Shown here piece after piece: positions 1 through 64,000 of a DNA stretch of 64,000 nucleotides. Position 1 is the first letter of the stretch. Each line of letters opens with the position of its first letter. Both the position numbers and the translations under genes were made by a program. The notes beneath the pieces are model-generated. The model made no database searches, was not told the DNA's origin, and saw nothing but the letters and a program-made list of their open reading frames with translations. Source of the DNA: an uncultured Eubacteriales bacterium (GTDB lineage Bacteria > Bacillota > Clostridia > Peptostreptococcales > Anaerovoracaceae); contig CACZAM010000005.1 in assembly GCA_902779185.1 (NCBI GenBank), positions 1 to 64,000 of the forward strand, given 5' to 3'.

Positions 1-63
1 CGTTATCTGATAGGTGTGACCGCTTTCGGCTTGCACAGCAAACTCGCAGGAAAGGAGGTATAG
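1..63 (+). CDS. C-terminal tail of an upstream gene (partial), possibly a FAD subunit of a molybdenum hydroxylase
   Basis: An open frame enters the window and ends at a TAG two bases before the xdhD start codon. Only the last 20 residues are visible (RYLIGVTAFGLHSKLAGKEV). The xdhD ribosome site lies inside its final codons, so the two genes are almost certainly co-transcribed. The tail resembles the end of the CO-dehydrogenase-flavoprotein C-terminal domain, and FAD subunits (YgfM type) commonly precede xdhD, but 20 residues cannot establish this. Confidence 0.5.
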   Translation, partial: RYLIGVTAFGLHSKLAGKEV

Positions 64-65
64 AC

Positions 66-2948
66 ATGATCAGTTGTACCATAAACGGCAAAAAACGGTC
101 ATTCGATATCGACCCTACTAAGAGGCTGCGCGAGATGCTGCTGATGAACGGCAACTTCGCGGTACGCGACAGTGACGACGCGGAAGGATTCTGCGGAAGC
201 GATACAGTGCTGCTTAACGGCACTCCGGTATTCTCAAACCTCATCCTCGCAGGTGAGGCTGAGGGATGCAAGATCGTCACTCCGGACAGCCTCGGAGATT
301 CCATGCACCTTTCGGTGGTGCAGCAGGCTCTCATCGACGCGGGAGTCGTGCAGAGCGCGTATAACGCGCCTGCGGCCGCCCTCCTGATGACATGGCTGTT
401 CGAGAGCAATCCAATGCCTTCAAGAGAAGAGGTAAAAGACGCGCTCTCCGGAATATTCATAAGAGATGCCGGATACGAGCATTATTATCTGGCGGCAGAT
501 CTCATAAAAGAGAAGATCGCTACAGGAAAATACCAGTCGGAGATAGCGCCTGAGTTCAGGCCTCATCTCAAGGCGGTAGGCAAGGTAAAACCAAAGATCG
601 ACGCTCCTCAGCTCGTATCGGGCGAGAGAGCCTTCGTTGAGGACTATGTGGACGATGACACCTGTTACATGGTAGTCCTCCGTTCGCCTTACGCTCAGGC
701 CTATGTCAATAAGATAGATACATCGAAAGCAGAGGCGCTCCCTGGCGTGATCAAGGTTATCACGGCATATAACTGCCCGGATGCGACATACATGTCAGCC
801 GGACAGGGAAACCCTGAACCGTCGCCTCATGACAGGAAACTGCTCAATAAGAAGGTAAGACACGTAGGCGACCGCGTGGCCGCTGTCGTCGCTGAGACGC
901 TCGAAGAAGCGATAAAGGCACGTGATCTCATCGAAGTGGAATACGAGCCTCTGGAGGCTGTATTTACGGTAGAGGAGGCCATGGCGGAGGGTGCTCCGCT
1001 GGTGCACAACGGCAGAGTACAGTACAACTCCGGAGCTCCTGCAGACCTTGATGAATACAACAGCAAACTGTCGGGAGACGAGAGAGAAGGCAAGGTAGTC
1101 TACCAGTTCCCTCTCCACGGAGATATCCTTCATAACGTGGCTGCTGCCAACCACGGCGGCATTGGAGACGTCGACAAGGCTTTCGAGGAGGCTGACGCAG
1201 TCGTAGAGGCTACATACCAGACAAGCCAGATCCAGCACACACCTCTTGAGACACACATCTGCTTCTCGAAGATTGAGAACGGAAGACTCATCATATATGC
1301 CAGCACGCAGGTCCCATACCATGTGCGCCGCATCGTAAGCTGGGTCACAGGCCTTTCGGAAAACAAGATACACATAATAAAGACCAGAGTCGGAGGCGGA
1401 TACGGCTCCAAGCAGGACATCCTGGTAGAGGATCTGACCGGCTATGCTTCTTTCGTGACAGGCAGGCCTGTGCTTTATCACAATACGCGTGAAGAGGAGT
1501 TCATCGCCAACTCCACAAGACATCCGATGCGTGTCCATGTAAAGATGGGCGGTAAGAAGGACGGCTCCATAACAGGCATTTACATGAAGGTAGATGCAAA
1601 TACCGGGCCTTACGGAAACCACGCGCTGACAGTGCCTATGAACAGCTGCTCAAAGACCCTGCCGCTGTTCAAGTGCGACAACATGAAATACGATCTTACG
1701 ATCTACTATACCAACACGCCTCCTGCGGGAGCATATCAGGGCTACGGCACGCCTAAGGGCACATACGGCCTCATGATGGCGATGTGCGAGCTTGCCGAAA
1801 AGCTTGGCGTAGACTACAAGGAGATGGTGCTCAAGAACCACGTTGAAGAGGGCTACATGCTTGAGATCCTCAAGGGACTCGGTGAAGGCCGTGAAGGAAA
1901 CGTGGTGCCTGTAGGATCCTGCGGACTCAGAGAGGCTGTAGAGAAGGGCTGCGACATGATCGAGTGGGGCAAGCGCGAGGAGAGCGATGACCCTGACTGG
2001 AAGATCGGCAAGGGCTTTGCGATGATAATGCAGGGCTCCGGACTGCCGGGACTCGATCACGCGAATGCCATAGCCAAGCTCGAGATGGACGGATCGATAA
2101 TCGTGCTCTCGGGAGCTGCTGACATCGGTACCGGTCTCGATACCATCATCGCGAAGGTGGCGAGCGATATCCTCTGCGTACCGATGGAAAGAATAACGGT
2201 ACTCTCAGGCGATACAGACTCAGGAGCTTTCGATACAGGTTCATATGCTTCGTCGGGAACCTTCTTCAGCGGCAATGCGGCGGTCGTCGCGTCCACAAAT
2301 CTGAAGGAGATGATCCTTGATGAGGCGGCATATCAGCTGGTAGAAGACAAGGATGACATCGAAGTCGACTGGCCGGGAGTGGCAAGGTCGAAGAAGACCG
2401 GTAAAGAATTATCGTACTATGACATCATACATACGGCTACTTCCGGAACCGGCCGCGGACATCTGATCGCTCCGGGAAGTTTCACTACAGCGGCATCATC
2501 CGTACCTTACGGAGCGCATTTCGCGCAGGTGGCTGTTAACGTGAAGACCGGTGAGATCAAGGTACAGAAGTTCTACGCTATACAGGATGCCGGAACACCG
2601 ATCAATCCTGAGGCTGCGCTCTGCCAGATGTACGGCGCGGCGCTCAAGTCGATAGGTCACAGCCTGTATGAGGACATGATACTCGATAAGGACGGCCGCT
2701 GCGTGAACGCTAACATGACTGACTACGGAGTTCCGATGATCTCCGAGCAGCCTGATGACTTCAAGGCGGTGCTTATAGATGTGGACGATCCGGACGGTCC
2801 GTTCGGCGCCAAGTCCATATCTGAGATCGCGTGCAACGGCGCGGCTCCTGCCATCGGAAACGCCATCCATGACGCCTGCGGAGTCTGGGTGCGCAGCTGG
2901 CCGATGACACCTGAAAAGATACTCAGAGAACTCGGGCGGATCAAATAG
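66..2948 (+). CDS. xdhD: XdhD-type molybdenum hydroxylase with degenerate 2Fe-2S domain
   Basis: Probable purine hydroxylase of the xanthine dehydrogenase family. It is 960 residues, like E. coli XdhD (about 956), and matches it along its length from memory. Residues 1 to about 160 have the 2Fe-2S ferredoxin/2Fe-2S-binding fold but keep only one cluster cysteine (Cys43). The positions equivalent to the second cluster read VVQSAYN and GIFIRDAGY, with no cysteine. Residues from about 175 onward form the molybdopterin-binding domain, with glycine-rich RVGGGYGSKQD, PPAGAYQGYG and FGAKSISEIA motifs typical of the family. It starts at ATG behind a strong AAGGAGG and heads the purine cluster. The missing cysteines are shared with E. 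coli XdhD as I recall it, so this is a family trait and not decay. Electrons must leave through a partner protein, perhaps YgfK or the small Fe-S protein downstream. Exact substrate is not established. Confidence 0.88.
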   Translation: MISCTINGKKRSFDIDPTKRLREMLLMNGNFAVRDSDDAEGFCGSDTVLLNGTPVFSNLILAGEAEGCKIVTPDSLGDSMHLSVVQQALIDAGVVQSAYNAPAAALLMTWLFESNPMPSREEVKDALSGIFIRDAGYEHYYLAADLIKEKIATGKYQSEIAPEFRPHLKAVGKVKPKIDAPQLVSGERAFVEDYVDDDTCYMVVLRSPYAQAYVNKIDTSKAEALPGVIKVITAYNCPDATYMSAGQGNPEPSPHDRKLLNKKVRHVGDRVAAVVAETLEEAIKARDLIEVEYEPLEAVFTVEEAMAEGAPLVHNGRVQYNSGAPADLDEYNSKLSGDEREGKVVYQFPLHGDILHNVAAANHGGIGDVDKAFEEADAVVEATYQTSQIQHTPLETHICFSKIENGRLIIYASTQVPYHVRRIVSWVTGLSENKIHIIKTRVGGGYGSKQDILVEDLTGYASFVTGRPVLYHNTREEEFIANSTRHPMRVHVKMGGKKDGSITGIYMKVDANTGPYGNHALTVPMNSCSKTLPLFKCDNMKYDLTIYYTNTPPAGAYQGYGTPKGTYGLMMAMCELAEKLGVDYKEMVLKNHVEEGYMLEILKGLGEGREGNVVPVGSCGLREAVEKGCDMIEWGKREESDDPDWKIGKGFAMIMQGSGLPGLDHANAIAKLEMDGSIIVLSGAADIGTGLDTIIAKVASDILCVPMERITVLSGDTDSGAFDTGSYASSGTFFSGNAAVVASTNLKEMILDEAAYQLVEDKDDIEVDWPGVARSKKTGKELSYYDIIHTATSGTGRGHLIAPGSFTTAASSVPYGAHFAQVAVNVKTGEIKVQKFYAIQDAGTPINPEAALCQMYGAALKSIGHSLYEDMILDKDGRCVNANMTDYGVPMISEQPDDFKAVLIDVDDPDGPFGAKSISEIACNGAAPAIGNAIHDACGVWVRSWPMTPEKILRELGRIK

Positions 2949-3077
2949 AGATACGGCCGCGCGCCGGAGCATATCCTGCCCGGGATCACGGAGCAGCTGA
3001 TTTTGATAAACCAACGGGTATAAACAGAATAACGGCCCTTAAGCATATACCACTTCACGCATCACCTGGAGTGTTAA

Positions 3078-3100
3078 TCCCGGAAGGGATATGTCCGGGA
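3078..3100 (+). repeat. Small hairpin in the xdhD-ssnA gap
   Basis: Seven-base arms TCCCGGA and TCCGGGA enclose a nine-base loop just upstream of the ssnA ribosome site. There is no following T-run, so it is not a terminator. The rest of the 190-base gap shows no recognisable gene or motif. Confidence 0.4.
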
Positions 3101-3138
3101 CAGCAGCGGCCGAAAAAATGATGGAGAGGAGGACTGAA

Positions 3139-4479
3139 ATGTTATTAATTGGTAACGGACAACTTATCACCAGAGACCCTGAGTTTCCTTATCTTAAGGA
3201 CGGAGCAGTCGTTATCGACGGCGAGGTCATCAAGGCGGTGGGAACTCTGGCAGACATGAAAGCGGCTTATCCTGATGCCGAATTCATTGATGCTAAGGGC
3301 GGCATAATAATGCCTGGCCTTATCAATGCGCATACGCATATATATTCGGGTCTGGCAAGAGGTCTTGCGATCGAAGGCAACAACCCGACGAACTTCTTCG
3401 AGGTGCTCGACGGCACATGGTGGAACATCGACAGACACCTGACTATCGACGGCACCAAGGCCTGCGCGTATGCTACCATTCTGGACTGCATCAGAGACGG
3501 TGTTACGACTATCTTTGACCATCACGCAAGCTTCTGCGAGATCCCTGGTTCGCTCTTCGCGATCAAGGACGTTGCAAAGGAACTGGGCATGAGATCCTGC
3601 CTCTGCTATGAGGTCTCGGAGAGAGACGGGGAAGAGAAGACGGCACAGAGCATCCAGGAGAACGCAGACTTCGCGAAGTGGGCTATCAAAGAGGATGACG
3701 ACATGATCAAGGCCATGTTCGGCGGCCATGCTCTCTTCACCATTTCGGACAAGACTTTCGAGAAGATGGTAGAGGCAAACGACGGCATGACGGGCTTCCA
3801 CATCCATGTATCCGAGGGCATGAACGATGTCTATGACAGCCTCAGAAACTACGGCTGCAAGCCAATCAACAGGCTGCTCTACAACGGCTTGCTCGGAGAG
3901 AAGACCCTGCTCGGACACTGCATCCATGTGAGCCCGGCTGAGATGGATATCATCAAGGAGACCGGCACCATGGTAGTCAACAACCCTGAGTCGAACATGG
4001 GCAATGCGGTAGGCTGTGCACCTGTGCTTCAGATGATGGCAAAGGGCATTACAGTAGGCATGGGTACTGACGCGTATACCCACGACATGCTGGAGAGCCT
4101 GAAGGTGTTCCTGATCATCCAGAGACACAACGCAGCAATGCCGAATGTAGCATGGGGCGAGGATGTCACGATGCTCTTCGAGAACAACAGAAAGATCGCT
4201 GCCAAGTACTTCAAGAAGCCTCTGGGTATCCTGAAGGAAGGCGCTGCAGCTGACGTCATCGTAATGGATTACAGGCCGTTCACACCGTTCTCGGACGAGA
4301 ACATCGACGGCCACATGATCTTCGGAATGATGGGCAAAAACTGCAGAACAACGATTATCAACGGAAAAGTCCTGTATAAGGACAGAGAATTCGTGGATAT
4401 AGATGAAGAGGCGATCAATGCCTGGACTCTCGAGCAGAGCAAGAAGCTCTGGGGCGAACTCAATCATAGAGAATACTAA
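3139..4479 (+). CDS. ssnA: SsnA-type amidohydrolase / aminohydrolase
   Basis: Member of the metal-dependent amidohydrolase superfamily, SsnA subgroup, which sits with selenium-dependent xanthine dehydrogenase and ygfK in many anaerobes. The N-terminal beta-sandwich is followed by PGLINAHTHIY with the HxH metal ligands. Further motifs are FDHHAS, GFHIHVSEG, LGHCIHV and GMGTDAYTHD, giving the remaining His and Asp ligands. I chose the ATG at 3139 (MLLIGNGQ) because GAGAGGAGG lies at proper spacing and the family begins here. An upstream in-frame ATG would add 16 unlikely residues. The protein is 446 residues, normal for the family. A role in hydrolytic deamination or opening of a purine-derived ring is inferred from the family and neighbours; the substrate is unknown to me. 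Confidence 0.88.
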   Translation: MLLIGNGQLITRDPEFPYLKDGAVVIDGEVIKAVGTLADMKAAYPDAEFIDAKGGIIMPGLINAHTHIYSGLARGLAIEGNNPTNFFEVLDGTWWNIDRHLTIDGTKACAYATILDCIRDGVTTIFDHHASFCEIPGSLFAIKDVAKELGMRSCLCYEVSERDGEEKTAQSIQENADFAKWAIKEDDDMIKAMFGGHALFTISDKTFEKMVEANDGMTGFHIHVSEGMNDVYDSLRNYGCKPINRLLYNGLLGEKTLLGHCIHVSPAEMDIIKETGTMVVNNPESNMGNAVGCAPVLQMMAKGITVGMGTDAYTHDMLESLKVFLIIQRHNAAMPNVAWGEDVTMLFENNRKIAAKYFKKPLGILKEGAAADVIVMDYRPFTPFSDENIDGHMIFGMMGKNCRTTIINGKVLYKDREFVDIDEEAINAWTLEQSKKLWGELNHREY

Positions 4480-4489
4480 CGATAATTAA

Positions 4490-4636
4490 GAGGCTCAAAA
4501 GTATCCGAACGAGGGGCCAATTTGCAGCCGGTTTCGAGGGGAGAACGAGCAGTTCACTGCGAAGTACGAGCCCGAAACCGATGCGTCGCAAATTTTGAGC
4601 CGAGAGGCGTACCCGAGAGAGGAACTTTTGAGGCTC
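4490..4636 (+). other. Nested inverted-repeat element, candidate structured RNA
   Basis: The ssnA-ygfK gap is filled by ordered inverted repeats. The left arm at 4492-4502 (GGCTCAAAAGT) can pair with ACTTTTGAG at 4624-4632, or with TTTTGAGCC at 4593-4601, but not both. Inside it AATTTGC (4519-4525) pairs with GCAAATT (4588-4594). CGGTTTCG (4529-4536) pairs with CGAAACCG (4573-4580). GCAG-TTCA-CTGC forms the innermost hairpin (4549-4560). It ends about 40 bases before the ygfK start. The competing partners look like a switch, but I recognise no known riboswitch class, and a mobile palindromic repeat is the main alternative. Confidence 0.6.
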
Positions 4637-4676
4637 AGGGATATAGTTTAGGATAGATATAAATGGAGGGTAGTTT

Positions 4677-7664
4677 ATGAGTGACATTATGAGACCAATG
4701 CCATATGCACAACTGCTTGGCTGGGTGCTCGACGAGTACGAAAAGAGCGGAAGCATCTTCGGAGTTTCCAAACTGGTAAAACATAGCAACGGACAGGCGC
4801 TCCCTATCTTTGATGAGAAGATCGAGTCGCCGTTCGGACCTGCTGCCGGCCCTAACACGCAGCTGGCACAGAATATCATCGCATCATATGTTGCAGGCTC
4901 CAGATTCTTCGAACTTAAGACGGTCCAGGTAATGGACGGAGCTGAACTCGCTGCCTGTGTAGCAAAACCGTGCATCACAGCTCACGACGAATGCTATAAC
5001 TGCGAATGGTCGACCGAGCTCTATGTACCACAGGCTTATGAGGAGTACGTAAAGGCATGGTTCGTCTGCAAGATCCTCGCTAAGGAACTCGGCCTCGGTG
5101 ATCCTGACGGCTTCGTATTCAACATGTCAGTAGGATACGATCTTGAAGGTATCAAGACACCGAAAGTAAACAAATACATCGAAGAAATGAAGGATGCCTC
5201 GGATACGGAAGTATTCAAAAATGCAATGGAGGTATCCCTCCAGGCTGTAAAGGACGGCAGACTCAAAAATGTAGATGAGGATTTCATCAAGGCTATCCCT
5301 GCAAGGATCTCGAATTCCATCACCGAGTCTACACTGCACGGATGCCCGCCTGATGAGATAGAGAGGATAGCATCCTATCTCATCACCGAGAAGGGCCTCA
5401 ATACATTCATCAAATGCAACCCGACACTGCTCGGATATGAATTCGCAAGAAAGCGTCTTGATTCGCTCGGATTCGATTACATCGCTTTCGACGATCACCA
5501 CTTCCTCGAAGACCTGCAGTGGGAGGATGCAGTCCCTATGTTTGAGAGACTGCAGGCTCTCTGCGACGAGAAGGGTCTTGAATTCGGCGTTAAGCTGACA
5601 AACACATTCCCTGTTGATGTAAAGGCCGGCGAGCTTCCTTCGGAAGAGATGTACATGGCCGGACGCAGCCTGTTCCCGCTGAGCATTTACCTTGCTGAAA
5701 AGATCTCGAAACAGTTCAACGGAAAGCTCAGGATCAGCTACTCCGGCGGTGCTGACTACTTCAATATCAAGGAGATCTTCGAGGCAGGAATATGGCCGAT
5801 CACGATGGCTACTACCATCCTCAAACCGGGCGGCTATCAGAGAATGTCGCAGATCGGCGAAAAGCTTATGGACTGCGGCAGCGAGAGATTCAGCGGAGTG
5901 GATATCGCAAAGGTCGGAGCTCTCGTAGAGATGTCTCAGGGACCGAGAAACCAGAAGCCTATAAAGCCGCTTCCTGACCGCAAGAACGGCGAGGATCTTC
6001 CTATGCTCGACTGCTTCCACGCTCCATGCAGCGGCGGATGCCCGATCGAGCAGGATATCCCTGCATATCTTGAAGCCATGGAGAAGGGTGACAGTGAGAC
6101 AGCTCTTAAGATCATCCTCGAGAAGAACGCTCTGCCGTTCACAACAGGAACGATCTGCCCGCACACTTGTGCTGACAGGTGCATGAGAAACCACTATGAA
6201 TCCGCGCTCAGGATCCGTGAGGTGAAGCTGATGGCTGCAGAGGCGGGATTCGACAAGGTTCTGCCTCAGCTCAAGGCTGCGGCAGCTGCAGATAAGAAAG
6301 TCGCTGTTATCGGAGGAGGCCCTGCAGGCCTTGCAGCAGCATCGTTCCTCAGCCGTGCAGGCGCTGATGTAACAGTATTTGAGAAGAATGACAAGATGGG
6401 CGGAGTACCTCGCTACGTAATTCCTGGCTTCAGGATCGGCGATGACGCTCTCGACAAGGATGTTGCACTCTGCTCTGCATACGGTGCAAAGATGGTAACA
6501 GGCAGAGAGATCGCTTCCGTACAGGAGCTTAAGGATGAAGGCTTCTCGGATATCATCGTAGCGATCGGAGCATGGGCGCACGGCCGCAAGGCTCTGAAGT
6601 ACGGCGAAGAGTATGACGCTCTTGAGTTCCTCGAGAAAGTAAAGGCTGCACCTGGATCGATTGATCTCGGCACTGATGTAGTCGTTATCGGCGGCGGCAA
6701 TACGGCAATGGACGTTGCAAGAGCTGCAAAGATCCAGCCGGGTGTAGAGCATGTACGCCTTGTTTACAGAAGAGACAGAAGAAACATGCCTGCTGATGAA
6801 GAAGAGCTGGTAATGGCGATTGAGGACGGCGTAGAGTTCATGGAACTCCTCGCACCGGAAGGCGTTGAGAATGGAGTGCTGAAGTGCGAGAAGAACGTGC
6901 TCGGAGAGCCTGATGCAAGCGGCAGACGTTCACCTGTGGGCACAGGAGAATTCTGTGAGGTACCTGCAACAGCAGTCATCTGCGCTGTAGGTGAGAGAAT
7001 AAAGACCGGTCTGTACGAAGCTGCAGGCGCGGAGATCGACGGAAAGGGAAAACCTGTCGTGGATGAAAATCTCATGACTACAGTACCTGGACTCTACGCA
7101 GCAGGTGACTGCAGAAGAGGTCCTGCTACAGTAGTAAAAGCCATCGCTGACGCACAGACCATTGCTTCGGCTATCGTCGGAGCTGACTTCAGCAAGTATG
7201 CTGAGCTGGATGCGAAGGGCGACATGGAGAAGCTTCTCGCCCGCAAGGGTGATCTCGTCGATCCACCTGCTGACAAGCCGGACAACAGATGCCTCGGATG
7301 CTCAACAGTTTGCGAGGTATGCGCGGATGTTTGCCCGAACAGAGCAAACGTCGTCATCGACGTACCGTTCTTCGAAAAACCGCAGATCCTGCACGTCGAC
7401 GGTATGTGCAACGAGTGCGGCAACTGCGCTATATTCTGTCCGTACAGCGGACGTCCGTACAAGGACAAATTCACTCTGTTCTGGAGCGAGGAAGACTTCG
7501 CAGACAGCGAGAACAACGGATTCCTGCCGCTTGAGGGTGATAAGGTGCGCGTAAGACTGTTCGGAAACGCTGCTGACTATGACCTGAACGATGGAAAGCT
7601 TCCTGAAGGCATAGCGGCGTTCATCAAAGCAGTAAAGGAAAACTACGCATATCTATTAGCATAA
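4677..7664 (+). CDS. ygfK: YgfK, multidomain Fe-S flavoprotein (putative selenate reductase subunit family)
   Basis: At 995 residues this matches E. coli YgfK (about 1032) throughout. The N-terminal 430 residues resemble a dihydroorotate-dehydrogenase-like barrel (GPAAGPNTQLAQNI, FELKTVQ, LHGCPPDEIERI). A GltD-like module follows: cysteine-rich segment at about 445-530, FAD motif VIGGGPAGLAAASFL near 542, and NAD(P) motif VIGGGNTAMDVARAA near 668. The C-terminus has ferredoxin-type clusters (CLGCSTVCEVCADVC near 871, CNECGNCAIFC near 911). This layout suits electron transfer between pyridine nucleotide, flavin and Fe-S centres. In this context YgfK may supply or accept electrons for the purine hydroxylases; that is inference. 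The name selenate reductase is historical and not supported here. Start ATG has TGGAGGG upstream. Confidence 0.9.
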   Translation: MSDIMRPMPYAQLLGWVLDEYEKSGSIFGVSKLVKHSNGQALPIFDEKIESPFGPAAGPNTQLAQNIIASYVAGSRFFELKTVQVMDGAELAACVAKPCITAHDECYNCEWSTELYVPQAYEEYVKAWFVCKILAKELGLGDPDGFVFNMSVGYDLEGIKTPKVNKYIEEMKDASDTEVFKNAMEVSLQAVKDGRLKNVDEDFIKAIPARISNSITESTLHGCPPDEIERIASYLITEKGLNTFIKCNPTLLGYEFARKRLDSLGFDYIAFDDHHFLEDLQWEDAVPMFERLQALCDEKGLEFGVKLTNTFPVDVKAGELPSEEMYMAGRSLFPLSIYLAEKISKQFNGKLRISYSGGADYFNIKEIFEAGIWPITMATTILKPGGYQRMSQIGEKLMDCGSERFSGVDIAKVGALVEMSQGPRNQKPIKPLPDRKNGEDLPMLDCFHAPCSGGCPIEQDIPAYLEAMEKGDSETALKIILEKNALPFTTGTICPHTCADRCMRNHYESALRIREVKLMAAEAGFDKVLPQLKAAAAADKKVAVIGGGPAGLAAASFLSRAGADVTVFEKNDKMGGVPRYVIPGFRIGDDALDKDVALCSAYGAKMVTGREIASVQELKDEGFSDIIVAIGAWAHGRKALKYGEEYDALEFLEKVKAAPGSIDLGTDVVVIGGGNTAMDVARAAKIQPGVEHVRLVYRRDRRNMPADEEELVMAIEDGVEFMELLAPEGVENGVLKCEKNVLGEPDASGRRSPVGTGEFCEVPATAVICAVGERIKTGLYEAAGAEIDGKGKPVVDENLMTTVPGLYAAGDCRRGPATVVKAIADAQTIASAIVGADFSKYAELDAKGDMEKLLARKGDLVDPPADKPDNRCLGCSTVCEVCADVCPNRANVVIDVPFFEKPQILHVDGMCNECGNCAIFCPYSGRPYKDKFTLFWSEEDFADSENNGFLPLEGDKVRVRLFGNAADYDLNDGKLPEGIAAFIKAVKENYAYLLA

Positions 7665-7681
7665 AGAAATAAGGTTAATAA

Positions 7682-8473
7682 ATGTTAGTTGTAATTAAGG
7701 GTGCCGGCGACCTCGCCAGCGGAATAGCTCTGAGGCTGCATCATTCGAAAATCGATGTGGTCATGACGGATCTGCCGGTGCCTCTGGCGGTACGCAGGAC
7801 GGTGGCTTTCTCGGAAGCCATCCGTCTTGGAAGTACTGCAGTTGAGGATGTTAAGGCCGAAAAAGCCGAAAATATAGATGAGGTCAGGGATTGTCTGGCG
7901 CGGGGAGTGATCCCAGTGCTGGAGGATCCGGAGGCAGAAATCGTAAAGATCCTGAAGCCTGAAGTCGTCGTTGACGCGATCCTCGCCAAAAGAAACACAG
8001 GAACGTCTCCCGGTGACGCGAAACTGGTCATCGGAGTCGGCCCCGGATTTACGGCAGGCAAGGACTGCCACGCAGTTATAGAAACAAAACGCGGGCATAC
8101 TCTTGGAAGGGTCATAAGAAAAGGATCTGCGATCCCGAATACCGGTGTACCCGGAAACGTAGGAGGCCAGACTATAAGGCGCCTGATAAAGGCTCCGGTA
8201 AGCGGAACGTTCCATCCTGAGAAAGAGATCGGGGATCTGGTAAAGGAAGGCGACCGTGTCGGCAATGTTGACGGAGTGCCTGTATATGCACTGACTGACG
8301 GTAAGATAAGAGGCATGCTGCAGGACGGCGTCCCTGTAACAAAGGGCCTTAAGTCCGGAGATGTCGATCCGAGGGGTGCTTCGGTCGATCACATGACAGT
8401 TTCAGATAAGGCTCTGTCCATAGGAGGCGGAGTCCTTGAAGCTATTCTGTCATATGCCGGGGAACGGCTTTGA
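7682..8473 (+). CDS. yqeB: YqeB, selenium-dependent molybdenum hydroxylase maturation protein
   Basis: Belongs to the YqeB/EF2563 family, which co-occurs with selenium-dependent molybdenum hydroxylases and is thought to help install the selenium-containing cofactor. The N-terminus is a Rossmann-like VIKGAGDLASGIALRL, as in XdhC-type proteins. The C-terminal half has a biotinyl/lipoyl-like stretch (VSGTFHPEKEIGDLVKEGDRVGNVDG). Length, 263 residues, is usual. It lies 17 bases after ygfK and 17 before the Fe-S gene, inside the operon. Its presence is the best sequence evidence that the two hydroxylases in this island use a labile selenium atom. No in-frame UGA selenocysteine codon is involved. 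Confidence 0.85.
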   Translation: MLVVIKGAGDLASGIALRLHHSKIDVVMTDLPVPLAVRRTVAFSEAIRLGSTAVEDVKAEKAENIDEVRDCLARGVIPVLEDPEAEIVKILKPEVVVDAILAKRNTGTSPGDAKLVIGVGPGFTAGKDCHAVIETKRGHTLGRVIRKGSAIPNTGVPGNVGGQTIRRLIKAPVSGTFHPEKEIGDLVKEGDRVGNVDGVPVYALTDGKIRGMLQDGVPVTKGLKSGDVDPRGASVDHMTVSDKALSIGGGVLEAILSYAGERL

Positions 8474-8490
8474 GAATCTGGAGATAAGAA

Positions 8491-9030
8491 ATGGCTAAGA
8501 GGATCAGAAAAAAAGCATATGTTCGCTGCAGGGGCGGAAGTCCGCTGCTCGAAGGGATAGACAGGGCAACGCTCCCAAGGGACTGCAGCGCGATACTGCA
8601 GCTGTATCCGGATGGGATAAGCAAGTGCAGATACGGATGCCTTGGAGGCGGTTCGTGCGAAGCTGCCTGCCATCTTGCGGCTATCAGGGTCGAAGCCGGA
8701 GGTCCTCCTGCAGTAGACAAAGCTAAATGCGTCGGCTGCGGACTCTGTATGCGTGTCTGCCCGCAGAACCTCATTGAGGTCATATTACCGGACAGAAACA
8801 TACAGCCGAAATGCAGTAACCGCGACCTCGGGAAGGCCGCGCGCGAAGCATGCGATAATTCGTGCATTTCCTGCCGCATATGTGAGAGGGAATGCCCGGC
8901 CGGTGCGATCAGTGTTGCAGACGGAAAACCTGTGATCGATCCTGCGGCCTGCATTTGCTGCGGCATGTGCGCAGTCAAGTGCCCGCGCGGAGTCATCAGG
9001 GATTCCAACGGTATCATGACCGCTGACTGA
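8491..9030 (+). CDS. RnfB-like multi-cluster ferredoxin
   Basis: A 179-residue iron-sulfur protein without membrane segments or signal peptide. Three cysteine groups are visible: CRYGCLGGGSCEAAC near residue 48, CVGCGLCMRVCP near 78, and a C-terminal pair of clusters CISCRICERECP and CICCGMCAVKCP near 127-160. The first resembles the RnfB/PreT-type cluster and the others are canonical 4Fe-4S ferredoxin motifs. It lies between yqeB and the fused Mo hydroxylase, 13 bases before the latter. It is therefore the likely electron carrier for purine hydroxylation. The clusters could also connect to an Rnf-type complex, but none is encoded here. Confidence 0.75.
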   Translation: MAKRIRKKAYVRCRGGSPLLEGIDRATLPRDCSAILQLYPDGISKCRYGCLGGGSCEAACHLAAIRVEAGGPPAVDKAKCVGCGLCMRVCPQNLIEVILPDRNIQPKCSNRDLGKAAREACDNSCISCRICERECPAGAISVADGKPVIDPAACICCGMCAVKCPRGVIRDSNGIMTAD

Positions 9031-9043
9031 TCTGACAGAGGAG

Positions 9044-11926
9044 GTGAGTATCATTTCTTACACATTCACGGTAAATGGAATAGAAAGGACTACAGACGAA
9101 AAGAAGCCTCTGCTCAGGTATCTCAGGGACGATCTCAAGCTGTACTCGGTAAAGGATGGCTGCTCGGAAGGAGCATGCGGCACATGCACCATAGTTGTGG
9201 AAGGCTACGCCGTAAAAGCCTGCGTCCTCACCACAGACCGGGCAGCAGGCAAGAATATCATCACGGTAGAAGGCCTAAGCCTGCGGGAGAAGGAGGCGTT
9301 TGTATATGCTTTCGGAACAGCAGGATCCGTACAGTGCGGTTTCTGCATACCGGGCATGGTAATGGCCGGTAAGGCACTTATTGACCGCAATCCGGATCCT
9401 ACGGAGGATGAAATAAAGAAAGCTATCAGGGGCAATATATGCCGCTGCACCGGCTACAAGAAGATCATTAACGGCATTAAGAGAGCTGCGGCGATCCTGC
9501 GCGGTGAAGAAGAGGTCAGACAGATAAGCCAGTTTACGGGCAAAATGCTGCCTGAGCAGAATGAATTCATCTCTGTAGTAGGCTCAAATTACGATCCTGA
9601 ACGGGCTTCGGGAATCGCAAACTACGAAAACAGGGGCAACAGCTCGCAGTACGGAATGGGACAGAACGTGTTCCGTATAGATGTCAGAAAAAAGGTGCTG
9701 GGCTACGGTAAGTATCCGGACGATATCGGACCTGAATACTTCGTGCCTGTGGACAGGCCTGATCTGATTATGGAACAGACCGGCTGGGGAGAAAAAGAGT
9801 ACGCGGATGCTGATGCAAAGGGCCTTATCAAGCCGGGCAAGACTATCTACATGAAAGACGAGCCTCTCGTTAATCTCTGTGTCGCAGTCGATCCTGCTAT
9901 GCCGCCTATGGCATACGCTTCAGCTGTGCGATCGCAGTATCCGAGAGCTGTAGTAAAGAAAATAATAAAGGAAAAAGCCGAGTCACTGCCGGGCGTTCTC
10001 GGAGTCCTGACGGCAGCTGATGTGCCGAACAACAAAGTGGGCCATATACAGCAGGACTGGGACGTTATGATAGCAGAGGGCGATACGACCAGAATGGTGG
10101 GAGATACCATATGCGTCGTGGTCGCTGAATCGCCTTATATACTTGAACAGGCCAAGAAGGCGGTAAAGGTAGAATACGAGGTGCTTGAGCCTGTGAAGAG
10201 CATCTCCGAGGCAAGAGCAGAAGGAGCGCCGAAGATCCACAGTAACGGAAATCTCTGCCAGCAGAGACACGTTGTAAGAGGCGACGCGGCAAAGGCTCTC
10301 AAAGAGTCGGCATACACTGCGACGTCTTCGTTCACAACACCGTTCACGGAGCACGCTTTTCTTGAGCCGGAATGCGCCGTGTCGTTCCCGTACAGGGACG
10401 GAGTCAAGATACTCTCGACTGACCAGGGAGCTTATGACACCAGACACGAGGTGGCTATCATGCTCGGCTGGGAAGACTGCCAGGAACGCATCGTGGTAGA
10501 GAACCAGCTCATCGGCGGAGGATTTGGCGGCAAGGAAGACGTTACGACGCAGCACCTGACAGCTCTGGCAGCGCTGAAGTACAACAGGCCGGTGAAGATG
10601 AAGTTCAGCCGTGCGGAATCCCTCAGGGTACATCCTAAAAGGCACTACATGGAAGGGACCTTCACTATCGGCTGCGATGAGAACGGCATACTGACAGGCC
10701 TCGACTGTGAGATCAATTTCGATACGGGCGCTTACGCAAGCCTGTGCGGACCTGTTCTTGAGAGAGCATGCACGCACAGCGTAGGTCCATACAATTATCA
10801 CAACACGGATATCAGGGGCTTCGGATATTACACAAACAATCCTCCTGCGGGAGCATTCAGAGGCTTCGGTGTATGCCAGAGCCAGTTTGCTCTTGAGTCG
10901 CTCCTGAACGTGCTGGCAAAGAAGGTCGGGATCAGCCCGTGGGAGATAAGATACCGCAACGCGATCGAGCCGGGTCTTGAGCTCCCGAACGGACAGATAG
11001 CCGATGTATCAACTGCTCTGAAGGAAACTCTCGTAGCTGTTAAGCCGTACTTTGACGATGCGCCGGAAGACAGGGTAGGCATAGCCTGCGCAATGAAGAA
11101 CGCAGGTGTCGGAGTAGGGCTTCCGGATAAAGGCAGGGCAGAACTCAGAGTAAAGGACGGTCTGGTATGGGTATTCACTGCTGCTTCAGATATAGGCCAG
11201 GGTTGCCAGACGGTATTCCTTCAGGATGTTGCTCAGGCAACGGATCTGCCTATAACAAAGATCTGGATCGGCAACAGCAACACGGAAAACGCGCCTGATT
11301 CCGGAACCACATCAGGATCAAGACAGACGCTGGTAACGGGTGAGGCGGTCAGAGGCGCTGCGCTGATGCTCAGAAAGGCAATGGATGAAGAGGGTGTCAC
11401 TGAAGATACGCTGGATAAACTGGAAGGCAGAAAGTTCTTCTATGAGTACTTTGAGCCTACAGACAAGCTGGGTTCAGACAAGCCTCATCCGAAGAGCCAT
11501 ATCGCCTACGGCTTTGCTACGAACGTGGCTGTGCTTGACGCAGAAGGAAGGGTCACCGATATATATGCGGCTTTTGATGCCGGTAAGGTAGTGAATCCGC
11601 TGTCGATGTCAGGCCAGATAGAGGGCGGAGTACTGATGAGCATGGGATATGCGCTCACAGAGAGCTGGCCTCTCGACAACTGCGTACCTACTGCAAAGTA
11701 CGGAACTCTCGGTCTGCTGCGTGCGACTGACATTCCGGAACTCCATGCGATACATGTAGAAAAGGATGAGCTTCTGGACGCATCATACGGCGCAAAGGGC
11801 GTAGGCGAGATCACATCGATACCTGCGGCACCTGCGATAGCCGGCGCGTATTACGCAAGGGACGGAGTGCTCAGAACGAAGCTCCCGCTCGAAAACACAT
11901 ATTACAGTAAATCTGATAAAGAGTAG
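9044..11926 (+). CDS. Xanthine dehydrogenase-like molybdenum hydroxylase, fused 2Fe-2S and Mo subunits
   Basis: A 960-residue fusion of the small Fe-S subunit and the large molybdopterin subunit of xanthine dehydrogenase. All eight cluster cysteines are present: Cys40, 45, 48, 60 (DGCSEGACGTC) and Cys97, 100, 132, 134 (QCGFC, ICRC). The Mo domain has GGGFGGKED, PPAGAFRGFG and YGAKGVGEI. The same fusion layout occurs in selenium-dependent xanthine dehydrogenases of Firmicutes, and YqeB in the operon agrees with that. The start is GTG behind CAGAGGAG; an ATG is not available at a sensible distance. No FAD domain is present, so the FAD subunit is either encoded upstream (see the tail at the window start) or replaced by the neighbouring Fe-S proteins. 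It is likely to act on xanthine, hypoxanthine or urate; direction and substrate are unresolved. Confidence 0.88.
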   Translation: MSIISYTFTVNGIERTTDEKKPLLRYLRDDLKLYSVKDGCSEGACGTCTIVVEGYAVKACVLTTDRAAGKNIITVEGLSLREKEAFVYAFGTAGSVQCGFCIPGMVMAGKALIDRNPDPTEDEIKKAIRGNICRCTGYKKIINGIKRAAAILRGEEEVRQISQFTGKMLPEQNEFISVVGSNYDPERASGIANYENRGNSSQYGMGQNVFRIDVRKKVLGYGKYPDDIGPEYFVPVDRPDLIMEQTGWGEKEYADADAKGLIKPGKTIYMKDEPLVNLCVAVDPAMPPMAYASAVRSQYPRAVVKKIIKEKAESLPGVLGVLTAADVPNNKVGHIQQDWDVMIAEGDTTRMVGDTICVVVAESPYILEQAKKAVKVEYEVLEPVKSISEARAEGAPKIHSNGNLCQQRHVVRGDAAKALKESAYTATSSFTTPFTEHAFLEPECAVSFPYRDGVKILSTDQGAYDTRHEVAIMLGWEDCQERIVVENQLIGGGFGGKEDVTTQHLTALAALKYNRPVKMKFSRAESLRVHPKRHYMEGTFTIGCDENGILTGLDCEINFDTGAYASLCGPVLERACTHSVGPYNYHNTDIRGFGYYTNNPPAGAFRGFGVCQSQFALESLLNVLAKKVGISPWEIRYRNAIEPGLELPNGQIADVSTALKETLVAVKPYFDDAPEDRVGIACAMKNAGVGVGLPDKGRAELRVKDGLVWVFTAASDIGQGCQTVFLQDVAQATDLPITKIWIGNSNTENAPDSGTTSGSRQTLVTGEAVRGAALMLRKAMDEEGVTEDTLDKLEGRKFFYEYFEPTDKLGSDKPHPKSHIAYGFATNVAVLDAEGRVTDIYAAFDAGKVVNPLSMSGQIEGGVLMSMGYALTESWPLDNCVPTAKYGTLGLLRATDIPELHAIHVEKDELLDASYGAKGVGEITSIPAAPAIAGAYYARDGVLRTKLPLENTYYSKSDKE

Positions 11927-11950
11927 TCCTTCATTGACAGGAGGAACAGC

Positions 11951-13345
11951 ATGAAACTCATTAAAAACGGAAGGATCGCTACTGATACGGAAGTTTTCAA
12001 TGGCGACATTCTGATTGACGGAGAAAAGATTATTGAAATTGGAAGCGGCATATGCGCTGAAGACGCTGAAGTCATAGATGCGAGCGGAAAATATGTGCTT
12101 CCGGGAGCTGTTGACGTGCATACGCACATGGATCTGGACGTAGGCTTTGCCCGCGCCATAGATGACTTTTACGACGGCACTGTTGCGGCAGCCTGCGGAG
12201 GCACGACCACTATCGTGGACCACATGGCATTTGGCCCTAAGGACTGCAGTCTGTGGCATCAGGTGAACGAATATCACAGGCTGGCGGACGGCAATGCGGT
12301 CATAGACTATGGATTCCACGGCGTATTCCAGCATCTGCATGAATCGACCCTCAGTGAGATGTGTGAGATCATGGAAGAAGAGGGCATCACAAGCTTCAAG
12401 GTCTATATGACATATGACTACAGGCTGCAGGATGACGAGATATTCAGGGTCCTGAGGGCTGCAAAGAAGGCGGGCATAGTCATAACCGTCCACTGCGAGA
12501 ACCACGGAGTGATCACGCAGCTCAGAAAGGAGTTCGTCAGGGACGGTAAAACCGAGGCGAAGTATCATCCGCTCAGCAGGCCTGCAAGGTGTGAAGCTGA
12601 GGCTGTCAACAGGATGATACATCTGGCGGCTATGGCGGGCGATGCGCCGCTGTACATAGTGCATCTGTCCAGCGCGGAAGGCCTGCACGAGGTGCTGAAG
12701 GCAAGGTCTGAAAACAGGCCTAACCTCGGGGTGGAAACCTGCATACAGTATCTTATACTGACAGACAAAGAATATGAGGACCCGGAGGAGGGACTCAAGG
12801 CGATCATGTCGCCGCCTCTCCGCAAGGAGCAGGACAGGGAAGAACTCTGGCAGGCTCTCAGAGACGGCACGATCGATACTGTTGCCACGGATCACTGCCC
12901 GTTCCACTATAAAGCGGGCAAGGCTGAGAAGCAGTACGGTAAGGATGACTTTACAAAATGCCCGAACGGAGCGCCGGGAGTGCAGGAAAGACTGATGCTT
13001 CTGTTCTCTGAGGGTTTCATGAAGGGGCACATAAGCCTGCCTCAGCTGGTGAAGTACAGCTCTTCAAATCCTTGCCGCATGTTCGGCATGTATCCTCAGA
13101 AGGGAAGCTTTGAGCCGGGAACCGATGCAGACATAGTCATAATCGATCCGGACAGGAAAACCCTGATCAATACAGACTATATCCGCGGGGCTTCGGATTA
13201 CTCGTGCTACGACGGAATGGAGCTCGAGGGCTGTATCGATAAAGTATTCCTCAGAGGCGAGGAGATCGTCAGTGACGGGGAGTTCCTCGGCAGGCGCGGT
13301 GACGGAAAGTATCTTAAGCGCGGAAAGAGTGTTCTTGCTGAATAG
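11951..13345 (+). CDS. hyuA: Hydantoinase / dihydropyrimidinase family cyclic amidohydrolase
   Basis: Cytoplasmic cyclic-amide hydrolase of 464 residues, close to E. coli HyuA (YgeZ). Metal-binding motifs are visible: GAVDVHTHMD (HxH), SFKVYMTYD with the lysine carboxylated in this family, TVHCENHG, YIVHLSS and TDHCPF. Start ATG follows GGAGGAACAGC. It is 24 bases downstream of the Mo hydroxylase. In this gene set the enzyme most probably opens a ring of the purine-derived intermediate, followed by YgeW. A role in pyrimidine breakdown is possible for the family but no other pyrimidine genes are present. Confidence 0.87.
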   Translation: MKLIKNGRIATDTEVFNGDILIDGEKIIEIGSGICAEDAEVIDASGKYVLPGAVDVHTHMDLDVGFARAIDDFYDGTVAAACGGTTTIVDHMAFGPKDCSLWHQVNEYHRLADGNAVIDYGFHGVFQHLHESTLSEMCEIMEEEGITSFKVYMTYDYRLQDDEIFRVLRAAKKAGIVITVHCENHGVITQLRKEFVRDGKTEAKYHPLSRPARCEAEAVNRMIHLAAMAGDAPLYIVHLSSAEGLHEVLKARSENRPNLGVETCIQYLILTDKEYEDPEEGLKAIMSPPLRKEQDREELWQALRDGTIDTVATDHCPFHYKAGKAEKQYGKDDFTKCPNGAPGVQERLMLLFSEGFMKGHISLPQLVKYSSSNPCRMFGMYPQKGSFEPGTDADIVIIDPDRKTLINTDYIRGASDYSCYDGMELEGCIDKVFLRGEEIVSDGEFLGRRGDGKYLKRGKSVLAE

Positions 13346-13393
13346 ATCCGGAAACAAAGGCTAAAACTATTTTAGTTTTTACCGGTAAAGCTA

Positions 13394-13421
13394 TTGTAAT
13401 ACCTGCCAACAGGTATATAAT
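13394..13421 (+). promoter_or_regulatory. Sigma-A-like promoter with palindromic operator, upstream of ygeW
   Basis: TTGTAA and TATAAT are separated by 16 bases. An 18-bp perfect palindrome with 7-base arms, ATACCTG-CCAA-CAGGTAT (13399-13416), fills the spacer and touches the -10 box, so a bound dimer would block polymerase. This suggests that ygeW-arcC can be transcribed separately from the upstream genes. The regulator is unknown; the nearby PAS regulator is the obvious candidate. Confidence 0.6.
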
Positions 13422-13488
13422 AAAATAAATTAAGGTGAGCAAAATTATTTTAAGGAAGATATAACAGAGATTTAGAAGGAGAGAAACT

Positions 13489-14685
13489 ATGTCAAAGACA
13501 AAAGAACTGGCAGAAAAGCTCGCGAAGCTTAACATCGCAGACATGTATGAGAACGATTTCTTTCTGACATGGGAGAAGACTGACGATGAGATCGAGGCGG
13601 TATTCGCTGTGGCAGACGCGCTGAGAGATCTGAGAGAGCGTAACAAATCCACAAAGATCTTCGATTCGGGACTCGGAATCTCGATCTTCCGTGACAATTC
13701 CACAAGGACACGTTTCTCATTCGCAAGCGCATGCAACCTCCTCGGACTTGAGGTAGCAGACCTCGATGAAAAGAAGTCGCAGATCGCTCACGGTGAGACT
13801 GTACGCGAGACAGCTACAATGATCTCGTTCATGGCAGACGTCATCGGAATCCGTGACGACATGTACATCGGCAAAGGAAATGCTTACATGCATGAGTTCA
13901 TGGACTCGGTCACACAGGCGCATGAGGACGGCGAGCTCGAGCAGAAGCCGACTCTCGTTAACCTGCAGTGCGACATCGACCACCCGACACAGTCGATGGC
14001 TGACTGCCTGCACATCATCCATGAGATGGGCGGCGTAGAGAACCTCAAGGGCAAGAAGATCGCGATGAGCTGGGCTTATTCACCGTCCTACGGCAAGCCG
14101 CTGTCGGTACCTCAGGGCATCATCGGCCTTCTGACACGTTTCGGAATGGACGTAGTGCTTGCTCATCCGGAAGGATATGAGGTAATGAGCGACGTGGTAG
14201 AGGTCGCAAAGAAGAACGCTGCTGAATCCGGTGGAAAGTTCAGTATCACAAACGATATGAAGGAAGCCTTCAAGGATGCAGATGTCGTATATCCTAAGAG
14301 CTGGGCTCCTTTCGCTGCAATGGAAGTGCGTACAGACCTTTATGGCAAGGGCGACTTTGACGGTATCGATAAACTCGAGAAGGAACTGCTCGCTCAGAAC
14401 GCGACACATCAGGACTGGCTCGTTGATGACGAAATGATGAAACTGACAAAGAACGGTCTTGATACGCTGTATATGCATCCGCTTCCTGCTGACATCCAGG
14501 GTATCTCCTGCGAGCACGGCGAAGTTACTGCAAAGGTATTTGACCACGCACGCGATTCGCTGTACAAAGAGGCATCCAACAAGCCTTACATCATTGCAGC
14601 CATGATCTTCCTTGCAAAGGTAAAGGATCCTGTTGCTGCACTGAAGAAGCTCGATGAGGAAGCAAATCCAAGAAAATCATTCTGA
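13489..14685 (+). CDS. ygeW: YgeW, knotted carbamoyltransferase
   Basis: Transcarbamylase of the aspartate/ornithine carbamoyltransferase fold, 398 residues against about 396 for E. coli YgeW. The carbamoyl-phosphate loop appears as FRDNSTRTRFS near residue 65, followed by HGETVRETA and the characteristic NLQCDIDHPTQSMAD. MHPLPADIQGISCEHGE near the C-terminus corresponds to the HCLP region. The YgeW substrate is not ornithine or aspartate in published work as I recall. With HyuA upstream and carbamate kinase downstream, the likely direction here is catabolic: phosphorolysis of a ureido compound to carbamoyl phosphate. A diaminopropionate lyase (ygeX), the usual companion, is not in this window. 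Start has GAAGGAGAG. Confidence 0.9.
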   Translation: MSKTKELAEKLAKLNIADMYENDFFLTWEKTDDEIEAVFAVADALRDLRERNKSTKIFDSGLGISIFRDNSTRTRFSFASACNLLGLEVADLDEKKSQIAHGETVRETATMISFMADVIGIRDDMYIGKGNAYMHEFMDSVTQAHEDGELEQKPTLVNLQCDIDHPTQSMADCLHIIHEMGGVENLKGKKIAMSWAYSPSYGKPLSVPQGIIGLLTRFGMDVVLAHPEGYEVMSDVVEVAKKNAAESGGKFSITNDMKEAFKDADVVYPKSWAPFAAMEVRTDLYGKGDFDGIDKLEKELLAQNATHQDWLVDDEMMKLTKNGLDTLYMHPLPADIQGISCEHGEVTAKVFDHARDSLYKEASNKPYIIAAMIFLAKVKDPVAALKKLDEEANPRKSF

Positions 14686-14703
14686 AAAGAAGGTGCTACT
14701 CAA

Positions 14704-15648
14704 ATGGAAAAGAAGAAAATCGTAGTCGCGCTCGGCGGCAACGCCCTGGGCAGCAATCTGGTAGAGCAGATGAGATCCGTAACGGATGCAGTAAAGCCTA
14801 TTGCCGATCTCATTGAGGAAGGGTATGAAGTAGTAGTTACCCATGGAAACGGACCGCAGGTAGGAGTAATTCAGGATGCGATGACACTTCTTTCAAGGGA
14901 GTATCCTGAAAAGCACCCGCATTTTCCTCTGTCCGTCTGCACAGCCATGAGCCAGGGCTATATCGGATATGATATCCAGAACAAACTCAGGGAGGAACTC
15001 CTTGACAGGGGCATCAAGAAGGATGTTACAAGTGTCCTCACACAGGTGCTGGTAGATCCTGACGACCCTGCGTTCCAGAATCCTACGAAGCCTATCGGAC
15101 CGTTCCTTACAAAAGAGGAAGCTGAGGCCAAGAAAGCGCTGAGAAACCACGTCTTCATCGAAGATGCCGGAAGAGGTTACAGGAGAGTTGTAGCCAGCCC
15201 GGAACCAAAAGCTATCATTGAGATCGATACGATCAGAACACTTGCTGACGCGGGACATATCGTGATAGCTGTTGGCGGAGGCGGTATCCCTGTGACAAAG
15301 GCGGAGAACAACCACCTCAAGGGTTCGCCTGCCGTTATCGATAAGGACCGCGCATCGGAGCTTCTTGCGGAAGAGCTGGACGCTGACTTCCTGATCGTTC
15401 TCACTGCTGTTGAGAACGCAATGATAAACTACAAAAAGCCGGATGAAAAGAAGCTCGGTGATATCACCGTAGAAGAGGCTAAGAAGTACATTGCTGAAGG
15501 ACAGTTTGCACCTGGTTCAATGCTTCCGAAGGTAGAGGCTGCAGTGAAGTTCGCTGAGTCAAAGCCGGGAAGGGTAGCGCTTATCACGCTGCTTGAGAAA
15601 GCAAAGGACGGCATCAACGGAAAGACCGGAACACGCATCCACGCATAA
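14704..15648 (+). CDS. arcC: Carbamate kinase
   Basis: Converts carbamoyl phosphate and ADP to ATP, CO2 and ammonia. The sequence shows the family signature ALGGNAL near the start, THGNGPQVG near residue 47, and VIAVGGGGIPV near 200. The SPAVIDKDRASELLAEELDADFLIVLT segment (positions about 218-244) and FAPGSMLPKVEAA are also typical. At 314 residues it is normal. It begins 18 bases after ygeW, which supplies its substrate. It would be the energy-conserving step of the purine pathway. No arginine deiminase genes are nearby, so an arginine role is unlikely. Confidence 0.95.
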   Translation: MEKKKIVVALGGNALGSNLVEQMRSVTDAVKPIADLIEEGYEVVVTHGNGPQVGVIQDAMTLLSREYPEKHPHFPLSVCTAMSQGYIGYDIQNKLREELLDRGIKKDVTSVLTQVLVDPDDPAFQNPTKPIGPFLTKEEAEAKKALRNHVFIEDAGRGYRRVVASPEPKAIIEIDTIRTLADAGHIVIAVGGGGIPVTKAENNHLKGSPAVIDKDRASELLAEELDADFLIVLTAVENAMINYKKPDEKKLGDITVEEAKKYIAEGQFAPGSMLPKVEAAVKFAESKPGRVALITLLEKAKDGINGKTGTRIHA

Positions 15649-15654
15649 TAAAAA

Positions 15655-15676
15655 GCGCGCCTCATCTGAGGCGCGC
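15655..15676 (-). terminator. Intrinsic terminator of the PAS regulator gene
   Basis: A perfect 10-bp GC-rich stem, GCGCGCCTCA with TGAGGCGCGC around a two-base centre, lies between arcC and the regulator. Read on the minus strand it is followed by TTTTTATTA, so it mainly ends the regulator transcript. On the plus strand no T-run follows. Confidence 0.8.
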
Positions 15677-15690
15677 AGCATTGCTCAGTT

Positions 15691-16338
15691 TCACTCGCCG
15701 GATGATCTGATCTCGTCGAGGTAGCTGTACAGGGTGTATGTCGAGATCCCGAAGAACTGGCAGACCTTCGGACCTGACTTGGTTATCAGGAAGGCTCCGT
15801 GTTCATCGAGGAACCTTATGGCGCGTATCTTCTCATCCTTGCTCATGAGCGCTGTAGGCTTGCCTACCAGTTTCACACTGTGGTCAAGCAGCTCATCGAG
15901 AAGGTCGGAAACATTTCCGGAGATCGCTTCAGGCTCCTGGCCCGGCAGATCCTGTCCGGTAAACGCGCGGATGGCATCGTCAACGGCAACAAACATGCTG
16001 ATGTCGTAATTGATGCCCATGAGTCCGATCACCTTGTCATCATCGTCACGTATGAAAAGGGTAGTGGACTTTAGGACTCTCCCGTCAGAGGTCTTTGTGA
16101 GGTAAGAAATGCGGTCTTCGATCATTTCGGGATTCTCTCTGAGAGACTCCAGCACTATGTGCGAAGGACCGTCTCCTACTGAGCGGCCGGTAACATGACC
16201 GTTCTCGATCGCTATGATAGTATGCTCATGGCTGTCGCCTCTGAGGTCGTGGATCACGACTTCACAGTTGCGGCCGAACTGGCCGGCGAGGCCCTTGGCT
16301 ACATGAGCGGCAAACTCAAACCGTTTATCAGGTTTCAT
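15691..16338 (-). CDS. YheO-type PAS / HTH transcriptional regulator
   Basis: A 215-residue cytoplasmic DNA-binding protein. Residues about 8-120 form a YheO-like PAS domain (FGRNCEVVIHDLRGDSHEHTI, VIGLMGINYDIS). Residues about 160-215 are an HTH_22 helix-turn-helix (KIRAIRFLDEHGAFLITKSGPK). It is transcribed away from ygeY and towards arcC, in the middle of the purine genes, so it probably senses a pathway metabolite. The start ATG has GGGAG upstream on the minus strand and overlaps the first of two direct repeats, which suggests autoregulation. Family members of known function are few. Confidence 0.8.
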   Translation of the reverse strand: MKPDKRFEFAAHVAKGLAGQFGRNCEVVIHDLRGDSHEHTIIAIENGHVTGRSVGDGPSHIVLESLRENPEMIEDRISYLTKTSDGRVLKSTTLFIRDDDDKVIGLMGINYDISMFVAVDDAIRAFTGQDLPGQEPEAISGNVSDLLDELLDHSVKLVGKPTALMSKDEKIRAIRFLDEHGAFLITKSGPKVCQFFGISTYTLYSYLDEIRSSGE

Positions 16339-16365
16339 ATGATGCTCCCACTTTCATATGATGCT
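16333..16365. repeat. Tandem 14-base direct repeats between the PAS regulator and ygeY
   Basis: TTTCATATGATGCT occurs at 16333-16346 and again at 16352-16365, offset 19 bases, close to two helical turns. Each contains the palindrome CATATG. The first covers the regulator start codon. They look like paired binding sites for a dimeric or tetrameric regulator, probably the divergent PAS protein. Confidence 0.55.
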
Positions 16366-16447
16366 TTGAAAAATATACAATAATTTTAGCAACAAAATCT
16401 TTTTTACACAATAAAAATAATTCATTACAAACACGGAGGTAGACAAA

Positions 16448-17848
16448 ATGATTCCGGATTATGAAGCCATAAAGAAAGCAGCAGAAACTTACGGACCGGA
16501 GATCAGCAGATTTCTGAGAGATATGATCTCGCATCCGAGCGAAAGTGCTGAGGAAGGTGAAGTAGTAGCATGCATCAAGGCTGAGATGGAAAAGCTCGGC
16601 TATGACAAGGTAGAAGTAGACGGCCTCGGAAATGTCATCGGCTGGATGGGCGAGGGAGACAAGATCATCGCCATCGATTCCCACATCGATACAGTAGGTA
16701 TCGGAAACATCAACAACTGGACAGACGATCCTTACAAGGGATATGAGACAGACGACATCATTTACGGACGCGGCGGCTCCGACCAGGAAGGCGGAATGGC
16801 TTCGGCTGTATACGGCACAAAGATCATGAAGGATCTCGGACTCATTCCTGAGGGCTACAAGATCATGGTAGTCGGTTCCGTAATGGAAGAGGACTGCGAC
16901 GGAATGTGCTGGCAGTACATCGTAAACAAGTACTTCAATGGTCCTGAAGACGCAAGAAACAAGATCGACTTCGTAATCTCAACAGAGCCGACAGACGGCG
17001 GTATCTACAGAGGGCACAGAGGCCGCATGGAGATCAGAGTAGATGTTAAGGGAATCTCCTGCCACGGATCTGCTCCTGAGAGAGGCGACAATGCTGTCTA
17101 TAAGATGGCAGACATCATCAGCGATGTAAGAGCTCTCAACAACAACGACTGCACTGAGAGCACTTCGATCCGCGGACTGGCAAAGATGCTCGATCCTAAG
17201 TTCAATCCGGATCATTACGAAGACGCGAGATTCCTCGGACGCGGCACATGCACGGTTTCACAGATCTTCTACACATCGCCTAGCCGCTGCGCTGTAGCAG
17301 ACTCCTGCGCTATCTCGATCGACAGACGTATGACAGCCGGCGAGACATGGGACAGCTGCCTCGAAGAGGTAAGACAGCTCCCGAGCGTACAGAAGTACGG
17401 CGATGACGTAAAGGTTTCGATGTACATGTATGACCGTCCGTCCTGGACAGGCGAGGTATATGAGACAGAGTGCTACTTCCCGACATGGATCAACAAGGAA
17501 AGCTCCGCTCACGTAAAGGCTCTCGTAGAGGCACATAAGGCTCTCTTCGGTGACAAGAGGATCGGCTCGCCAAGCGCTATGCACCTCAGAGAAGGACGTC
17601 CTCTCTGCGACAAGTGGACATTCTCCACAAACGGAGTATCCATTCAGGGCCGTTACGGCATCCCGTGCGTAGGATTCGGACCTGGAGCAGAGAGCCAGGC
17701 GCACGCTCCTAACGAGATCACATGGAAGCAGGACCTCGTGACATGCGCAGCACTCTATGCAGCAGCAATTCCTCTGTATCCTGACCAGGAGAAGACCGGT
17801 GATGTAAGCCAGTTCCGTCAGGGCAAGACGAACAACGACATCAAATAA
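16448..17848 (+). CDS. ygeY: YgeY, M20-family selenium-metabolism-linked hydrolase
   Basis: Zinc-dependent amidohydrolase/peptidase of the M20 fold, 466 residues and somewhat longer than E. coli YgeY (about 403). Metal motifs are [10 protein letters not shown] (His), [10 protein letters not shown] (Asp), VMEEDCDG (catalytic Glu and ligand Glu), STEPTD, and AQAHAPNE (His). The family is named for co-occurrence with ygfK, ssnA and selenium-dependent hydroxylases. It would hydrolyse an amide or ureido intermediate of the purine route. It has its own strong CGGAGGTAGAC ribosome site and a separate leader. The extra length lies mostly at the C-terminus ([17 protein letters not shown]). Confidence 0.87.
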
Positions 17849-17899
17849 TACGCAGATGCTTATACTGCGTGTGCCGCGCTATCAAGCCAGCATATTGTG

Positions 17900-17928
17900 G
17901 CCCCGTACCATTTATAATGGTTCGGGGC
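17900..17928 (+). terminator. Intrinsic terminator after ygeY
   Basis: GCCCCG-arm pairs with CGGGGC, extended by CCATT/AATGG, around a short A/T loop. TTTTGTTGTT follows. It separates the catabolic genes from xpt. Confidence 0.85.
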
Positions 17929-18014
17929 TTTTGTTGTTAATAAGCCTGTTTTATGATATTCTCACTATGTATGGGCTACTTTACTAAACATGCAGATATA
18001 GAGAGGGAAGACCG

Positions 18015-18593
18015 ATGAAAAAAATGGAAGAGATGATCCTGAAAGAGGGCAAGGTTCTGCCGGGCGGAGTGCTCAAGGTGGGAAGCTTCCTCAATCAGCA
18101 AGTAGATACAAAATTCATGAAGGAGATCGGAGACGAGATCGCACGCCTGTATGATGGCGAAGGAGTTACCAAGATACTTACGATCGAATCATCGGGTATC
18201 CCTATTGCCATATCCGCAGGTTTCGCAATGAAGGTCAAGGTAGTCTACGCTAAGAAGAACAAGTCGTCGAACGTTTCGGGAGACGTTTACTCGACTCCTG
18301 TAAAGTCATTTACACATGGAGTTACAAACAACGTCGTGGTTACGAAGGAGTACCTTACCCCGGATGACCGCGTCCTTGTAGTCGATGACTTCCTTGCTCA
18401 CGGAAGTGCGCTTACAGGACTCATCGATATAGTAAATCAGTCAGGAGCTTATCTGGTCGGCTGTGCTGCCGCAATAGAGAAAGGTTTCCAGATGGGCGGC
18501 GACAGACTCAGAGCCGAAGGCTACAGGATCGAATCTCTTGCCATCATCGATGAGATGACAGATGACGGGATCACGTTCCGCGAACAAAAGTAA
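18015..18593 (+). CDS. xpt: Xanthine phosphoribosyltransferase
   Basis: Salvages xanthine to XMP using PRPP. It has 192 residues, as in Bacillus Xpt. The PRPP-binding signature reads VLVVDDFLAHGSALTG near residue 116. The family-specific IESSGIPIAIS and VYAKKNKSSN segments are also present. Start follows AGAGAGGGAAG. It stands directly after the purine island but behind a terminator, and competes with the Mo hydroxylases for xanthine. I looked for a purine riboswitch in the 85-base leader and do not see one. Confidence 0.93.
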   Translation: MKKMEEMILKEGKVLPGGVLKVGSFLNQQVDTKFMKEIGDEIARLYDGEGVTKILTIESSGIPIAISAGFAMKVKVVYAKKNKSSNVSGDVYSTPVKSFTHGVTNNVVVTKEYLTPDDRVLVVDDFLAHGSALTGLIDIVNQSGAYLVGCAAAIEKGFQMGGDRLRAEGYRIESLAIIDEMTDDGITFREQK

Positions 18594-18605
18594 AACAGAC
18601 AACGG

Positions 18606-19400
18606 ATGAATATAACTATCGGCGGATTAAACATAAATTATAAGATAAGCGGTCCGGACGGGAGCAAGGATGCTCCTGTTCTTGTGGTGCTCCAGGGATG
18701 GGGCACCGGGATGGAAATATACGATTCAGTCGCAGCTGCGGTAAATGACAGATACCGCGTAGTGCAGTTCGACCTTCCGGGTTTCGGCGCGAGTGACGAG
18801 CCTGAGGAGCCGTGGAACGTGGACGCGTACGCGGACTTCTTCTGCAGCTTCATGGAAGCTCTGGGCATAAAGAAAGCAACGCTTCTCGGCCATTCGTACG
18901 GCGGCAGAGTCATTATCAAGCTGGCTGCCAGAGACAGCCTTCCGTTTGAGATAGAGAAGATCGTTCTGGTCGACAGCGCAGGCGTAATGCCTGAACGCAG
19001 CGCGTCTCAGAAGTTTAAGGTAAGGATGTACAAGATCAAGCGCAGCTTCCTCACCAGCAAGCCGGTTCATGCGATGTTCCCTGAGGTCATCGATTACTGG
19101 ATGAGCAAGCAGGGCTCGGAAGACTACAGAAATGCCAGTCCTATGATGAAGAAATGCCTCGTCATGGCAGTCAATGAAGACCTTCAGCATCTCATGCCGG
19201 AGGTGAAGCAGGAAACCCTGCTCGTATGGGGCGACCTCGACCTGGATACGCCGATAAGCGATGCTCATAAGATGGAAGCAAAAATGCCGAACGCGGCTCT
19301 CGTCGTGCTTGAAGGGACGGATCACTACTCGTTCCTCTACAAGCCGGTTGAATTCAGGGGCATACTCAGGGCATTCCTCGGGATCGGAGGTGCGGCATGA
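18606..19400 (+). CDS. Alpha/beta-fold hydrolase
   Basis: A 264-residue cytoplasmic hydrolase without signal peptide. The nucleophile elbow GHSYGGR carries the catalytic Ser near residue 97. An oxyanion-type QGWGTG motif is near residue 31, the acid is probably Asp in WGDLDLDTP, and the base is His in GTDHYSF. It overlaps the next gene by four bases (ATGA), so translation is coupled to the MurF-like ligase. The substrate is unknown. The coupling suggests a role in peptidoglycan precursor metabolism, but this is inference only. Confidence 0.75.
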   Translation: MNITIGGLNINYKISGPDGSKDAPVLVVLQGWGTGMEIYDSVAAAVNDRYRVVQFDLPGFGASDEPEEPWNVDAYADFFCSFMEALGIKKATLLGHSYGGRVIIKLAARDSLPFEIEKIVLVDSAGVMPERSASQKFKVRMYKIKRSFLTSKPVHAMFPEVIDYWMSKQGSEDYRNASPMMKKCLVMAVNEDLQHLMPEVKQETLLVWGDLDLDTPISDAHKMEAKMPNAALVVLEGTDHYSFLYKPVEFRGILRAFLGIGGAA

Positions 19401-21037
19401 TAATACGTACTCTGATCACACTTGCGCTTGCCGTCCCTGCATTCTGGCTGACCATGCGCTTCAACATGCACATGTTCCAGCTCAACACATACATGAACAA
19501 CGAGCAGAGGGAATGGCTGCGCAGGAATCACCACCTGCAGTGGATACTCGATTTTGCGGTAGTATTGGGAATAATCCGCCTCGCCGGAAATACGCTCATA
19601 GCAAAACCATGGTTCCGCGTCACCGGAGATATCCTGGTCTGCCTTACGTTTATTGTGATCATCCTTGTATATAGACTAATGGTAGAAATGAACTCCAAGA
19701 AGCCTCTGAAGTTCACTCCGCGTGTAAAAAGAATGATCGCTTCAGACATAGTGCTGTGCGTGCTGTTCATCGCGATACCGGCAGCTGTTCTGGCGATAAT
19801 GGGTCTGCTCGATACACAGGCTCTGAAGATATTCCCGCTTGGAGCGTTTCTTCTGCTTCTGACCGGACTGCAGAAGATCATGATCATGGTCGCCAACAAG
19901 GTGAACCGTCCTATCGAAAAGGGCGTGAACAACCATTACATAAACGATGCGAAGCGCATCCTTAAAGAGAACCCTGATCTCACCATCATCGGTGTCACCG
20001 GAAGCTACGGCAAAACGAGCGTCAAATTCTACCTCGAGACTCTTCTGAGAGCGAAGTACAGGGTGCTTGTGACGCCTGAGAGCTATAACACTCCGATGGG
20101 CATCGTAATTACAATCAGGAAGTTCCTCAAGCCTACACATGAGATCTTCGTGTGCGAGATGGGCGCCAGATATGTAGGTGAGATCAAGGAAGACTGCGAT
20201 CTCGTGCATCCGCATCACGGACTCATTACTTCGATCGGACCTCAGCATCTCGATACATTCGAGAGCATGGAGAACATCCAGAAGACGAAGTTCGAGCTTG
20301 CCGATGCCGTCCCTGACGGAGGCATGCTCTTCCTGAACGGTGACAATGAATATATCGCGGAAGAGCTGGAGCGCAGAAAGGGCAGCAGACCGCTTTACGA
20401 CGATCCGGTCATGTATCACTCCGAGAAGACCGGAAGCGGTTATTACGCGTCAGATATAGTCATCACAAACCACGGAACGGACTTTACGGTAAATACTCCG
20501 GACGGCGAGTCGGAGAGATTCTCCATGAAGCTCGTGGGCGGTCACAACGTCATAAACGTCATGGGAGCTATAGCAGTCGCTCATGAGTTCGGTATCCCTC
20601 TGGCTGAGCTGCGCATCCCTGTAAGAAGGATACAGAGCGTGCCTCACCGCATGGAGATGAAGAACCACGGCGACGTGACTATCATCGATGACGCGTTCAA
20701 CTCGAATCCGATCGGATCGAAGGCAGCAGTCGAAACACTGGCTCTTATGGACGGTATGCGCATACTTATAACACCGGGCATGGTCGAGCTCGGAGAGGAC
20801 GAGGCAGAATACAACAGAAAGTTCGGTACATACGCGGCAGACTGCTGCGACAGGATATTCCTTGTCGGCAGAAAGCACACCGAGCCGATCAGGGAAGGAA
20901 TACTGAGCAAAGGATTCCCTGAGAAGAACCTTGAAGTATTTGACAAAGTAGAAGATGCGATCAGCCGCGCATACGCAGTTAAAACAGATCAGCATAAATA
21001 CATTCTGCTCGAAAACGACCTTCCGGATAATTACTGA
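19397..21037 (+). CDS. Membrane-anchored MurF-like Mur ligase
   Basis: Mur ligase family protein of 546 residues. The first 170 residues contain about four or five hydrophobic segments (LITLALAVPAFWLTM, ILVCLTFIVIILVY, IVLCVLFIAIPAAVL, IFPLGAFLLLLTGL), absent from ordinary MurF. The ligase core follows: ATP loop GVTGSYGKTSVK near residue 200, EMGARYVGEI, and IDDAFNSNPIGSKAAVETL with the MurF-type D-A-F/Y-N-S-NP signature. ATP-dependent joining of an amino acid or dipeptide to a precursor at the membrane is likely. With the D-Ala-D-Ala-ligase-like gene downstream it could make an alternative muropeptide end. It may also be a capping ligase of another polymer, as in poly-gamma-glutamate synthesis. 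Confidence 0.75.
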   Translation: MIIRTLITLALAVPAFWLTMRFNMHMFQLNTYMNNEQREWLRRNHHLQWILDFAVVLGIIRLAGNTLIAKPWFRVTGDILVCLTFIVIILVYRLMVEMNSKKPLKFTPRVKRMIASDIVLCVLFIAIPAAVLAIMGLLDTQALKIFPLGAFLLLLTGLQKIMIMVANKVNRPIEKGVNNHYINDAKRILKENPDLTIIGVTGSYGKTSVKFYLETLLRAKYRVLVTPESYNTPMGIVITIRKFLKPTHEIFVCEMGARYVGEIKEDCDLVHPHHGLITSIGPQHLDTFESMENIQKTKFELADAVPDGGMLFLNGDNEYIAEELERRKGSRPLYDDPVMYHSEKTGSGYYASDIVITNHGTDFTVNTPDGESERFSMKLVGGHNVINVMGAIAVAHEFGIPLAELRIPVRRIQSVPHRMEMKNHGDVTIIDDAFNSNPIGSKAAVETLALMDGMRILITPGMVELGEDEAEYNRKFGTYAADCCDRIFLVGRKHTEPIREGILSKGFPEKNLEVFDKVEDAISRAYAVKTDQHKYILLENDLPDNY

Positions 21038-21559
21038 TTGAGTTGCGCCGGCTTATACATGCCAGCCGGGTAATTCAAGCGGGTAACGAGGAGATCGTGC
21101 CGCGAAAAAAGCAGACCGGCACCGTCAAATGGTGTGGCTGCATGATTATGCATATAGAATGATTTCTATACCCTCGTTTTCAAGGCAAAAGAGGACTTTT
21201 TCAAAAATTGTTAAATATTTGAGCAGTTTTTTCTGTATATGTAGCAAATTTAAATCAGACGTGGTGTTCTGAAAAGAGGAATAAGCCAGCGTCCCTAAAT
21301 CACTTGCATTTGTGAGCGTATCGGAAACACATTAGCGCAAATTCAAAAGCAGGCTGCCTTATCGGCAGCTCTAAGAAGCGAATAATTATTAAGTTACATT
21401 CAGGCATTATTATTTGTTAAATATTTGAGGCGTATTTCCCAAAAAAATTAACAATTTTTTTTAAACTCCTATTTCCTGCGATTTTTGTGGCGTACATGCT
21501 TTTCGGAAATGGGAGATGGGAAAATAAATAGATAATCACTACTTATCAGGAGACTAGAT
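21038..21559. other. Long intergenic region with a repeated 16-mer, no gene seen
   Basis: About 520 bases without a credible coding frame. TTGTTAAATATTTGAG occurs at 21208-21223 and 21414-21429. A hairpin GCTGCC-TTATC-GGCAGC lies at 21353-21369, and CCGGCT/AGCCGG near the upstream stop codon. The sequence is notably richer in A and T than its flanks in its second half. No T-box, riboswitch or clear terminator was recognised. The real start of the downstream ligase transcript probably lies here. Confidence 0.5.
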
Positions 21560-22744
21560 ATGAAAACGAAAGTCGCTATGATGTTCGGCGGAAAGACCGT
21601 TGAGCACGAAGTGTCTGTAATATCCGGAATCCAGGCTCTGAAAGCCATGGACACCGGCAAGTACGAAGTCATTCCTGTGTACATGACCAAAGAGAACGAT
21701 ATGTATACAGGCGCGGACATCGGAAAGATAGAATCCTACAGGGACATCCCGGCGCTGCTGAAGCGTTCGCAGAGGGTCATTATGGTAAATGACGGAGGCA
21801 GGGTGCAGCTCGTGCCTTATCCTGCAAAGATGTTCGGCGGACAGAAACCTGTGTCCATTGACATAGCCTTTCCGGTAGTGCACGGTACCAACGTGGAGGA
21901 CGGCGCTCTTCAGGGATACCTCAAGACAGTCGGCGTTCCGTTCGTAGGGCCTGACGTCACATCATCCGCGATAAGCATGGACAAGTTCATCACCAAGGCC
22001 GTGCTGAAAGAAGCGGGAGTGCCTGTGCTTGACGCAAAGGTATATACAATGGCTGACTATGAGCACCCTGAAAATATCGCGGACGATATCGAGAAAACTT
22101 TCGGATACCCGGTCATCATAAAGCCGGTGAATCTCGGCTCAAGTGTAGGCATCGGCGTAGCGAAGAGCAGGGATGAGCTCATCGACGCCATCGATGATGC
22201 GTTCAGATATGCAGCGCGCGTAATGGCGGAGCATGCGATCTCAAAACTGAGGGAGATAAACTGTTCTGTACTCGGAGACGAAAACGGCGCGGAAGCTTCG
22301 GAGTGCGAGGAGCCGCTGACATCAGGCGAGATCCTCAGCTATGAAGATAAATACGTCAACGGCGGCGGCAAGAAGGGCGGCGCAAAGGGAGGCAGCGGCT
22401 CCAAGGGAGCAGGAATGGCCAACCTTTCAAGAAAGATCCCTGCTGAGCTCAGCCCGGAGAAGCGCGAAGAGATCCGTGAACTTGCCGTGAAGGCGTTCAA
22501 GGCTCTAGGCTGTTGCGGTGTCTCACGCATCGACTTCATGATAGATGAAGAGGAAGACAAGCTCTATTTCAACGAGATCAACCCGATCCCGGGCTCGCTC
22601 TCATTCTATCTGTGGGAGCCGGTGGGCGTTCCATACAGCGAGGTGCTTGACCGTATGATACAGCTGGCGCTGAAGAGAGCCCGCATAGAAGACTCGCTCA
22701 CATTCACGTTCGACACCAATATTCTCGCAAACGCGAAACTGTGA
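21560..22744 (+). CDS. D-alanine--D-alanine ligase family protein with Gly/Lys-rich insert
   Basis: ATP-grasp ligase of 394 residues. Typical Ddl motifs are FGGKTVEHEVSVISG at the N-terminus, PVVHGTNVEDGALQGYL, VGPDVTSSAISMDK, and IIKPVNLGSSVGIG for ATP. The C-terminal metal site DF-...-NEINPIPGS differs from the common NEINTMPG(F)T. A low-complexity insert rich in Gly, Lys and Ser (about residues 271-288) sits where the omega loop lies in Ddl/Van enzymes. The altered loop and C-terminal motif suggest a second substrate other than D-Ala, for example D-Ser or D-lactate, or a specialised Ddl. Start has TCAGGAGACTAG. Confidence 0.8.
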   Translation: MKTKVAMMFGGKTVEHEVSVISGIQALKAMDTGKYEVIPVYMTKENDMYTGADIGKIESYRDIPALLKRSQRVIMVNDGGRVQLVPYPAKMFGGQKPVSIDIAFPVVHGTNVEDGALQGYLKTVGVPFVGPDVTSSAISMDKFITKAVLKEAGVPVLDAKVYTMADYEHPENIADDIEKTFGYPVIIKPVNLGSSVGIGVAKSRDELIDAIDDAFRYAARVMAEHAISKLREINCSVLGDENGAEASECEEPLTSGEILSYEDKYVNGGGKKGGAKGGSGSKGAGMANLSRKIPAELSPEKREEIRELAVKAFKALGCCGVSRIDFMIDEEEDKLYFNEINPIPGSLSFYLWEPVGVPYSEVLDRMIQLALKRARIEDSLTFTFDTNILANAKL

Positions 22745-22772
22745 TAAAGCTCTTAAATCAAGAGAAAAAGAA

Positions 22773-23348
22773 ATGGCAAAAAAAACAAGGGAAAAAATCA
22801 TAAATACAGCCTGGAAGCTTTTCTATGAAGAGGGCTTCGGCGAAACAACAATTAATGACATACTCAGAGAGGCAGATATCTCAAAGGGAACGTTCTATTA
22901 CTATTTCAGGAGCAAGGACGATCTTCTCAGCACGCTTTCGGAGATCCTTGACCGCGAATATCAGAGGCTCGAGGGAGAGGAACCTGAGGGAATGAGCTGC
23001 TTTGACAGGCTTATATGGCTGAATTACGAGGTGCATTCATTCATGGAAAGGACCATGGATTACAGGCTCCTTTCGTATCTGTATTCTGCCCAGATAGTAA
23101 AAGAGAGCTTCTCAGCCCTGCTGAACCGCAACAGATACTATTACAGATATGTTGAAAGGCTGATGGAGGAGGGCCGGAATAACGGAGAGCTTACGGACAG
23201 AATGGCAGTAAGTGAAATGGTCAGATACTTCAGCATGTGCGAAAGGGCGCTCGTGACTGAGTGGTGCATGAACAACGGATCGTTTTCGCTGGGTGAATTC
23301 AGTAAGCAATGCTTCCCGATAATGATGCAGGGCCTCAAAAAAGATTGA
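22773..23348 (+). CDS. TetR-family repressor, likely regulator of the hydroxyproline locus
   Basis: A 191-residue regulator with the TetR N-terminal HTH: REKIINTAWKLFYEEGF, INDILREADISKGTFYYYFRSKDDLL. The C-terminal ligand domain is not assigned. It lies 28 bases after the ligase and about 75 bases before a 20-bp palindrome in the hypE promoter; a near-identical palindrome stands before oppA. TetR proteins bind such sites as dimers, so this is the most economical candidate repressor. Its inducer may be hydroxyproline, a peptide or a product of HypD, which is inference. It may be co-transcribed with the ligase gene. Confidence 0.85.
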   Translation: MAKKTREKIINTAWKLFYEEGFGETTINDILREADISKGTFYYYFRSKDDLLSTLSEILDREYQRLEGEEPEGMSCFDRLIWLNYEVHSFMERTMDYRLLSYLYSAQIVKESFSALLNRNRYYYRYVERLMEEGRNNGELTDRMAVSEMVRYFSMCERALVTEWCMNNGSFSLGEFSKQCFPIMMQGLKKD

Positions 23349-23357
23349 CGAAAAAAG

Positions 23358-23377
23358 AGTGACTCGAAAGAGTTACT
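23358..23377 (+). terminator. Intrinsic terminator after the TetR gene
   Basis: AGTGACTC-GAAA-GAGTTACT forms an 8-bp stem with a GNRA loop (one G-U pair), followed by TTTTTTA. It insulates hypE from upstream transcription. Confidence 0.85.
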
Positions 23378-23383
23378 TTTTTA

Positions 23384-23413
23384 TTGCTAATCAATAAGCG
23401 AAAAATGTATAAT
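23384..23413 (+). promoter_or_regulatory. Promoter of hypE-hypD
   Basis: TTGCTA and TATAAT are separated by 18 bases. The transcription start would fall just before or inside the palindromic operator that follows, so repressor binding would block initiation. Confidence 0.65.
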
Positions 23414-23425
23414 ATTATTGGAAGT

Positions 23426-23445
23426 TTTTAGACCGCGGTCTAAAA
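23426..23445. promoter_or_regulatory. TetR-type operator, copy 1 (hypE)
   Basis: Perfect 20-bp palindrome TTTTAGACCGCGGTCTAAAA placed 12 bases downstream of the -10 box and 14 bases before the hypE start codon. Length and symmetry fit a TetR dimer. The only other copy in the window is in front of oppA. Confidence 0.85.
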
Positions 23446-23459
23446 CGGAGACTATAATT

Positions 23460-24383
23460 ATGCATGCGATCACAAATATACAGAAATACTCAATACATGA
23501 CGGAGACGGCATAAGAACGACAGTCTTCTTCAAGGGCTGCCATCTCAGATGCTGGTGGTGCCACAACCCCGAGACTCAGAATTTTGATCCCGAACTGCAG
23601 ATAGACATACCTAAGTGCACGGGCTGCGGCAGGTGCGAGGCAGTCTGCCCGGCAGGCGCCATAACGATGTCGGAGCCGGATGAAAATGGCAGAAAGGCTG
23701 TTATCGACCGGTCAAAGTGCATACTGTGCGGAAAGTGCGTAGATGTATGCCTCGGCAACTTCAGGGTGCTGGTCGGCAGGGAATATCCGATCAATGAGCT
23801 CGTAAGGATATGCCTCCAGGACCAGATGTTCTATGAGCAGTCAGGCGGCGGCGTCACTCTGTCCGGCGGCGAGGTCATGGCGATGGATCCCGACTATATC
23901 CAGACCCTGGTAAAAAGACTTTACCGTGAGGGCGTGGATGTCACTATAGACACATGCGGACAGGCTCCTTACAGCAACTTCGAGGCCATACTGCCGTATG
24001 TGCACACATGGCTTTACGATGTCAAGGTGATCGACGACGTGAAGCATAAGAAATACGTCGGAATGAGCAACAGGCTCATACTGGATAACCTCAAGGGCAT
24101 TGCGAAGGCCGGTGCCCGCATATACATAAGGATACCGACCGTAAAGGAAGTCAACGGAGACCCTGAGTCCATGGCGCAGATCATAGAATTCCTGAAGGAG
24201 AACGGCATACAGACTCCGCAGGTAAATCTTCTGCCGTATCACAGCACGGGGTCTCACAAATACGGCAAGCTCGGACGCGAATATCCGGCAGCAGAACTGA
24301 CGGCGCCGTCCGATGAGGAAATGAAATCATTCGTTGAACAGTGGAATAAAGCAGGTTTTGCTAATGTAAAGATCGGCGGTTAA
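23460..24383 (+). CDS. hypE: Glycyl-radical enzyme activase (HypE-type radical SAM)
   Basis: Radical S-adenosylmethionine enzyme that installs the glycyl radical on the adjacent dehydratase. The SAM cluster motif is KGCHLRCWWCHNPE (CxxxCxxC) near residues 26-37. Two extra 4Fe-4S ferredoxin motifs follow: CTGCGRCEAVCPAG and CILCGKCVDVC. SGGEVMAMDP is the SAM-binding GGE motif. The protein is 307 residues from the ATG at 23460. I prefer this start because GGAG lies upstream and homologues begin near HAITNIQ. It is 17 bases before hypD, the normal pairing. Confidence 0.92.
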   Translation: MHAITNIQKYSIHDGDGIRTTVFFKGCHLRCWWCHNPETQNFDPELQIDIPKCTGCGRCEAVCPAGAITMSEPDENGRKAVIDRSKCILCGKCVDVCLGNFRVLVGREYPINELVRICLQDQMFYEQSGGGVTLSGGEVMAMDPDYIQTLVKRLYREGVDVTIDTCGQAPYSNFEAILPYVHTWLYDVKVIDDVKHKKYVGMSNRLILDNLKGIAKAGARIYIRIPTVKEVNGDPESMAQIIEFLKENGIQTPQVNLLPYHSTGSHKYGKLGREYPAAELTAPSDEEMKSFVEQWNKAGFANVKIGG

Positions 24384-24400
24384 GCCGGACGGAGGAAAAA

Positions 24401-26773
24401 ATGGAAGAACGTGGAATGAACGCAAGGATCAAAGCTCTGAGAAAGGTCAGCATGGAGACTCAGCCTCACATCGATCTTGAGAGAGCGATCATCGAAACGG
24501 AAGTTTATAAGAAATGGGAAGACAAGGTATCACTTCCTGTACTGAGAGCCATGGTACTGAAGGAGTACTTCAGCAAGAAGACGCTCTATCTGGGAGAGGG
24601 CGAGCTCATCGTAGGTGAAAAGGGTAAGGACCCTCAGTCCTCGCCGACATTCCCTGAGCTCACATGCCACACTATCGAAGACATGTACATCATGAACGAC
24701 CGTGCCGTTGTTAACTACACCGTAACAAAGCAGGATCTCAAGGATCAGGAAGAGATCATCATCCCTTACTGGAAGGGAAAGTCCATGAGAGACAAGCTGA
24801 TCGCAGGCATGACCCACGAGTGGAGAAAGTGCTATGCGGCCGGTATGTTCACGGAGTTCATGGAGCAGAGAGGTCCCGGACACACATGCGGCGGCAAAAA
24901 TGTATTCATCAAGGGATACGCTGACTATAAAGAGGAAATACAGGCAGCGATCGATGCTCTCGATTTCATGAATGATCCTGAAGCGGTCGATAAGAAAGAC
25001 GAGCTCGAAGCCATGCTCATCGACTGCGACGCAGTCATGATACTTGGCGAAAGATATAAAAAGCTTCTGAAGGCTGAGGCTGCGAAGTGCGAAGATCCTG
25101 TGCGCAAGGCTGAACTCGAGCAGATGGCGGCAAACCTGGACGTAGTTCCTGCACATGCACCGCAGACATACTGGCAGGCTATCCAGCTTTACTGGTTCAC
25201 ACATCTTGCTGTTACTACAGAGCTCAACCCTTGGGACGCGTTCAGCCCGGGAAGGCTCGACCAGCATCTGTATCCGTACTATGAGAAGGACATCGAGGAT
25301 GGCATTCTCGATGACGAGAGAGCACTCGAGCTCCTTGAATGCCTCTGGGTCAAGTTCAACAACCAGCCTGCTCCTGTTAAGGTCGGCGTCACTCTCAAGG
25401 AGAGCGGAACTTATACAGACTTTGCAAACATCAATACAGGCGGCATCAAGGAAGACGGCACAAACGGCGTAAACGCTGTAAGCTACCTTATTCTCGACTG
25501 CATGGACGAGATGAAGCTGGTACAGCCTAACTCCAACGTTCAGATAAGCAAGAAGACTCCTCACAAGTTCCTCAAGAGAGCCTGCGAGATCTCAAGAGAG
25601 GGATGGGGACAGCCTGCATTCTATAATACCGATGAGATCGTACAGGAGCTGCTGAACGCAGGAAAGACTCTTGAAGATGCACGTCAGGGCGGCTCATCCG
25701 GATGCGTTGAGACAGGTTCCTGGGGCAATGAGGCTTACATCCTTACCGGATACCTCAACATCCCTAAGATCTTCCAGCTGACTCTTTACAACGGCTTTGA
25801 TGATCAGAGCGGCAAGCAGCTCGGACCTGAAACAGGTTATGCATGGGACTTCGATACCTATGAGGAGCTTTGGAACGCTTTTACGATCCAGCTGAAGCAC
25901 ATGGTAGACGTAAAGGTACGCGGAAATAACGTCATCGAAAAGCTCTACGCAAAGTATATGCCGGCTCCGTGCCTGTCGATCGTGACAAACGATTGCATCC
26001 AGAAGGGTAAAGACTACAACAACGGCGGTTCCAGATACAACACCAGATACATCCAGGGTGTTGGCATCGGAACAGTCACTGACTGCCTCGCGGCAATCAA
26101 ATACAATGTTTATGACAACAAGAACTTCACCATGAAGGAGCTCATGACTGCATTGGACGACAACTTTGTCGGTCACGAGGAGATCTTCAACATGGTGCAG
26201 AACAAGACGCCTAAGTACGGCAACGACGACGACTATGCTGACGACATCATGCAGGATGTATTCAGACAGTACAGGGATGAGGTGACAGGACGTCCGACTA
26301 TGTGCGGCGGACAGTATCACGTCGACATGCTGCCTACGACCTGCCACATCTACTTCGGTGAGGTAATAGGCGCCACAGCAAACGGCAGACTTGCAAAGAA
26401 GCCTGTATCCGAAGGTATCTCGCCTGAGAAATTCGCAGATACACACGGACCTACAGCTGTTATCAAGTCGTGCGCAAAGATGGATCACTGCTCAACGGGC
26501 GGAACGCTTCTGAACCAGAAGTTCACTCCGAGCGCTCTCGCAGGCGATACCGGACTCGAAAACCTGGCCAGCCTGATCCGTACATACTTCGCTATGGACG
26601 GACATCACATCCAGTTCAACGTCTTCGACAAGGAGACTCTCCTGGAGGCACAGAAGCATCCTGATGATTACAAGGATCTTATCGTGCGCGTGGCCGGCTA
26701 CTCAGATTATTTCAGGAACCTCGACGAGGAACTCCAGAACGAGATCATCAACAGAACGGCTCAGTCGTTCTAG
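24401..26773 (+). CDS. hypD: trans-4-hydroxy-L-proline dehydratase (glycyl radical enzyme)
   Basis: Removes water from trans-4-hydroxy-L-proline to give (S)-1-pyrroline-5-carboxylate. The 790-residue sequence follows Clostridioides difficile HypD (789 residues) closely as I remember it. Catalytic features are GGSSGCVETG with Cys435 and Glu437, and the glycyl-radical loop RVAGYSDYF with Gly766; C. difficile numbers are Cys434 and Gly765. TEFMEQRGPGHT and TELNPWDAFSPGRLDQHLYP, which line the active site in that subfamily, are conserved. Other glycyl radical enzymes such as pyruvate formate-lyase, choline lyase and glycerol dehydratase differ at these places. Start has CGGAGGAAAAA. It is the core of the locus and its product feeds the pyrroline-5-carboxylate dehydrogenase at 29.5 kb. 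Confidence 0.92.
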   Translation: MEERGMNARIKALRKVSMETQPHIDLERAIIETEVYKKWEDKVSLPVLRAMVLKEYFSKKTLYLGEGELIVGEKGKDPQSSPTFPELTCHTIEDMYIMNDRAVVNYTVTKQDLKDQEEIIIPYWKGKSMRDKLIAGMTHEWRKCYAAGMFTEFMEQRGPGHTCGGKNVFIKGYADYKEEIQAAIDALDFMNDPEAVDKKDELEAMLIDCDAVMILGERYKKLLKAEAAKCEDPVRKAELEQMAANLDVVPAHAPQTYWQAIQLYWFTHLAVTTELNPWDAFSPGRLDQHLYPYYEKDIEDGILDDERALELLECLWVKFNNQPAPVKVGVTLKESGTYTDFANINTGGIKEDGTNGVNAVSYLILDCMDEMKLVQPNSNVQISKKTPHKFLKRACEISREGWGQPAFYNTDEIVQELLNAGKTLEDARQGGSSGCVETGSWGNEAYILTGYLNIPKIFQLTLYNGFDDQSGKQLGPETGYAWDFDTYEELWNAFTIQLKHMVDVKVRGNNVIEKLYAKYMPAPCLSIVTNDCIQKGKDYNNGGSRYNTRYIQGVGIGTVTDCLAAIKYNVYDNKNFTMKELMTALDDNFVGHEEIFNMVQNKTPKYGNDDDYADDIMQDVFRQYRDEVTGRPTMCGGQYHVDMLPTTCHIYFGEVIGATANGRLAKKPVSEGISPEKFADTHGPTAVIKSCAKMDHCSTGGTLLNQKFTPSALAGDTGLENLASLIRTYFAMDGHHIQFNVFDKETLLEAQKHPDDYKDLIVRVAGYSDYFRNLDEELQNEIINRTAQSF

Positions 26774-26786
26774 AGCGATGTTCATA

Positions 26787-26815
26787 AACAGGCCGGCTTA
26801 CAGTCCCGGCCTGTT
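26787..26815 (+). terminator. Hairpin terminator or attenuator after hypD
   Basis: AACAGGCCGG pairs with CCGGCCTGTT (10 bp) around a 9-base loop, followed by GTTGTTT. The T-run is interrupted, so read-through into the iminopeptidase gene, which starts about 30 bases later and has no visible promoter, is plausible. Confidence 0.7.
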
Positions 26816-26846
26816 GTTGTTTATAAATACCGGGGAGAGTATTTAA

Positions 26847-27743
26847 ATGGCAGCGATAACAGAAGGCTACATGCCTTTTATGGGATATAAAACATACTAC
26901 AGGATCGTCGGCAAACGCACGGATAACGGAAAGGCTCCGCTGATCTGCCTGCATGGCGGTCCGGGCAGCACTCATAATTATTTCGAGGTGCTTGACAACA
27001 TAGCGGACGATGACAGCCGCATGGTCGTCATGTATGACCAGCTGGGATGCGGTCTCTCATACATCGAGGGGCATCCTGAACTGTGGACAAAAGAGACATG
27101 GATGAGTGAACTCTTTGCCCTGAGAGAGCATCTCGGCCTGGACGAATGCCATATAATCGGGCAGTCCTGGGGCGGGATGATGCAGATATGCCTTGGCATC
27201 GACTATAAGGAAGAAACAAAAGGCGTGAAAAGCTTTATCATCTCGAGCGGGCATCCTTCGAGCAGTCTCTGGGAAAGGGAAGGACTGCGCCGTATTGAAA
27301 TGATGCCTCAGGAGATGCAGGATGCGATAAACCATGCGCTCAGCACGGGTGACTTCAGCGGTGAAGCCTATGATGCTGCCGTGGAAGAATACATGGCCAG
27401 ATACTGTGATTTCTGGGAAAAAGAGCTTCCGGAATGCTGCACAAGGCCTAAGAAGGCCGGCAGAGAGGCCTATATATACGGATGGGGCCCTAATGAATTC
27501 GCGCCTGCGGGAACGCTTAAGGATTTTGAATACATAGACAGGCTGGGAGAGATAGATATACCTTCGCTCATAATGAGCGGCATTTCAGACCTGTGCTCAC
27601 CGCTTGTTGCAAAGACGATGCATGACGGAATAAAGGGTTCGGAGTGGATTTTGTGGGAAAGAGCAAGGCATACATGCTTTGTTGACAGACATGATGATTA
27701 CTGCGCTGAACTGATTAAGTGGATGAACAGACATGACGGATAA
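26847..27743 (+). CDS. Proline iminopeptidase-like hydrolase (S33)
   Basis: Serine aminopeptidase of 298 residues, without a signal peptide. HGGPGSTHNYF near residue 34 is the oxyanion signature of proline iminopeptidases. GQSWGGMM carries catalytic Ser107, Asp is probably in SGISDLCSP, and His in ARHTCFVDRH. These enzymes release N-terminal proline from peptides and some accept hydroxyproline. Between hypD and a beta-arabinofuranosidase gene the likely job is to free N-terminal Pro or Hyp from imported peptides. Its stop is followed immediately by the next start codon, so the two are translationally linked. Confidence 0.82.
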   Translation: MAAITEGYMPFMGYKTYYRIVGKRTDNGKAPLICLHGGPGSTHNYFEVLDNIADDDSRMVVMYDQLGCGLSYIEGHPELWTKETWMSELFALREHLGLDECHIIGQSWGGMMQICLGIDYKEETKGVKSFIISSGHPSSSLWEREGLRRIEMMPQEMQDAINHALSTGDFSGEAYDAAVEEYMARYCDFWEKELPECCTRPKKAGREAYIYGWGPNEFAPAGTLKDFEYIDRLGEIDIPSLIMSGISDLCSPLVAKTMHDGIKGSEWILWERARHTCFVDRHDDYCAELIKWMNRHDG

Positions 27744-29480
27744 ATGATTATGGGAAACAGCGTTGAGAATCCCCGCATCATCGATAACAGAGTGATACCG
27801 GAGCGCACACACCCGCCGCTTCACAGCATCAGACTGCTCCCGGGCTCACCTTTTTATGAAAGACAGAAGGACATGCTTGAGTTTCTGGAAAAACAGGATA
27901 CTGACAGCATGCTTTACAATTTCAGAAAGGCTGCAGGCCTGCCTACAGGAGCCGCAAAGCCAATGACAGGATGGGATTCCTGGGAATGCAAGCTCAGGGG
28001 CCATACGACCGGACACTATCTGTCAGGCCTTTCGCTGGCGTACGCGGCGACAGGAGATGAGGTGTTCAGGAACAAGGCAGCAGCAATAGTTGAAGGCTTT
28101 GCCGAATGCCAGCAGGCTTTTGCAGCATCAGGAAAAGTACGTCCCGGGTTTCTGAGCGCATATGACGAGGAGCAGTTCGATCTCCTTGAAGTGCTCACCC
28201 CATATCCCGAGATATGGGCTCCTTATTATACGCTGGACAAGATAATGACCGGCCTTCTGGACGCGTACAAACTGGCAGGGATCAGCCTGGCAACGGATGT
28301 GCTTTGTCCGCTTGGGGACTGGATATATGAACGCCTTTCCCGCCTGACTGATGAGCAGAGAGCAAGGATGTGGGATACATACATCGCCGGAGAATACGGA
28401 GCGATGAAATCCACGCTTGTGAGGCTGTACAGGATAAGCGGCAAAAGAGAACACCTCGACGCAGCCAGAATGTTTGAAAACGCGCGGCTGTTCGGTCAGA
28501 TGCGCGAAAACAGGGATGAACTCGATTCCATGCATGCAAACCAGCATATACCGCAGGTGACGGGAGCAATGGAGCTCTATGCTGTTACGGGCGATACGGG
28601 CTACTTTGACATAGCACGCAACTTCTTCAGGATCGTAACGCAGCATCACTGCTATAGCATTGGCGGTACAGGAGAGGAAGAGCGTTTCCGTGCGGCAGAC
28701 AGCGAATGCAGGTTCCTGACAGAACAAACAGCTGAAAGCTGTGCCAGCCTCAATATGCTCAGACTTACATCCACGCTGATAGAGTATGAGCCGTCCGTCC
28801 GCTGTGATCTGCTTGACTATTACGAACATACATTATTCAACCATATCCTCATGTCTTACAGCCATTGCGCTGACGGCGGAACCACATACTTCATGCCGCT
28901 TGCACCCGGAAGTAATAAGCATTACGAGACAGATGAGAACAGCTGCTGTCACGGGACCGGAATGGAGAGCAGGTTCAGGTTCATGAAAGATATTTTTTCA
29001 TATGAGGGGTGCGATGATGAAGCCGTGGTCAGAGTCAATCTTCCGGTCGCGTCATTCGCTGACGACGAAGAAAAGCTGACGGTAACCTTCTCTGAAGACG
29101 GACGTCTCGAGGTAAAAGCCGGTGCAGACATGAAAAGAAAGCTGGCTGTCAGGATCCCTGAATGGGCAAGAGAGAATTTTCCTGAAGCGGAGAACGGTTA
29201 CATATATTGCGGCAGACTAAGGGCAGATGAGACCGTTGCTTTCAATCTGCCGATGAAGCTGCGCAGGATAACAGCAGCTTCTGACAGCAGTTTCTATAAT
29301 CTTGCCTGGGGACCTTATCTGCTTGCAGCAATATCTGATGCTGCGGATTTCATTCATGCAGATATCACAAAGCTGGCAGAGATAACAGACGGAGACAGGG
29401 GAGAGTTTACAGACGGAGAGATCTGCTATAAGCCCCTGTATCGCGTAGATGAGGAGCACTACCACATTTATTTCAGATAA
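27744..29480 (+). CDS. GH127/GH146-like beta-L-arabinofuranosidase (DUF1680 family)
   Basis: A 578-residue (alpha/alpha)6-barrel hydrolase. Known members remove beta-L-arabinofuranose, including that linked to hydroxyproline in extensin, using a zinc-bound cysteine nucleophile. Here the zinc set is seen as AESCASLN (Glu331, Cys333) and NSCCHGTGMES (Cys401, Cys402). CCxGTGxE is closer to GH146-type members than to HypBA1, from memory. Family motifs GHTTGHYLSGLSLAYAATGD, HANQHIPQVTGAMELY and SIGGTGEEERF are also present. No signal peptide is visible, so the substrate must be imported. The gene begins at the base after the iminopeptidase stop. Other DUF1680 specificities cannot be excluded. Confidence 0.85.
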   Translation: MIMGNSVENPRIIDNRVIPERTHPPLHSIRLLPGSPFYERQKDMLEFLEKQDTDSMLYNFRKAAGLPTGAAKPMTGWDSWECKLRGHTTGHYLSGLSLAYAATGDEVFRNKAAAIVEGFAECQQAFAASGKVRPGFLSAYDEEQFDLLEVLTPYPEIWAPYYTLDKIMTGLLDAYKLAGISLATDVLCPLGDWIYERLSRLTDEQRARMWDTYIAGEYGAMKSTLVRLYRISGKREHLDAARMFENARLFGQMRENRDELDSMHANQHIPQVTGAMELYAVTGDTGYFDIARNFFRIVTQHHCYSIGGTGEEERFRAADSECRFLTEQTAESCASLNMLRLTSTLIEYEPSVRCDLLDYYEHTLFNHILMSYSHCADGGTTYFMPLAPGSNKHYETDENSCCHGTGMESRFRFMKDIFSYEGCDDEAVVRVNLPVASFADDEEKLTVTFSEDGRLEVKAGADMKRKLAVRIPEWARENFPEAENGYIYCGRLRADETVAFNLPMKLRRITAASDSSFYNLAWGPYLLAAISDAADFIHADITKLAEITDGDRGEFTDGEICYKPLYRVDEEHYHIYFR

Positions 29481-29484
29481 GTAA

Positions 29485-29503
29485 CCGTCAGCACTGCTGA
29501 CGG
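29485..29503. repeat. Hairpin after the arabinofuranosidase gene
   Basis: CCGTCAG and CTGACGG arms around a five-base loop, without a T-run. Possibly an mRNA processing or stability element between the glycosidase and the aldehyde dehydrogenase. Confidence 0.5.
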
Positions 29504-29553
29504 CAAGAAATAATACTTATAACACTTTGTATAAAATTAAAGGAGGGTATTAC

Positions 29554-31104
29554 ATGTACAAAGGATTTGCTAATGCAGTTGAAGTGGATTTCAGCATTCC
29601 TGAGAACAGAGAGAAGATGCTTGCTGCCTTTAAGCAGGTAGATGAAGAGAAGGGTCTGACATGCCCGCTTATCATCGGCGGTGAAAGGATCTTTACTGAG
29701 AAGAAGTTTGAATCGCTAAATCCTGCAAACAAGGAAGTCCTCGGCTATTCGAGCTCGGCAAGTGCGGAGCAGTGCGATCAGGCCATAAAGACAGCGCACG
29801 AGGCGTTCCTGAAATGGAAGAACACATCTCTCGATGAGAGGATACGCTGCATGCGTAAGCTGGCTCAGCTGCTCGATGAAAACAGATTCTACCTCGATGC
29901 CTGGAATGTTGAAGAAAGCGGTAAAAACTGGGGCGAGGCAGACGGTGAGCTCTGCGAGCTTCTTGACTTCATCAATTCATACTGCGTTCATATGCAGGAA
30001 CTCGAAAAGGGCATCCCTTGCATCCAGACGGCAGAATACAACAAGTGCGTATACATCCCAATGGGAGTCGGCGCTACCGTGTCGCCATGGAACTTCCCTG
30101 TGGGACTGTTTGCCAACATGCTCATAGCCGCAGCGATCACCGGCAATACCAGCGTAAACAAGCCTGCATCCAACACACCTATATCGGCTTTCAAGTTCTT
30201 CGAAGTGATGGAGAAGTGCGGGATCCCTGCAGGAGTTATCAACTTCCTGCCTGGTTCGGGTTCGGATATCGGTGACCTGATCGTCGATCATCCTCTTGTC
30301 AGATTCATCAACTTTACAGGTTCAAAGGAAGTCGGCTGCCGCATCTACGAAAGAGCTGCGAAAGTGAATCCGGGACAGAGATGGCTCAAGAGAGTAGTCG
30401 CTGAGATGGGCGGAAAGAACGCCATCATCATCGACTCATCGGCAAATGTTAAGAAAGCTGCTCAGGGAGTTGCAAGCTCTGCCTTTACGTTCCAGGGACA
30501 GAAGTGCTCAGCATGCTCCAGAGCAATCGTCATGAGAGATGTACATGATGAATTCGTCGAGGCTCTCATAGAGGAAGCTAAGGCTCTTAAGGCAAATCAG
30601 GGTGCAGGAAGGGAAGACAAGACAATCGGTCCTGTATCCAGCAAGGAAGCCTTTGACAAGATCGCAAAATACATAGAGATCGGCAGAGAAGAGGGCAATA
30701 TCGTGTTCGGAGGAACATACAGCGATGAAAAGGGATATTTCGTTGATCCTACCGTGATCGACGGTATCAGCCGCACAGACCGCGTCGCCAATGAGGAGAT
30801 ATTCGGACCTGTAGTCGCGGTTATTCCGGTCGACTCGTTCGATGAGGCTCTTGACATCGCAAACCAGACCGAGTACGGCCTCACAGGATCCGTATACAGC
30901 GAGACAAGAGAGAATGTGATCAAGGCAAAGAACGAATTCAACGTAGGCAATCTGTATTTCAACCGTAAGTGCACTGCAGCTGTAGTGCTCCAGCATCCGT
31001 TCGGAGGATTCAACCTTTCCGGTACAGATCACAAAACAGGAACACCTAACTACCTGACAAATTTCATGTATCTGAAGTCGATCTCTGAGGATCTTACGAA
31101 GTAA
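29554..31104 (+). CDS. rocA: 1-pyrroline-5-carboxylate dehydrogenase (RocA-like)
   Basis: NAD-dependent aldehyde dehydrogenase oxidising glutamate semialdehyde (open form of pyrroline-5-carboxylate) to glutamate. The 516-residue protein has the family catalytic segment FQGQKCSACSRAIV (nucleophile Cys), VAEMGGKNAIII with the general-base Glu, SPWNFPVG for NAD, and EEIFGPVVAV. The C-terminal NLYFNRKCT and PFGGFNLSGTDHKTGTPNYL are typical of RocA/PutA-type enzymes over other aldehyde dehydrogenases. I chose ATG 29554 because AAAGGAGGG precedes it. HypD makes pyrroline-5-carboxylate, so this enzyme is the next step. In other hydroxyproline users a reductase (ProC) makes proline instead; none is present in this window. 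Confidence 0.87.
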   Translation: MYKGFANAVEVDFSIPENREKMLAAFKQVDEEKGLTCPLIIGGERIFTEKKFESLNPANKEVLGYSSSASAEQCDQAIKTAHEAFLKWKNTSLDERIRCMRKLAQLLDENRFYLDAWNVEESGKNWGEADGELCELLDFINSYCVHMQELEKGIPCIQTAEYNKCVYIPMGVGATVSPWNFPVGLFANMLIAAAITGNTSVNKPASNTPISAFKFFEVMEKCGIPAGVINFLPGSGSDIGDLIVDHPLVRFINFTGSKEVGCRIYERAAKVNPGQRWLKRVVAEMGGKNAIIIDSSANVKKAAQGVASSAFTFQGQKCSACSRAIVMRDVHDEFVEALIEEAKALKANQGAGREDKTIGPVSSKEAFDKIAKYIEIGREEGNIVFGGTYSDEKGYFVDPTVIDGISRTDRVANEEIFGPVVAVIPVDSFDEALDIANQTEYGLTGSVYSETRENVIKAKNEFNVGNLYFNRKCTAAVVLQHPFGGFNLSGTDHKTGTPNYLTNFMYLKSISEDLTK

Positions 31105-31130
31105 GTGCTGATGAGTATTTCGGAAATTGA

Positions 31131-31159
31131 TTGAAGAGTCAGGGAAAAAGGATTAAAAT
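31131..31159 (+). promoter_or_regulatory. Promoter of the oligopeptide transporter operon
   Basis: TTGAAG and TAAAAT with a 17-base spacer, 20 bases upstream of the second palindromic operator and about 100 bases before oppA. Confidence 0.6.
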
Positions 31160-31179
31160 AACTTTGTGTATTACTGTTT

Positions 31180-31199
31180 TTTTAGACAGCGGTCTAAAA
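31180..31199. promoter_or_regulatory. TetR-type operator, copy 2 (oppA)
   Basis: TTTTAGACAGCGGTCTAAAA, identical to the hypE operator except for one base in the centre. It sits downstream of a promoter as the first copy does. Two 20-base sites differing at one position 7.7 kb apart are strong evidence for a shared regulator. Confidence 0.85.
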
Positions 31200-31260
31200 C
31201 GGCGGTCATATTTAAACAGTATGCAGAATAAACAAAAGGGATTTTTTCAAGGAGGATTCT

Positions 31261-32907
31261 ATGAAGAAGAGACTATTGGCTCTCCTCATGGTTGCTGCCA
31301 TGATCATTGCAACGCTTGCAAGCTGCAGCACACCAGGCGGAGACAGCGGCTCTGACGGAGGCGAAAAAGTGTTCAGGTATGCTGTTAACACAGAACCTAC
31401 TACTTTCGACCCTACAAAGGGCAACAGCATCGGAGACAACGAGATCCAGCATGCAATTACAGAGGGACTTACCCGTAATACGGGCGGAGAAGTAACTCCT
31501 GGTATCGCTGAGTCCTGGGATATCTCTGATGACGGTACTGTCTACACATTCCATCTGCGCGACGCTAACTGGAGTGACGGACAGCCTATCACAGCTAACG
31601 ATTTCGTTTACAGCTGGCAGAGACTGGTAGATCCTAACGTTGGTTCACCTTACTCCTGGTTCCTCGACACTATCTGTGTAGAGAACGCAGCTGCTGTTGA
31701 AGCAGGTGAGAAGGATCCTAGCGAACTCGGTATCAAGGCTATCGACGACAAGACTCTGGAAGTCAAGCTTACACAGCCGATGACAGTACTTCTTTCAGCA
31801 CTCGGTATGCAGTCCAACCTTGCTCCGCTCCGTCAGGATATCGTAGAGCAGTATGGCGACGAGTTTGCTGCAACAGCTGACAAGAACGTATACTCCGGTC
31901 CGTTCGTTCTCACATCAACAGAGAACAACCTGTATGTGTTCGAGAAGAACCCTGAGTTCTGGGATGCAGACAACATCAAGCTCGACAGAGTTGAGCTCAA
32001 CTACATTGAGAAGCCTGATACACAGCTTGCTATGTATGAGAACGGCGAACTCGACTTTGTAAGACTCGACAACGCAGTAGTTGAAAACTACAAGGACAAT
32101 GATGACTACGGCGTATACCTCAATGGTAACGTTGACTACTGCTACATCAACCCTAACAGCGACAATCCTGTATGGGCCAACAAGAACTTCAGACTTGCTC
32201 TGAACTATGCTCTCAACAGAGTTGAGTACAACCAGCTGGCTAACAGCGGACTCTACAATCCTTACAACGCGCTTTGCTTCCCTGGCCTCTCCGGCAAGGA
32301 CGGCAAGACATACGGCGAGACATATGATGTTGATTCATATGCATACCCTATGGAAGGCGATGTAGCCAAGGCTAAGGAATACCTCGACGCTGCAATGAAG
32401 GAGCTCAACATCTCTGATCCTTCCGAAATCGAGATCGAGTTCGTAACAACAGACGCTGAGTCCAACAAGAAGATAGCTGAGGTACTGCAGGAGCAGTGGC
32501 AGAACGCTCTCGGCATCAAGGTCAACATCCGTCAGGTCACATACGCTGACATCTACGGCGAGGTATATCCTAAGTTCGACTATGAGATCGGATACGCTGG
32601 ATGGGGCCCTGACTTCGACGACCCTACAACATACCTCAACCTGTTCAGATCGGACATCAACTGGTACACACCTTACGGCAACCCTGACTTCGACGCTAAG
32701 CTCGATGCAGCCATGAAGGAAGTAGATGATCCTAACGCAAGAATGGATCTCCTGAATGAAGCTGAGCAGATCCTCATCGAGGACGGAGCATGGGTACCTC
32801 TTCAGGCAAGGAACCAGTCCTACCTGCTGAGCCCTAAGATGAAGGATGTAACATTCTACTCCTTCAGCATCAATATCGACTGGGCATACGCTGACGTAGC
32901 AGAATAA
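31261..32907 (+). CDS. oppA: Oligopeptide-binding lipoprotein of the ABC transporter
   Basis: Extracellular solute-binding protein, family 5 (OppA/DppA), 548 residues. The N-terminus MKKRLLALLMVAAMIIATL and lipobox LASC (Cys22) show lipoprotein anchoring, followed by a Gly/Ser linker. YAVNTEPTTFDPTKGNS, NDFVYSWQRLVDP and YCYINPNSDNPVWANKNFRLALNYALNR are typical OppA segments. OppA-type proteins accept longer peptides than DppA types, which would suit glycopeptide uptake, although specificity cannot be read from sequence. Start follows CAAGGAGGATTCT. It heads the transporter operon behind the second operator. Confidence 0.9.
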   Translation: MKKRLLALLMVAAMIIATLASCSTPGGDSGSDGGEKVFRYAVNTEPTTFDPTKGNSIGDNEIQHAITEGLTRNTGGEVTPGIAESWDISDDGTVYTFHLRDANWSDGQPITANDFVYSWQRLVDPNVGSPYSWFLDTICVENAAAVEAGEKDPSELGIKAIDDKTLEVKLTQPMTVLLSALGMQSNLAPLRQDIVEQYGDEFAATADKNVYSGPFVLTSTENNLYVFEKNPEFWDADNIKLDRVELNYIEKPDTQLAMYENGELDFVRLDNAVVENYKDNDDYGVYLNGNVDYCYINPNSDNPVWANKNFRLALNYALNRVEYNQLANSGLYNPYNALCFPGLSGKDGKTYGETYDVDSYAYPMEGDVAKAKEYLDAAMKELNISDPSEIEIEFVTTDAESNKKIAEVLQEQWQNALGIKVNIRQVTYADIYGEVYPKFDYEIGYAGWGPDFDDPTTYLNLFRSDINWYTPYGNPDFDAKLDAAMKEVDDPNARMDLLNEAEQILIEDGAWVPLQARNQSYLLSPKMKDVTFYSFSINIDWAYADVAE

Positions 32908-32918
32908 TCAGTTATAGC

Positions 32919-32949
32919 AACAGATCAATTACATAACAACAGATCAATT
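32919..32949. repeat. Short tandem direct repeat after oppA
   Basis: AACAGATCAATT occurs twice (32919-32930 and 32938-32949) with a 19-base period. It may be a local duplication; only two copies are present. Confidence 0.5.
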
Positions 32950-32972
32950 CAATAACTGCTTATAGCTAAACC

Positions 32973-33008
32973 AATGAAAGCCCCGGCAGAAATACCGGGG
33001 CTTTCATT
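32973..33008 (+). terminator. Strong intercistronic hairpin between oppA and oppB
   Basis: AATGAAAGCCCCGG pairs perfectly with CCGGGGCTTTCATT (14 bp) around an 8-base loop, ending 20 bases before the oppB start. Such hairpins protect or partly terminate the binding-protein message and raise its level over the membrane subunits. Confidence 0.8.
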
Positions 33009-33028
33009 AAACTATCAGGAGGAACACG

Positions 33029-33949
33029 ATGACAAAGTATGTTATAAAACGTGTCATCGCAGCCATATTGACTCTTTGGGCACTGGTGACCATAGTCTTC
33101 TTCCTTACAAGGCTGATGCCGGGAGAACCGTTCACTAACCCGAAGCTGACTCCACAGGTCATAGAAAATATGACAAAGTATTATGGCTTCGACAAACCAC
33201 TGATTGTTCAGTATTTCCAGTATCTGGGCAATCTGATCCACGGTGACTTCGGATTCTCGATGAAGTACACCAATAAGACTGTAAATTATATTATCGGACA
33301 GACATTCCCGTTCTCTGCAGACCTCGGTATCAGAGCGCTGTGCCTGGCTATTTCGTTCGGCCTGGTGCTGGGTATCCTTGCCGCACGCAAGAGGGGCACA
33401 AAGATCGACTTCTTCTGCGTTATCATCGCGATAATAGGAACAAGTATTCCGGACTTCATCATGGGAGCTCTGCTGCAGTACTTTTTCGGAATCAAATGGG
33501 GACTTCTGCCGGTAGCTTTATATAAAGGTTTCGAATATACGATCCTTCCTGCGACTGCTCTGGCGTTCTATACGCTTGCATCTGTATCACGTATCATGCG
33601 TGCAAGCATGCTCGAGGTAACATCGCAGGATTACATCAAGACCGCGAGGTCTAAGGGACTTTCCGAAGCTCGCATAACAGTAAAGCATCAGATAAGGAAC
33701 GCTATCATGCCGGTCATGACAATACTGGGACCTACCGTTGCTTCAGTGCTTACCGGAACGTTCGTTATTGAAGCTATCTTCGCTATCCCGGGCATGGGTA
33801 AGTATTACGTCGAGAGCGTAAACAACAATGACTATTCCATGATCCTGGGCATGACCGTGTTCTACGGTATATTTCTCGTTACAGCAAATCTGATCGTAGA
33901 TATTCTCTACGGTGTTGCGGATCCTCGTGTCCGTATAGGAAAGAAGTAG
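33029..33949 (+). CDS. oppB: Oligopeptide ABC transporter permease 1
   Basis: Membrane permease of 306 residues with six predicted segments. The N-terminal VIKRVIAAILTLWALVTIVFFLTRLMPGEP is the OppB/DppB signature. The EAA-type loop SKGLSEARITVKHQIRNAIMPVMTILG, which contacts the ATPases, lies near residue 210. Start has CAGGAGGAACACG. It forms the membrane channel with the next gene and is co-transcribed with it. Confidence 0.92.
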   Translation: MTKYVIKRVIAAILTLWALVTIVFFLTRLMPGEPFTNPKLTPQVIENMTKYYGFDKPLIVQYFQYLGNLIHGDFGFSMKYTNKTVNYIIGQTFPFSADLGIRALCLAISFGLVLGILAARKRGTKIDFFCVIIAIIGTSIPDFIMGALLQYFFGIKWGLLPVALYKGFEYTILPATALAFYTLASVSRIMRASMLEVTSQDYIKTARSKGLSEARITVKHQIRNAIMPVMTILGPTVASVLTGTFVIEAIFAIPGMGKYYVESVNNNDYSMILGMTVFYGIFLVTANLIVDILYGVADPRVRIGKK

Positions 33950-33958
33950 GTGGCAGAC

Positions 33959-34882
33959 ATGATGGATTTGAATAAAGATATGTTTGTCATCAAAGGCAAA
34001 AATGTAGAACAGATGGAAACCATATCCAGACCGTCTCTGTCCTTCTGGCAGGACGCCTGGAGAAGATTCCGTAAAAACAGGGCAGCGTTCATAGGACTCT
34101 GCATCATCCTGGTTTATGTACTGCTTGCCATATTCGCTCCTATGCTGAGCAAGTATGGATTCTCCACGATGGACGCTGCCAATCAGCATGCAGCACCATC
34201 AGCCGCACACTGGTTCGGTACGGATGCAACAGGCCGTGACCAGTGGGTGCGTACATGGATGGGTGCAAGAGTATCGCTCTCGATCGGACTCTTTGCAGCA
34301 ACCATCAACATGTGTGTAGGCGCGGTCATCGGAGGATTCTGCGGATTTTACGGCGGCAAGCTCGATATGATAGTGATGCGTATCGTAGATATCCTTTACG
34401 GCATACCTAGCCTGATCATCACTATCCTGGTCATGATGGTACTCGGAAAGGGAGTTGCTCCGCTGATCGTAGCTTTATGTGTGGTCGGATGGATTGGCAC
34501 CTGCCGTTTCGTACGAGGCGAGGTCTACAGGCTCAAGGAGCAGGATTTCGTAATGGCGGCAAAGGTTCTCGGAGTTTCCGACACTGCTATCATCATCAAG
34601 CATATTATCCCGAACATCGTGGGCATGCTTGTAACAAACCTCTGCCTTGCGATCCCGGGCGCTATCTTCCAGGAGGCTTTCCTGTCATATATCGGACTCG
34701 GAATCGCGCCTCCTAGATGCAGCTGGGGTATTCTGGCAAAGGAAGGTATCGCATACCTGAGAGTACATCCGCATGAAGTAGCTATTCCGGCTCTCATCAT
34801 ATGTACTACCATGCTGGCTCTCAACCTGCTTGGCGACGGTCTGCGTGATGCAGTCGATCCAAAGCTGAGAGGAACTGAATAG
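33959..34882 (+). CDS. oppC: Oligopeptide ABC transporter permease 2
   Basis: Permease of about 307 residues, OppC/DppC type. It has an N-terminal cytoplasmic segment (SFWQDAWRRFRKNRAAFIGL), a periplasmic part with HWFGTDATGRDQWVRTWMGAR, and the EAA loop AKVLGVSDTAIIIKHIIPNIVGMLV. I prefer the ATG at 33959 because AGGTGG lies six bases before it. A GTG nine bases upstream, directly after the oppB stop, would add three residues. Partner of OppB. Confidence 0.92.
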   Translation: MMDLNKDMFVIKGKNVEQMETISRPSLSFWQDAWRRFRKNRAAFIGLCIILVYVLLAIFAPMLSKYGFSTMDAANQHAAPSAAHWFGTDATGRDQWVRTWMGARVSLSIGLFAATINMCVGAVIGGFCGFYGGKLDMIVMRIVDILYGIPSLIITILVMMVLGKGVAPLIVALCVVGWIGTCRFVRGEVYRLKEQDFVMAAKVLGVSDTAIIIKHIIPNIVGMLVTNLCLAIPGAIFQEAFLSYIGLGIAPPRCSWGILAKEGIAYLRVHPHEVAIPALIICTTMLALNLLGDGLRDAVDPKLRGTE

Positions 34883-34896
34883 AAAGGAGGGGTATC

Positions 34897-35925
34897 ATGG
34901 CAGAAAAGAAAGAAACCATTCTTGAACTTAAGAACGTTGTATACTCCTTCAAGACATACGGCGGAGAGGTCAAGGCTGTACGTGACGTCAGCTTCGACGT
35001 TCGCGCCGGCGAAGTGCTCGGTATCGTAGGCGAGTCCGGATGCGGAAAGAGCGTTACCGCTCAGTGCATCCTCAGGCTCAATCCTGAACCGCCGGGGTTC
35101 TTCGAGGGAGGAGAGATAATCTACAAGGGTGAAAACATCCTCGAGATGGATAACAAGGCTATCCGCAAGATCAGGGGAGGTGAGATAGGATTCGTATTCC
35201 AGGATCCTATGACCTCGCTGAACCCGACAATGAAGGTCGGAAAGCAGATCATGGAGGTATTCCATGGCAGAGAAGGTATCTCCAAGCAGGAGGTCAGGGA
35301 GAAAGCTATTGAGATAATGAAGCTGGTCGGCATCTCCGATACAGAGAAGAGATTCAACCAGTATCCTCATGAGCTCTCCGGCGGCATGAAACAGCGTGTC
35401 ATGATAGCCATAGCTCTCGTATCGAGACCAAGCGTTATCATCTGCGACGAGCCGACGACTTCACTCGACGTGACCATCGAGGCTCAGATACTTGAGCTCC
35501 TGCTCGAGCTGAGGGAGACACTGGGCACATCGATCATCATGATCACTCACGACCTCGGTGTCATCGCCAAGATCTGCGACCGTGTAGTCGTAATGTACGG
35601 CGGCAAGATCGTAGAGAAGGGTACCGCGAGGGAGATATATTATGAGACAGCGCACCCTTATACGAGCGGACTGATGCATTCCATCGCAAGGCTCGAGACA
35701 AGCAGAGGCGAGAAGCTCTCACCGATCGAGGGAACGCCGCCTGATCTGTTTTCGCCTCCTGTGGGATGCCCGTTCGCTGCAAGATGCGACTACTGCATGG
35801 ACGTATGCAACGCGTATCCGCCTGAGGAGTACATGCTCTCGGATGAGCATATGACAAGATGCTGGCTGCAACATGAAATGGCACCGGATACAGAGTTCAG
35901 AAGGAAGAAAGGAGAGGTGAAATAA
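34897..35925 (+). CDS. oppD: Oligopeptide ABC transporter ATPase 1
   Basis: ATP-binding subunit of 342 residues. Walker A GESGCGKSVT near residue 47, Q-loop VFQDPMTSLNP, ABC signature LSGGMKQR, Walker B VIICDEPTTSLD, and switch HDLGV are all intact. The C-terminal oligopeptide-transporter extension with PVGCPFAARCDYCMDVC may bind an Fe-S cluster, as reported for related DppD proteins. Its last base overlaps the next start codon. Confidence 0.93.
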   Translation: MAEKKETILELKNVVYSFKTYGGEVKAVRDVSFDVRAGEVLGIVGESGCGKSVTAQCILRLNPEPPGFFEGGEIIYKGENILEMDNKAIRKIRGGEIGFVFQDPMTSLNPTMKVGKQIMEVFHGREGISKQEVREKAIEIMKLVGISDTEKRFNQYPHELSGGMKQRVMIAIALVSRPSVIICDEPTTSLDVTIEAQILELLLELRETLGTSIIMITHDLGVIAKICDRVVVMYGGKIVEKGTAREIYYETAHPYTSGLMHSIARLETSRGEKLSPIEGTPPDLFSPPVGCPFAARCDYCMDVCNAYPPEEYMLSDEHMTRCWLQHEMAPDTEFRRKKGEVK

Positions 35926-36896
35926 TGGTAGATTATAATGCGGAACCTCTCGTACAGGTAAAGGACCTGTGCAAATACTTCCATGTGGGCAGACATGCTA
36001 CGCTGAAGGCTGTTGACGGAGTATCGTTCAACATCTATAAGGGTGAGACAGTCGGCCTCGTAGGCGAATCCGGATGCGGAAAATCGACAGCCGGAAGATG
36101 CCTGATAAGGCTTTATGAGCCTACAAGCGGTCAGGTCATTTTCGACGGCAAGGATATAACCAAGCTGAAGAAACAGGAGCAGAAGGAGTTCTGCCACCGC
36201 GTGCAGATGATATTCCAGAATCCGTATGCATCGCTGAACCCGCGTATGACGGTAAAGGAAATCGTAGGCGAGGGACTTAAGCTGCAGGGCAAGTCAAACG
36301 AAGAGATCGAAGCAAAAGTAGAAACGCTTCTCAAGACGGTCGGACTCAATAAGGATCACATGTCCAGATTCCCTCATGAGTTCTCGGGCGGACAGAGACA
36401 GCGTATCGGAATAGCAAGAGCGCTGTCCGTAGATCCTGAGTTCATTATCTGTGACGAGCCGATATCAGCTCTGGACGTATCCATCCAGGCTCAGGTGCTC
36501 AATATGCTCAACGAGCTTCAGGACAACCTCGGGCTTACATATCTGTTCATCGCCCACGACCTATCGGTAGTAAAGTATCTGTCAGACAGAGTAGTGGTCA
36601 TGTATCTGGGAACCATCGTAGAGATGGCTGATTCGGAAGAGCTGTACGCCAATCCGATGCATCCTTATACAAAGGCGCTTCTCTCGTCGATCCCTGAGGC
36701 GGATCCTGACAAGGCTCAGGCCAACAGGAGGATCCCTATCAAGGGTGAGATCTCGAGCCCGATCAATCCTAAGGACTGCTGCAGATTCGCAAGCAGATGC
36801 GAATTTGCTACAGAGAGATGCTTCAATGAGATGCCGGTTGCAAGAGAAATGTCACCGGGCCATATCGTGGCATGTCATCTGATGGATGAAAAATAA
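35925..36896 (+). CDS. oppF: Oligopeptide ABC transporter ATPase 2
   Basis: Second ATP-binding subunit, 323 residues. Walker A GESGCGKSTAGR near residue 51, Q-loop IFQNPYASLNPRM, signature FSGGQRQR, Walker B FIICDEPISALD, and switch HDLSV are intact. The C-terminal CCRFASRCEFATERC is the oligopeptide-transporter extension. It completes a full OppABCDF set under one promoter. Confidence 0.93.
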   Translation: MVDYNAEPLVQVKDLCKYFHVGRHATLKAVDGVSFNIYKGETVGLVGESGCGKSTAGRCLIRLYEPTSGQVIFDGKDITKLKKQEQKEFCHRVQMIFQNPYASLNPRMTVKEIVGEGLKLQGKSNEEIEAKVETLLKTVGLNKDHMSRFPHEFSGGQRQRIGIARALSVDPEFIICDEPISALDVSIQAQVLNMLNELQDNLGLTYLFIAHDLSVVKYLSDRVVVMYLGTIVEMADSEELYANPMHPYTKALLSSIPEADPDKAQANRRIPIKGEISSPINPKDCCRFASRCEFATERCFNEMPVAREMSPGHIVACHLMDEK

Positions 36897-36917
36897 ATAG
36901 GTTATAACAATAAAAAG

Positions 36918-36965
36918 CACCGGATCCTGCGGCATGCCATGACGGCATTGCTGCATGGTCCGGTG
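36918..36965 (+). terminator. Long imperfect hairpin between oppF and the first peptidase
   Basis: CACCGGA and TCCGGTG close an imperfect inner stem built on CATGCC and GGCAT. No T-run follows and the peptidase starts 27 bases later, so partial termination or processing is more likely than a full stop. Confidence 0.55.
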
Positions 36966-36991
36966 ATCATATCATTGGCAGGAGTTAACAA

Positions 36992-38233
36992 TTGGACAAG
37001 TCTTTCTACATTGAAAACAGAAACAGTCTCTACAACATGCTGCCGGGAGGCTCGCTTCTGGCTGTTTTTTCGGGTACTGAAGTCATCAAGACAAACGATG
37101 AGTACTACCCGTTTTTTGCTGACCGCAATTTCGTATATCTTACGGGCCTTACCTGCAAAGAAGCGGTGCTGCTTGCGAGCAAGGATGCGGACGGAAGCGT
37201 GAACGAGAGGCTGTATATACTTCCTCCTGATCTTCATGCGGAGCGCTGGACGGGTGTGCGGGTAAAGCCTGACGAAGCTGAGGCTGTATCGGGCGTAAAG
37301 GATATACGCAGTACCGATTCGTTCATTAAGGATTTCAGGGCACTCGCATGGTCGGGCAATTACGGCATCATATACCTTGATCTGTACAAATCAGATGACG
37401 CAAACAGAGACCGGGCACAGCACGAATTCAAGCATTATGTTCATCATAATCTGCCGTTCCTTCTTTTCGGAAATTCGGATCCGCTGTTCCGCAAACTCAG
37501 GCTGTATAAAAAGCCTTGTGAAATAGAGGCTCTCAGGACTGGTGAAAAGATAACCGGCGAGGGCATACTTGCCATGATGACGAATTCGGAGCCGGGCATG
37601 CCTGAGTACCGTTACAAGGCGAAATTCGACAAGGCCATACACGAATACGCTCCGTATATTTACGGATTCCCGCCGATAATCTCATCCGGAAAGAACAACT
37701 TCGTGATCCACAACTATGCATATGACGGCATAGCTCAGGACGGTGACATGATACTGAACGATGTCGGCGTGATGTGGGATTTTCTTATCACTGACGTATC
37801 GCGCAGCTGGCCGTGCAACGGAAAATTCTCTGACAGGCAGAAGCTGCTGTACGAATGCGCTCTCGCAACATCAGACTACATGTTTTCGATAGTAAAGCCG
37901 GGAATGAGGATGGATGCTGTGGATGCGACCATAAAGGAGTACAACGCACAGCTGCTGGTTGATGCCGGAGTCCTCGATGATGCGGCAAATATCAGAAAAT
38001 ACATGTGGCACGGCGGAGCTCATCATATAGGATTTGACGTGCACGACGTGGTTGAAACGCCTGAGTTTATTGCCCCCAATATGGTGTTCTGCATAGATGT
38101 GGGCATATATCACGAAGAATGGGGGATTGGGTTCAGAATAGAGGACAACTGCCTTATTACGGAGGACGGCTGTGAGAATCTCTCAGCAGCCATACCGCGC
38201 CGTATAGATGATATAGAGAATGTGATGCGGTAA
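36992..38233 (+). CDS. Aminopeptidase P-type M24 metallopeptidase, variant metal site
   Basis: Cleaves the N-terminal residue from X-Pro peptides if it behaves like its family. It has 413 residues: an N-terminal creatinase-like domain to about 165, then the pita-bread M24 domain. Metal ligands expected are Asp257 (NDVGV), Asp268 (TDVSRSWP), His344 or His345 (HHIGF), a first Glu, and Glu384 (RIED). The first Glu position is Asp369 (CIDVGIY), where the family normally has E in (T/V)xEPG. The start is TTG behind CAGGAGTTAACA; no ATG fits. It is downstream of oppF and next to a second aminopeptidase P, consistent with handling Pro/Hyp peptides. Asp in place of Glu may change metal preference or lower activity. 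Confidence 0.83.
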   Translation: MDKSFYIENRNSLYNMLPGGSLLAVFSGTEVIKTNDEYYPFFADRNFVYLTGLTCKEAVLLASKDADGSVNERLYILPPDLHAERWTGVRVKPDEAEAVSGVKDIRSTDSFIKDFRALAWSGNYGIIYLDLYKSDDANRDRAQHEFKHYVHHNLPFLLFGNSDPLFRKLRLYKKPCEIEALRTGEKITGEGILAMMTNSEPGMPEYRYKAKFDKAIHEYAPYIYGFPPIISSGKNNFVIHNYAYDGIAQDGDMILNDVGVMWDFLITDVSRSWPCNGKFSDRQKLLYECALATSDYMFSIVKPGMRMDAVDATIKEYNAQLLVDAGVLDDAANIRKYMWHGGAHHIGFDVHDVVETPEFIAPNMVFCIDVGIYHEEWGIGFRIEDNCLITEDGCENLSAAIPRRIDDIENVMR

Positions 38234-38269
38234 GACAGACCGCTTCATATAAAACCGGAGATTAAAATT

Positions 38270-40060
38270 ATGAATGTAAACGCAGCGAGAATCGCTGAAC
38301 TGAGAAAGCTGATGAAAGACCGCGGGATAGACGCATATATCATCCCTTCGGCCGACTATCATCAGAGTGAATATGTAAGCGCGCATTTCAAGGCCCGGGA
38401 GTACGTGACCGGCTTCAACGGATCACTCGGTACTGCTGTTATAACGCAGAATGACGGAGGCCTCTGGACCGACGGCAGATATTTTACCCAGGCTAAGAAC
38501 CAGCTCGAAGGGAGCGGGGTGCGCCTTATGAAGCTTCACGTTGAAGGCACGCCGGAACTGACTGACTGGATAATCAGCAATGTGCCGGAAGGCGGTACTG
38601 TAGGTTTTGACGGAAGGACTGTTTCTGTGAAAGACGGCCGCGAATACATGGAAGTGTTCGGCGCAAAAGGGATCGGCATTCAGAGTTCGATGGATCTGGT
38701 AGGAGAGATATGGAAGGATCGTCCACCGCTGTCCGAAAAGCCGTGCTTCTATCTTGAGGAGAAATGGACCGGCGAGAGCACCGCGCATAAGCTTTCAAGA
38801 GTACGCGCCAGAATGGATGAGTGCGGAGCAGACGTACACATCATAGCTGCAATAGATGATGTGTGCTGGCTGCTGAACTTCAGGGGAGACGATATCGACT
38901 TCTTCCCGCTGGTGCTTTGCTATGCAGCTGTTTACAAAGATCATGTCGACCTTTACATCGATGAGCGCAAACTGAATAACGGGATCAGATCACACTTCAT
39001 GGAAGACGGTGTCGTCCTGAAGCCATATAACGATATCTATGAAGATGTAAAGAAGATACCGGAGAACATGACGGCGCTGATAGATCCTGCGCGCTTCAAC
39101 CACGAGCTCGCTTCTTCACTGAAGTGCAGAAAGGTCGAAGACCACAATCCGACTGTCCTCATGAAGGCCATGAAGAATCCGGTCGAAATAAAGAATATTA
39201 AGAATGCGGAGCTGAAAGACAGTGTGGCTGTCACAAAGTTCATCTTCTGGGTCAAGAACAACTATGACAAAATGGAGATAACGGAGCTTTCCGCATCCGA
39301 AAAACTCACATCCCTGCGCCGCGGGCAGGAAGGGTATATAAGAGACTCGTTCGCTCCGCTGCAGGCCTTTGGTGAGCATGCCGCAATGATGCATTACTCT
39401 CCGACACCTGAATCAGATGTTGTATTGAAGGAGGGAGAGATGCTTCTTTCAGATACCGGCGGAGGCTACTATGAAGGCTCTACCGATATAACGAGGACCA
39501 CAGTTCTCGGCCACATAGAACCGAGACTCAAAAAGTACTATACGGCTGTGTTCCGGGCCGGCCAGCACCTTGCTGCAGCAAAGTTCCTTTACGGCAACCA
39601 CGGATGGTCGCTTGACGTTCTTTGCCGCCAGCCTATCTGGGACCTTGGTCTCGACTACCAGTGCGGGACAGGTCACGGTTTCGGATACCTCGGCTGCATA
39701 CATGAACCTCCGACAGGCTTCAGATGGTATATGGTTCCGGAAAGGGATGAGCATCATCAGTTTGAAGAGGGCATGTGCGTGACCATCGAGCCGGGCATTT
39801 ATGAAGAGGGCGATTTCGGGATCCGCATCGAGAACAACGTTGTGACTGTAATGGATGAAAAGAACAAGTACGGTCAGTTCATGCGCTTCGAGATGATGAC
39901 TTTTGTCCCGATCGATCTTGATGCCATCGACCCTGAAGAGCTCACAAAGTCCGAAAGGGAATGGCTCAATGACTATCACAGACAGTGCTATGAAAAGCTG
40001 AGCCCGTACATGACTGATGAAGAGAATGAATGGCTCAGAGAGTATACGCGTGCTATATGA
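38270..40060 (+). CDS. Xaa-Pro aminopeptidase (aminopeptidase P, three-domain form)
   Basis: M24B peptidase of 596 residues. This is the longer three-domain layout known from eukaryotic XPNPEP1 and some bacteria: two creatinase-like domains (1 to about 300) followed by the catalytic domain. The ligand motifs are complete: LLSDTGGGYYEGSTDITRT (two Asp), GTGHGFGYLG (His), CVTIEPGIYEEG (Glu) and FGIRIENNVV (Glu). Start follows ACCGGAGATTAAAATT. It removes the residue before proline and probably before hydroxyproline, after which the iminopeptidase could free the imino acid. It closes the locus, before a terminator. Confidence 0.9.
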   Translation: MNVNAARIAELRKLMKDRGIDAYIIPSADYHQSEYVSAHFKAREYVTGFNGSLGTAVITQNDGGLWTDGRYFTQAKNQLEGSGVRLMKLHVEGTPELTDWIISNVPEGGTVGFDGRTVSVKDGREYMEVFGAKGIGIQSSMDLVGEIWKDRPPLSEKPCFYLEEKWTGESTAHKLSRVRARMDECGADVHIIAAIDDVCWLLNFRGDDIDFFPLVLCYAAVYKDHVDLYIDERKLNNGIRSHFMEDGVVLKPYNDIYEDVKKIPENMTALIDPARFNHELASSLKCRKVEDHNPTVLMKAMKNPVEIKNIKNAELKDSVAVTKFIFWVKNNYDKMEITELSASEKLTSLRRGQEGYIRDSFAPLQAFGEHAAMMHYSPTPESDVVLKEGEMLLSDTGGGYYEGSTDITRTTVLGHIEPRLKKYYTAVFRAGQHLAAAKFLYGNHGWSLDVLCRQPIWDLGLDYQCGTGHGFGYLGCIHEPPTGFRWYMVPERDEHHQFEEGMCVTIEPGIYEEGDFGIRIENNVVTVMDEKNKYGQFMRFEMMTFVPIDLDAIDPEELTKSEREWLNDYHRQCYEKLSPYMTDEENEWLREYTRAI

Positions 40061-40070
40061 CAACAGGTTT

Positions 40071-40090
40071 TACAAAAGAGGCCTTTTGTA
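40071..40090 (+). terminator. Terminator closing the hydroxyproline locus
   Basis: TACAAAAG-AGGC-CTTTTGTA gives an 8-bp stem with a four-base loop, ten bases after the peptidase stop, followed by TTAT. It is A/T-rich but well placed. Confidence 0.65.
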
Positions 40091-40147
40091 TTATCATCTG
40101 AACCATAAAGAACGGTATAACGCATTTTAAGACAGGAGAGGATTCCT

Positions 40148-41428
40148 ATGGCAGACATGCTTGATGGATTCAATGAGATGTATAACGATTTCTACGGACC
40201 ATCTGACGATTCGCTAACCTCTATTCAGAGAAGGGAACGGAGAGTCAGGGACAAGGTGCGCCAGATTTCGAATGAGGGTAAAGCTGTGCTCAATATAGAG
40301 ACTGAGGTCGAAACAATGGAAGAGGCTGAAAGGAAGCCGGTCGCAGTAGCGACAAAAACTCCGGGCGATGAGCCTGAAGAACCGAAAGAGCCTGAGAAAT
40401 CAGGCATGGAAGAGCTTAACGAGCTCATCGGGCTCAAGACGGTCAAGCACGATGTGGAAGAACTCGTGGGACTTGCCAAGGTCAGAAAGATGCGCGAAGA
40501 GAAGGGAATGAAGGCAGTTCCTATGTCGCTTCATCTTGTCTTCTCGGGCAATCCGGGCACCGGTAAGACAACAGTCGCAAGGATACTGGGCAAACTCTAC
40601 AAGGAAATAGGCATACTTTCGACCGGTCAGATGATAGAAACCGACCGCTCCGGTCTCGTAGCAGGTTACGTCGGGCAGACTGCAATCAAGACTCAGAAAA
40701 AGATCCAGGAGGCCATGGGCGGAGTACTTTTCATAGACGAAGCGTACACACTCAACCAGAAGGATGAGAATTTCGGACAGGAAGCGATCGACACCATACT
40801 CAAGGCGATGGAGGACCACCGCGATGAGTTCGTGGTGATAGTTGCCGGATACACGCAGCTCATGAAAGAATTCATTGAGAGCAATCCGGGACTCAAATCC
40901 AGATTCAACAAGTTCTTTGAATTCCCTGACTACACCGTGGATGAGCTGCAGCAGATATTCGAGCTGCAGTGTAAAAAATACCAGTACAAGCTTACCGATG
41001 AGGCGGATGCTGCGGTGCGCGAGGAGATAATAAGGCTCGAGGAGGCAAAAGGCGAGAATTTCGCGAATGCCAGAGAGGTGCGCAATCTTTTCGAGAAGAT
41101 CATCACCAATCAGGCGGCGAGAGTCTCTGAGCTCGAAGACGTGGATGAAGAAATGCTCTCCACTATCACGATCGATGACCTCACAGATGAATTCGAGGAA
41201 GAAATGGAGGAGGAGCTCCGGGCCAGAGCGGCAAGGGAAGCCGAGATAGAGGAAGCCCTTAAAGATGTAGCTGAAATGAACGGAGAAAACCAGCCTACCG
41301 CGGAAGAGAGGGCCGGCGAGTTAGTAGAGCTTTTAAAGGAAATGGCTGAAGAGGAAGGCAAAACGGACAAGGCCGGCAAAAAGAAAAAGATCAAAGTGCC
41401 GGAGAAAAAGCCTATCATCAGACGGTGA
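40148..41428 (+). CDS. CbbX/SpoVK-like AAA+ ATPase
   Basis: A 426-residue AAA+ protein. An acidic, probably disordered N-terminus (to about residue 90) precedes ELIGLKTVKHDVEELVGLAKV, typical of the CbbX/SpoVK family. Walker A is GNPGTGKTTVAR near residue 133, Walker B is GGVLFIDEAYTL, and sensor/arginine motifs lie in AGYTQLMKEF and NPGLKSRFNKFFEF. The C-terminus is a long charged tail ending in a Lys-rich segment. Members remodel protein complexes; SpoVK acts in sporulation and CbbX on Rubisco. No Rubisco or sporulation gene is adjacent, so its target here is unknown. Start follows CAGGAGAGGATT. Confidence 0.85.
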   Translation: MADMLDGFNEMYNDFYGPSDDSLTSIQRRERRVRDKVRQISNEGKAVLNIETEVETMEEAERKPVAVATKTPGDEPEEPKEPEKSGMEELNELIGLKTVKHDVEELVGLAKVRKMREEKGMKAVPMSLHLVFSGNPGTGKTTVARILGKLYKEIGILSTGQMIETDRSGLVAGYVGQTAIKTQKKIQEAMGGVLFIDEAYTLNQKDENFGQEAIDTILKAMEDHRDEFVVIVAGYTQLMKEFIESNPGLKSRFNKFFEFPDYTVDELQQIFELQCKKYQYKLTDEADAAVREEIIRLEEAKGENFANAREVRNLFEKIITNQAARVSELEDVDEEMLSTITIDDLTDEFEEEMEEELRARAAREAEIEEALKDVAEMNGENQPTAEERAGELVELLKEMAEEEGKTDKAGKKKKIKVPEKKPIIRR

Positions 41429-42390
41429 TTGAAAAACCTTATCTGACAGCTATGGCTGTTCGTTTAGAGGATAAAAAAGTGAAAAGCGTTATAACAAAAA
41501 AGAATGCATTTGAATTCGCGCAGATGGTGCTTGGAAACGCCATCTGTGCTTTTTCTGTAACATGTTTCGCTCTGCCTTACAACATGGTCGTAAGCGGTGT
41601 GAGCGGGATAGGAAGAATAATAAACATATTAACGGGCTTCAGCGTGAGCTCTGCTGTTGCAGTGCTTAACATTGTGCTGTTCATCATAGGCGCGGCCGTG
41701 CTGGGAAAAAGGTTCGCAGCAACGATCGCACTCGGAACATTTGCATTCCCGTTTTTCATGGGAATATTTGAACAGATGACGGCTCTGCATCATCTTGTAA
41801 ACGAACCGATGCTGGCGGCGATCTGCGCGGGTGTGCTCGACGGTGTGGGCCTCGGACTCGTGATGAGGCTGGGCGGTTCCACCGGAGGCATTGATGTTCC
41901 TGCCATGATAATGAACCGCAAGCTGGGATGGAAGCTGGCCACAGTCATGTCAGGCATGGACATAGCCATCTTCCTCCTGCAGATCCCGGTAACTGCTGCG
42001 GAGGGAATAATACTCGGCATCCTGTATGCCCTGGTCTATGGAGTAGTAATGGACAGAATGATCGTTCTGGAACAGGGCGGCTATCAGATAATGATATGGA
42101 CTGAAAAGATCCATGAGGTAAACGAAGAACTGCTCATGATAGGATTCGGAACATCCATACTGAGGGGAGTAGGCGGCTACCTGAGAGAGGACAGGGACAT
42201 AATCCTCTGTGCGGCCAGCAACAGGAATTTCAATAAAGTCAAGCGCGCCGTCCTTGCGATAGACCCCGGGGCATTCATGACGATCACCAGCATGAATGAG
42301 ATCAACGGCAACGGATTCACATTCAATGTAGCAGACGAATACATATCTGATTTCAAGGAACGGCATGATGGCCGGGTAAACACCAAGTAA
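41425..42390 (+). CDS. YitT-family membrane protein (DUF161/DUF2179)
   Basis: Integral membrane protein of about 321 residues. Five or six hydrophobic segments occupy residues 30 to about 215, with family motifs SGVSGIGRI and RLGGSTGGIDVPAMI. The C-terminal soluble DUF2179 domain starts near 225 (YQIMIWTEKIHEVNEELL) and ends with TSMNEINGNGFTF. The start is GTG overlapping the upstream stop (GTGA); ATG at 41452 is an alternative. Function in the family is not established; transport has been suggested. Confidence 0.85.
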   Translation: MIEKPYLTAMAVRLEDKKVKSVITKKNAFEFAQMVLGNAICAFSVTCFALPYNMVVSGVSGIGRIINILTGFSVSSAVAVLNIVLFIIGAAVLGKRFAATIALGTFAFPFFMGIFEQMTALHHLVNEPMLAAICAGVLDGVGLGLVMRLGGSTGGIDVPAMIMNRKLGWKLATVMSGMDIAIFLLQIPVTAAEGIILGILYALVYGVVMDRMIVLEQGGYQIMIWTEKIHEVNEELLMIGFGTSILRGVGGYLREDRDIILCAASNRNFNKVKRAVLAIDPGAFMTITSMNEINGNGFTFNVADEYISDFKERHDGRVNTK

Positions 42391-42397
42391 CGATAAG

Positions 42398-42421
42398 GGC
42401 CGGGTTGTATCAAACCCGGCC
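42398..42421 (+). terminator. Intrinsic terminator after the YitT gene
   Basis: GGCCGGGTT pairs with AACCCGGCC around a six-base loop, followed by TTTAGTGTCTTTT. It separates the YitT gene from the clpB control region. Confidence 0.85.
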
Positions 42422-42497
42422 TTTAGTGTCTTTTGTCAGGATCTGCTCCGGAAGGACGACCGGGAGAAAGCGGCTTTAAGATGATGGTACAAAATTA

Positions 42498-42524
42498 TTA
42501 GCACTCTTTTTAAGTGAGTGCTAA
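42498..42524. promoter_or_regulatory. CIRCE element (HrcA operator) upstream of clpB
   Basis: TTAGCACTC and GAGTGCTAA, each nine bases and perfectly inverted, with a nine-base spacer. This equals the CIRCE consensus exactly. It shows that clpB is under HrcA heat-shock repression. It ends seven bases before a good -35 box, so it lies upstream of or abutting the core promoter. Confidence 0.96.
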
Positions 42525-42531
42525 ATTTTTC

Positions 42532-42560
42532 TTTACAAACGTTGAAAAATGTACTATTAT
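42532..42560 (+). promoter_or_regulatory. Vegetative promoter of clpB
   Basis: TTTACA and TATTAT with a 17-base spacer. It leaves a leader of about 140 bases before the clpB start. The leader has G/C-rich self-complementary bits (CAGCTGCGCCGG) but no recognised motif. Confidence 0.7.
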
Positions 42561-42709
42561 TGTTTTGTAAAAATGAGCAGCAGCCATTTTTGCGCAAAAA
42601 GTCAGCTGCGCCGGAGCCGCGTGACGGAGTATGGTCTGCATCGTTTCAGACACAGCTGATGATTGATCAAAAGAGCTAATAAATCTTCGTAATCAGGAGG
42701 TAAGCATAT

Positions 42710-45301
42710 ATGAACATTGAAAAATACACTCAGAATGCACAGCAGATAGTGATGGACTGCCAGAACATCGCTGTGGAGATGGGCAACCAGATGGTCGATG
42801 GCGAGCACATCCATCTTGCTTTGCTCAAACAGCAGGACGGGCTGATACCTAAACTGCTTCAGTCGATGGGCGTGAACATCATTGCCGTTATAAAGGATGT
42901 TCAGGCAGAAGTCGATAAGATCCCTAAGGTGTCGGGCGGCGGCGACGGCATGTACGGGACCCGCAGGTTCAACAAGATATTCATGGACGCTGAAGCCGTC
43001 GCCGATCAGTTCAAGGATGAATATGTCAGCGTTGAGCACATTTATCTTGCGCTCCTCGGAGAAAAAGGAACTCCAAGTGAAAGGATATTCCTCAGATACG
43101 GGATCACAAAGGAGAAGTTCCTTGAAGCGCTCACAAAGGTGAGGGGAAATCAGAGGATCACAAGCCAGAACCCTGAAGACAACTACGAAGCTCTTGCCAA
43201 GTACGGCAGAGACCTTGTTGAAATGGCAAGGGACGGAAAGCTTGACCCGGTCATCGGAAGGGATGCCGAAATAAGGCACGTTGTGCAGATACTGTCGAGA
43301 CGCACCAAGAACAACCCTGTGCTCATCGGTGAGCCTGGTGTAGGAAAGACAGCCGTAGTCGAAGGCCTCGCGCAGAGGATACTCGCGGGTGATGTCCCGG
43401 AGGGCCTCAAGGACAAGACCGTATATGCGCTTGACATGGGAGCGCTCATCGCCGGAGCCAAGTTCAGGGGCGAGTTCGAGGAGAGGCTGAAAGCTGTTCT
43501 CAATGAAATCGAAAAATCCGAAGGAAAGATAATCCTGTTCATCGACGAGATACACAATATCGTAGGAGCCGGAGCCGCCGAGGGAGCAATGGATGCGGGC
43601 AATCTTCTTAAGCCGAAGCTGGCAAGGGGAGAGCTTCACTGCATAGGCGCCACCACTCTTGACGAGTACAGAAAATACATCGAAAAGGATGCGGCTCTCG
43701 AGAGAAGGTTCCAGAAGGTGCTTGTGGATCAGCCGAGCGTTGAAGACACTATCTCCATTCTCCGCGGACTCAAGGAGAAATTCGAGATCCATCACGGAGT
43801 ACGTATCACCGACAGCGCGCTGATCGCTTGCGCGACGTTGTCCGACAGGTACATCAGCGACAGATATCTGCCGGACAAGGCCATCGACCTGATGGACGAG
43901 GCCGCAGCGCGCATCCGTACTGAGATCGACAGCATGCCTTCGGAGCTCGACCAGATATCCCGCAAGATAACACAGCTCGAGATCGAGAAGCAGGCTCTTT
44001 CCAAGGAGGAAGACAAGGGCTCGATGGCCAGGCTCGAGATACTCGAGAAGGAGCTGGCAGACCTCAAGGAGAAGAGCGCCGGCATGAGAGCGCAGTGGGA
44101 GAACGAGAAAGCCGAGATACTCGAGGCCAAGAACCTCAAGCAGCAGATAGAAGATGTAAGACTCGAGATCGAAGACGCTGAGAGGCGTGCCGACTACGAG
44201 AAGGGCGCACAGCTGAAATACGGCGTGCTGCCTGAACTCGAAAGACAGCTCGAGGAGAAAAAGGCTGCCGCAGATAAAAGAGAAGAGGCCAGACTCCTTC
44301 AGGAGGAGGTGACCGAAGAAGAGATCGCTGAGGTCATCTCGGGCTGGACAGGCATCCCTGTGAGCAAGCTCGTAGAGACCGAACGCGATAAACTCCTCAG
44401 ATTGCCGGATATCCTGCATAAAAGGGTCATCGGTCAGGATGAGGGCGTAAAAGCCGTCTCAGAGGCGATTTTGCGCGCCAGAGCGGGTCTCAAGGATGAG
44501 AACAGACCTATCGGATCGTTCATTTTCCTCGGACCTACGGGTGTCGGCAAGACCGAGCTCGCAAAGGCTCTGTCTGAATCGCTCTTCGACAGCGAGCGCA
44601 ACATGGTAAGGATCGACATGTCCGAGTACATGGAGAAGCACTCCGTATCGAGACTGGTAGGAGCGCCTCCGGGGTATGTCGGATATGACGAGGGCGGCCA
44701 GCTGACAGAGGCGGTACGCCGCAAACCGTACAGCGTCATCCTCTTCGACGAGATAGAGAAGGCTCATCCGGATGTGTTCAACATCCTGCTGCAGCTGCTC
44801 GACGACGGACGTCTTACGGACAACCAGGGCCGCACGGTCGACTTCAAGAACACCATAGTCATAATGACCTCTAACATCGGAAGTGCCGATCTCATCGACA
44901 ACATGAAGGATGACGGCACCATCGATCCGGAGGTGGAGAAGCTGGTAATGGCCCAGCTCAAGGCGGGCTTCAGACCGGAGTTCCTCAACCGTATCGACGA
45001 TATAATCCTGTTCAGCCCGCTCACAAAGGATCAGATCAAGGGCATCATAGAGCTCTCGTTCAGGGATATCGCGGACAGGCTCAAAGACAGGGATATCGAG
45101 CTCAGCGTCACTGACGCGGCACTCGAGTTCATCGCCGATGAAGCTTACGATCCTCACTATGGAGCAAGGCCGATCAAGCGCTATCTGCAGCAGCATGTGG
45201 AGACCGAGATCGCCTCAGGAATAATAAGAGGCAATATCCTCGACGGACAATCGCTGATTTGCGATTCAGATGGGGAGAAACTGGTGTATAATTCTAAATG
45301 A
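42710..45301 (+). CDS. clpB: ATP-dependent disaggregase ClpB
   Basis: Heat-shock AAA+ hexamer that rescues aggregated proteins with DnaK. The 863 residues contain the N domain (two Clp repeats, [14 protein letters not shown] to about 145), NBD1 with Walker [14 protein letters not shown] near 206 and Walker [15 protein letters not shown], the coiled-coil middle domain (about 400-525), and NBD2 with [12 protein letters not shown] near 607 and [16 protein letters not shown]. The middle domain and full length separate it from ClpA and ClpC. Start follows an excellent CAGGAGGTAAGC. It is controlled by the CIRCE element upstream. Confidence 0.96.
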
Positions 45302-45342
45302 AGAGGTAGTGGACTGTAAAAAATGTAACACAGAGATAAGGC

Positions 45343-46239
45343 ATGGCCGCAGACAGAAAACATATCGCACTCGGTGATCTGATGATGCTTGCGGCCACCA
45401 TGATATTCGGTGCAATGACGATATTCTCAAAGCAGATACTCGCCGAGCTCGAAGTGTTCAACATGGTGGCTCTCAGATTTTTGATTGCCTTCGCGGCCTG
45501 CCTTGCCGTATTTCATAAGAGATACAGCAGACTCGATAAAGAAACGTTCCTGCACTCCGGAGTGCTTGGAACGTTTTTATTTGTATCGTATTTATGCATG
45601 GTGCTGGGATGCAAGTACACCACTGCCTCGAACGCGGGCTTCATGATGAGCCTGGTGGCTTTCTTCACGCCGCTCATCATTCTGGTGCAGGAGCGTGTCG
45701 TACCGGGCAGGGTGCAGATCGCCAGCATAATCATTACGCTGGTGGGAGTCGGGCTCATGTGCCTGTCTCCGGGATTTTCGCTCAACAGGGGCGATCTCAT
45801 CTGCGTCATGAGCGCGTTTTTCTATTCTTTCCAGATGCTGTACACTGAACGCTACGCGCATAAGCATGATCCTATAGTTTTGGGCACGCTTCAGCTGGCT
45901 TTTGTGTCGGTGTACGGATTCATATTCGCTTTGATCCTTGAGGACAGCTTCAGGCTTCCGGTGAGTGCTGCGGGATGGTGGCAGCTTCTGTATCTGGCGC
46001 TTGGCTGCGGCGCTCTGGGCTTCATTTTCCAGACATCCGCCGAGAAGTTGAGCCCGACATCGCATACGACTCTCATTTACGCGTCTGAGCCGGTGTTCGT
46101 GGCGCTGTTCTCATTCATGATGCTTGGCGAGCAGATAAGTATCCGCCAGATGGCCGGGATCTTACTGGTATTCATAGGAGTATGGATAACAGTGCGGCCG
46201 AAAAAAACAGATGAGGAGCTGATAAGGTATGCAGACTGA
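45343..46239 (+). CDS. EamA-family (DMT) transporter
   Basis: A 298-residue membrane protein with ten predicted segments in two EamA repeats (LMMLAATMIFGAMTIFSKQIL and LICVMSAFFYSFQMLYTERYA). LSPTSHTTLIYASEPVFVALFSFMMLGE is the characteristic end of the second repeat. Drug/metabolite exporters of this type move small molecules; the substrate is unknown. It starts shortly after clpB and overlaps the next transporter gene by 11 bases. Confidence 0.88.
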   Translation: MAADRKHIALGDLMMLAATMIFGAMTIFSKQILAELEVFNMVALRFLIAFAACLAVFHKRYSRLDKETFLHSGVLGTFLFVSYLCMVLGCKYTTASNAGFMMSLVAFFTPLIILVQERVVPGRVQIASIIITLVGVGLMCLSPGFSLNRGDLICVMSAFFYSFQMLYTERYAHKHDPIVLGTLQLAFVSVYGFIFALILEDSFRLPVSAAGWWQLLYLALGCGALGFIFQTSAEKLSPTSHTTLIYASEPVFVALFSFMMLGEQISIRQMAGILLVFIGVWITVRPKKTDEELIRYAD

Positions 46240-47473
46240 ACTCGGAAAGAAATTCTGGATATCCATGCTCATATTCGGACTTATGGGTCAGGTGGCATGG
46301 GTAGTCGAGAACATGTATTTCAATGTATTCATTTACAAGATGTTTCATGCGGAGCCGGCTGATATTTCGGCAATGGTGATGGCAAGCGCGGTCACTGCTG
46401 CCCTGACGACCATCATTATGGGCGCTGTCTCAGATAAGGTGGGCAGGCGCAAGGCGTTCATGAGCATCGGATATATCATCTGGGGTGTGAGCATCATAAG
46501 CTTTGCGTATATTAAAAGCATTATGATGACAATAGTGATGGACTGCGTGATGACATATTTCGGATCGACTGCAAATGACGCTGCGTACAATGCCTGGCTG
46601 ACGGACAGGGGAGATTCCACAAACAGGGGAAAGATAGAAGGCGTCAATTCCATGATGCCGCTCATCGCTATTCTGGTGGTTTTCGGAGGCTTCATGAGCT
46701 TCAACCTGGATACTCATGAAGCATGGACATCGATCTATTACATAATCGGAATAGCAACCACATGCATAGGTATCGCGGGCTGGTTCCTGATAGAGGACGC
46801 TCCGGGACTTAAAAAGACAGAAGAAAGTCTTGGTAATACGCTGGCTTACAGCTTCAGACCATCCGTCGCGAAGGACAACAGCAGGCTTTATCTTACACTG
46901 GTGAATTTTGCGGTTTTCAACATCTCGATACAGGTTTTCATGCCGTACCTGCTTATATACTATGAGAAGACTCTCGGAATGGATAATTACGTTCTCATTT
47001 TCGCACCTGCGATACTCCTGGCTGCTGTCATTACTGTTTTCTACGGAAGACTTTACGACAGACTCGGTTTCATGAGGAGCATAATGCCGGTGATCGCGAT
47101 GCTGATAACAGGATACGCAATACTGTACTTCACAACGTCCACAATACCTGTATTCATAGGATCGCTCCTGATGATGGCCGGTTATCTTACGGGAATGTCA
47201 GTGTTCGGAGCCATGATAAGAGACAGCATTCCTGAGGGAAGAGCAGGGCAGTTCCAGGGGGTCAGAATAATAGGTCAGGTTTTTGTACCCGGGCTCATAG
47301 GTCCTGCACTTGGGGCGTGGATATTGAGGGATGCAGATGTTATAGTTAACGGAGACGGAACTACTTCATTCCTTCCGGACAGAGGAATATGGTCGGCGGC
47401 CGCGTTCGTGATAATCATCCTGTTTGCGGTACTGATGACGACGATGAGGAAGAAAAACAATGGATCAGACTGA
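46229..47473 (+). CDS. Major facilitator superfamily transporter
   Basis: A 414-residue protein with about twelve membrane segments. The MFS loop 2-3 motif appears as GAVSDKVGRRKAFM near residue 70, and a second copy as GRLYDRLGFMRSIM near 270. The overall pattern resembles SLC45/GPH-like sugar carriers more than drug efflux pumps, but the substrate is not evident. It overlaps the genes on either side (11 and 14 bases), forming a tightly coupled unit with the EamA transporter and the macrodomain hydrolase. Confidence 0.85.
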   Translation: MQTELGKKFWISMLIFGLMGQVAWVVENMYFNVFIYKMFHAEPADISAMVMASAVTAALTTIIMGAVSDKVGRRKAFMSIGYIIWGVSIISFAYIKSIMMTIVMDCVMTYFGSTANDAAYNAWLTDRGDSTNRGKIEGVNSMMPLIAILVVFGGFMSFNLDTHEAWTSIYYIIGIATTCIGIAGWFLIEDAPGLKKTEESLGNTLAYSFRPSVAKDNSRLYLTLVNFAVFNISIQVFMPYLLIYYEKTLGMDNYVLIFAPAILLAAVITVFYGRLYDRLGFMRSIMPVIAMLITGYAILYFTTSTIPVFIGSLLMMAGYLTGMSVFGAMIRDSIPEGRAGQFQGVRIIGQVFVPGLIGPALGAWILRDADVIVNGDGTTSFLPDRGIWSAAAFVIIILFAVLMTTMRKKNNGSD

Positions 47474-48242
47474 AGCCAGGATCTGGCTCATCGAAAAACT
47501 GAAGAATGAGAATCCTGTCTACCGCAGAGTGCCCGTGCCGGATGATGAAGCGAAACAGAAGGAACTGCTCCGGGCGCTTATGAATGTAAGGGACGCAAAG
47601 CCGGTAAGTGCTGAGTTCCGTGCGGTGCAGGACGCGTATCTGAAGAGGGAAGCGCTTCTCAAAGGCATAGTCAGCGTGGACTCGCTGGAGCCGTGCCCGC
47701 TCGACAGCAGGCTTTGCCTCTGGCAGGGCGATATTACGAGGCTCGCGGCGGACGCGATAGTAAACGCGGCGAATTTCACCCTGCTCGGGTGCTTCATACC
47801 GCTCCACAACTGCATCGATAACTGCATACATTCAGCCGCGGGCGTGCAGCTCAGGTGGGACTGTCATGAGATCATGCGGAGGCAGGGCCATGACGAGCCG
47901 ACCGGAACGGCAAAGATCACGCCGGGTCATTGCCTTCCGGCAAAGTATGTATTGCATACCGTCGGTCCCATAGTCGATATGGGACTGACAGACGAGCACA
48001 GGGAGCTGTTGGCATCGTGCTACCGCTCATGCCTTGATCTGGCCGCGGAAAACGGCCTGGGAAATGTTGCATTCTGCTGCATATCCACGGGTGTCTTCTG
48101 CTTCCCGGCGGAAGAAGCTGCCCGCATAGCGGTGAAAACTGTAAGGGACTGGCTTGACAGCCATGACAGCAGTATAAATAAAGTGATATTCAACGTATTC
48201 GGAAACAGGGACAAGGAAATCTACGGAAAGCTATTGGGCTGA
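47460..48242 (+). CDS. Zinc-dependent macrodomain ADP-ribosyl hydrolase
   Basis: A 260-residue protein. After an N-terminal helical region (to about 80) comes a macrodomain: LCLWQGDITRLAADAIVNAAN, GTAKITPGHCLPAKYVLHTVGPIV, and CISTGVFCFPAEEAARIAV. The zinc ligands of the Zn-Macro class are present as Cys111, His116 and Cys118 (LLGCFIPLHNC). Such enzymes remove ADP-ribose from protein, classically serving a SirTM / lipoylated GcvH-L module. None of those partners is nearby, and its genes here are transporters and an 8-oxoguanine deaminase. It could instead act on a soluble ADP-ribose metabolite. Start follows GAGGAAGAAAAACA. Confidence 0.87.
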   Translation: MDQTEARIWLIEKLKNENPVYRRVPVPDDEAKQKELLRALMNVRDAKPVSAEFRAVQDAYLKREALLKGIVSVDSLEPCPLDSRLCLWQGDITRLAADAIVNAANFTLLGCFIPLHNCIDNCIHSAAGVQLRWDCHEIMRRQGHDEPTGTAKITPGHCLPAKYVLHTVGPIVDMGLTDEHRELLASCYRSCLDLAAENGLGNVAFCCISTGVFCFPAEEAARIAVKTVRDWLDSHDSSINKVIFNVFGNRDKEIYGKLLG

Positions 48243-48268
48243 GATCGCTGTGAAAGGAGCCTGAAAAA

Positions 48269-49627
48269 ATGAGTACATTGTCGGTAAACAACATACGCGC
48301 GATAGTATCCTGCGATGGAAAGGATACGGTTTACGAAAACGCGAATCTGTTCTGCAAGGACGGTCTTATTGCATATATAGGACCGGAGAAACACGACGCA
48401 GACACTGTCATAGACGGTAAGGGAATGCTCTGCTACCCCGGACTCGTAAACGCCCATCACCACCTTTATCAGGTGTTCTCGCGCAATCTTGAGAAGGTGC
48501 AGAACATGGAGCTCTTCGACTGGCTCAAGACGCTCTACGAGATATGGAAGAACCTCAACGCGGATACGGTATATCTGTCATCCCTGACTGGCATGGGAGA
48601 GCTGATGAAGAACGGCTGCACAACGGTGTTCGATCATCACTACGTATTCCCGGCAGGAGCAGGTGACCTTATAGGCGCCCAGGCTGCAGCCGCGGATAAG
48701 CTCGGGGTGAGGATGCACTTCTCGCGCGGCTCAATGGACCTGTCTGTAAAGGACGGAGGACTCCCGCCTGACAGCGTAGTCCAGACCGTAGATGAGATCA
48801 TGAAGGACAGCATAGATCTTATAGACAAATACCACGACAGATCGTTCAGATCGAAACGCCGCATTGCGCTGGCGCCATGCTCACCGTTCTCGGTCTCGGA
48901 AGATCTGCTCCGCGAATCCGCCATACTCGCAAGGGAGAAGGGCGTGCGCCTGCACACACATCTATGCGAGACAAAGGATGAAGAGAACTACATGCTTGAG
49001 CGCGAAGGCATACGTCCTCTCGCTTACATGGAGAGAGTGGGCTGGATAGGCGACGACGTCTGGTATGCCCACGGCATCCACTTCAATGATGAAGAGCTGA
49101 AGCTCCTCGCGGATACAGGCACAGGCGTCTGCCACTGCCCGATATCCAACATGAAGCTTTCATCGGGCATCGCCCGCATCCCTGAGATGCTCGAAATGGG
49201 CATCCCGGTCGGACTCGGTGTGGACGGCTCCGCTTCGAATGACGGCTCCGACATGCTCGAGGAGCTCCGCGTGGGATTCCTTCTGCACAGGCTCAATTCA
49301 AGCAGGCTCGCGCCGACCGGCTACGACATGCTCAAGGTGGCTACAATGGGTTCCGCAAGGCTGCTCGGAAGGGACAAGGAGATCGGATCGATCGAGGTAG
49401 GCAAGTGCGCTGACTTCTTCATGATCGATTCAGACCGTCTCGAGCTGGTAGGAGCATGCTATGACCCGAAGTCAGTGCTCGGTACCGTAGGCGTCAGAGG
49501 CGCTGTGGATTACACAGTCATCGACGGAGAGGTCACTGTGGCAAATGGAGCTATCACCGGAATCGATGAGGAAAAGGCAGTAGCTGACTCCAATAAGGAG
49601 CTTGGAAGATATCTCGCTGATCTTTAG
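48269..49627 (+). CDS. 8-oxoguanine deaminase-like amidohydrolase
   Basis: Amidohydrolase of 452 residues in the atrazine-chlorohydrolase/8-oxoguanine deaminase subgroup. Metal and catalytic motifs are PGLVNAHHHLYQ (HxH), TVFDHHYVF, RLHTHLCETKDE (His and Glu), AHGIHF, and GLGVDGSASNDGSDMLEELR (metal Asp). The last segment closely recalls 8-oxoguanine deaminases. The reaction would convert 8-oxoguanine to urate, which connects to the purine island 30 kb away. Other ring deamination substrates are possible. It has a strong AAAGGAGCC start and follows the macrodomain gene. Confidence 0.75.
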   Translation: MSTLSVNNIRAIVSCDGKDTVYENANLFCKDGLIAYIGPEKHDADTVIDGKGMLCYPGLVNAHHHLYQVFSRNLEKVQNMELFDWLKTLYEIWKNLNADTVYLSSLTGMGELMKNGCTTVFDHHYVFPAGAGDLIGAQAAAADKLGVRMHFSRGSMDLSVKDGGLPPDSVVQTVDEIMKDSIDLIDKYHDRSFRSKRRIALAPCSPFSVSEDLLRESAILAREKGVRLHTHLCETKDEENYMLEREGIRPLAYMERVGWIGDDVWYAHGIHFNDEELKLLADTGTGVCHCPISNMKLSSGIARIPEMLEMGIPVGLGVDGSASNDGSDMLEELRVGFLLHRLNSSRLAPTGYDMLKVATMGSARLLGRDKEIGSIEVGKCADFFMIDSDRLELVGACYDPKSVLGTVGVRGAVDYTVIDGEVTVANGAITGIDEEKAVADSNKELGRYLADL

Positions 49628-49635
49628 GAAAACGG

Positions 49636-51603
49636 ATGCTGAAAACTGAATTTGACGGAAGAATACTGAAATTGTCGGTGGACGGGTTTGAACTCCTGTC
49701 CACCCCTTTCATTTCCGCTATAAAGCTTGAGAAAACAATTACTGCGAGGCGCGGAACGGTAAAGGAATCCATAGTCGAGCTGGAGCACGCGCGTCTCAAC
49801 GACGTTGAGAGAGTGAGCGGAAATACCTTTGTAATGTCGGGAGACGGTCATTCGCTCAGAATGGAGGTCACGGAATGCGAACTCGGATGTGAGCTCTTCT
49901 TTGAAGGTGAAGAGGGCTGGTCTTATGAGTTCAGGATACCCGCGATGGCGGGCGAAGCTGTTTTCGGAGGAGGAGAGCAGTACCGCAAGACCAATCTCCG
50001 CGGGGAGCGCGTTATGAATTTCGTTTCCGAGCATATAACCGCCCGTACACTTTTCGAAAAAGTAATACTGCCTGATAGCCGCTACCGTGAAAAAGAGGCT
50101 GAGAGCATCGGGAGCTATTCTCCCATGCCGGTGTTTGTCACGGACAAAGGCAGGCTGTTTTATTTCGATACACCGTCTGACGGTATCTCCAAGTTCGGGA
50201 TCAATAATTACAGGCTGAGATTCGATGAATGTCCGCGCTCGGTCATGCTGCTGCACGCAGAAGATTACGACACTCTGATGCGCGCCCTGGCAAAGAAGAA
50301 CCCTCCGGGTATGTACCTGCCTGACTGGTGCCTTGACGGTATGATAATAGCAGTGCAGGGCGGTACTGAAAAAGTCCTTTCGAAGACCTTCGCGATGCTG
50401 GACGCCGGAGCTAAGATAAGCGCGGTGTGGAGCCAGGACTGGTGCGGGGAGAACCGCACAATAATGGGAAAGCAGGTCTGGTGGAACTACGAATACGACA
50501 GAAAGCTCTACAAAAACCTTCCTGCTGCCATAAAAAAGCTTGAGAGCAGGGGGGTCCGCTTCCTTGCATACCTGAACCCATATCTGGTGAAGGGAAGCAG
50601 GCTGTACGCTGAGTGCGCGGAGAAGGGCTGGCTCATAAAAAACAAGGACGGCAGCATAGCTCACATGAAGTCGACCACTTTCGATGCCGGCATGCTCGAC
50701 CTGACCGATCCTGAGGTAGTGCGTTTTATCAAGGAGGTCCTCATAAAGAAGAACATGCTTGGTATCGGCATCAAGGGATGGATGGCTGATTTCGGCGAAT
50801 ACCTGCCTGTTGACTGCGTTCTGCATGAGGGGGATCCGGCTGAACTGCACAATCTGTGGCCGGTGATATGGGCGCGGATCAATCGCGAGGCAGTAGAAGA
50901 GTATGGCGATAAAGATGTGATGTTCTTTACCCGCTCCGGCTATCTTGGAGAGCAGCGCTATGCGCCTATAATGTGGAACGGCGATCAGCATACTGACCTC
51001 ACCAGGGATTACGGTATGCCGTGTGTCATGCCGGCGACTTTCTCCCTGGGATTCTCGGGAGTGCCGCTGGTTCACAGTGACATAGGAGGTTTCTTCTCGA
51101 TAGGAAAGCTGAAAAGGAGCGATGAGCTCTTCATCCGCTGGATGGAGATGAACACCTTTTCGCCTCTTATGAGAAGCCACGAGTCGATAAGGCCGTGGGC
51201 TAACAGCCAGTTTGACGCTCCTGCAGTGCTGCCGCATACAGTGCGCCTTACCAGGATCCACGCCGCTTTAAGACCGTACATAGAGCACTGTATAGAAAAG
51301 GCGGCGGAAGGCATTCCGGTGATGAAACCGGACTTCTGGAATGCGGTTGATTATTCAGCGAGCAGGGATGAGTATTCATACTTCTTCGGTGATGATATGT
51401 ATATCTGCCCGGTCATCGAAAAGAACGCCTCGGAAAGGGCGGTCCATCTACCTGAAGGCGAATGGACAGGATTCTGGGACAACAGGACATATAAAGGCGG
51501 CTCTGAGCTAAGAGTCCGGGCTCCTCTGGGTCGTATTCCCGTGTTTTACAGGTCTGAAAGTAGCTTCAGGGAAGTGTTCATAAAGGCTGCAGGCATAAAA
51601 TAA
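49636..51603 (+). CDS. GH31 alpha-glycosidase, YihQ-like but lacking sulfonate-binding residues
   Basis: A 655-residue cytoplasmic glycoside hydrolase. An N-terminal beta-sandwich is followed by the catalytic barrel from about residue 225. Nucleophile Asp385 lies in KGWMADFGEYLP and the acid/base Asp450 in MWNGDQHTD. The general sequence (AVQGGTE, AVWSQDW, LVHSDIGG) aligns well with E. coli sulfoquinovosidase YihQ. Its sulfonate-recognition set is Gln, Gln, Arg, Trp, Tyr as I recall. Here the Arg is Gln280 (KQVWW) and the Tyr is Phe486 (DIGGF). So a neutral alpha-glucoside or related sugar is more likely than sulfoquinovose. It sits eight bases after the deaminase and faces the isomerase-like gene. 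Confidence 0.82.
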   Translation: MLKTEFDGRILKLSVDGFELLSTPFISAIKLEKTITARRGTVKESIVELEHARLNDVERVSGNTFVMSGDGHSLRMEVTECELGCELFFEGEEGWSYEFRIPAMAGEAVFGGGEQYRKTNLRGERVMNFVSEHITARTLFEKVILPDSRYREKEAESIGSYSPMPVFVTDKGRLFYFDTPSDGISKFGINNYRLRFDECPRSVMLLHAEDYDTLMRALAKKNPPGMYLPDWCLDGMIIAVQGGTEKVLSKTFAMLDAGAKISAVWSQDWCGENRTIMGKQVWWNYEYDRKLYKNLPAAIKKLESRGVRFLAYLNPYLVKGSRLYAECAEKGWLIKNKDGSIAHMKSTTFDAGMLDLTDPEVVRFIKEVLIKKNMLGIGIKGWMADFGEYLPVDCVLHEGDPAELHNLWPVIWARINREAVEEYGDKDVMFFTRSGYLGEQRYAPIMWNGDQHTDLTRDYGMPCVMPATFSLGFSGVPLVHSDIGGFFSIGKLKRSDELFIRWMEMNTFSPLMRSHESIRPWANSQFDAPAVLPHTVRLTRIHAALRPYIEHCIEKAAEGIPVMKPDFWNAVDYSASRDEYSYFFGDDMYICPVIEKNASERAVHLPEGEWTGFWDNRTYKGGSELRVRAPLGRIPVFYRSESSFREVFIKAAGIK

Positions 51604-51613
51604 GACTAAAAAA

Positions 51614-51639
51614 GATGGACTGCATGAGGACAGTCCATC
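51614..51639 (-). terminator. Terminator of the isomerase-like gene (convergent with GH31)
   Basis: GATGGACTG pairs with CAGTCCATC (9 bp) around an 8-base loop. Read on the minus strand it is followed by TTTTTTAG, matching the end of the minus-strand gene. It may also slow plus-strand transcripts. Confidence 0.8.
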
Positions 51640-51656
51640 ATAACAAATAAAACTTA

Positions 51657-52997
51657 TCAGTACACAAATGCTTTGAATCCGAACATCCTTGCCAAAGCTT
51701 TCAGCGTCTCTGCGTGATGACCCTTCATCACGACAAAATGGGGTTCAAAGCCGTCAAGCACGCTTTTTTCAACGGCTTCACGCACCGGAGCCGTTGTTTT
51801 TATTACTATGGAAGTGCCCGTGAACTGTTTAGGCTTGTCGAGAGCTTCACCTTCCAGTATGAAAAAGCGGTAGCTGCCGTCCGGCTCACGGCCGATGCGG
51901 AATACTGTGGCTTCAGGGAAAGCCTCGCATCCGAAGTCCATTGCAGGACCTATCTTTCTGTTCGGATGTACGCCTGTCACGGCGCCGGTGTCCCGGCGCG
52001 CGAGAGTGCATGCGGCAGTCCCGCAGTGCCAGAAGGTGAGAGAGTTTTCTTCTTCGTTAAGACTTACCGGATCGCCGAAGAATACCGGCGAGCCGGAAAG
52101 TTTCATTCCCGTCCACATTGAGAGCGCCCCGTACACATCCGCTTCACAGGCTGCTGCCGTACCGTCGTCATTGAGCATCGAAAGAACTGCGCAGACCGGC
52201 GTACCGTAATCAGTAAAGTAATCCGGCCAGCACCGTGACGCAAGGGCGCCTATGCCGTTTTCGCTTATGTATTCACTGTACGCCCTGTAAAGTCTGGCGT
52301 GATCGCGCAGATTGTTTTCCGGTGTTTTGCTGAGACCGGCGGCAAGTGCGAATGACCGCTCTATGTACGCACTGCATGCATCATCTGTGTAGGATCTGGC
52401 GCGTTCGATCATGTCTGCTACAGGAATGGATACCAGTGATGCGCCGAATACTTCTTTCAGTTCGCTTTCGTGAGCGCGGCCGAAATCAAATCCCTGGGGA
52501 GGTTCTCCGACAGAAGCAAGAATCAGGCTCTGCATCTCCTTTTTTATCCTTGCTGCTTTAACGCAGGCCTGTACCCTGTCTTTGACTGATACTTCTTCAG
52601 GTGAACCGAAAACATACTCATAGCCGGTCCTTCCATATGAACGCATTGCATTGGCAGCACTGTATGCACCGGTGAGTGAATTGAGGCGAAGCCTGGTTCC
52701 GTCAATAACGGGTTCGCGCAGTGCCCAGAGAAGGACAGGGCAGTCGAACCGTCTTATCACCTCGGACATATAAGCTGAGTTGGCAAATGTGAGGTCCTGA
52801 AACACTATCAGATCAGGTTCAAGACCTGATATGTATTCGCTCATCGCGTCAACAGAAAGCAGCATGTCGTCAGGAAAAACAAAAGACGGATCTGCAGAGC
52901 GCAGGAGTTTCATTGATCTTTCAAAAAGGTCCCTTGCGCTTTCGAGATGAAAAGTCGGCACTCCGACCGGTATGTAAACAGCTGTGAAATCCTTCAT
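51657..52997 (-). CDS. L-fucose isomerase-fold protein of unknown substrate
   Basis: About 446 residues from the ATG at 52997 (MKDFTAVYIPVGVPTF), chosen for its upstream GAGGATACAG; an upstream in-frame ATG would add 19 residues. The layout, with an N-terminal Rossmann-like half (LEPDLIVFQDLTFANSAYMSEVIRRF) and a C-terminal half (ACEADVYGALSMWTGMKLSGSPVFFGD, LTFWHCGTAAC, GCEAFPEATVFRIGR), resembles the L-fucose/arabinose isomerase C-terminal superfamily. The Glu and Asp in ACEADVYG are plausible metal ligands. Sulfoquinovose isomerases of the SqvD type belong to this superfamily, which makes the convergent YihQ-like gene intriguing, but no other sulfoglycolysis gene is present. Ketol isomerisation of a sugar is the reasonable limit of the call. 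Confidence 0.7.
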   Translation of the reverse strand: MKDFTAVYIPVGVPTFHLESARDLFERSMKLLRSADPSFVFPDDMLLSVDAMSEYISGLEPDLIVFQDLTFANSAYMSEVIRRFDCPVLLWALREPVIDGTRLRLNSLTGAYSAANAMRSYGRTGYEYVFGSPEEVSVKDRVQACVKAARIKKEMQSLILASVGEPPQGFDFGRAHESELKEVFGASLVSIPVADMIERARSYTDDACSAYIERSFALAAGLSKTPENNLRDHARLYRAYSEYISENGIGALASRCWPDYFTDYGTPVCAVLSMLNDDGTAAACEADVYGALSMWTGMKLSGSPVFFGDPVSLNEEENSLTFWHCGTAACTLARRDTGAVTGVHPNRKIGPAMDFGCEAFPEATVFRIGREPDGSYRFFILEGEALDKPKQFTGTSIVIKTTAPVREAVEKSVLDGFEPHFVVMKGHHAETLKALARMFGFKAFVY

Positions 52998-53041
52998 CTG
53001 TATCCTCTGTATATCTGCTGGCGAAATCGTATAATCAAAGA

Positions 53042-53066
53042 AGCCGGCTGTCAACCGCAGCCGGCT
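53042..53066 (-). terminator. Hairpin between birA and the isomerase-like gene
   Basis: AGCCGGCTG and CAGCCGGCT form a 9-bp stem with a 7-base loop. On the minus strand TTCTTTGATT follows, a weak T-run just after the birA stop, suggesting partial termination. Confidence 0.65.
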
Positions 53067-53075
53067 CCGGGTGTT

Positions 53076-54050
53076 CTATATTCTGATGCTTATCTCACCG
53101 GATCTGAGGACCTCTACGCTTCCGTCTTCATAGCGGACCTTAAGCCCGAATTCCTGATCTATTCCCAGTACATATGCCGTGATCATTTCACCATCCTTAT
53201 GTACCATTACGTTTTTTCCGGTCACCATTGAACGCTTTATATACTCGTCAGAATACGGGGTATCAGGAAGGTGATCGTAATATGCCATGAAGCGGTTCAG
53301 TATCTCAGCAGCAAGGCGGTTCTTGAGACCTGTTGCAGGCTCATCGAATACTTTTCCGGCTATTTCGGCAATCGAGGAAGGGAATCCGCCTGAAGGCTCA
53401 TAGGCGTTCACACCGATTCCTACTATTACGTATTCGAGGCTGCCGGTCTCTACGCCGTACGACGCTTCAGACAGAATGCCGCATACCTTTTTTCCGTCAA
53501 TGAAAATGTCATTGACCCATTTGATATCGGCTTTTTTGCCTGAAACATTCTCGATAGCTTCGCTTACCGCGGCTGCGGCCATGGTTGTAAAATGAAGTAC
53601 CTGATTTTCTGTAAGTCCGACAGGTCTGAGCAGGATGCTCATGTAAATACCGCTTTCAGCAGGGGAAAAGAAGGCTTTCCCTCGGCGTCCTCTGCCGGCA
53701 CTCTGTGATCCGGCAATCGCTACATAGCCCTCGCTTTCACCTCTTTTGGCTTTCTCGATGCATTTTGTATTGGTTGAATCGACTCTGACAAAGACTTCAG
53801 GCCGCAGATCCTTGCAGCAATCGTCAAGGAGGCTGCGAATCCCGCGCTCTGTAAGTACATCTGATTCCTTGTCGAGACAATAACCTCTGTTTGTGACGGC
53901 CTTTATCTCATAGCCTTCACTCTGCAATTTTTTTACTGCTTTCCAGACTGCCGTTCTGGAAATGTTAAGTTCTTCTGCTATCCGTTCTCCGGATATGAAA
54001 AAACCCTTGTTTTTTTCAAACAAAGCAAGGACCGTGTCCTTTGTACTCAT
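53076..54050 (-). CDS. birA: Bifunctional biotin operon repressor / biotin--protein ligase
   Basis: A 324-residue BirA with a DNA-binding domain. The N-terminal winged helix reads ISGERIAEELNISRTAVWKAVKKLQSEGYEI. The ligase domain has the biotinyl-AMP motif AGSQSAGRGRRGKAFFSP near residue 115, and the adenylate/biotin segment KWVNDIFIDGKKVCGIL. A C-terminal SH3-like domain follows. I chose the start at 54050 because AAGGAGAGAGGAGC precedes it; an ATG 14 codons upstream lacks one. It both attaches biotin to carboxylases and represses biotin genes. No biotin gene is in the window. Confidence 0.93.
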   Translation of the reverse strand: MSTKDTVLALFEKNKGFFISGERIAEELNISRTAVWKAVKKLQSEGYEIKAVTNRGYCLDKESDVLTERGIRSLLDDCCKDLRPEVFVRVDSTNTKCIEKAKRGESEGYVAIAGSQSAGRGRRGKAFFSPAESGIYMSILLRPVGLTENQVLHFTTMAAAAVSEAIENVSGKKADIKWVNDIFIDGKKVCGILSEASYGVETGSLEYVIVGIGVNAYEPSGGFPSSIAEIAGKVFDEPATGLKNRLAAEILNRFMAYYDHLPDTPYSDEYIKRSMVTGKNVMVHKDGEMITAYVLGIDQEFGLKVRYEDGSVEVLRSGEISIRI

Positions 54051-54073
54051 TGCTCCTCTCTCCTTGAATCGCA

Positions 54074-54113
54074 GTATAACACTGGTTTTCATTATTTAAT
54101 TAAAGTGTAATAC
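54074..54113. promoter_or_regulatory. Inverted repeat in the birA-U32 divergent gap, possible BirA operator
   Basis: GTATAACACT (54074-54083) and AGTGTAATAC (54104-54113) are inverted with nine of ten matches and a 20-base spacer. BirA-family operators are long dyads with spaced arms. The site lies 24 bases upstream of the birA start, so it may be autoregulatory. The half-site sequence is not the standard one known to me. Confidence 0.4.
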
Positions 54114-54137
54114 CGAGCAAATTTATTATCAAGACAG

Positions 54138-54166
54138 TTGACAATGTGGTCAGCATTAAATACAAA
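54138..54166 (+). promoter_or_regulatory. Possible promoter of the U32 gene
   Basis: A consensus -35 TTGACA is followed after 17 bases by TACAAA, a weak -10. It lies 55 bases before the chosen start of the U32 gene. Confidence 0.45.
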
Positions 54167-54220
54167 CAATGGACATATCTGAAATATGTGCTAATATTTC
54201 AAAAAGGGAGGATATTTATC

Positions 54221-56413
54221 ATGAACAGACCCGAACTCTTATCACCTGTGGGAGGCAAGGCGCATCTTATTGCCGCAGTCAATAACGGGGCCGATGCCGT
54301 TTACATGGGAGGGATGGCATTCAATGCAAGGATATTCGCCGATAATTTCAGTGACGAAGAGCTTCCTGATGCCATTAATTATGCTCATTCCCACGGCGTA
54401 AAAGTATATATGACCATCAATACTCTGATTGCTGACAGTGAGCTCGCGAGAGCATTTGACTACTGCAACTACATCTACGGACTCGGAGCAGACGGGGTAA
54501 TTGTGCAGGACATGGGCCTTGCAAGGCTTTTGCATAAATACCTGCCGGATTTTCCTCTTCACCTGTCAACACAGGGCACGCTGTACAACAAAGGCGGTGC
54601 TCTTGCAGCATCAGAAATGGGGTTCAGCAGGGTAGTACCCGCGAGAGAACTTTCACTCGAAGAGATAAAAGAGCTTGCGGCGTACTGCAGCACTCTCGAA
54701 CCGGAAGTGGATGTGGAAGTTTTTGTTCACGGAGCCCTCTGCATGTGCTATTCGGGACAGTGCCAGATGAGCAGGGTGCTCGGCGGCGGAAGCGGCCGTA
54801 CCGGAAACCGAGGCACATGCGCTCAGCCATGCAGGCAGGCGTATAGGGGCGATGACGGCGAGACCTATTATGCTCTCAGCCCGAAGGACCTCTGCCTTAT
54901 AGAACACATACCTGAACTTGTCATGTCAGGGGCCGCGTCGTTCAAGATAGAAGGACGCATGAAAACTCCTGAGTATGTAGCGGTAGTTACAAGGATATAC
55001 CGTAAATACATTGATCTCTACGAAAGACTGGCTGCGGAGCACGGAGCTGAAAAGGCAGCGGAACTCTACCGGGTCGAAGAGTGTGATATGCTCGAACTGA
55101 GACAGATATTCAACCGTGGAGACTTCACGGAAGGCTATCTGTTCGGGAATCCGGGTGAGGATCTTCTCTCCGGATCGAGCCCTAAAAACCAGGGTCTGCG
55201 AATAGGCCGTGTGATCGCGGTCATCGACAGTGAGAGCAAGGTGAGTGAAAAGGACGAGAAAGCAGCCGCCAGGGGCGCTCTGAAACGGGGAAGGGAGCTC
55301 GTATGCATCGAGCTTGCGGATCCGGCCACCGGGCTCGGCAACGGAGACGGTATTGAATTCATAAGGGAAGATGCTGATTATCTCCTTAAATCGCCGGCAG
55401 GAGGGGTCGTCACGTACGTAAAGGATATAGGCCTTGGATGCATACTTGCGGGAGACTTCGAAAGAGGCGCCTTCACGGGTGATACAGTCTGCAAGGTCAC
55501 AGACAGAAAACTGCTTGAAGCCGCTCTCGACGTACCTGAGAAGAAGCTTCCTGTGACCATGTCGTTTACCGCTCGCGCCGGTCAGTTCCCGGTACTTGTG
55601 ATGACCGATGTCAGGAACGGAAACAGCGTAGAAATAGTATCTGATCACAGAGTGGAGTTTGCAGAGAAAGTGCCGACTGACAGTGAGAGGATCGAAGCTT
55701 CACTTGACAGGCTCGGAGATACGGTCTACACGCCGGGACTCACCGGGATCGACGTTCAGATAGATGACGGCATAATGATGCCTCTTTCAGTGGTGAACAG
55801 AATGAGGCGTGAAGCAGCTGACGAGCTCATGAAGAGACGCAGGGAACATGTCGTAAAAAGCAGAAGACCTGCTCTGACAAAAGATGAGATCTCTGAGATA
55901 AGAGAAGCTGAAGGATTTGGCTCAGGAGCTCTGAGCACGGATGAATGGCAGAAAAAGGTAAACCGGAGCGGTATAAGGCCGGTAGCGCTGGAGCACTTTA
56001 TGGAGACGGGCGGAAAGGATCTGAAACCGGGATCCGTTCCTTACATAATGAATGTTTCAAAGGGCAGCCTTGACAGGTTCATCGAGATGCATTTCGATGA
56101 GATCGCGGAAGCCTGCAGAGAAAGCGGAATACTTTGCGGAAACGCAGGGTGGATCGCAAGGTTCAGAGACGCGGGAGTCAAAGTCTACGGTGACTACGGA
56201 CTGAACGTGTTCAACAGGCAGGCTGCGCTTGCTTACGAGGAGTACGGAGCAGAGATCTACATGCCTTCGCACGAGACGGGCGTGTCCGACGAAAGAGGCA
56301 TTCCGCTCATGATCACGGAGCATCCTGTAGAGGAAAAGAAACTGACTGACAGAAAAGGAGGCGCGCACAGGATAGTGAAGGCCCCGTCAGGTGACAAGAC
56401 GCTTATATATTAA
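54221..56413 (+). CDS. U32 peptidase family protein (RlhA/TrhP-like) with DUF3656-type region
   Basis: A 730-residue member of the U32 family. The start at 54221 follows AAAGGGAGGATATT; a longer frame upstream is not supported. The N-terminal domain (ELLSPVGGKAHLIAAVNNGADAVYMGG) leads to the family signature EVFVHGALCMCYSGQCQMSRVLGGGSGRTGNRGTCAQPCR (about residues 165-205), whose cysteines are typical of the RNA-hydroxylation enzymes RlhA and TrhP. A C-terminal extension with two further domains (about 380-730) resembles the long clostridial U32 proteins. Current evidence for the family favours RNA hydroxylation over proteolysis in many members. Which applies here is open. Confidence 0.83.
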   Translation: MNRPELLSPVGGKAHLIAAVNNGADAVYMGGMAFNARIFADNFSDEELPDAINYAHSHGVKVYMTINTLIADSELARAFDYCNYIYGLGADGVIVQDMGLARLLHKYLPDFPLHLSTQGTLYNKGGALAASEMGFSRVVPARELSLEEIKELAAYCSTLEPEVDVEVFVHGALCMCYSGQCQMSRVLGGGSGRTGNRGTCAQPCRQAYRGDDGETYYALSPKDLCLIEHIPELVMSGAASFKIEGRMKTPEYVAVVTRIYRKYIDLYERLAAEHGAEKAAELYRVEECDMLELRQIFNRGDFTEGYLFGNPGEDLLSGSSPKNQGLRIGRVIAVIDSESKVSEKDEKAAARGALKRGRELVCIELADPATGLGNGDGIEFIREDADYLLKSPAGGVVTYVKDIGLGCILAGDFERGAFTGDTVCKVTDRKLLEAALDVPEKKLPVTMSFTARAGQFPVLVMTDVRNGNSVEIVSDHRVEFAEKVPTDSERIEASLDRLGDTVYTPGLTGIDVQIDDGIMMPLSVVNRMRREAADELMKRRREHVVKSRRPALTKDEISEIREAEGFGSGALSTDEWQKKVNRSGIRPVALEHFMETGGKDLKPGSVPYIMNVSKGSLDRFIEMHFDEIAEACRESGILCGNAGWIARFRDAGVKVYGDYGLNVFNRQAALAYEEYGAEIYMPSHETGVSDERGIPLMITEHPVEEKKLTDRKGGAHRIVKAPSGDKTLIY

Positions 56414-56533
56414 GACAGCATATTCATATTATGGATGCAAAGTGAAAATTTTGTAGTATAATATATTCGGAATAAGTTGATTTACTGCCGGAGACAATAT
56501 CTCACCGGCGAAAATGAAGGAGGAACTGTATTT

Positions 56534-56833
56534 ATGCTTGATATCAAGAAAAATCGGGAAGGTTCAAAGCTGGAGTTTGCTCTTGACGGCAGACTTGACA
56601 CCATTACAGCTCCGCAGCTTGAGGAAGAGGTAAAGGCATCACTGGATGGGGTCACTGAGCTGATCTTTGATTTCAGTGGCCTGGCATATGTTTCAAGTGC
56701 CGGTCTCCGTGTTCTTCTGTCATCCCAGAAGACCATGAACGAAAAAGGCAGAATGGTGGTTAAGAACGTTTCTGAAGAGATCCAGGAGATCTTTGATGTA
56801 ACCGGATTTTCGGATATTCTCACTATAGAGTAG
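56534..56833 (+). CDS. STAS-domain anti-sigma factor antagonist
   Basis: A 99-residue single STAS domain, SpoIIAA/RsbV type. The phosphorylation site reads LAYVSSAGLRVLLS, with the conserved Ser in the D/Y-x-S-S-A-G context. Start ATG at 56534 follows GAAGGAGGAACTG; longer frames upstream are unlikely. Such proteins switch partners between an anti-sigma kinase and a phosphatase. It lies 16 bases before the STAS-kinase-HATPase fusion, its likely partner. No sigma factor gene is adjacent. Confidence 0.9.
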   Translation: MLDIKKNREGSKLEFALDGRLDTITAPQLEEEVKASLDGVTELIFDFSGLAYVSSAGLRVLLSSQKTMNEKGRMVVKNVSEEIQEIFDVTGFSDILTIE

Positions 56834-56849
56834 GGGACCTGTACGGAAG

Positions 56850-58454
56850 ATGAATACTTCTTGGGACAACGAAAAACTAACGATCGGACTCGAGGGACGT
56901 ATAGATTCGGGTAATGCCGCTGAAGTCGAGAACGAGATCAATGAAGTGATCAAGGATAAGGATCCTTCTGCATTAGTGCTTGATGCAGAGGGACTGGAAT
57001 ATATTTCCAGTGCCGGACTCAGAGTCATACTCCGCCTCAGAAAAAAGTATCCGGAACTGAGCGTGATCAATGTGAAATCCGATGTTTTCGAAATCTTTGA
57101 GATGACCGGATTCACCGAGATGATGAAAGTCGAAAAGGCATACCGCAAGGTATCCGTTGAGGGATGTGAAGAGATCGGACGCGGAGCTAACGGCAGCATA
57201 TACCGTATCGACAAGGACAATGTCGTTAAAGTGTATAATAATGCCGACGCGCTTGACGAGATCCGGCACGAACGCGAAGTTGCAAGGCTGGCACTTATTC
57301 TCGGTATACCGACAGCTATCTCTTATGATGTGGTTAAAATAGGTGATAGCTACGGATCGGTATTTGAGCTGCTTAACGCGAAGTCGTTTTCCAGCATTCT
57401 TGCGAACGAGCCTGAAAAGATTGACTGGTGCGTTGAAGAGTATGTAGAGATGCTGAAGCGCATCCACAGTACAGAGGTCCCTGCGGGCAAGCTCCCTGAC
57501 ATGAGGGAGACTGTGATCTCGTGGGCTGAATTCATGCAGGACTATCTGCCTGAGAAAGCCGGCAAAAAACTGCTTGCTCTTGTTGAGGCTGTTCCGCACG
57601 ATGATCACATGATCCATGGTGACTATCATACCAAGAATCTCGAGCTTCAGGATGACGAAGTGCTTCTTATCGACATGGACACACTTGCGGTCGGAAATCC
57701 TGTGTTTGAACTTGGTTCCATGTTCAATGCTTACAGGGGATTCTTCGAGCTCGATCACGATGGAGTCAGGTCTTTCCAGGGATTCAGCTATGAAATGGCA
57801 GAGAAGTTCTGGTATAAGACGCTCGCGAAGTATCTCGGCACGGATGACGAAGCTGTCATACGCAGTGCAGAGGACAAGGCCCGTATTATCGGTTATACAA
57901 GACTGATCAGGAGATCGATAAGGCGCGGCGGACTTGAGGATAAGGACCGTAAGGCGGAGATCGATCTGTGGACAAAGGAGCTCATTGAGCTGCTCGAAAA
58001 AACCGATACGCTCATTATTGATAATGAACTCGAAAAAGTAAGTAAAAACAATGATCTCGATATAGAGGCTGTTGAAGAGAACCTGAACAAAGTAATGGCT
58101 TTTGTTGATGAGAACCTTGAAGCTGTCGGGTGTTCCATGAAATCCCAGATGCAGATCGACATTGCGGTGGAAGAGGTCTTTGTCAACATTTGCAAGTATG
58201 CTTACCATCCTGAAAAGGGCAGAGCTGTAGTGCGCGTTGCGGTATCGGATGAGCCCGTGCAGGTAAGGATCACGTTCATCGACCACGGCAAGCCTTATGA
58301 TCCGCTGCTGAAAGACGATCCTGATGTGACTCTTTCGGCTGCCGAGAGGGAGATCGGCGGACTGGGCATCTTCATGGTGAAGCAGACCATGGATGCTGTT
58401 GAATATGAGTATAAGGATGGAAGCAACATACTTACACTTGTAAAAAAACTCTGA
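56850..58454 (+). CDS. STAS / phosphotransferase / HATPase three-domain signalling fusion
   Basis: A 534-residue protein joining three modules. Residues 1 to about 95 form a STAS domain (EYISSAGLRVILRL, Ser53-Ser54). Residues about 105-375 form an APH/kinase-like domain: glycine loop IGRGANGS, VVKVYNN with the putative ATP Lys, HGDYHTKN with His256, Asp258 and Asn263, and the metal Asp in LIDMDT. Residues about 395-534 form an RsbW/SpoIIAB-type HATPase: N-box VEEVFVNICKYAYH (Asn446), DHGKPYDPL, and GGLGIFMVKQTMD. No membrane segment is present. The single STAS protein upstream should be a substrate of the HATPase. A kinase inserted between antagonist and anti-sigma modules is unusual, and no target sigma factor is nearby. 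Confidence 0.87.
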   Translation: MNTSWDNEKLTIGLEGRIDSGNAAEVENEINEVIKDKDPSALVLDAEGLEYISSAGLRVILRLRKKYPELSVINVKSDVFEIFEMTGFTEMMKVEKAYRKVSVEGCEEIGRGANGSIYRIDKDNVVKVYNNADALDEIRHEREVARLALILGIPTAISYDVVKIGDSYGSVFELLNAKSFSSILANEPEKIDWCVEEYVEMLKRIHSTEVPAGKLPDMRETVISWAEFMQDYLPEKAGKKLLALVEAVPHDDHMIHGDYHTKNLELQDDEVLLIDMDTLAVGNPVFELGSMFNAYRGFFELDHDGVRSFQGFSYEMAEKFWYKTLAKYLGTDDEAVIRSAEDKARIIGYTRLIRRSIRRGGLEDKDRKAEIDLWTKELIELLEKTDTLIIDNELEKVSKNNDLDIEAVEENLNKVMAFVDENLEAVGCSMKSQMQIDIAVEEVFVNICKYAYHPEKGRAVVRVAVSDEPVQVRITFIDHGKPYDPLLKDDPDVTLSAAEREIGGLGIFMVKQTMDAVEYEYKDGSNILTLVKKL

Positions 58455-58519
58455 TAAGCAACGTTTGATGATCATATTCAAACGGTTAAAATAGCAACTA
58501 TTACAGGAGGGTAAACAAC

Positions 58520-59200
58520 ATGGCAGACAAGAAACTGATCGACAAGGTCAAGGAATTGCTGGACAGCAACGCAAACGCTTCTCTCAAGGACGCTGCTAAA
58601 AAGTGGCTCGACGAAGCAGATGCCAAGTACGGTGACAAGTTTGATAATATCAAGGAAAAGGGCAGTGAAGCATGGGACAAGATCGGCGAATTTGCTGACA
58701 AATACTCTGAAAAAGCTATCGATGCAAACGAGAAGCTGGGAAGAGTCAGTGATAAAGTTGCTGAAACAGCCGGAAAATTCGCAGAAAAAGCAGCTCCTGT
58801 AGTAGACGGACTCAAGGAGAAAGCAGCCCCTAAGATCGACGAGCTCAAAGAAAAGGCAGCTCCTAAGTTTGATGAACTCAAGGAGAAGGCAACTCCTGTA
58901 GTCAGCAAGGTCACAGAGCTTGAATTCATCAAGCAGCTTAAGAATGGCATCTCTTCGGTAGACGAAGTCATCGACACATTCAGTGATCCTGAGATGAGAA
59001 AGTCCATGGGCGAAGAGGCAGCTGAGCAGATCAAAGCTCATGCTGAGGCAATAAAGGCAGAAGGAAAGAAGTTCTGCGACTGCCCTGCATGCACAAAGGC
59101 AAGAGAAATCCTCAAAGAGCTCGGAGTTGACCTCGAAGAGCCTGAAGTTGAGGAAGCGGCAGAGGAACCGGCTGCTGAAGAGCCTGAAGTAGTGGAATAA
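58520..59200 (+). CDS. Hendecad-repeat helical protein with CDCPAC motif
   Basis: A 226-residue soluble, highly charged protein with no signal peptide. Residues about 92-135 contain four consecutive 11-residue units: EKAAPVVDGLK, EKAAPKIDELK, EKAAPKFDELK, EKATPVVSKVT. Eleven-residue repeats form amphipathic helices as in LEA proteins and apolipoproteins, often lipid- or stress-associated. A later helix leads to KFCDCPACTKAREIL (near residue 190), three closely spaced cysteines that could bind metal. An acidic Glu/Ala/Pro tail ends the chain. Start follows CAGGAGGGTAAACAAC. Function is unknown; the neighbour is a stress-type signalling fusion. Confidence 0.7.
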   Translation: MADKKLIDKVKELLDSNANASLKDAAKKWLDEADAKYGDKFDNIKEKGSEAWDKIGEFADKYSEKAIDANEKLGRVSDKVAETAGKFAEKAAPVVDGLKEKAAPKIDELKEKAAPKFDELKEKATPVVSKVTELEFIKQLKNGISSVDEVIDTFSDPEMRKSMGEEAAEQIKAHAEAIKAEGKKFCDCPACTKAREILKELGVDLEEPEVEEAAEEPAAEEPEVVE

Positions 59201-59223
59201 TTTGCTCATTTGATATTGAAAGA

Positions 59224-59250
59224 ACAGTCGCCGCCAGGTGCGGCGGCTGT
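59224..59250 (+). terminator. Terminator after the repeat protein
   Basis: ACAG-TCGCCGC pairs with GCGGCG-GCTGT around CAGGT, followed by TTTTTATG. It separates the gene from the queT leader. Confidence 0.85.
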
Positions 59251-59282
59251 TTTTATGACGGAGGAAGTGCAATTGCTTTTTC

Positions 59283-59400
59283 GAGCTTGCCGGAAATAAA
59301 GTTCTGCTGGACATAATCCGGCTCTTACTGTACAATCACGCGTGGACGTCCGCAGAAAATGACGTCTGAAGCAGTTCGGGTCCGATATCCTGCTTCTAAA
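59283..59400 (+). promoter_or_regulatory. Structured queT leader, candidate preQ1-type riboswitch
   Basis: Three hairpins lie within 120 bases before queT. GCCGGA (59289-59294) pairs with TCCGGC (59317-59322). GGACGTC (59344-59350) pairs with GACGTCT (59361-59367). GAAGCAG (59368-59374) pairs with CTGCTTC (59390-59396), enclosing TCGG-GT-CCGA. queT genes are often controlled by preQ1 riboswitches, but I do not see the class I or II consensus. A class III or a new leader is possible. Confidence 0.4.
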
Positions 59401-59428
59401 ATAATAAAACCAAAGGAGAAAACAATTA

Positions 59429-59935
59429 ATGAAAAACAGAGATCCAAAAGTTCTGAGAATCACTCAGGGCGCAGTTATTGCCGCTCTTTACGTGGCTCTC
59501 ACACTGATTTTTGCGCCGATATCATTCGGGCCGGTGCAGGTGAGGATAGCAGAAGCCCTGTGCATTATGCCTATATTCACCCCGGCTGCGATCCCGGGTC
59601 TTTTTCTGGGATGCCTGATAGCTAATTTCATCGGCGGAGGGATCATACTCGACGTGATATTCGGAAGCATTGCCACACTGATCGGTGCAGCTCTGGGATA
59701 CATGCTCCGCAATAACCGCTGGCTCGTGCCTCTTCCTGCAGTGATAGCGAACGCGCTCATCGTTCCTTTCGTGCTCAGGTACGGCTATGGCGTTGTTGAT
59801 GTAGCTATTCCGATACTCATGTTTCAGATACTGATCGGCGAGATAGCAGGCTGCTACGTGCTTGGTGAGATCCTCTGCACGGCGCTTATGAAGCGCGGAA
59901 CCCGCATATTTGATAATCAGGCAGACACCCTGTAG
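59429..59935 (+). CDS. queT: QueT queuosine precursor transporter
   Basis: A 168-residue membrane protein, the substrate-binding (S) component of an ECF transporter for queuosine precursors. Five hydrophobic segments are visible, with VIAALYVALTLIFAPISFGPVQVRIAEALCIMPI (near residues 16-50) characteristic of the QueT family. GLFLGCLIANFIGGG and LVPLPAVIANALIVPFVL follow. The protein works with shared EcfA/EcfT components encoded elsewhere. Start has AAAGGAGAAAAC. The leader before it may contain a riboswitch. Confidence 0.9.
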   Translation: MKNRDPKVLRITQGAVIAALYVALTLIFAPISFGPVQVRIAEALCIMPIFTPAAIPGLFLGCLIANFIGGGIILDVIFGSIATLIGAALGYMLRNNRWLVPLPAVIANALIVPFVLRYGYGVVDVAIPILMFQILIGEIAGCYVLGEILCTALMKRGTRIFDNQADTL

Positions 59936-60015
59936 GAGCATACAGAGGCCTGAACCGGTCCGGAGCCGGCAACTACCGGAAAGCTGACCGGATCCGATAA
60001 CTGAAGCCATAAAAA

Positions 60016-60052
60016 ATGACCCGTTTTCGAAGACGTTTCGGAAACGGGCCAT
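60016..60052. terminator. Bidirectional terminator between queT and the GPH transporter
   Basis: CCCGTTTTCG and CGGAAACGGG form a long stem with T-runs outside both arms: ATTTTACGTTT on the plus strand, TTTTTTATGG on the minus strand. It can serve both convergent genes. Confidence 0.8.
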
Positions 60053-60059
60053 TTTACGT

Positions 60060-61568
60060 TTACGCTTTTTTATGACCGAGTTCCTCAACTATGCGGTCAT
60101 ATTCATCCTCGTCAAGGATGTAGTGTTTCTTGTAGAGAAGATACGCGCCGGCCATCATCAGGAGCGGTATCAGGACCATGACGAGCAATATGCCGTGGCT
60201 CTGAGCGCTGCTTACTGAACTGATGACTGAATCGATCTGGGCCAGCTTCTCGGCCTCGGTAATGGAGCCCATATTGGCTGCCTGCTCCAGAGAACTGATC
60301 TGGTTAGTATATTTTGTTACTCCGAAAATCAGGTACGAAACTGTTGTCAGGAGTACGCACAGGGCGCTTCCGAACTTTGTGAAGAAAGGCCTGATCGAAG
60401 CGATGATGGCCTCATCTCTCGTACCGTTTTTATACTCGTTGTATTCAACCGTATTTATGATCGAGAGCATCATGATCACGTAGTAGCAGTTCATGCCCAG
60501 CTGAGCAAGCATGTAGCCGACCGTAGTGATCCAGAACGATGGCATGCTGGCAGGCATGAACAGTCCGGCGGCCAGCATCATTGCAAATCCTATGGTCATG
60601 ATCACTCCGAAGCCCTTCATAAGTTTCTTTCTGCTCCACTTAGATGACAGCCACGGGTAAGCGATCAGCAGAATTCCTGAAGCCGAAAGGCCGATGGTCG
60701 AGAACAGTGAATAGAGCCCGCCTTTATATCCGTATGTGAAATAGATATATGTTGATCCTATTCCTCCCACGATCAGGTCTGCGCCTATCTGGTGCAGAAG
60801 GAAGATAAGGCACATCCATGAAAGCTGGTCGTTGCCGGTGATAGTAGAGATGATCTTTTTGAAGCTGACCGGAGGAGGGGTAGTATCCATGTACGACCTG
60901 TCCTCTCTGACGCCGAAGATCGTGAAACACAGGAAGAGCGGAGCGAGTATGCAGAATATGAGCGCTACGACTCCGTAAGCGGTCTGAGCGTTTCCGCCTA
61001 TGGCTCCCGAGCCTGTAGTGAACATCGGAATGAAGAGACCGGCCAGGCCGCCGCCGATGCCCGCTGCGAGGTTGGTCATGGCTGTCAGTTTATCACGCGT
61101 GCTGCCTTCCTTGCTGAGCGACGGTATCATGCCCCAGTAGGATATGTCATGCATGGTGTATGCGATGCTGTACGCAAAATATATGATGCCGAAGAACCAT
61201 ATGAATGCCCATCCCTCGAGTCTTACATTGAACGCGAGGTACACAACGACCGATGTGCTGAGTATGCCGATCACCAGCCATGGTTTGTATTTTCCCCAGC
61301 GAGTCCGTGTACGTTCGATGATATTGCCCATGAGCGGGTCGTTCAGCGCGTCGAAAACCCTCGCGCCTATCATGATGCCCGTGATAGCCATGAGCTGGGC
61401 AGGAGTCAGATTGTGCGTAAAGAGCACATAGACAAGAATGAAATTGGTGAACAGGTTGTAGATCATGTCTCTCCCGAACGTGCCGAGCGGGAAGAACCAC
61501 AGATTGCGTTTAGCCTGTTTTTCAGAGATGCCTGCCTGCGATACGGCAGCGTCTTTGTTTTTACTCAT
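60060..61568 (-). CDS. GPH-family sugar:cation symporter
   Basis: A 502-residue membrane protein with about twelve segments, of the glycoside-pentoside-hexuronide symporter family. The N-terminal NLWFFPLGTFGRDMIYNLFTNF, then DALNDPLMGNIIERTRTRWGKYKPWLVIG (a GPH signature), are clear. SYWGMIPSLSKEGSTRDKLTAMTN and EYKNGTRDEAIIASIRPFFTKFGSAL follow. Start has AAAGGGTAAAAGAAA. It follows the GH36 gene by 31 bases on the same strand, so it probably imports the alpha-galactoside that the GH36 enzyme splits. Confidence 0.9.
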   Translation of the reverse strand: MSKNKDAAVSQAGISEKQAKRNLWFFPLGTFGRDMIYNLFTNFILVYVLFTHNLTPAQLMAITGIMIGARVFDALNDPLMGNIIERTRTRWGKYKPWLVIGILSTSVVVYLAFNVRLEGWAFIWFFGIIYFAYSIAYTMHDISYWGMIPSLSKEGSTRDKLTAMTNLAAGIGGGLAGLFIPMFTTGSGAIGGNAQTAYGVVALIFCILAPLFLCFTIFGVREDRSYMDTTPPPVSFKKIISTITGNDQLSWMCLIFLLHQIGADLIVGGIGSTYIYFTYGYKGGLYSLFSTIGLSASGILLIAYPWLSSKWSRKKLMKGFGVIMTIGFAMMLAAGLFMPASMPSFWITTVGYMLAQLGMNCYYVIMMLSIINTVEYNEYKNGTRDEAIIASIRPFFTKFGSALCVLLTTVSYLIFGVTKYTNQISSLEQAANMGSITEAEKLAQIDSVISSVSSAQSHGILLVMVLIPLLMMAGAYLLYKKHYILDEDEYDRIVEELGHKKA

Positions 61569-61599
61569 TTTCTTTTACCCTTTTAACTGTTGCAGCGGC

Positions 61600-63075
61600 T
61601 TATTTGTATTTGTCTATCCAGTCCAGGAAATGCCTGTCTGTCCAGTCCTTGTTATGCCAGAGTTCCCTGAGCTGTCTGTAGTGCTCACGCTGATCCCTGT
61701 CGTAATCTCCCATATTGTCTGAGGTGAGGAAGAAGCTTCCGTACTGTGCCAGCACTCTTGCGTGGAGATCCTTCTGCTCTTCGGAGAGCCTGATGTTATC
61801 TGTTCTCAGGAAGAACACATCAGGGTCATTCAGGAACGCTCTGCCGTCGAGCCCTCTTCTGTAGAATGTGTCCAGTATGGCATGCTTTGTGGACGGATAT
61901 TCTCTGTTGGCGTTCCTCATTAGAGGTATGTTGTTCCAGTCTAGGCTTGCGTCGCAGCCGATCCTGCAGTATTCGACCTTTCCGAAAGCAGGTCCGAGAG
62001 GCACTCCGCACCCGAGAATCATTGCGTCGCCGCACCATTCTCTTAGCAGGTCCATGGCTCTGCACATGCGTCCGCCGCGGCTTTCACCGTCGAATTCACC
62101 GCCTGCGGTCCTCCATGGAGCAGCTCCGTACAGGAAATCGAGTTTAACAAGATCGAATCCCCATTCGTTTATCACTTTGTCAAATGTCCGTTTGAGATAA
62201 TCCCGGACACCAGGGTGGTCAAAGTCCAGAGCGTAGAAACCTCCCCAGTTGCAGCCTGCATACCACGGTTTGCCGTTATGCATCAGAAGCCATTCCGGAT
62301 GATCTTTGACCAGCTGCGATTTGAACTGGGCAGAGTATGGCGCCAGCCACAGACCTGCCTTGAAACCCTTGTCATGTATGTCATCCACTGAGGCTTTAAG
62401 GCCGCGAGGAAAACGTTTCATGTTGCAGTCCCAGTCGCCGACCTGCACCTGCCATCCGTCATCGATCTGGAACAGGTCTCCGGGTTCCAGTATGCCCGCA
62501 GCGCCGTCGAGGTCGCGTGTGATGGTTTCATCATTTATTTTGTCGTAATGATTATACCAGCTCCCATAGCCGGCCATTGGCTCGGCAGGGCGGCGCTTTA
62601 TGCCCGACGCTTTGAACCAGCCGTCAAACACTTCATCATGACTGCCCTCGAATGCCGCAATATGCAGATCCTGATCAAATCTGCTGCTGCCTGCGTCTTT
62701 CCTGATCTTCAGCTCACCCTTGAGCATGTCGTATCTGAAGATGGTATATCCGTTGGTCTCATCGGTAGAGCCAATGAGAAGGTATGTGTCTTCATATCTT
62801 TTGTAAAAATATGTGAAACCATGGAATTGCCCCGGTTTGCCTGTGTAATGCATAAAAAAGACATCGCCGTACTTGGTGGTTCCCCATGGAGAGCCAAGGC
62901 GTCTGAAAAACCTTTTTATACCGATGTGGGTATCTGTCGGCCTGACCTCATAGGATGGGGTCCATGTCTGATAGCCGTTGAAAAACGCTCTTTCCGTGGA
63001 CTTGCACGGAAGATCGATGATTATTTCGGAGCCTTTGTCCTCCCTGATAAATGGCGTCAGATCGATCCTGCTCAT
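61600..63075 (-). CDS. GH36 alpha-galactosidase (clan GH-D)
   Basis: Alpha-galactosidase-like enzyme of 491 residues, cytoplasmic, with an N-terminal beta-domain to about 160 and a catalytic barrel. Motifs are FQIDDGWQVQVGDWD, KAGLWLAPYSAQ, LVKLDFLYGAAPWRTAGGEFDG with nucleophile Asp313, and CRIGCDASLDW with the acid/base Asp375. It is shorter than typical GH36 of about 720 residues, resembling a compact subgroup. Start at 63075 uses AGGAGGTGTTT; a GTG two codons upstream overlaps that site. It probably hydrolyses raffinose-type or other alpha-galactosides brought in by the adjacent symporter. The compact form may have another alpha-sugar specificity. Confidence 0.82.
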   Translation of the reverse strand: MSRIDLTPFIREDKGSEIIIDLPCKSTERAFFNGYQTWTPSYEVRPTDTHIGIKRFFRRLGSPWGTTKYGDVFFMHYTGKPGQFHGFTYFYKRYEDTYLLIGSTDETNGYTIFRYDMLKGELKIRKDAGSSRFDQDLHIAAFEGSHDEVFDGWFKASGIKRRPAEPMAGYGSWYNHYDKINDETITRDLDGAAGILEPGDLFQIDDGWQVQVGDWDCNMKRFPRGLKASVDDIHDKGFKAGLWLAPYSAQFKSQLVKDHPEWLLMHNGKPWYAGCNWGGFYALDFDHPGVRDYLKRTFDKVINEWGFDLVKLDFLYGAAPWRTAGGEFDGESRGGRMCRAMDLLREWCGDAMILGCGVPLGPAFGKVEYCRIGCDASLDWNNIPLMRNANREYPSTKHAILDTFYRRGLDGRAFLNDPDVFFLRTDNIRLSEEQKDLHARVLAQYGSFFLTSDNMGDYDRDQREHYRQLRELWHNKDWTDRHFLDWIDKYK

Positions 63076-63236
63076 AAACACCTCCTGCTGTATCCATTAG
63101 ATTATACATTATTACAGAAGTGTTTTCGCATACTTTTGAGGAGCGGCGTGGGACTATTTAGTCGCAATCCCGGTTGAATGTCGAAGCCAAATGATGTTTA
63201 ATTGGTGATTAGGAAAAGCTGAGGCAAGGAAAAAAT

Positions 63237-64000
63237 ATGTCAAGAGCAGAACGAAACGCTATTAAAGAAAAAGAAAAAAAGCGCGCTGCGCGTCTCCTTA
63301 GGATAAGGGACTGCGCGGTTATTTTAGTCTGCACGATAATGATGATTGCGTACATCGGATCCCTTAACAGTATCACTCCTGAGCCGGAGTACTTTTTTGT
63401 CGGCGGCGCCTCAAAAGACGTTCCTGTATACCTGATAGGCATACCTCTTGAAGATGAAGAAACAACTGAAGAAGAGTCTGATGAGCAATCCGAGGAGACA
63501 GGGGAGGAGCTTGATGACTCTGCTGAAGCGGTCGAGATAGGCAGGCTTGTACGCGGCTCATCGGTCAAAAAACTGCTCGGAACAAAGGAAGTAGACGGCA
63601 TCAGGTACTGCAAGGTGGAAAATACCGGCTTTGAAGGGGCTGCTGATCTGTATATGAAAGAGGAGAATCTGGTTCTTTCGACAGATAAGGTGGTGCAGGA
63701 GACTGAGGTATATGTCAGGACACCGGTTACCATATATGATGAAATGTCCGGGCCTTCGATTGCGTCTTTCGCTCCGAAAGGCACGTGTCTCAAAGTTACG
63801 GGATACGATAAGATGCTGCCGGACGGCTCGGTCCGCATGTATAAAGTGGAATATGAAGAAAATGACGGCACCTCCGAAGGCTATGTATATAGCAAATACC
63901 TGGCAGAGACTCAGAAAAAGGCTGACAGGATCTATAAGAAAAACGGAATATACGACAAGGTAAAAAAGGACAAATACGGATACGATCTTTACGGCGGCAA
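63237..64000 (+). CDS. Membrane-anchored SH3-like domain protein, truncated by the window end
   Basis: An open frame of 254 codons runs off the end. MSRAERNAIKEKEKKRAARL is a basic cytoplasmic start, followed by one membrane segment (residues about 25-43). An outside acidic, Glu-rich stretch (about 78-100) follows. Then come two SH3-like segments (IGRLVRGSSVKKLLG, YVRTPVTIYDEMSGPSIASFAPKGTC). The last visible part, KADRIYKKNGIYDKVKKDKYGYDLYGG, leads into an unseen domain; a DUF4015-type glycosidase-like domain is a guess. Start follows CAAGGAAAAAAT. A cell-wall-associated role is likely. Confidence 0.75.
   Translation, partial: MSRAERNAIKEKEKKRAARLLRIRDCAVILVCTIMMIAYIGSLNSITPEPEYFFVGGASKDVPVYLIGIPLEDEETTEEESDEQSEETGEELDDSAEAVEIGRLVRGSSVKKLLGTKEVDGIRYCKVENTGFEGAADLYMKEENLVLSTDKVVQETEVYVRTPVTIYDEMSGPSIASFAPKGTCLKVTGYDKMLPDGSVRMYKVEYEENDGTSEGYVYSKYLAETQKKADRIYKKNGIYDKVKKDKYGYDLYGG

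Follow-up and report, generated by a model that had tools for sequence, protein, structure and literature searches.

A candidate locus for importing and fermenting arabinosylated hydroxyproline peptides in a likely gut anaerobe

Introduction

Glycoproteins rich in hydroxyproline (Hyp) rank among the main structural proteins of plant walls, and the Hyp dehydratase HypD is an abundant gut enzyme. Two described systems come closest to the locus considered here. In the HypAA-HypBA2-HypBA1 system of Bifidobacterium longum and Xanthomonas euvesicatoria, beta-L-arabinofuranosidases act on extensin-type Hyp-Araf (PMC6085000, PMC7263609, PMC10850190). As the available text of those papers presents it, the sugar is either removed extracellularly or taken up in disaccharide form to serve as a carbon source, and that text describes neither Hyp catabolism nor peptide import. 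The second is the HypD-ProC route of gut Clostridia, with which our locus shares HypD, its activase and pyrroline-5-carboxylate (P5C), and whose proC and proline reductase occur in relatives; the available sections of its descriptions treat free Hyp, name collagen first as its source, and mention no glycosidase or oligopeptide transporter (PMC7077986, PMC9044972, PMC11574389).

The locus lies in a window of 64,000 nucleotides from an uncultured Eubacteriales bacterium of the Anaerovoracaceae, which is likely a gut anaerobe. Unlike the B. longum and X. euvesicatoria system, it ties a predicted cytoplasmic glycosidase (GH) to an oligopeptide transporter (Opp), proline peptidases and HypD, and the linked GH121 and GH43 of B. 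longum are not among the genes of the block; unlike the HypD-ProC route, it holds a P5C dehydrogenase instead of proC. An initial annotation had read it as a Hyp-glycopeptide utilisation locus and had known of no description of HypD joined with such a GH in one regulated system. Neither a system of this combined kind nor a described bacterial route using the amino acids of Hyp-rich glycoproteins appeared among the literature matches listed, although an earlier mention is possible, and the reading itself is supported by sequence comparison, with amendments. We think it likely that the block serves to import and ferment arabinosylated Hyp peptides derived from the glycoproteins of plant walls.

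Organization of the locus

Profiles and open reading frames agree with the initial annotation on one contiguous plus-strand block encoding HypD, its activase, a proline iminopeptidase (PIP), the GH, P5C dehydrogenase, Opp and two aminopeptidases P, all at 23460-40060, and the block extends to a tetR gene and two palindromes (Table 1). Intergenic gaps are short (0 bp between PIP and GH, 17 bp between HpdA and HypD), the two longest preceding oppA (156 bp) and oppB (121 bp). Protein families were assigned by Pfam and NCBIfam profile scans, and OppB, C, D and F were named from sequence, gene order and tblastn to relatives; the hpdA scan began at 23463, its likely ATG being at 23460. Scanning the window for Rfam families and tRNAs gave no matches, and promoter and terminator scans were close to background.

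Table 1. Features of the block, in window coordinates
Feature	Position	Strand	Evidence
TetR-family regulator, predicted to repress the block	22773..23348	+	PF00440 61.9 bits
Perfect 20-bp palindrome TTTTAGACCGCGGTCTAAAA, predicted TetR operator, directly upstream of hpdA	23426..23445		0 expected in 100 shuffles
hpdA, HypD-activating radical SAM enzyme	23460..24383	+	NF043069 426.7 bits, cut-off 425
HypD	24401..26773	+	NF043068 1438.8 bits, cut-off 1100; 6vxc 1218 bits
Proline iminopeptidase (S33)	26847..27743	+	NF045945 443.2 bits, cut-off 400
Putative GH146-type beta-L-arabinofuranosidase, predicted cytoplasmic	27744..29480	+	PF07944 298.2 bits; GH146 best by sequence and fold
P5C (glutamate semialdehyde) dehydrogenase	29527..31104, likely ATG 29554	+	NF002852 679.7 bits, cut-off 648
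Palindrome copy two, 1 mismatch, upstream of oppA	31180..31199		Palindrome search
OppA, oligopeptide-binding lipoprotein, lipobox LASC	31261..32907	+	PF00496 281.6 bits; phylogenetic profile
OppB permease	33029..33949	+	ORF; 71-83% identity to GH-adjacent OppB in L143, L144, L151-L154
OppC permease	33950..34882	+	ORF; comparison with relatives
OppD ATPase	34897..35925	+	ORF; comparison with relatives
OppF ATPase	35925..36896	+	ORF; comparison with relatives
Aminopeptidase P, short form, M24	36992..38233	+	PF00557, PF05195
Aminopeptidase P, long form, M24	38270..40060	+	PF00557, PF16188, PF16189

The predicted hydroxyproline and proline route

HypD scores above its equivalog cut-off (Table 1), and ten of the ten active-site residues checked by hand in an alignment with 6vxc are kept (His160, Asp278, Ser334, Asp339, Phe340, Cys434, Glu436, Tyr450, Thr645 and Gly765; list from the available text of PMC7077986). 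It is strongly supported, on sequence grounds, that this enzyme would dehydrate trans-4-Hyp to P5C once activated. The P5C dehydrogenase falls under the narrower TIGR01237 (627.3 bits, cut-off 659.65). The neighbours of hypD in the window are hpdA and PIP rather than proC, which is present in loci L143 and L087. PrdA matches (E <= 1e-80) occur in 35 of the 46 genomes of the genus, with none at that threshold in the window's own genome (79% complete).

The glycosidase

The initial annotation had called the glycosidase a GH127/GH146-like beta-L-arabinofuranosidase; GH146 is closer in both sequence and fold, and we keep that half of the label and reject GH127. Alignment places E578, E694, E723, C725, C804 and C805 of Bll3HypBA1 at E217, E313, E331, C333, C401 and C402, all six of which are invariant across a 37-row alignment. 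By the zinc and catalytic residues reported for Bll3HypBA1 in the text available from PMC10850190, which also gives R273, H194, H142 and Y145 as GH127 substrate-site residues, the Cys3-Glu zinc site would be E331, C333, C401 and C402, with C401 the nucleophile, E313 the acid/base and E217 the equivalent of the essential E578. We predict a beta-L-arabinofuranosidase of GH146 type; no signal peptide was seen by eye, and a cytoplasmic location is predicted. XeHypBA1 and Bll4HypBA1, characterised enzymes called GH146, are reported to act on Araf-beta-Hyp (PMC6085000, PMC10850190, in part).

The window GH nonetheless differs from the solved GH146 enzymes (BT0349, 5opj/8qf8; Bll3HypBA1, 8k7x), having only 578 residues and about 29% identity to the nearest of them. 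Its match to the 770-residue chain of BT0349 stops near chain residue 650, so the jelly roll at the C-terminus of BT0349, reported to shield the active site (PMC10850190), seems to be absent. The gene is under purifying selection (dN/dS 0.10 against L006, 0.13 against L004).

Linkage and co-occurrence in relatives

The initial annotation had made conserved gene order a test of its reading, and five relatives (L004, L005, L006, L007 and L010) repeat HypD-PIP-GH-Opp. A like set occurs in two Lachnospiraceae loci (L143 and L144) as HpdA-HypD-proC-TetR-GH-OppABCDF, with GHs from another subclade; L143 is from Muricomes intestini DSM 29489, also the genome of L019. Opp lies downstream of HypD in 6/6 loci with the GH (the window and the five relatives), and in 0/15 genus HypD loci that lack it and have at least 10 kb downstream. 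The GH adjoins OppABCDF in L151-L154 and overlaps an aminopeptidase P gene in L193 (G587). Against the reading, five of the eleven genus GH genes (those of ten GH-bearing genomes plus L004) lie outside a HypD locus (L008, L009, L011, L012 and L105). Among Lachnospiraceae, Opp or M24 genes adjoin the GH in 8/15 close-clade loci versus 0/17 distant ones, the other seven close-clade loci having neither within the available stretch, which is short in some. Genes in relatives take their names from tblastn comparison with proteins of the window and of L005, and neighbours outside the HMM scans are named from their sequence; the ORF caller at times took the wrong strand (PIP in L005, OppB/C in L154 and L178).

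The co-occurrence of HypD, GH, iminopeptidase and Opp, which the initial annotation had proposed as a check, is seen as linkage in the five relatives, and some genes of the set also co-occur while lying apart. OppA (about 80% identity or more) is found in 9/10 GH-bearing versus 0/36 GH-less genus genomes (Fisher 9e-9; related genomes, here and in the counts below, are not independent samples), and the two genes lie apart in four of the nine genomes with both. OppA homologs of 53-57% identity occur in three GH-less genomes, and the short aminopeptidase P stays with OppABCDF in four genomes where that operon stands alone.

It could be that the core serves unglycosylated Hyp/Pro peptides, from collagen or plants, and that the GH hitch-hikes and serves free beta-L-arabino-oligosaccharides delivered by a sugar transporter. 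GH-less HypD loci in G005 and G041 do carry prolidase, PIP, aminopeptidases P, a POT transporter and the same palindrome; GHs of the clade adjoin apparent sugar ABC transporter genes in L013, L015, L018-L020 and L146 (the sole profile-scanned sugar-type SBP, in L015, scores under its cut-off); and GH146 BT0349 is reported also to cut beta-1,2-arabinobiose (PMC10850190, in part). We nevertheless consider this unlikely, as the GH goes with the Opp peptide transporter, not with HypD alone, and a second GH subclade again shows linkage of HypD, GH and Opp.

L-arabinose isomerase (AraA) is likewise found in 5/10 GH-bearing versus 0/36 GH-less genus genomes (p 1.8e-4), with no araA match at E <= 1e-20 in the window's genome (G000, 79% complete). 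That the GH co-occurs both with a single peptide transporter and with AraA points to arabinosylated peptides. Counting against the reading, GH-bearing genomes of the genus show no significant enrichment of HypD (8/10 versus 21/36, p 0.28), and none above cut-off is present in the GH-bearing genomes G028 and G029 (77% and 95% complete). In 397 Lachnospiraceae genomes, scored on the first 2-3 candidates each for GH, HypD and PrdA, HypD occurs in 12/13 genomes with a close-clade GH versus 25/384 others (p 8e-13) and in 0/14 with distant paralogs only; the close/distant boundary was chosen after scores were known, and the GH tree, including nine of the 17 distant loci, agrees with it. PrdA occurs in 9/13 versus 34/384 of the same genomes, and the GH lies near prd genes in L015 and L023. 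Proline reductase was rejected as a partner within the GH locus: in 8/9 close-clade genomes with PrdA the GH sits on a different contig or, in the case of G356, at a distance of 361 kb, and we therefore treat the association as shared metabolism. A Clostridia sample of 391 genomes gave six GH matches, the window's genome and L193 included; the other four, L194-L197, showed no OppA/B/C, HypD or M24 match (L195 partly masked, L196 8.8 kb).

These associations also bear on whether the GH might act on imported plant peptides or small glycosides, such as arabinogalactan-protein or rhamnogalacturonan-II fragments, but release some other sugar or beta-L-Araf in a different linkage. The low identity to solved enzymes leaves room for this, and the fold group also includes BT1003, which hydrolyses aceric acid linkages, and an arabinofuranosidase specific for beta-1,3 bonds (PMC10850190, in part); the AraA co-occurrence speaks for L-arabinose, however, and that of HypD in Lachnospiraceae for Hyp, and we judge such a role quite improbable. 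That the block is a chance assembly of housekeeping peptide genes sharing no function, as its position between the cell-wall genes MurF and Ddl and ClpB might suggest (the MurF and Ddl placement being kept in L005 and L007), is the least credible explanation by far and is rejected on the repeated linkage and the co-occurrence of genes lying apart, with the shared palindromes also against it. Conserved order and co-occurrence exceed chance.

A proposed route for arabinosylated peptides

We propose that OppABCDF imports short Hyp-(Araf)n peptides that other microbes would generate outside the cell; the block itself holds no gene for extracellular extensin cleavage or removal of the alpha-1,3 Araf cap. 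Inside, beta-L-Araf would be stripped from Hyp by the GH146 enzyme, which is predicted to be cytoplasmic, arabinosylated Hyp being probably impassable for proline peptidases, after which the aminopeptidases P and iminopeptidase, by their family function, would free Pro and Hyp. Once switched on by its activase, HypD would convert trans-4-Hyp to P5C, which here may be oxidised to glutamate; in relatives, ProC would reduce it to proline, followed by proline reductase. Some genomes would use the released L-arabinose by way of AraA, and others would perhaps lose it. Other carriers of Hyp-Araf are reported, namely peptide hormones and solanaceous lectins (PMC8012813, PMC6085000, in part), and would fit as the substrate source as well as extensin.

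With somewhat less assurance, we lean towards a broader account, in which gut anaerobes have a novel type of nutrient system: a dedicated Opp would import whole arabinosylated Hyp peptides from plant walls, a peptide-type GH146 would de-arabinosylate them inside, and the glycyl radical enzyme HypD would dehydrate Hyp to feed amino-acid fermentation, with a single TetR regulon covering every step and with the GH subfamily (a 31-row clade) acting as peptide de-arabinosylases and extensin as well as collagen feeding gut HypD. If true, the locus would bring carbohydrate use and amino-acid (Stickland) metabolism together in a single regulon, a plant source could be named for gut HypD, and a specific substrate could be assigned to a so far uncharacterised clade of GH146 and to the oligopeptide transporter that goes with it.

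Regulation

The 20-bp palindrome beside tetR recurs before oppA, which suggests a single regulon; a TetR repressor on these palindromes is predicted to turn the set on together. The palindrome lies before oppA in only 4/10 genomes. In L143 and L144, where the palindrome was not found, a TetR relative (42-43% identical) is encoded between the proC and GH genes. Relatives of tetR occupy the same position as in the window in L004, L005 and L007, and the palindrome core lies upstream of hpdA in 15 of the 27 HypD loci that cover that stretch.

A probable hydroxyproline utilization block and its constraint

The initial annotation described a contiguous plus-strand gene block for hydroxyproline (Hyp) utilization, and profile scans of its products other than OppB, OppC, OppD and OppF bear out the gene content. 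With 1438.8 bits, the Hyp dehydratase (HypD) exceeds its profile cut-off of 1100, and it aligns over its full length with the solved HypD 6vxc. An excerpt of PMC7077986 (eLife 2020) ties ten residues to substrate binding or catalysis, and a hand reading of the 6vxc alignment against that list finds all ten kept. The pyrroline-5-carboxylate (P5C) dehydrogenase lies above the NF002852 cut-off and below the narrower TIGR01237 cut-off.

Features of the window and of related loci
Feature	Location	Strand	Remarks
Molybdenum hydroxylase gene row	window 66-17848
TetR gene	window 22773-23348		directly upstream of the block
Palindrome, 20 bp	window 23426-23445		before the HypD activase gene (hpdA)
Hyp block	window 23460-40060	+	HypD activase, HypD, proline iminopeptidase, PF07944 glycosidase, P5C dehydrogenase, OppABCDF, short then long aminopeptidase P
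Palindrome, second copy	window 31180-31199		before oppA
YitT-like membrane protein	window 41425-42390		downstream of the block
U32 peptidase	window 54146-56413		with DUF3656 'collagenase' domain
Second glycyl radical enzyme	G000:C32:18398-20746 (L003)		543.5 bits, under the HypD cut-off
DUF3798 cassette	L005:11927-18541
DUF3798 cassette	L010:2460-9073
prd neighbourhoods	L015:11767-18363; L023:699-7191
One-mismatch palindrome core	L152:750

Conservation of gene order in relatives, whose absence the initial annotation had named as refuting its reading, was found as well: the order HypD, proline iminopeptidase, glycosidase, Opp oligopeptide transporter is repeated in five loci (L004, L005, L006, L007 and L010). 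Although its record is titled Lachnospiraceae, L004 is counted with the genus on account of gene identities of 83-98% to the window; the L005 locus lacks the P5C dehydrogenase. Relative to L006, dN/dS is 0.10 for the glycosidase, 0.02 for HypD, 0.01 for P5C dehydrogenase and 0.07 for both the iminopeptidase and OppA, while against more distant relatives it is unusable because synonymous sites are near saturation. The glycosidase is evolving faster than its neighbours, yet clearly under constraint.

Distribution within the genus

The glycosidase occurs in 10 of the 119 genomes searched (the window's own included), all ten in this genus. Across 46 genus genomes, the proposed co-occurrence holds for OppA of at least about 80% identity, found in 9/10 genomes with the glycosidase vs 0/36 without (p 9e-9), but not for HypD, which is not significantly enriched (8/10 vs 21/36). 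The one glycosidase-bearing genome lacking such an OppA, G028, is 77% complete, and five glycosidase-less genomes carry weaker OppA homologs (34-57% identity). The link between glycosidase and transporter is not merely physical, because in G007, G022, G029 and G040 Opp and the short aminopeptidase P stand together, apart from the glycosidase, within the stretches covered. L-arabinose isomerase follows a similar distribution (5/10 vs 0/36; p 1.8e-4; 630.8 bits against a cut-off of 622 in locus L184). Genes resembling those of a two-component system and of a sugar ABC transporter precede araA in four of the five stretches, three of which also hold an FGGY-like kinase gene; in the L185 stretch, profile scans covered the kinase and the binding protein.

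Opp lies downstream of HypD in 6/6 genus loci with the glycosidase vs 0/15 without it, the latter having at least 10 kb of downstream sequence. Two of these 15, in G005 and G041, have as partners a prolidase, proline iminopeptidase, YitT proteins, a POT transporter and aminopeptidases P, and in G005 proC lies close by; in these two the peptide transporter is POT in place of Opp.

L005 and L010 each carry, at different points of the HypD-glycosidase operon, an inserted cassette that encodes a DUF3798 protein, an ABC ATPase, two BPD_transp_2 permeases and a PepQ-like M24 peptidase. It may be an additional import system for the same nutrient, in which case DUF3798 would gain a role.

Linkage in Lachnospiraceae

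We sampled 397 genomes, drawn evenly from a larger group, from the family of G119 (genome of L015, a Lachnospiraceae record). Glycosidase matches at E <= 1e-80 occur in 27: 13 with close relatives (E <= 1e-145) and 14 with distant paralogs only, a cut placed after a gap in the scores was seen. In a tree of 45 rows that includes nine of the 17 distant loci, the close relatives group together in a single 31-row clade (support 99/98). The HypD part of the co-occurrence is borne out in this sample: HypD is present in 12/13 close-clade genomes (all except G485) vs 25/384 others, and in 0/14 distant-only genomes. The corresponding counts for the proline reductase protein PrdA are 9/13, 34/384 and 3/14.

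Two loci, L143 (Muricomes intestini, genome of L019) and L144, carry HypD and its activase, proC, a TetR gene, an NrdG-like gene, the glycosidase and OppABCDF on one strand, with an opposite-strand GntR gene between them; profile scans covered proC, NrdG2 and GntR in L143. Their glycosidases and those of the window's genus fall in different subclades, and therefore the HypD-glycosidase-Opp linkage either has two or more origins or was retained with frequent losses. The glycosidase adjoins OppABCDF in L151-L154, with an M24 (aminopeptidase P/PepQ-type) gene between in three (PepQ-like in L151), and M24 genes lie near it in L148 and L149. Overall, Opp or M24 is near the glycosidase in 8/15 close-clade loci vs 0/17 distant loci, although the Lachnospiraceae loci range from 4.7 to 21 kb in length and such genes could escape notice in some.

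In L015 and L023, close relatives of the glycosidase lie near prdA, prdB and prdC (profile scans made in L015). A gene of the proline racemase family is also nearby, as is a TetR gene that shares 35% identity with that of the window.

A shared palindrome

The site before hpdA, TTTTAGACCGCGGTCTAAAA, is a perfect palindrome, and its sole other match in the 64 kb at up to three mismatches stands before oppA (0 expected, 100 shuffles). Its 14-bp core, at up to two mismatches, precedes hpdA in 15 of the 27 HypD loci covering that stretch and oppA in 4/10 genomes, including the stand-alone Opp operon of G040; block shuffling of single bases gives an expectation of 0.15 per 64 kb. In G005 and G041 the core also precedes the prolidase gene and the gene before the POT transporter, and in G005 an aminopeptidase P gene. 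Searches of L143, L144 and the stretches that carry lone glycosidase genes or araA found no such site. The natural reading is a predicted TetR site of a Hyp/Pro-peptide regulon. The core copy in L152, a Lachnospiraceae glycosidase-Opp locus, lies between putative proline-racemase-like and HTH genes.

Proposed mechanism

Gene content, gene order, residues, co-occurrence and palindromes are the direct observations behind the following proposal. Opp would take up Hyp glycopeptides, the predicted cytoplasmic, GH146-like glycosidase would act on Hyp-linked arabinofuranose, the peptidases would need this prior action, and P5C would go to glutamate in the window organism, with TetR controlling the whole gene set. 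The block contains no extracellular protease, GH121 or GH43 gene, and therefore the supply of glycopeptides would depend on other microbes or on genes elsewhere in the genome.

Every part of the system belongs to a known family; the system joins two known routes, and this joining is the new element. Among the literature matches listed, no title or opening of an abstract joins HypD with a beta-L-arabinofuranosidase. The initial finding stands, stronger than could be shown from sequence alone.

Other observations

Besides the YitT-like gene of the window, two lie inside each HypD locus of G005 and G041 (L087, L088; PF02588 scanned in L088), and these proteins may conceivably take part in transporting proline or peptides. 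Many genomes of the genus encode a second glycyl radical enzyme of this kind, scoring under the HypD cut-off. The window that holds the Hyp locus also encodes the U32 peptidase and, in a row, two xanthine dehydrogenase-type molybdenum hydroxylases, amidohydrolases, a large oxidoreductase, a carbamoyltransferase, an amino acid kinase and an M20 peptidase, which we take to resemble an anaerobic purine fermentation set.
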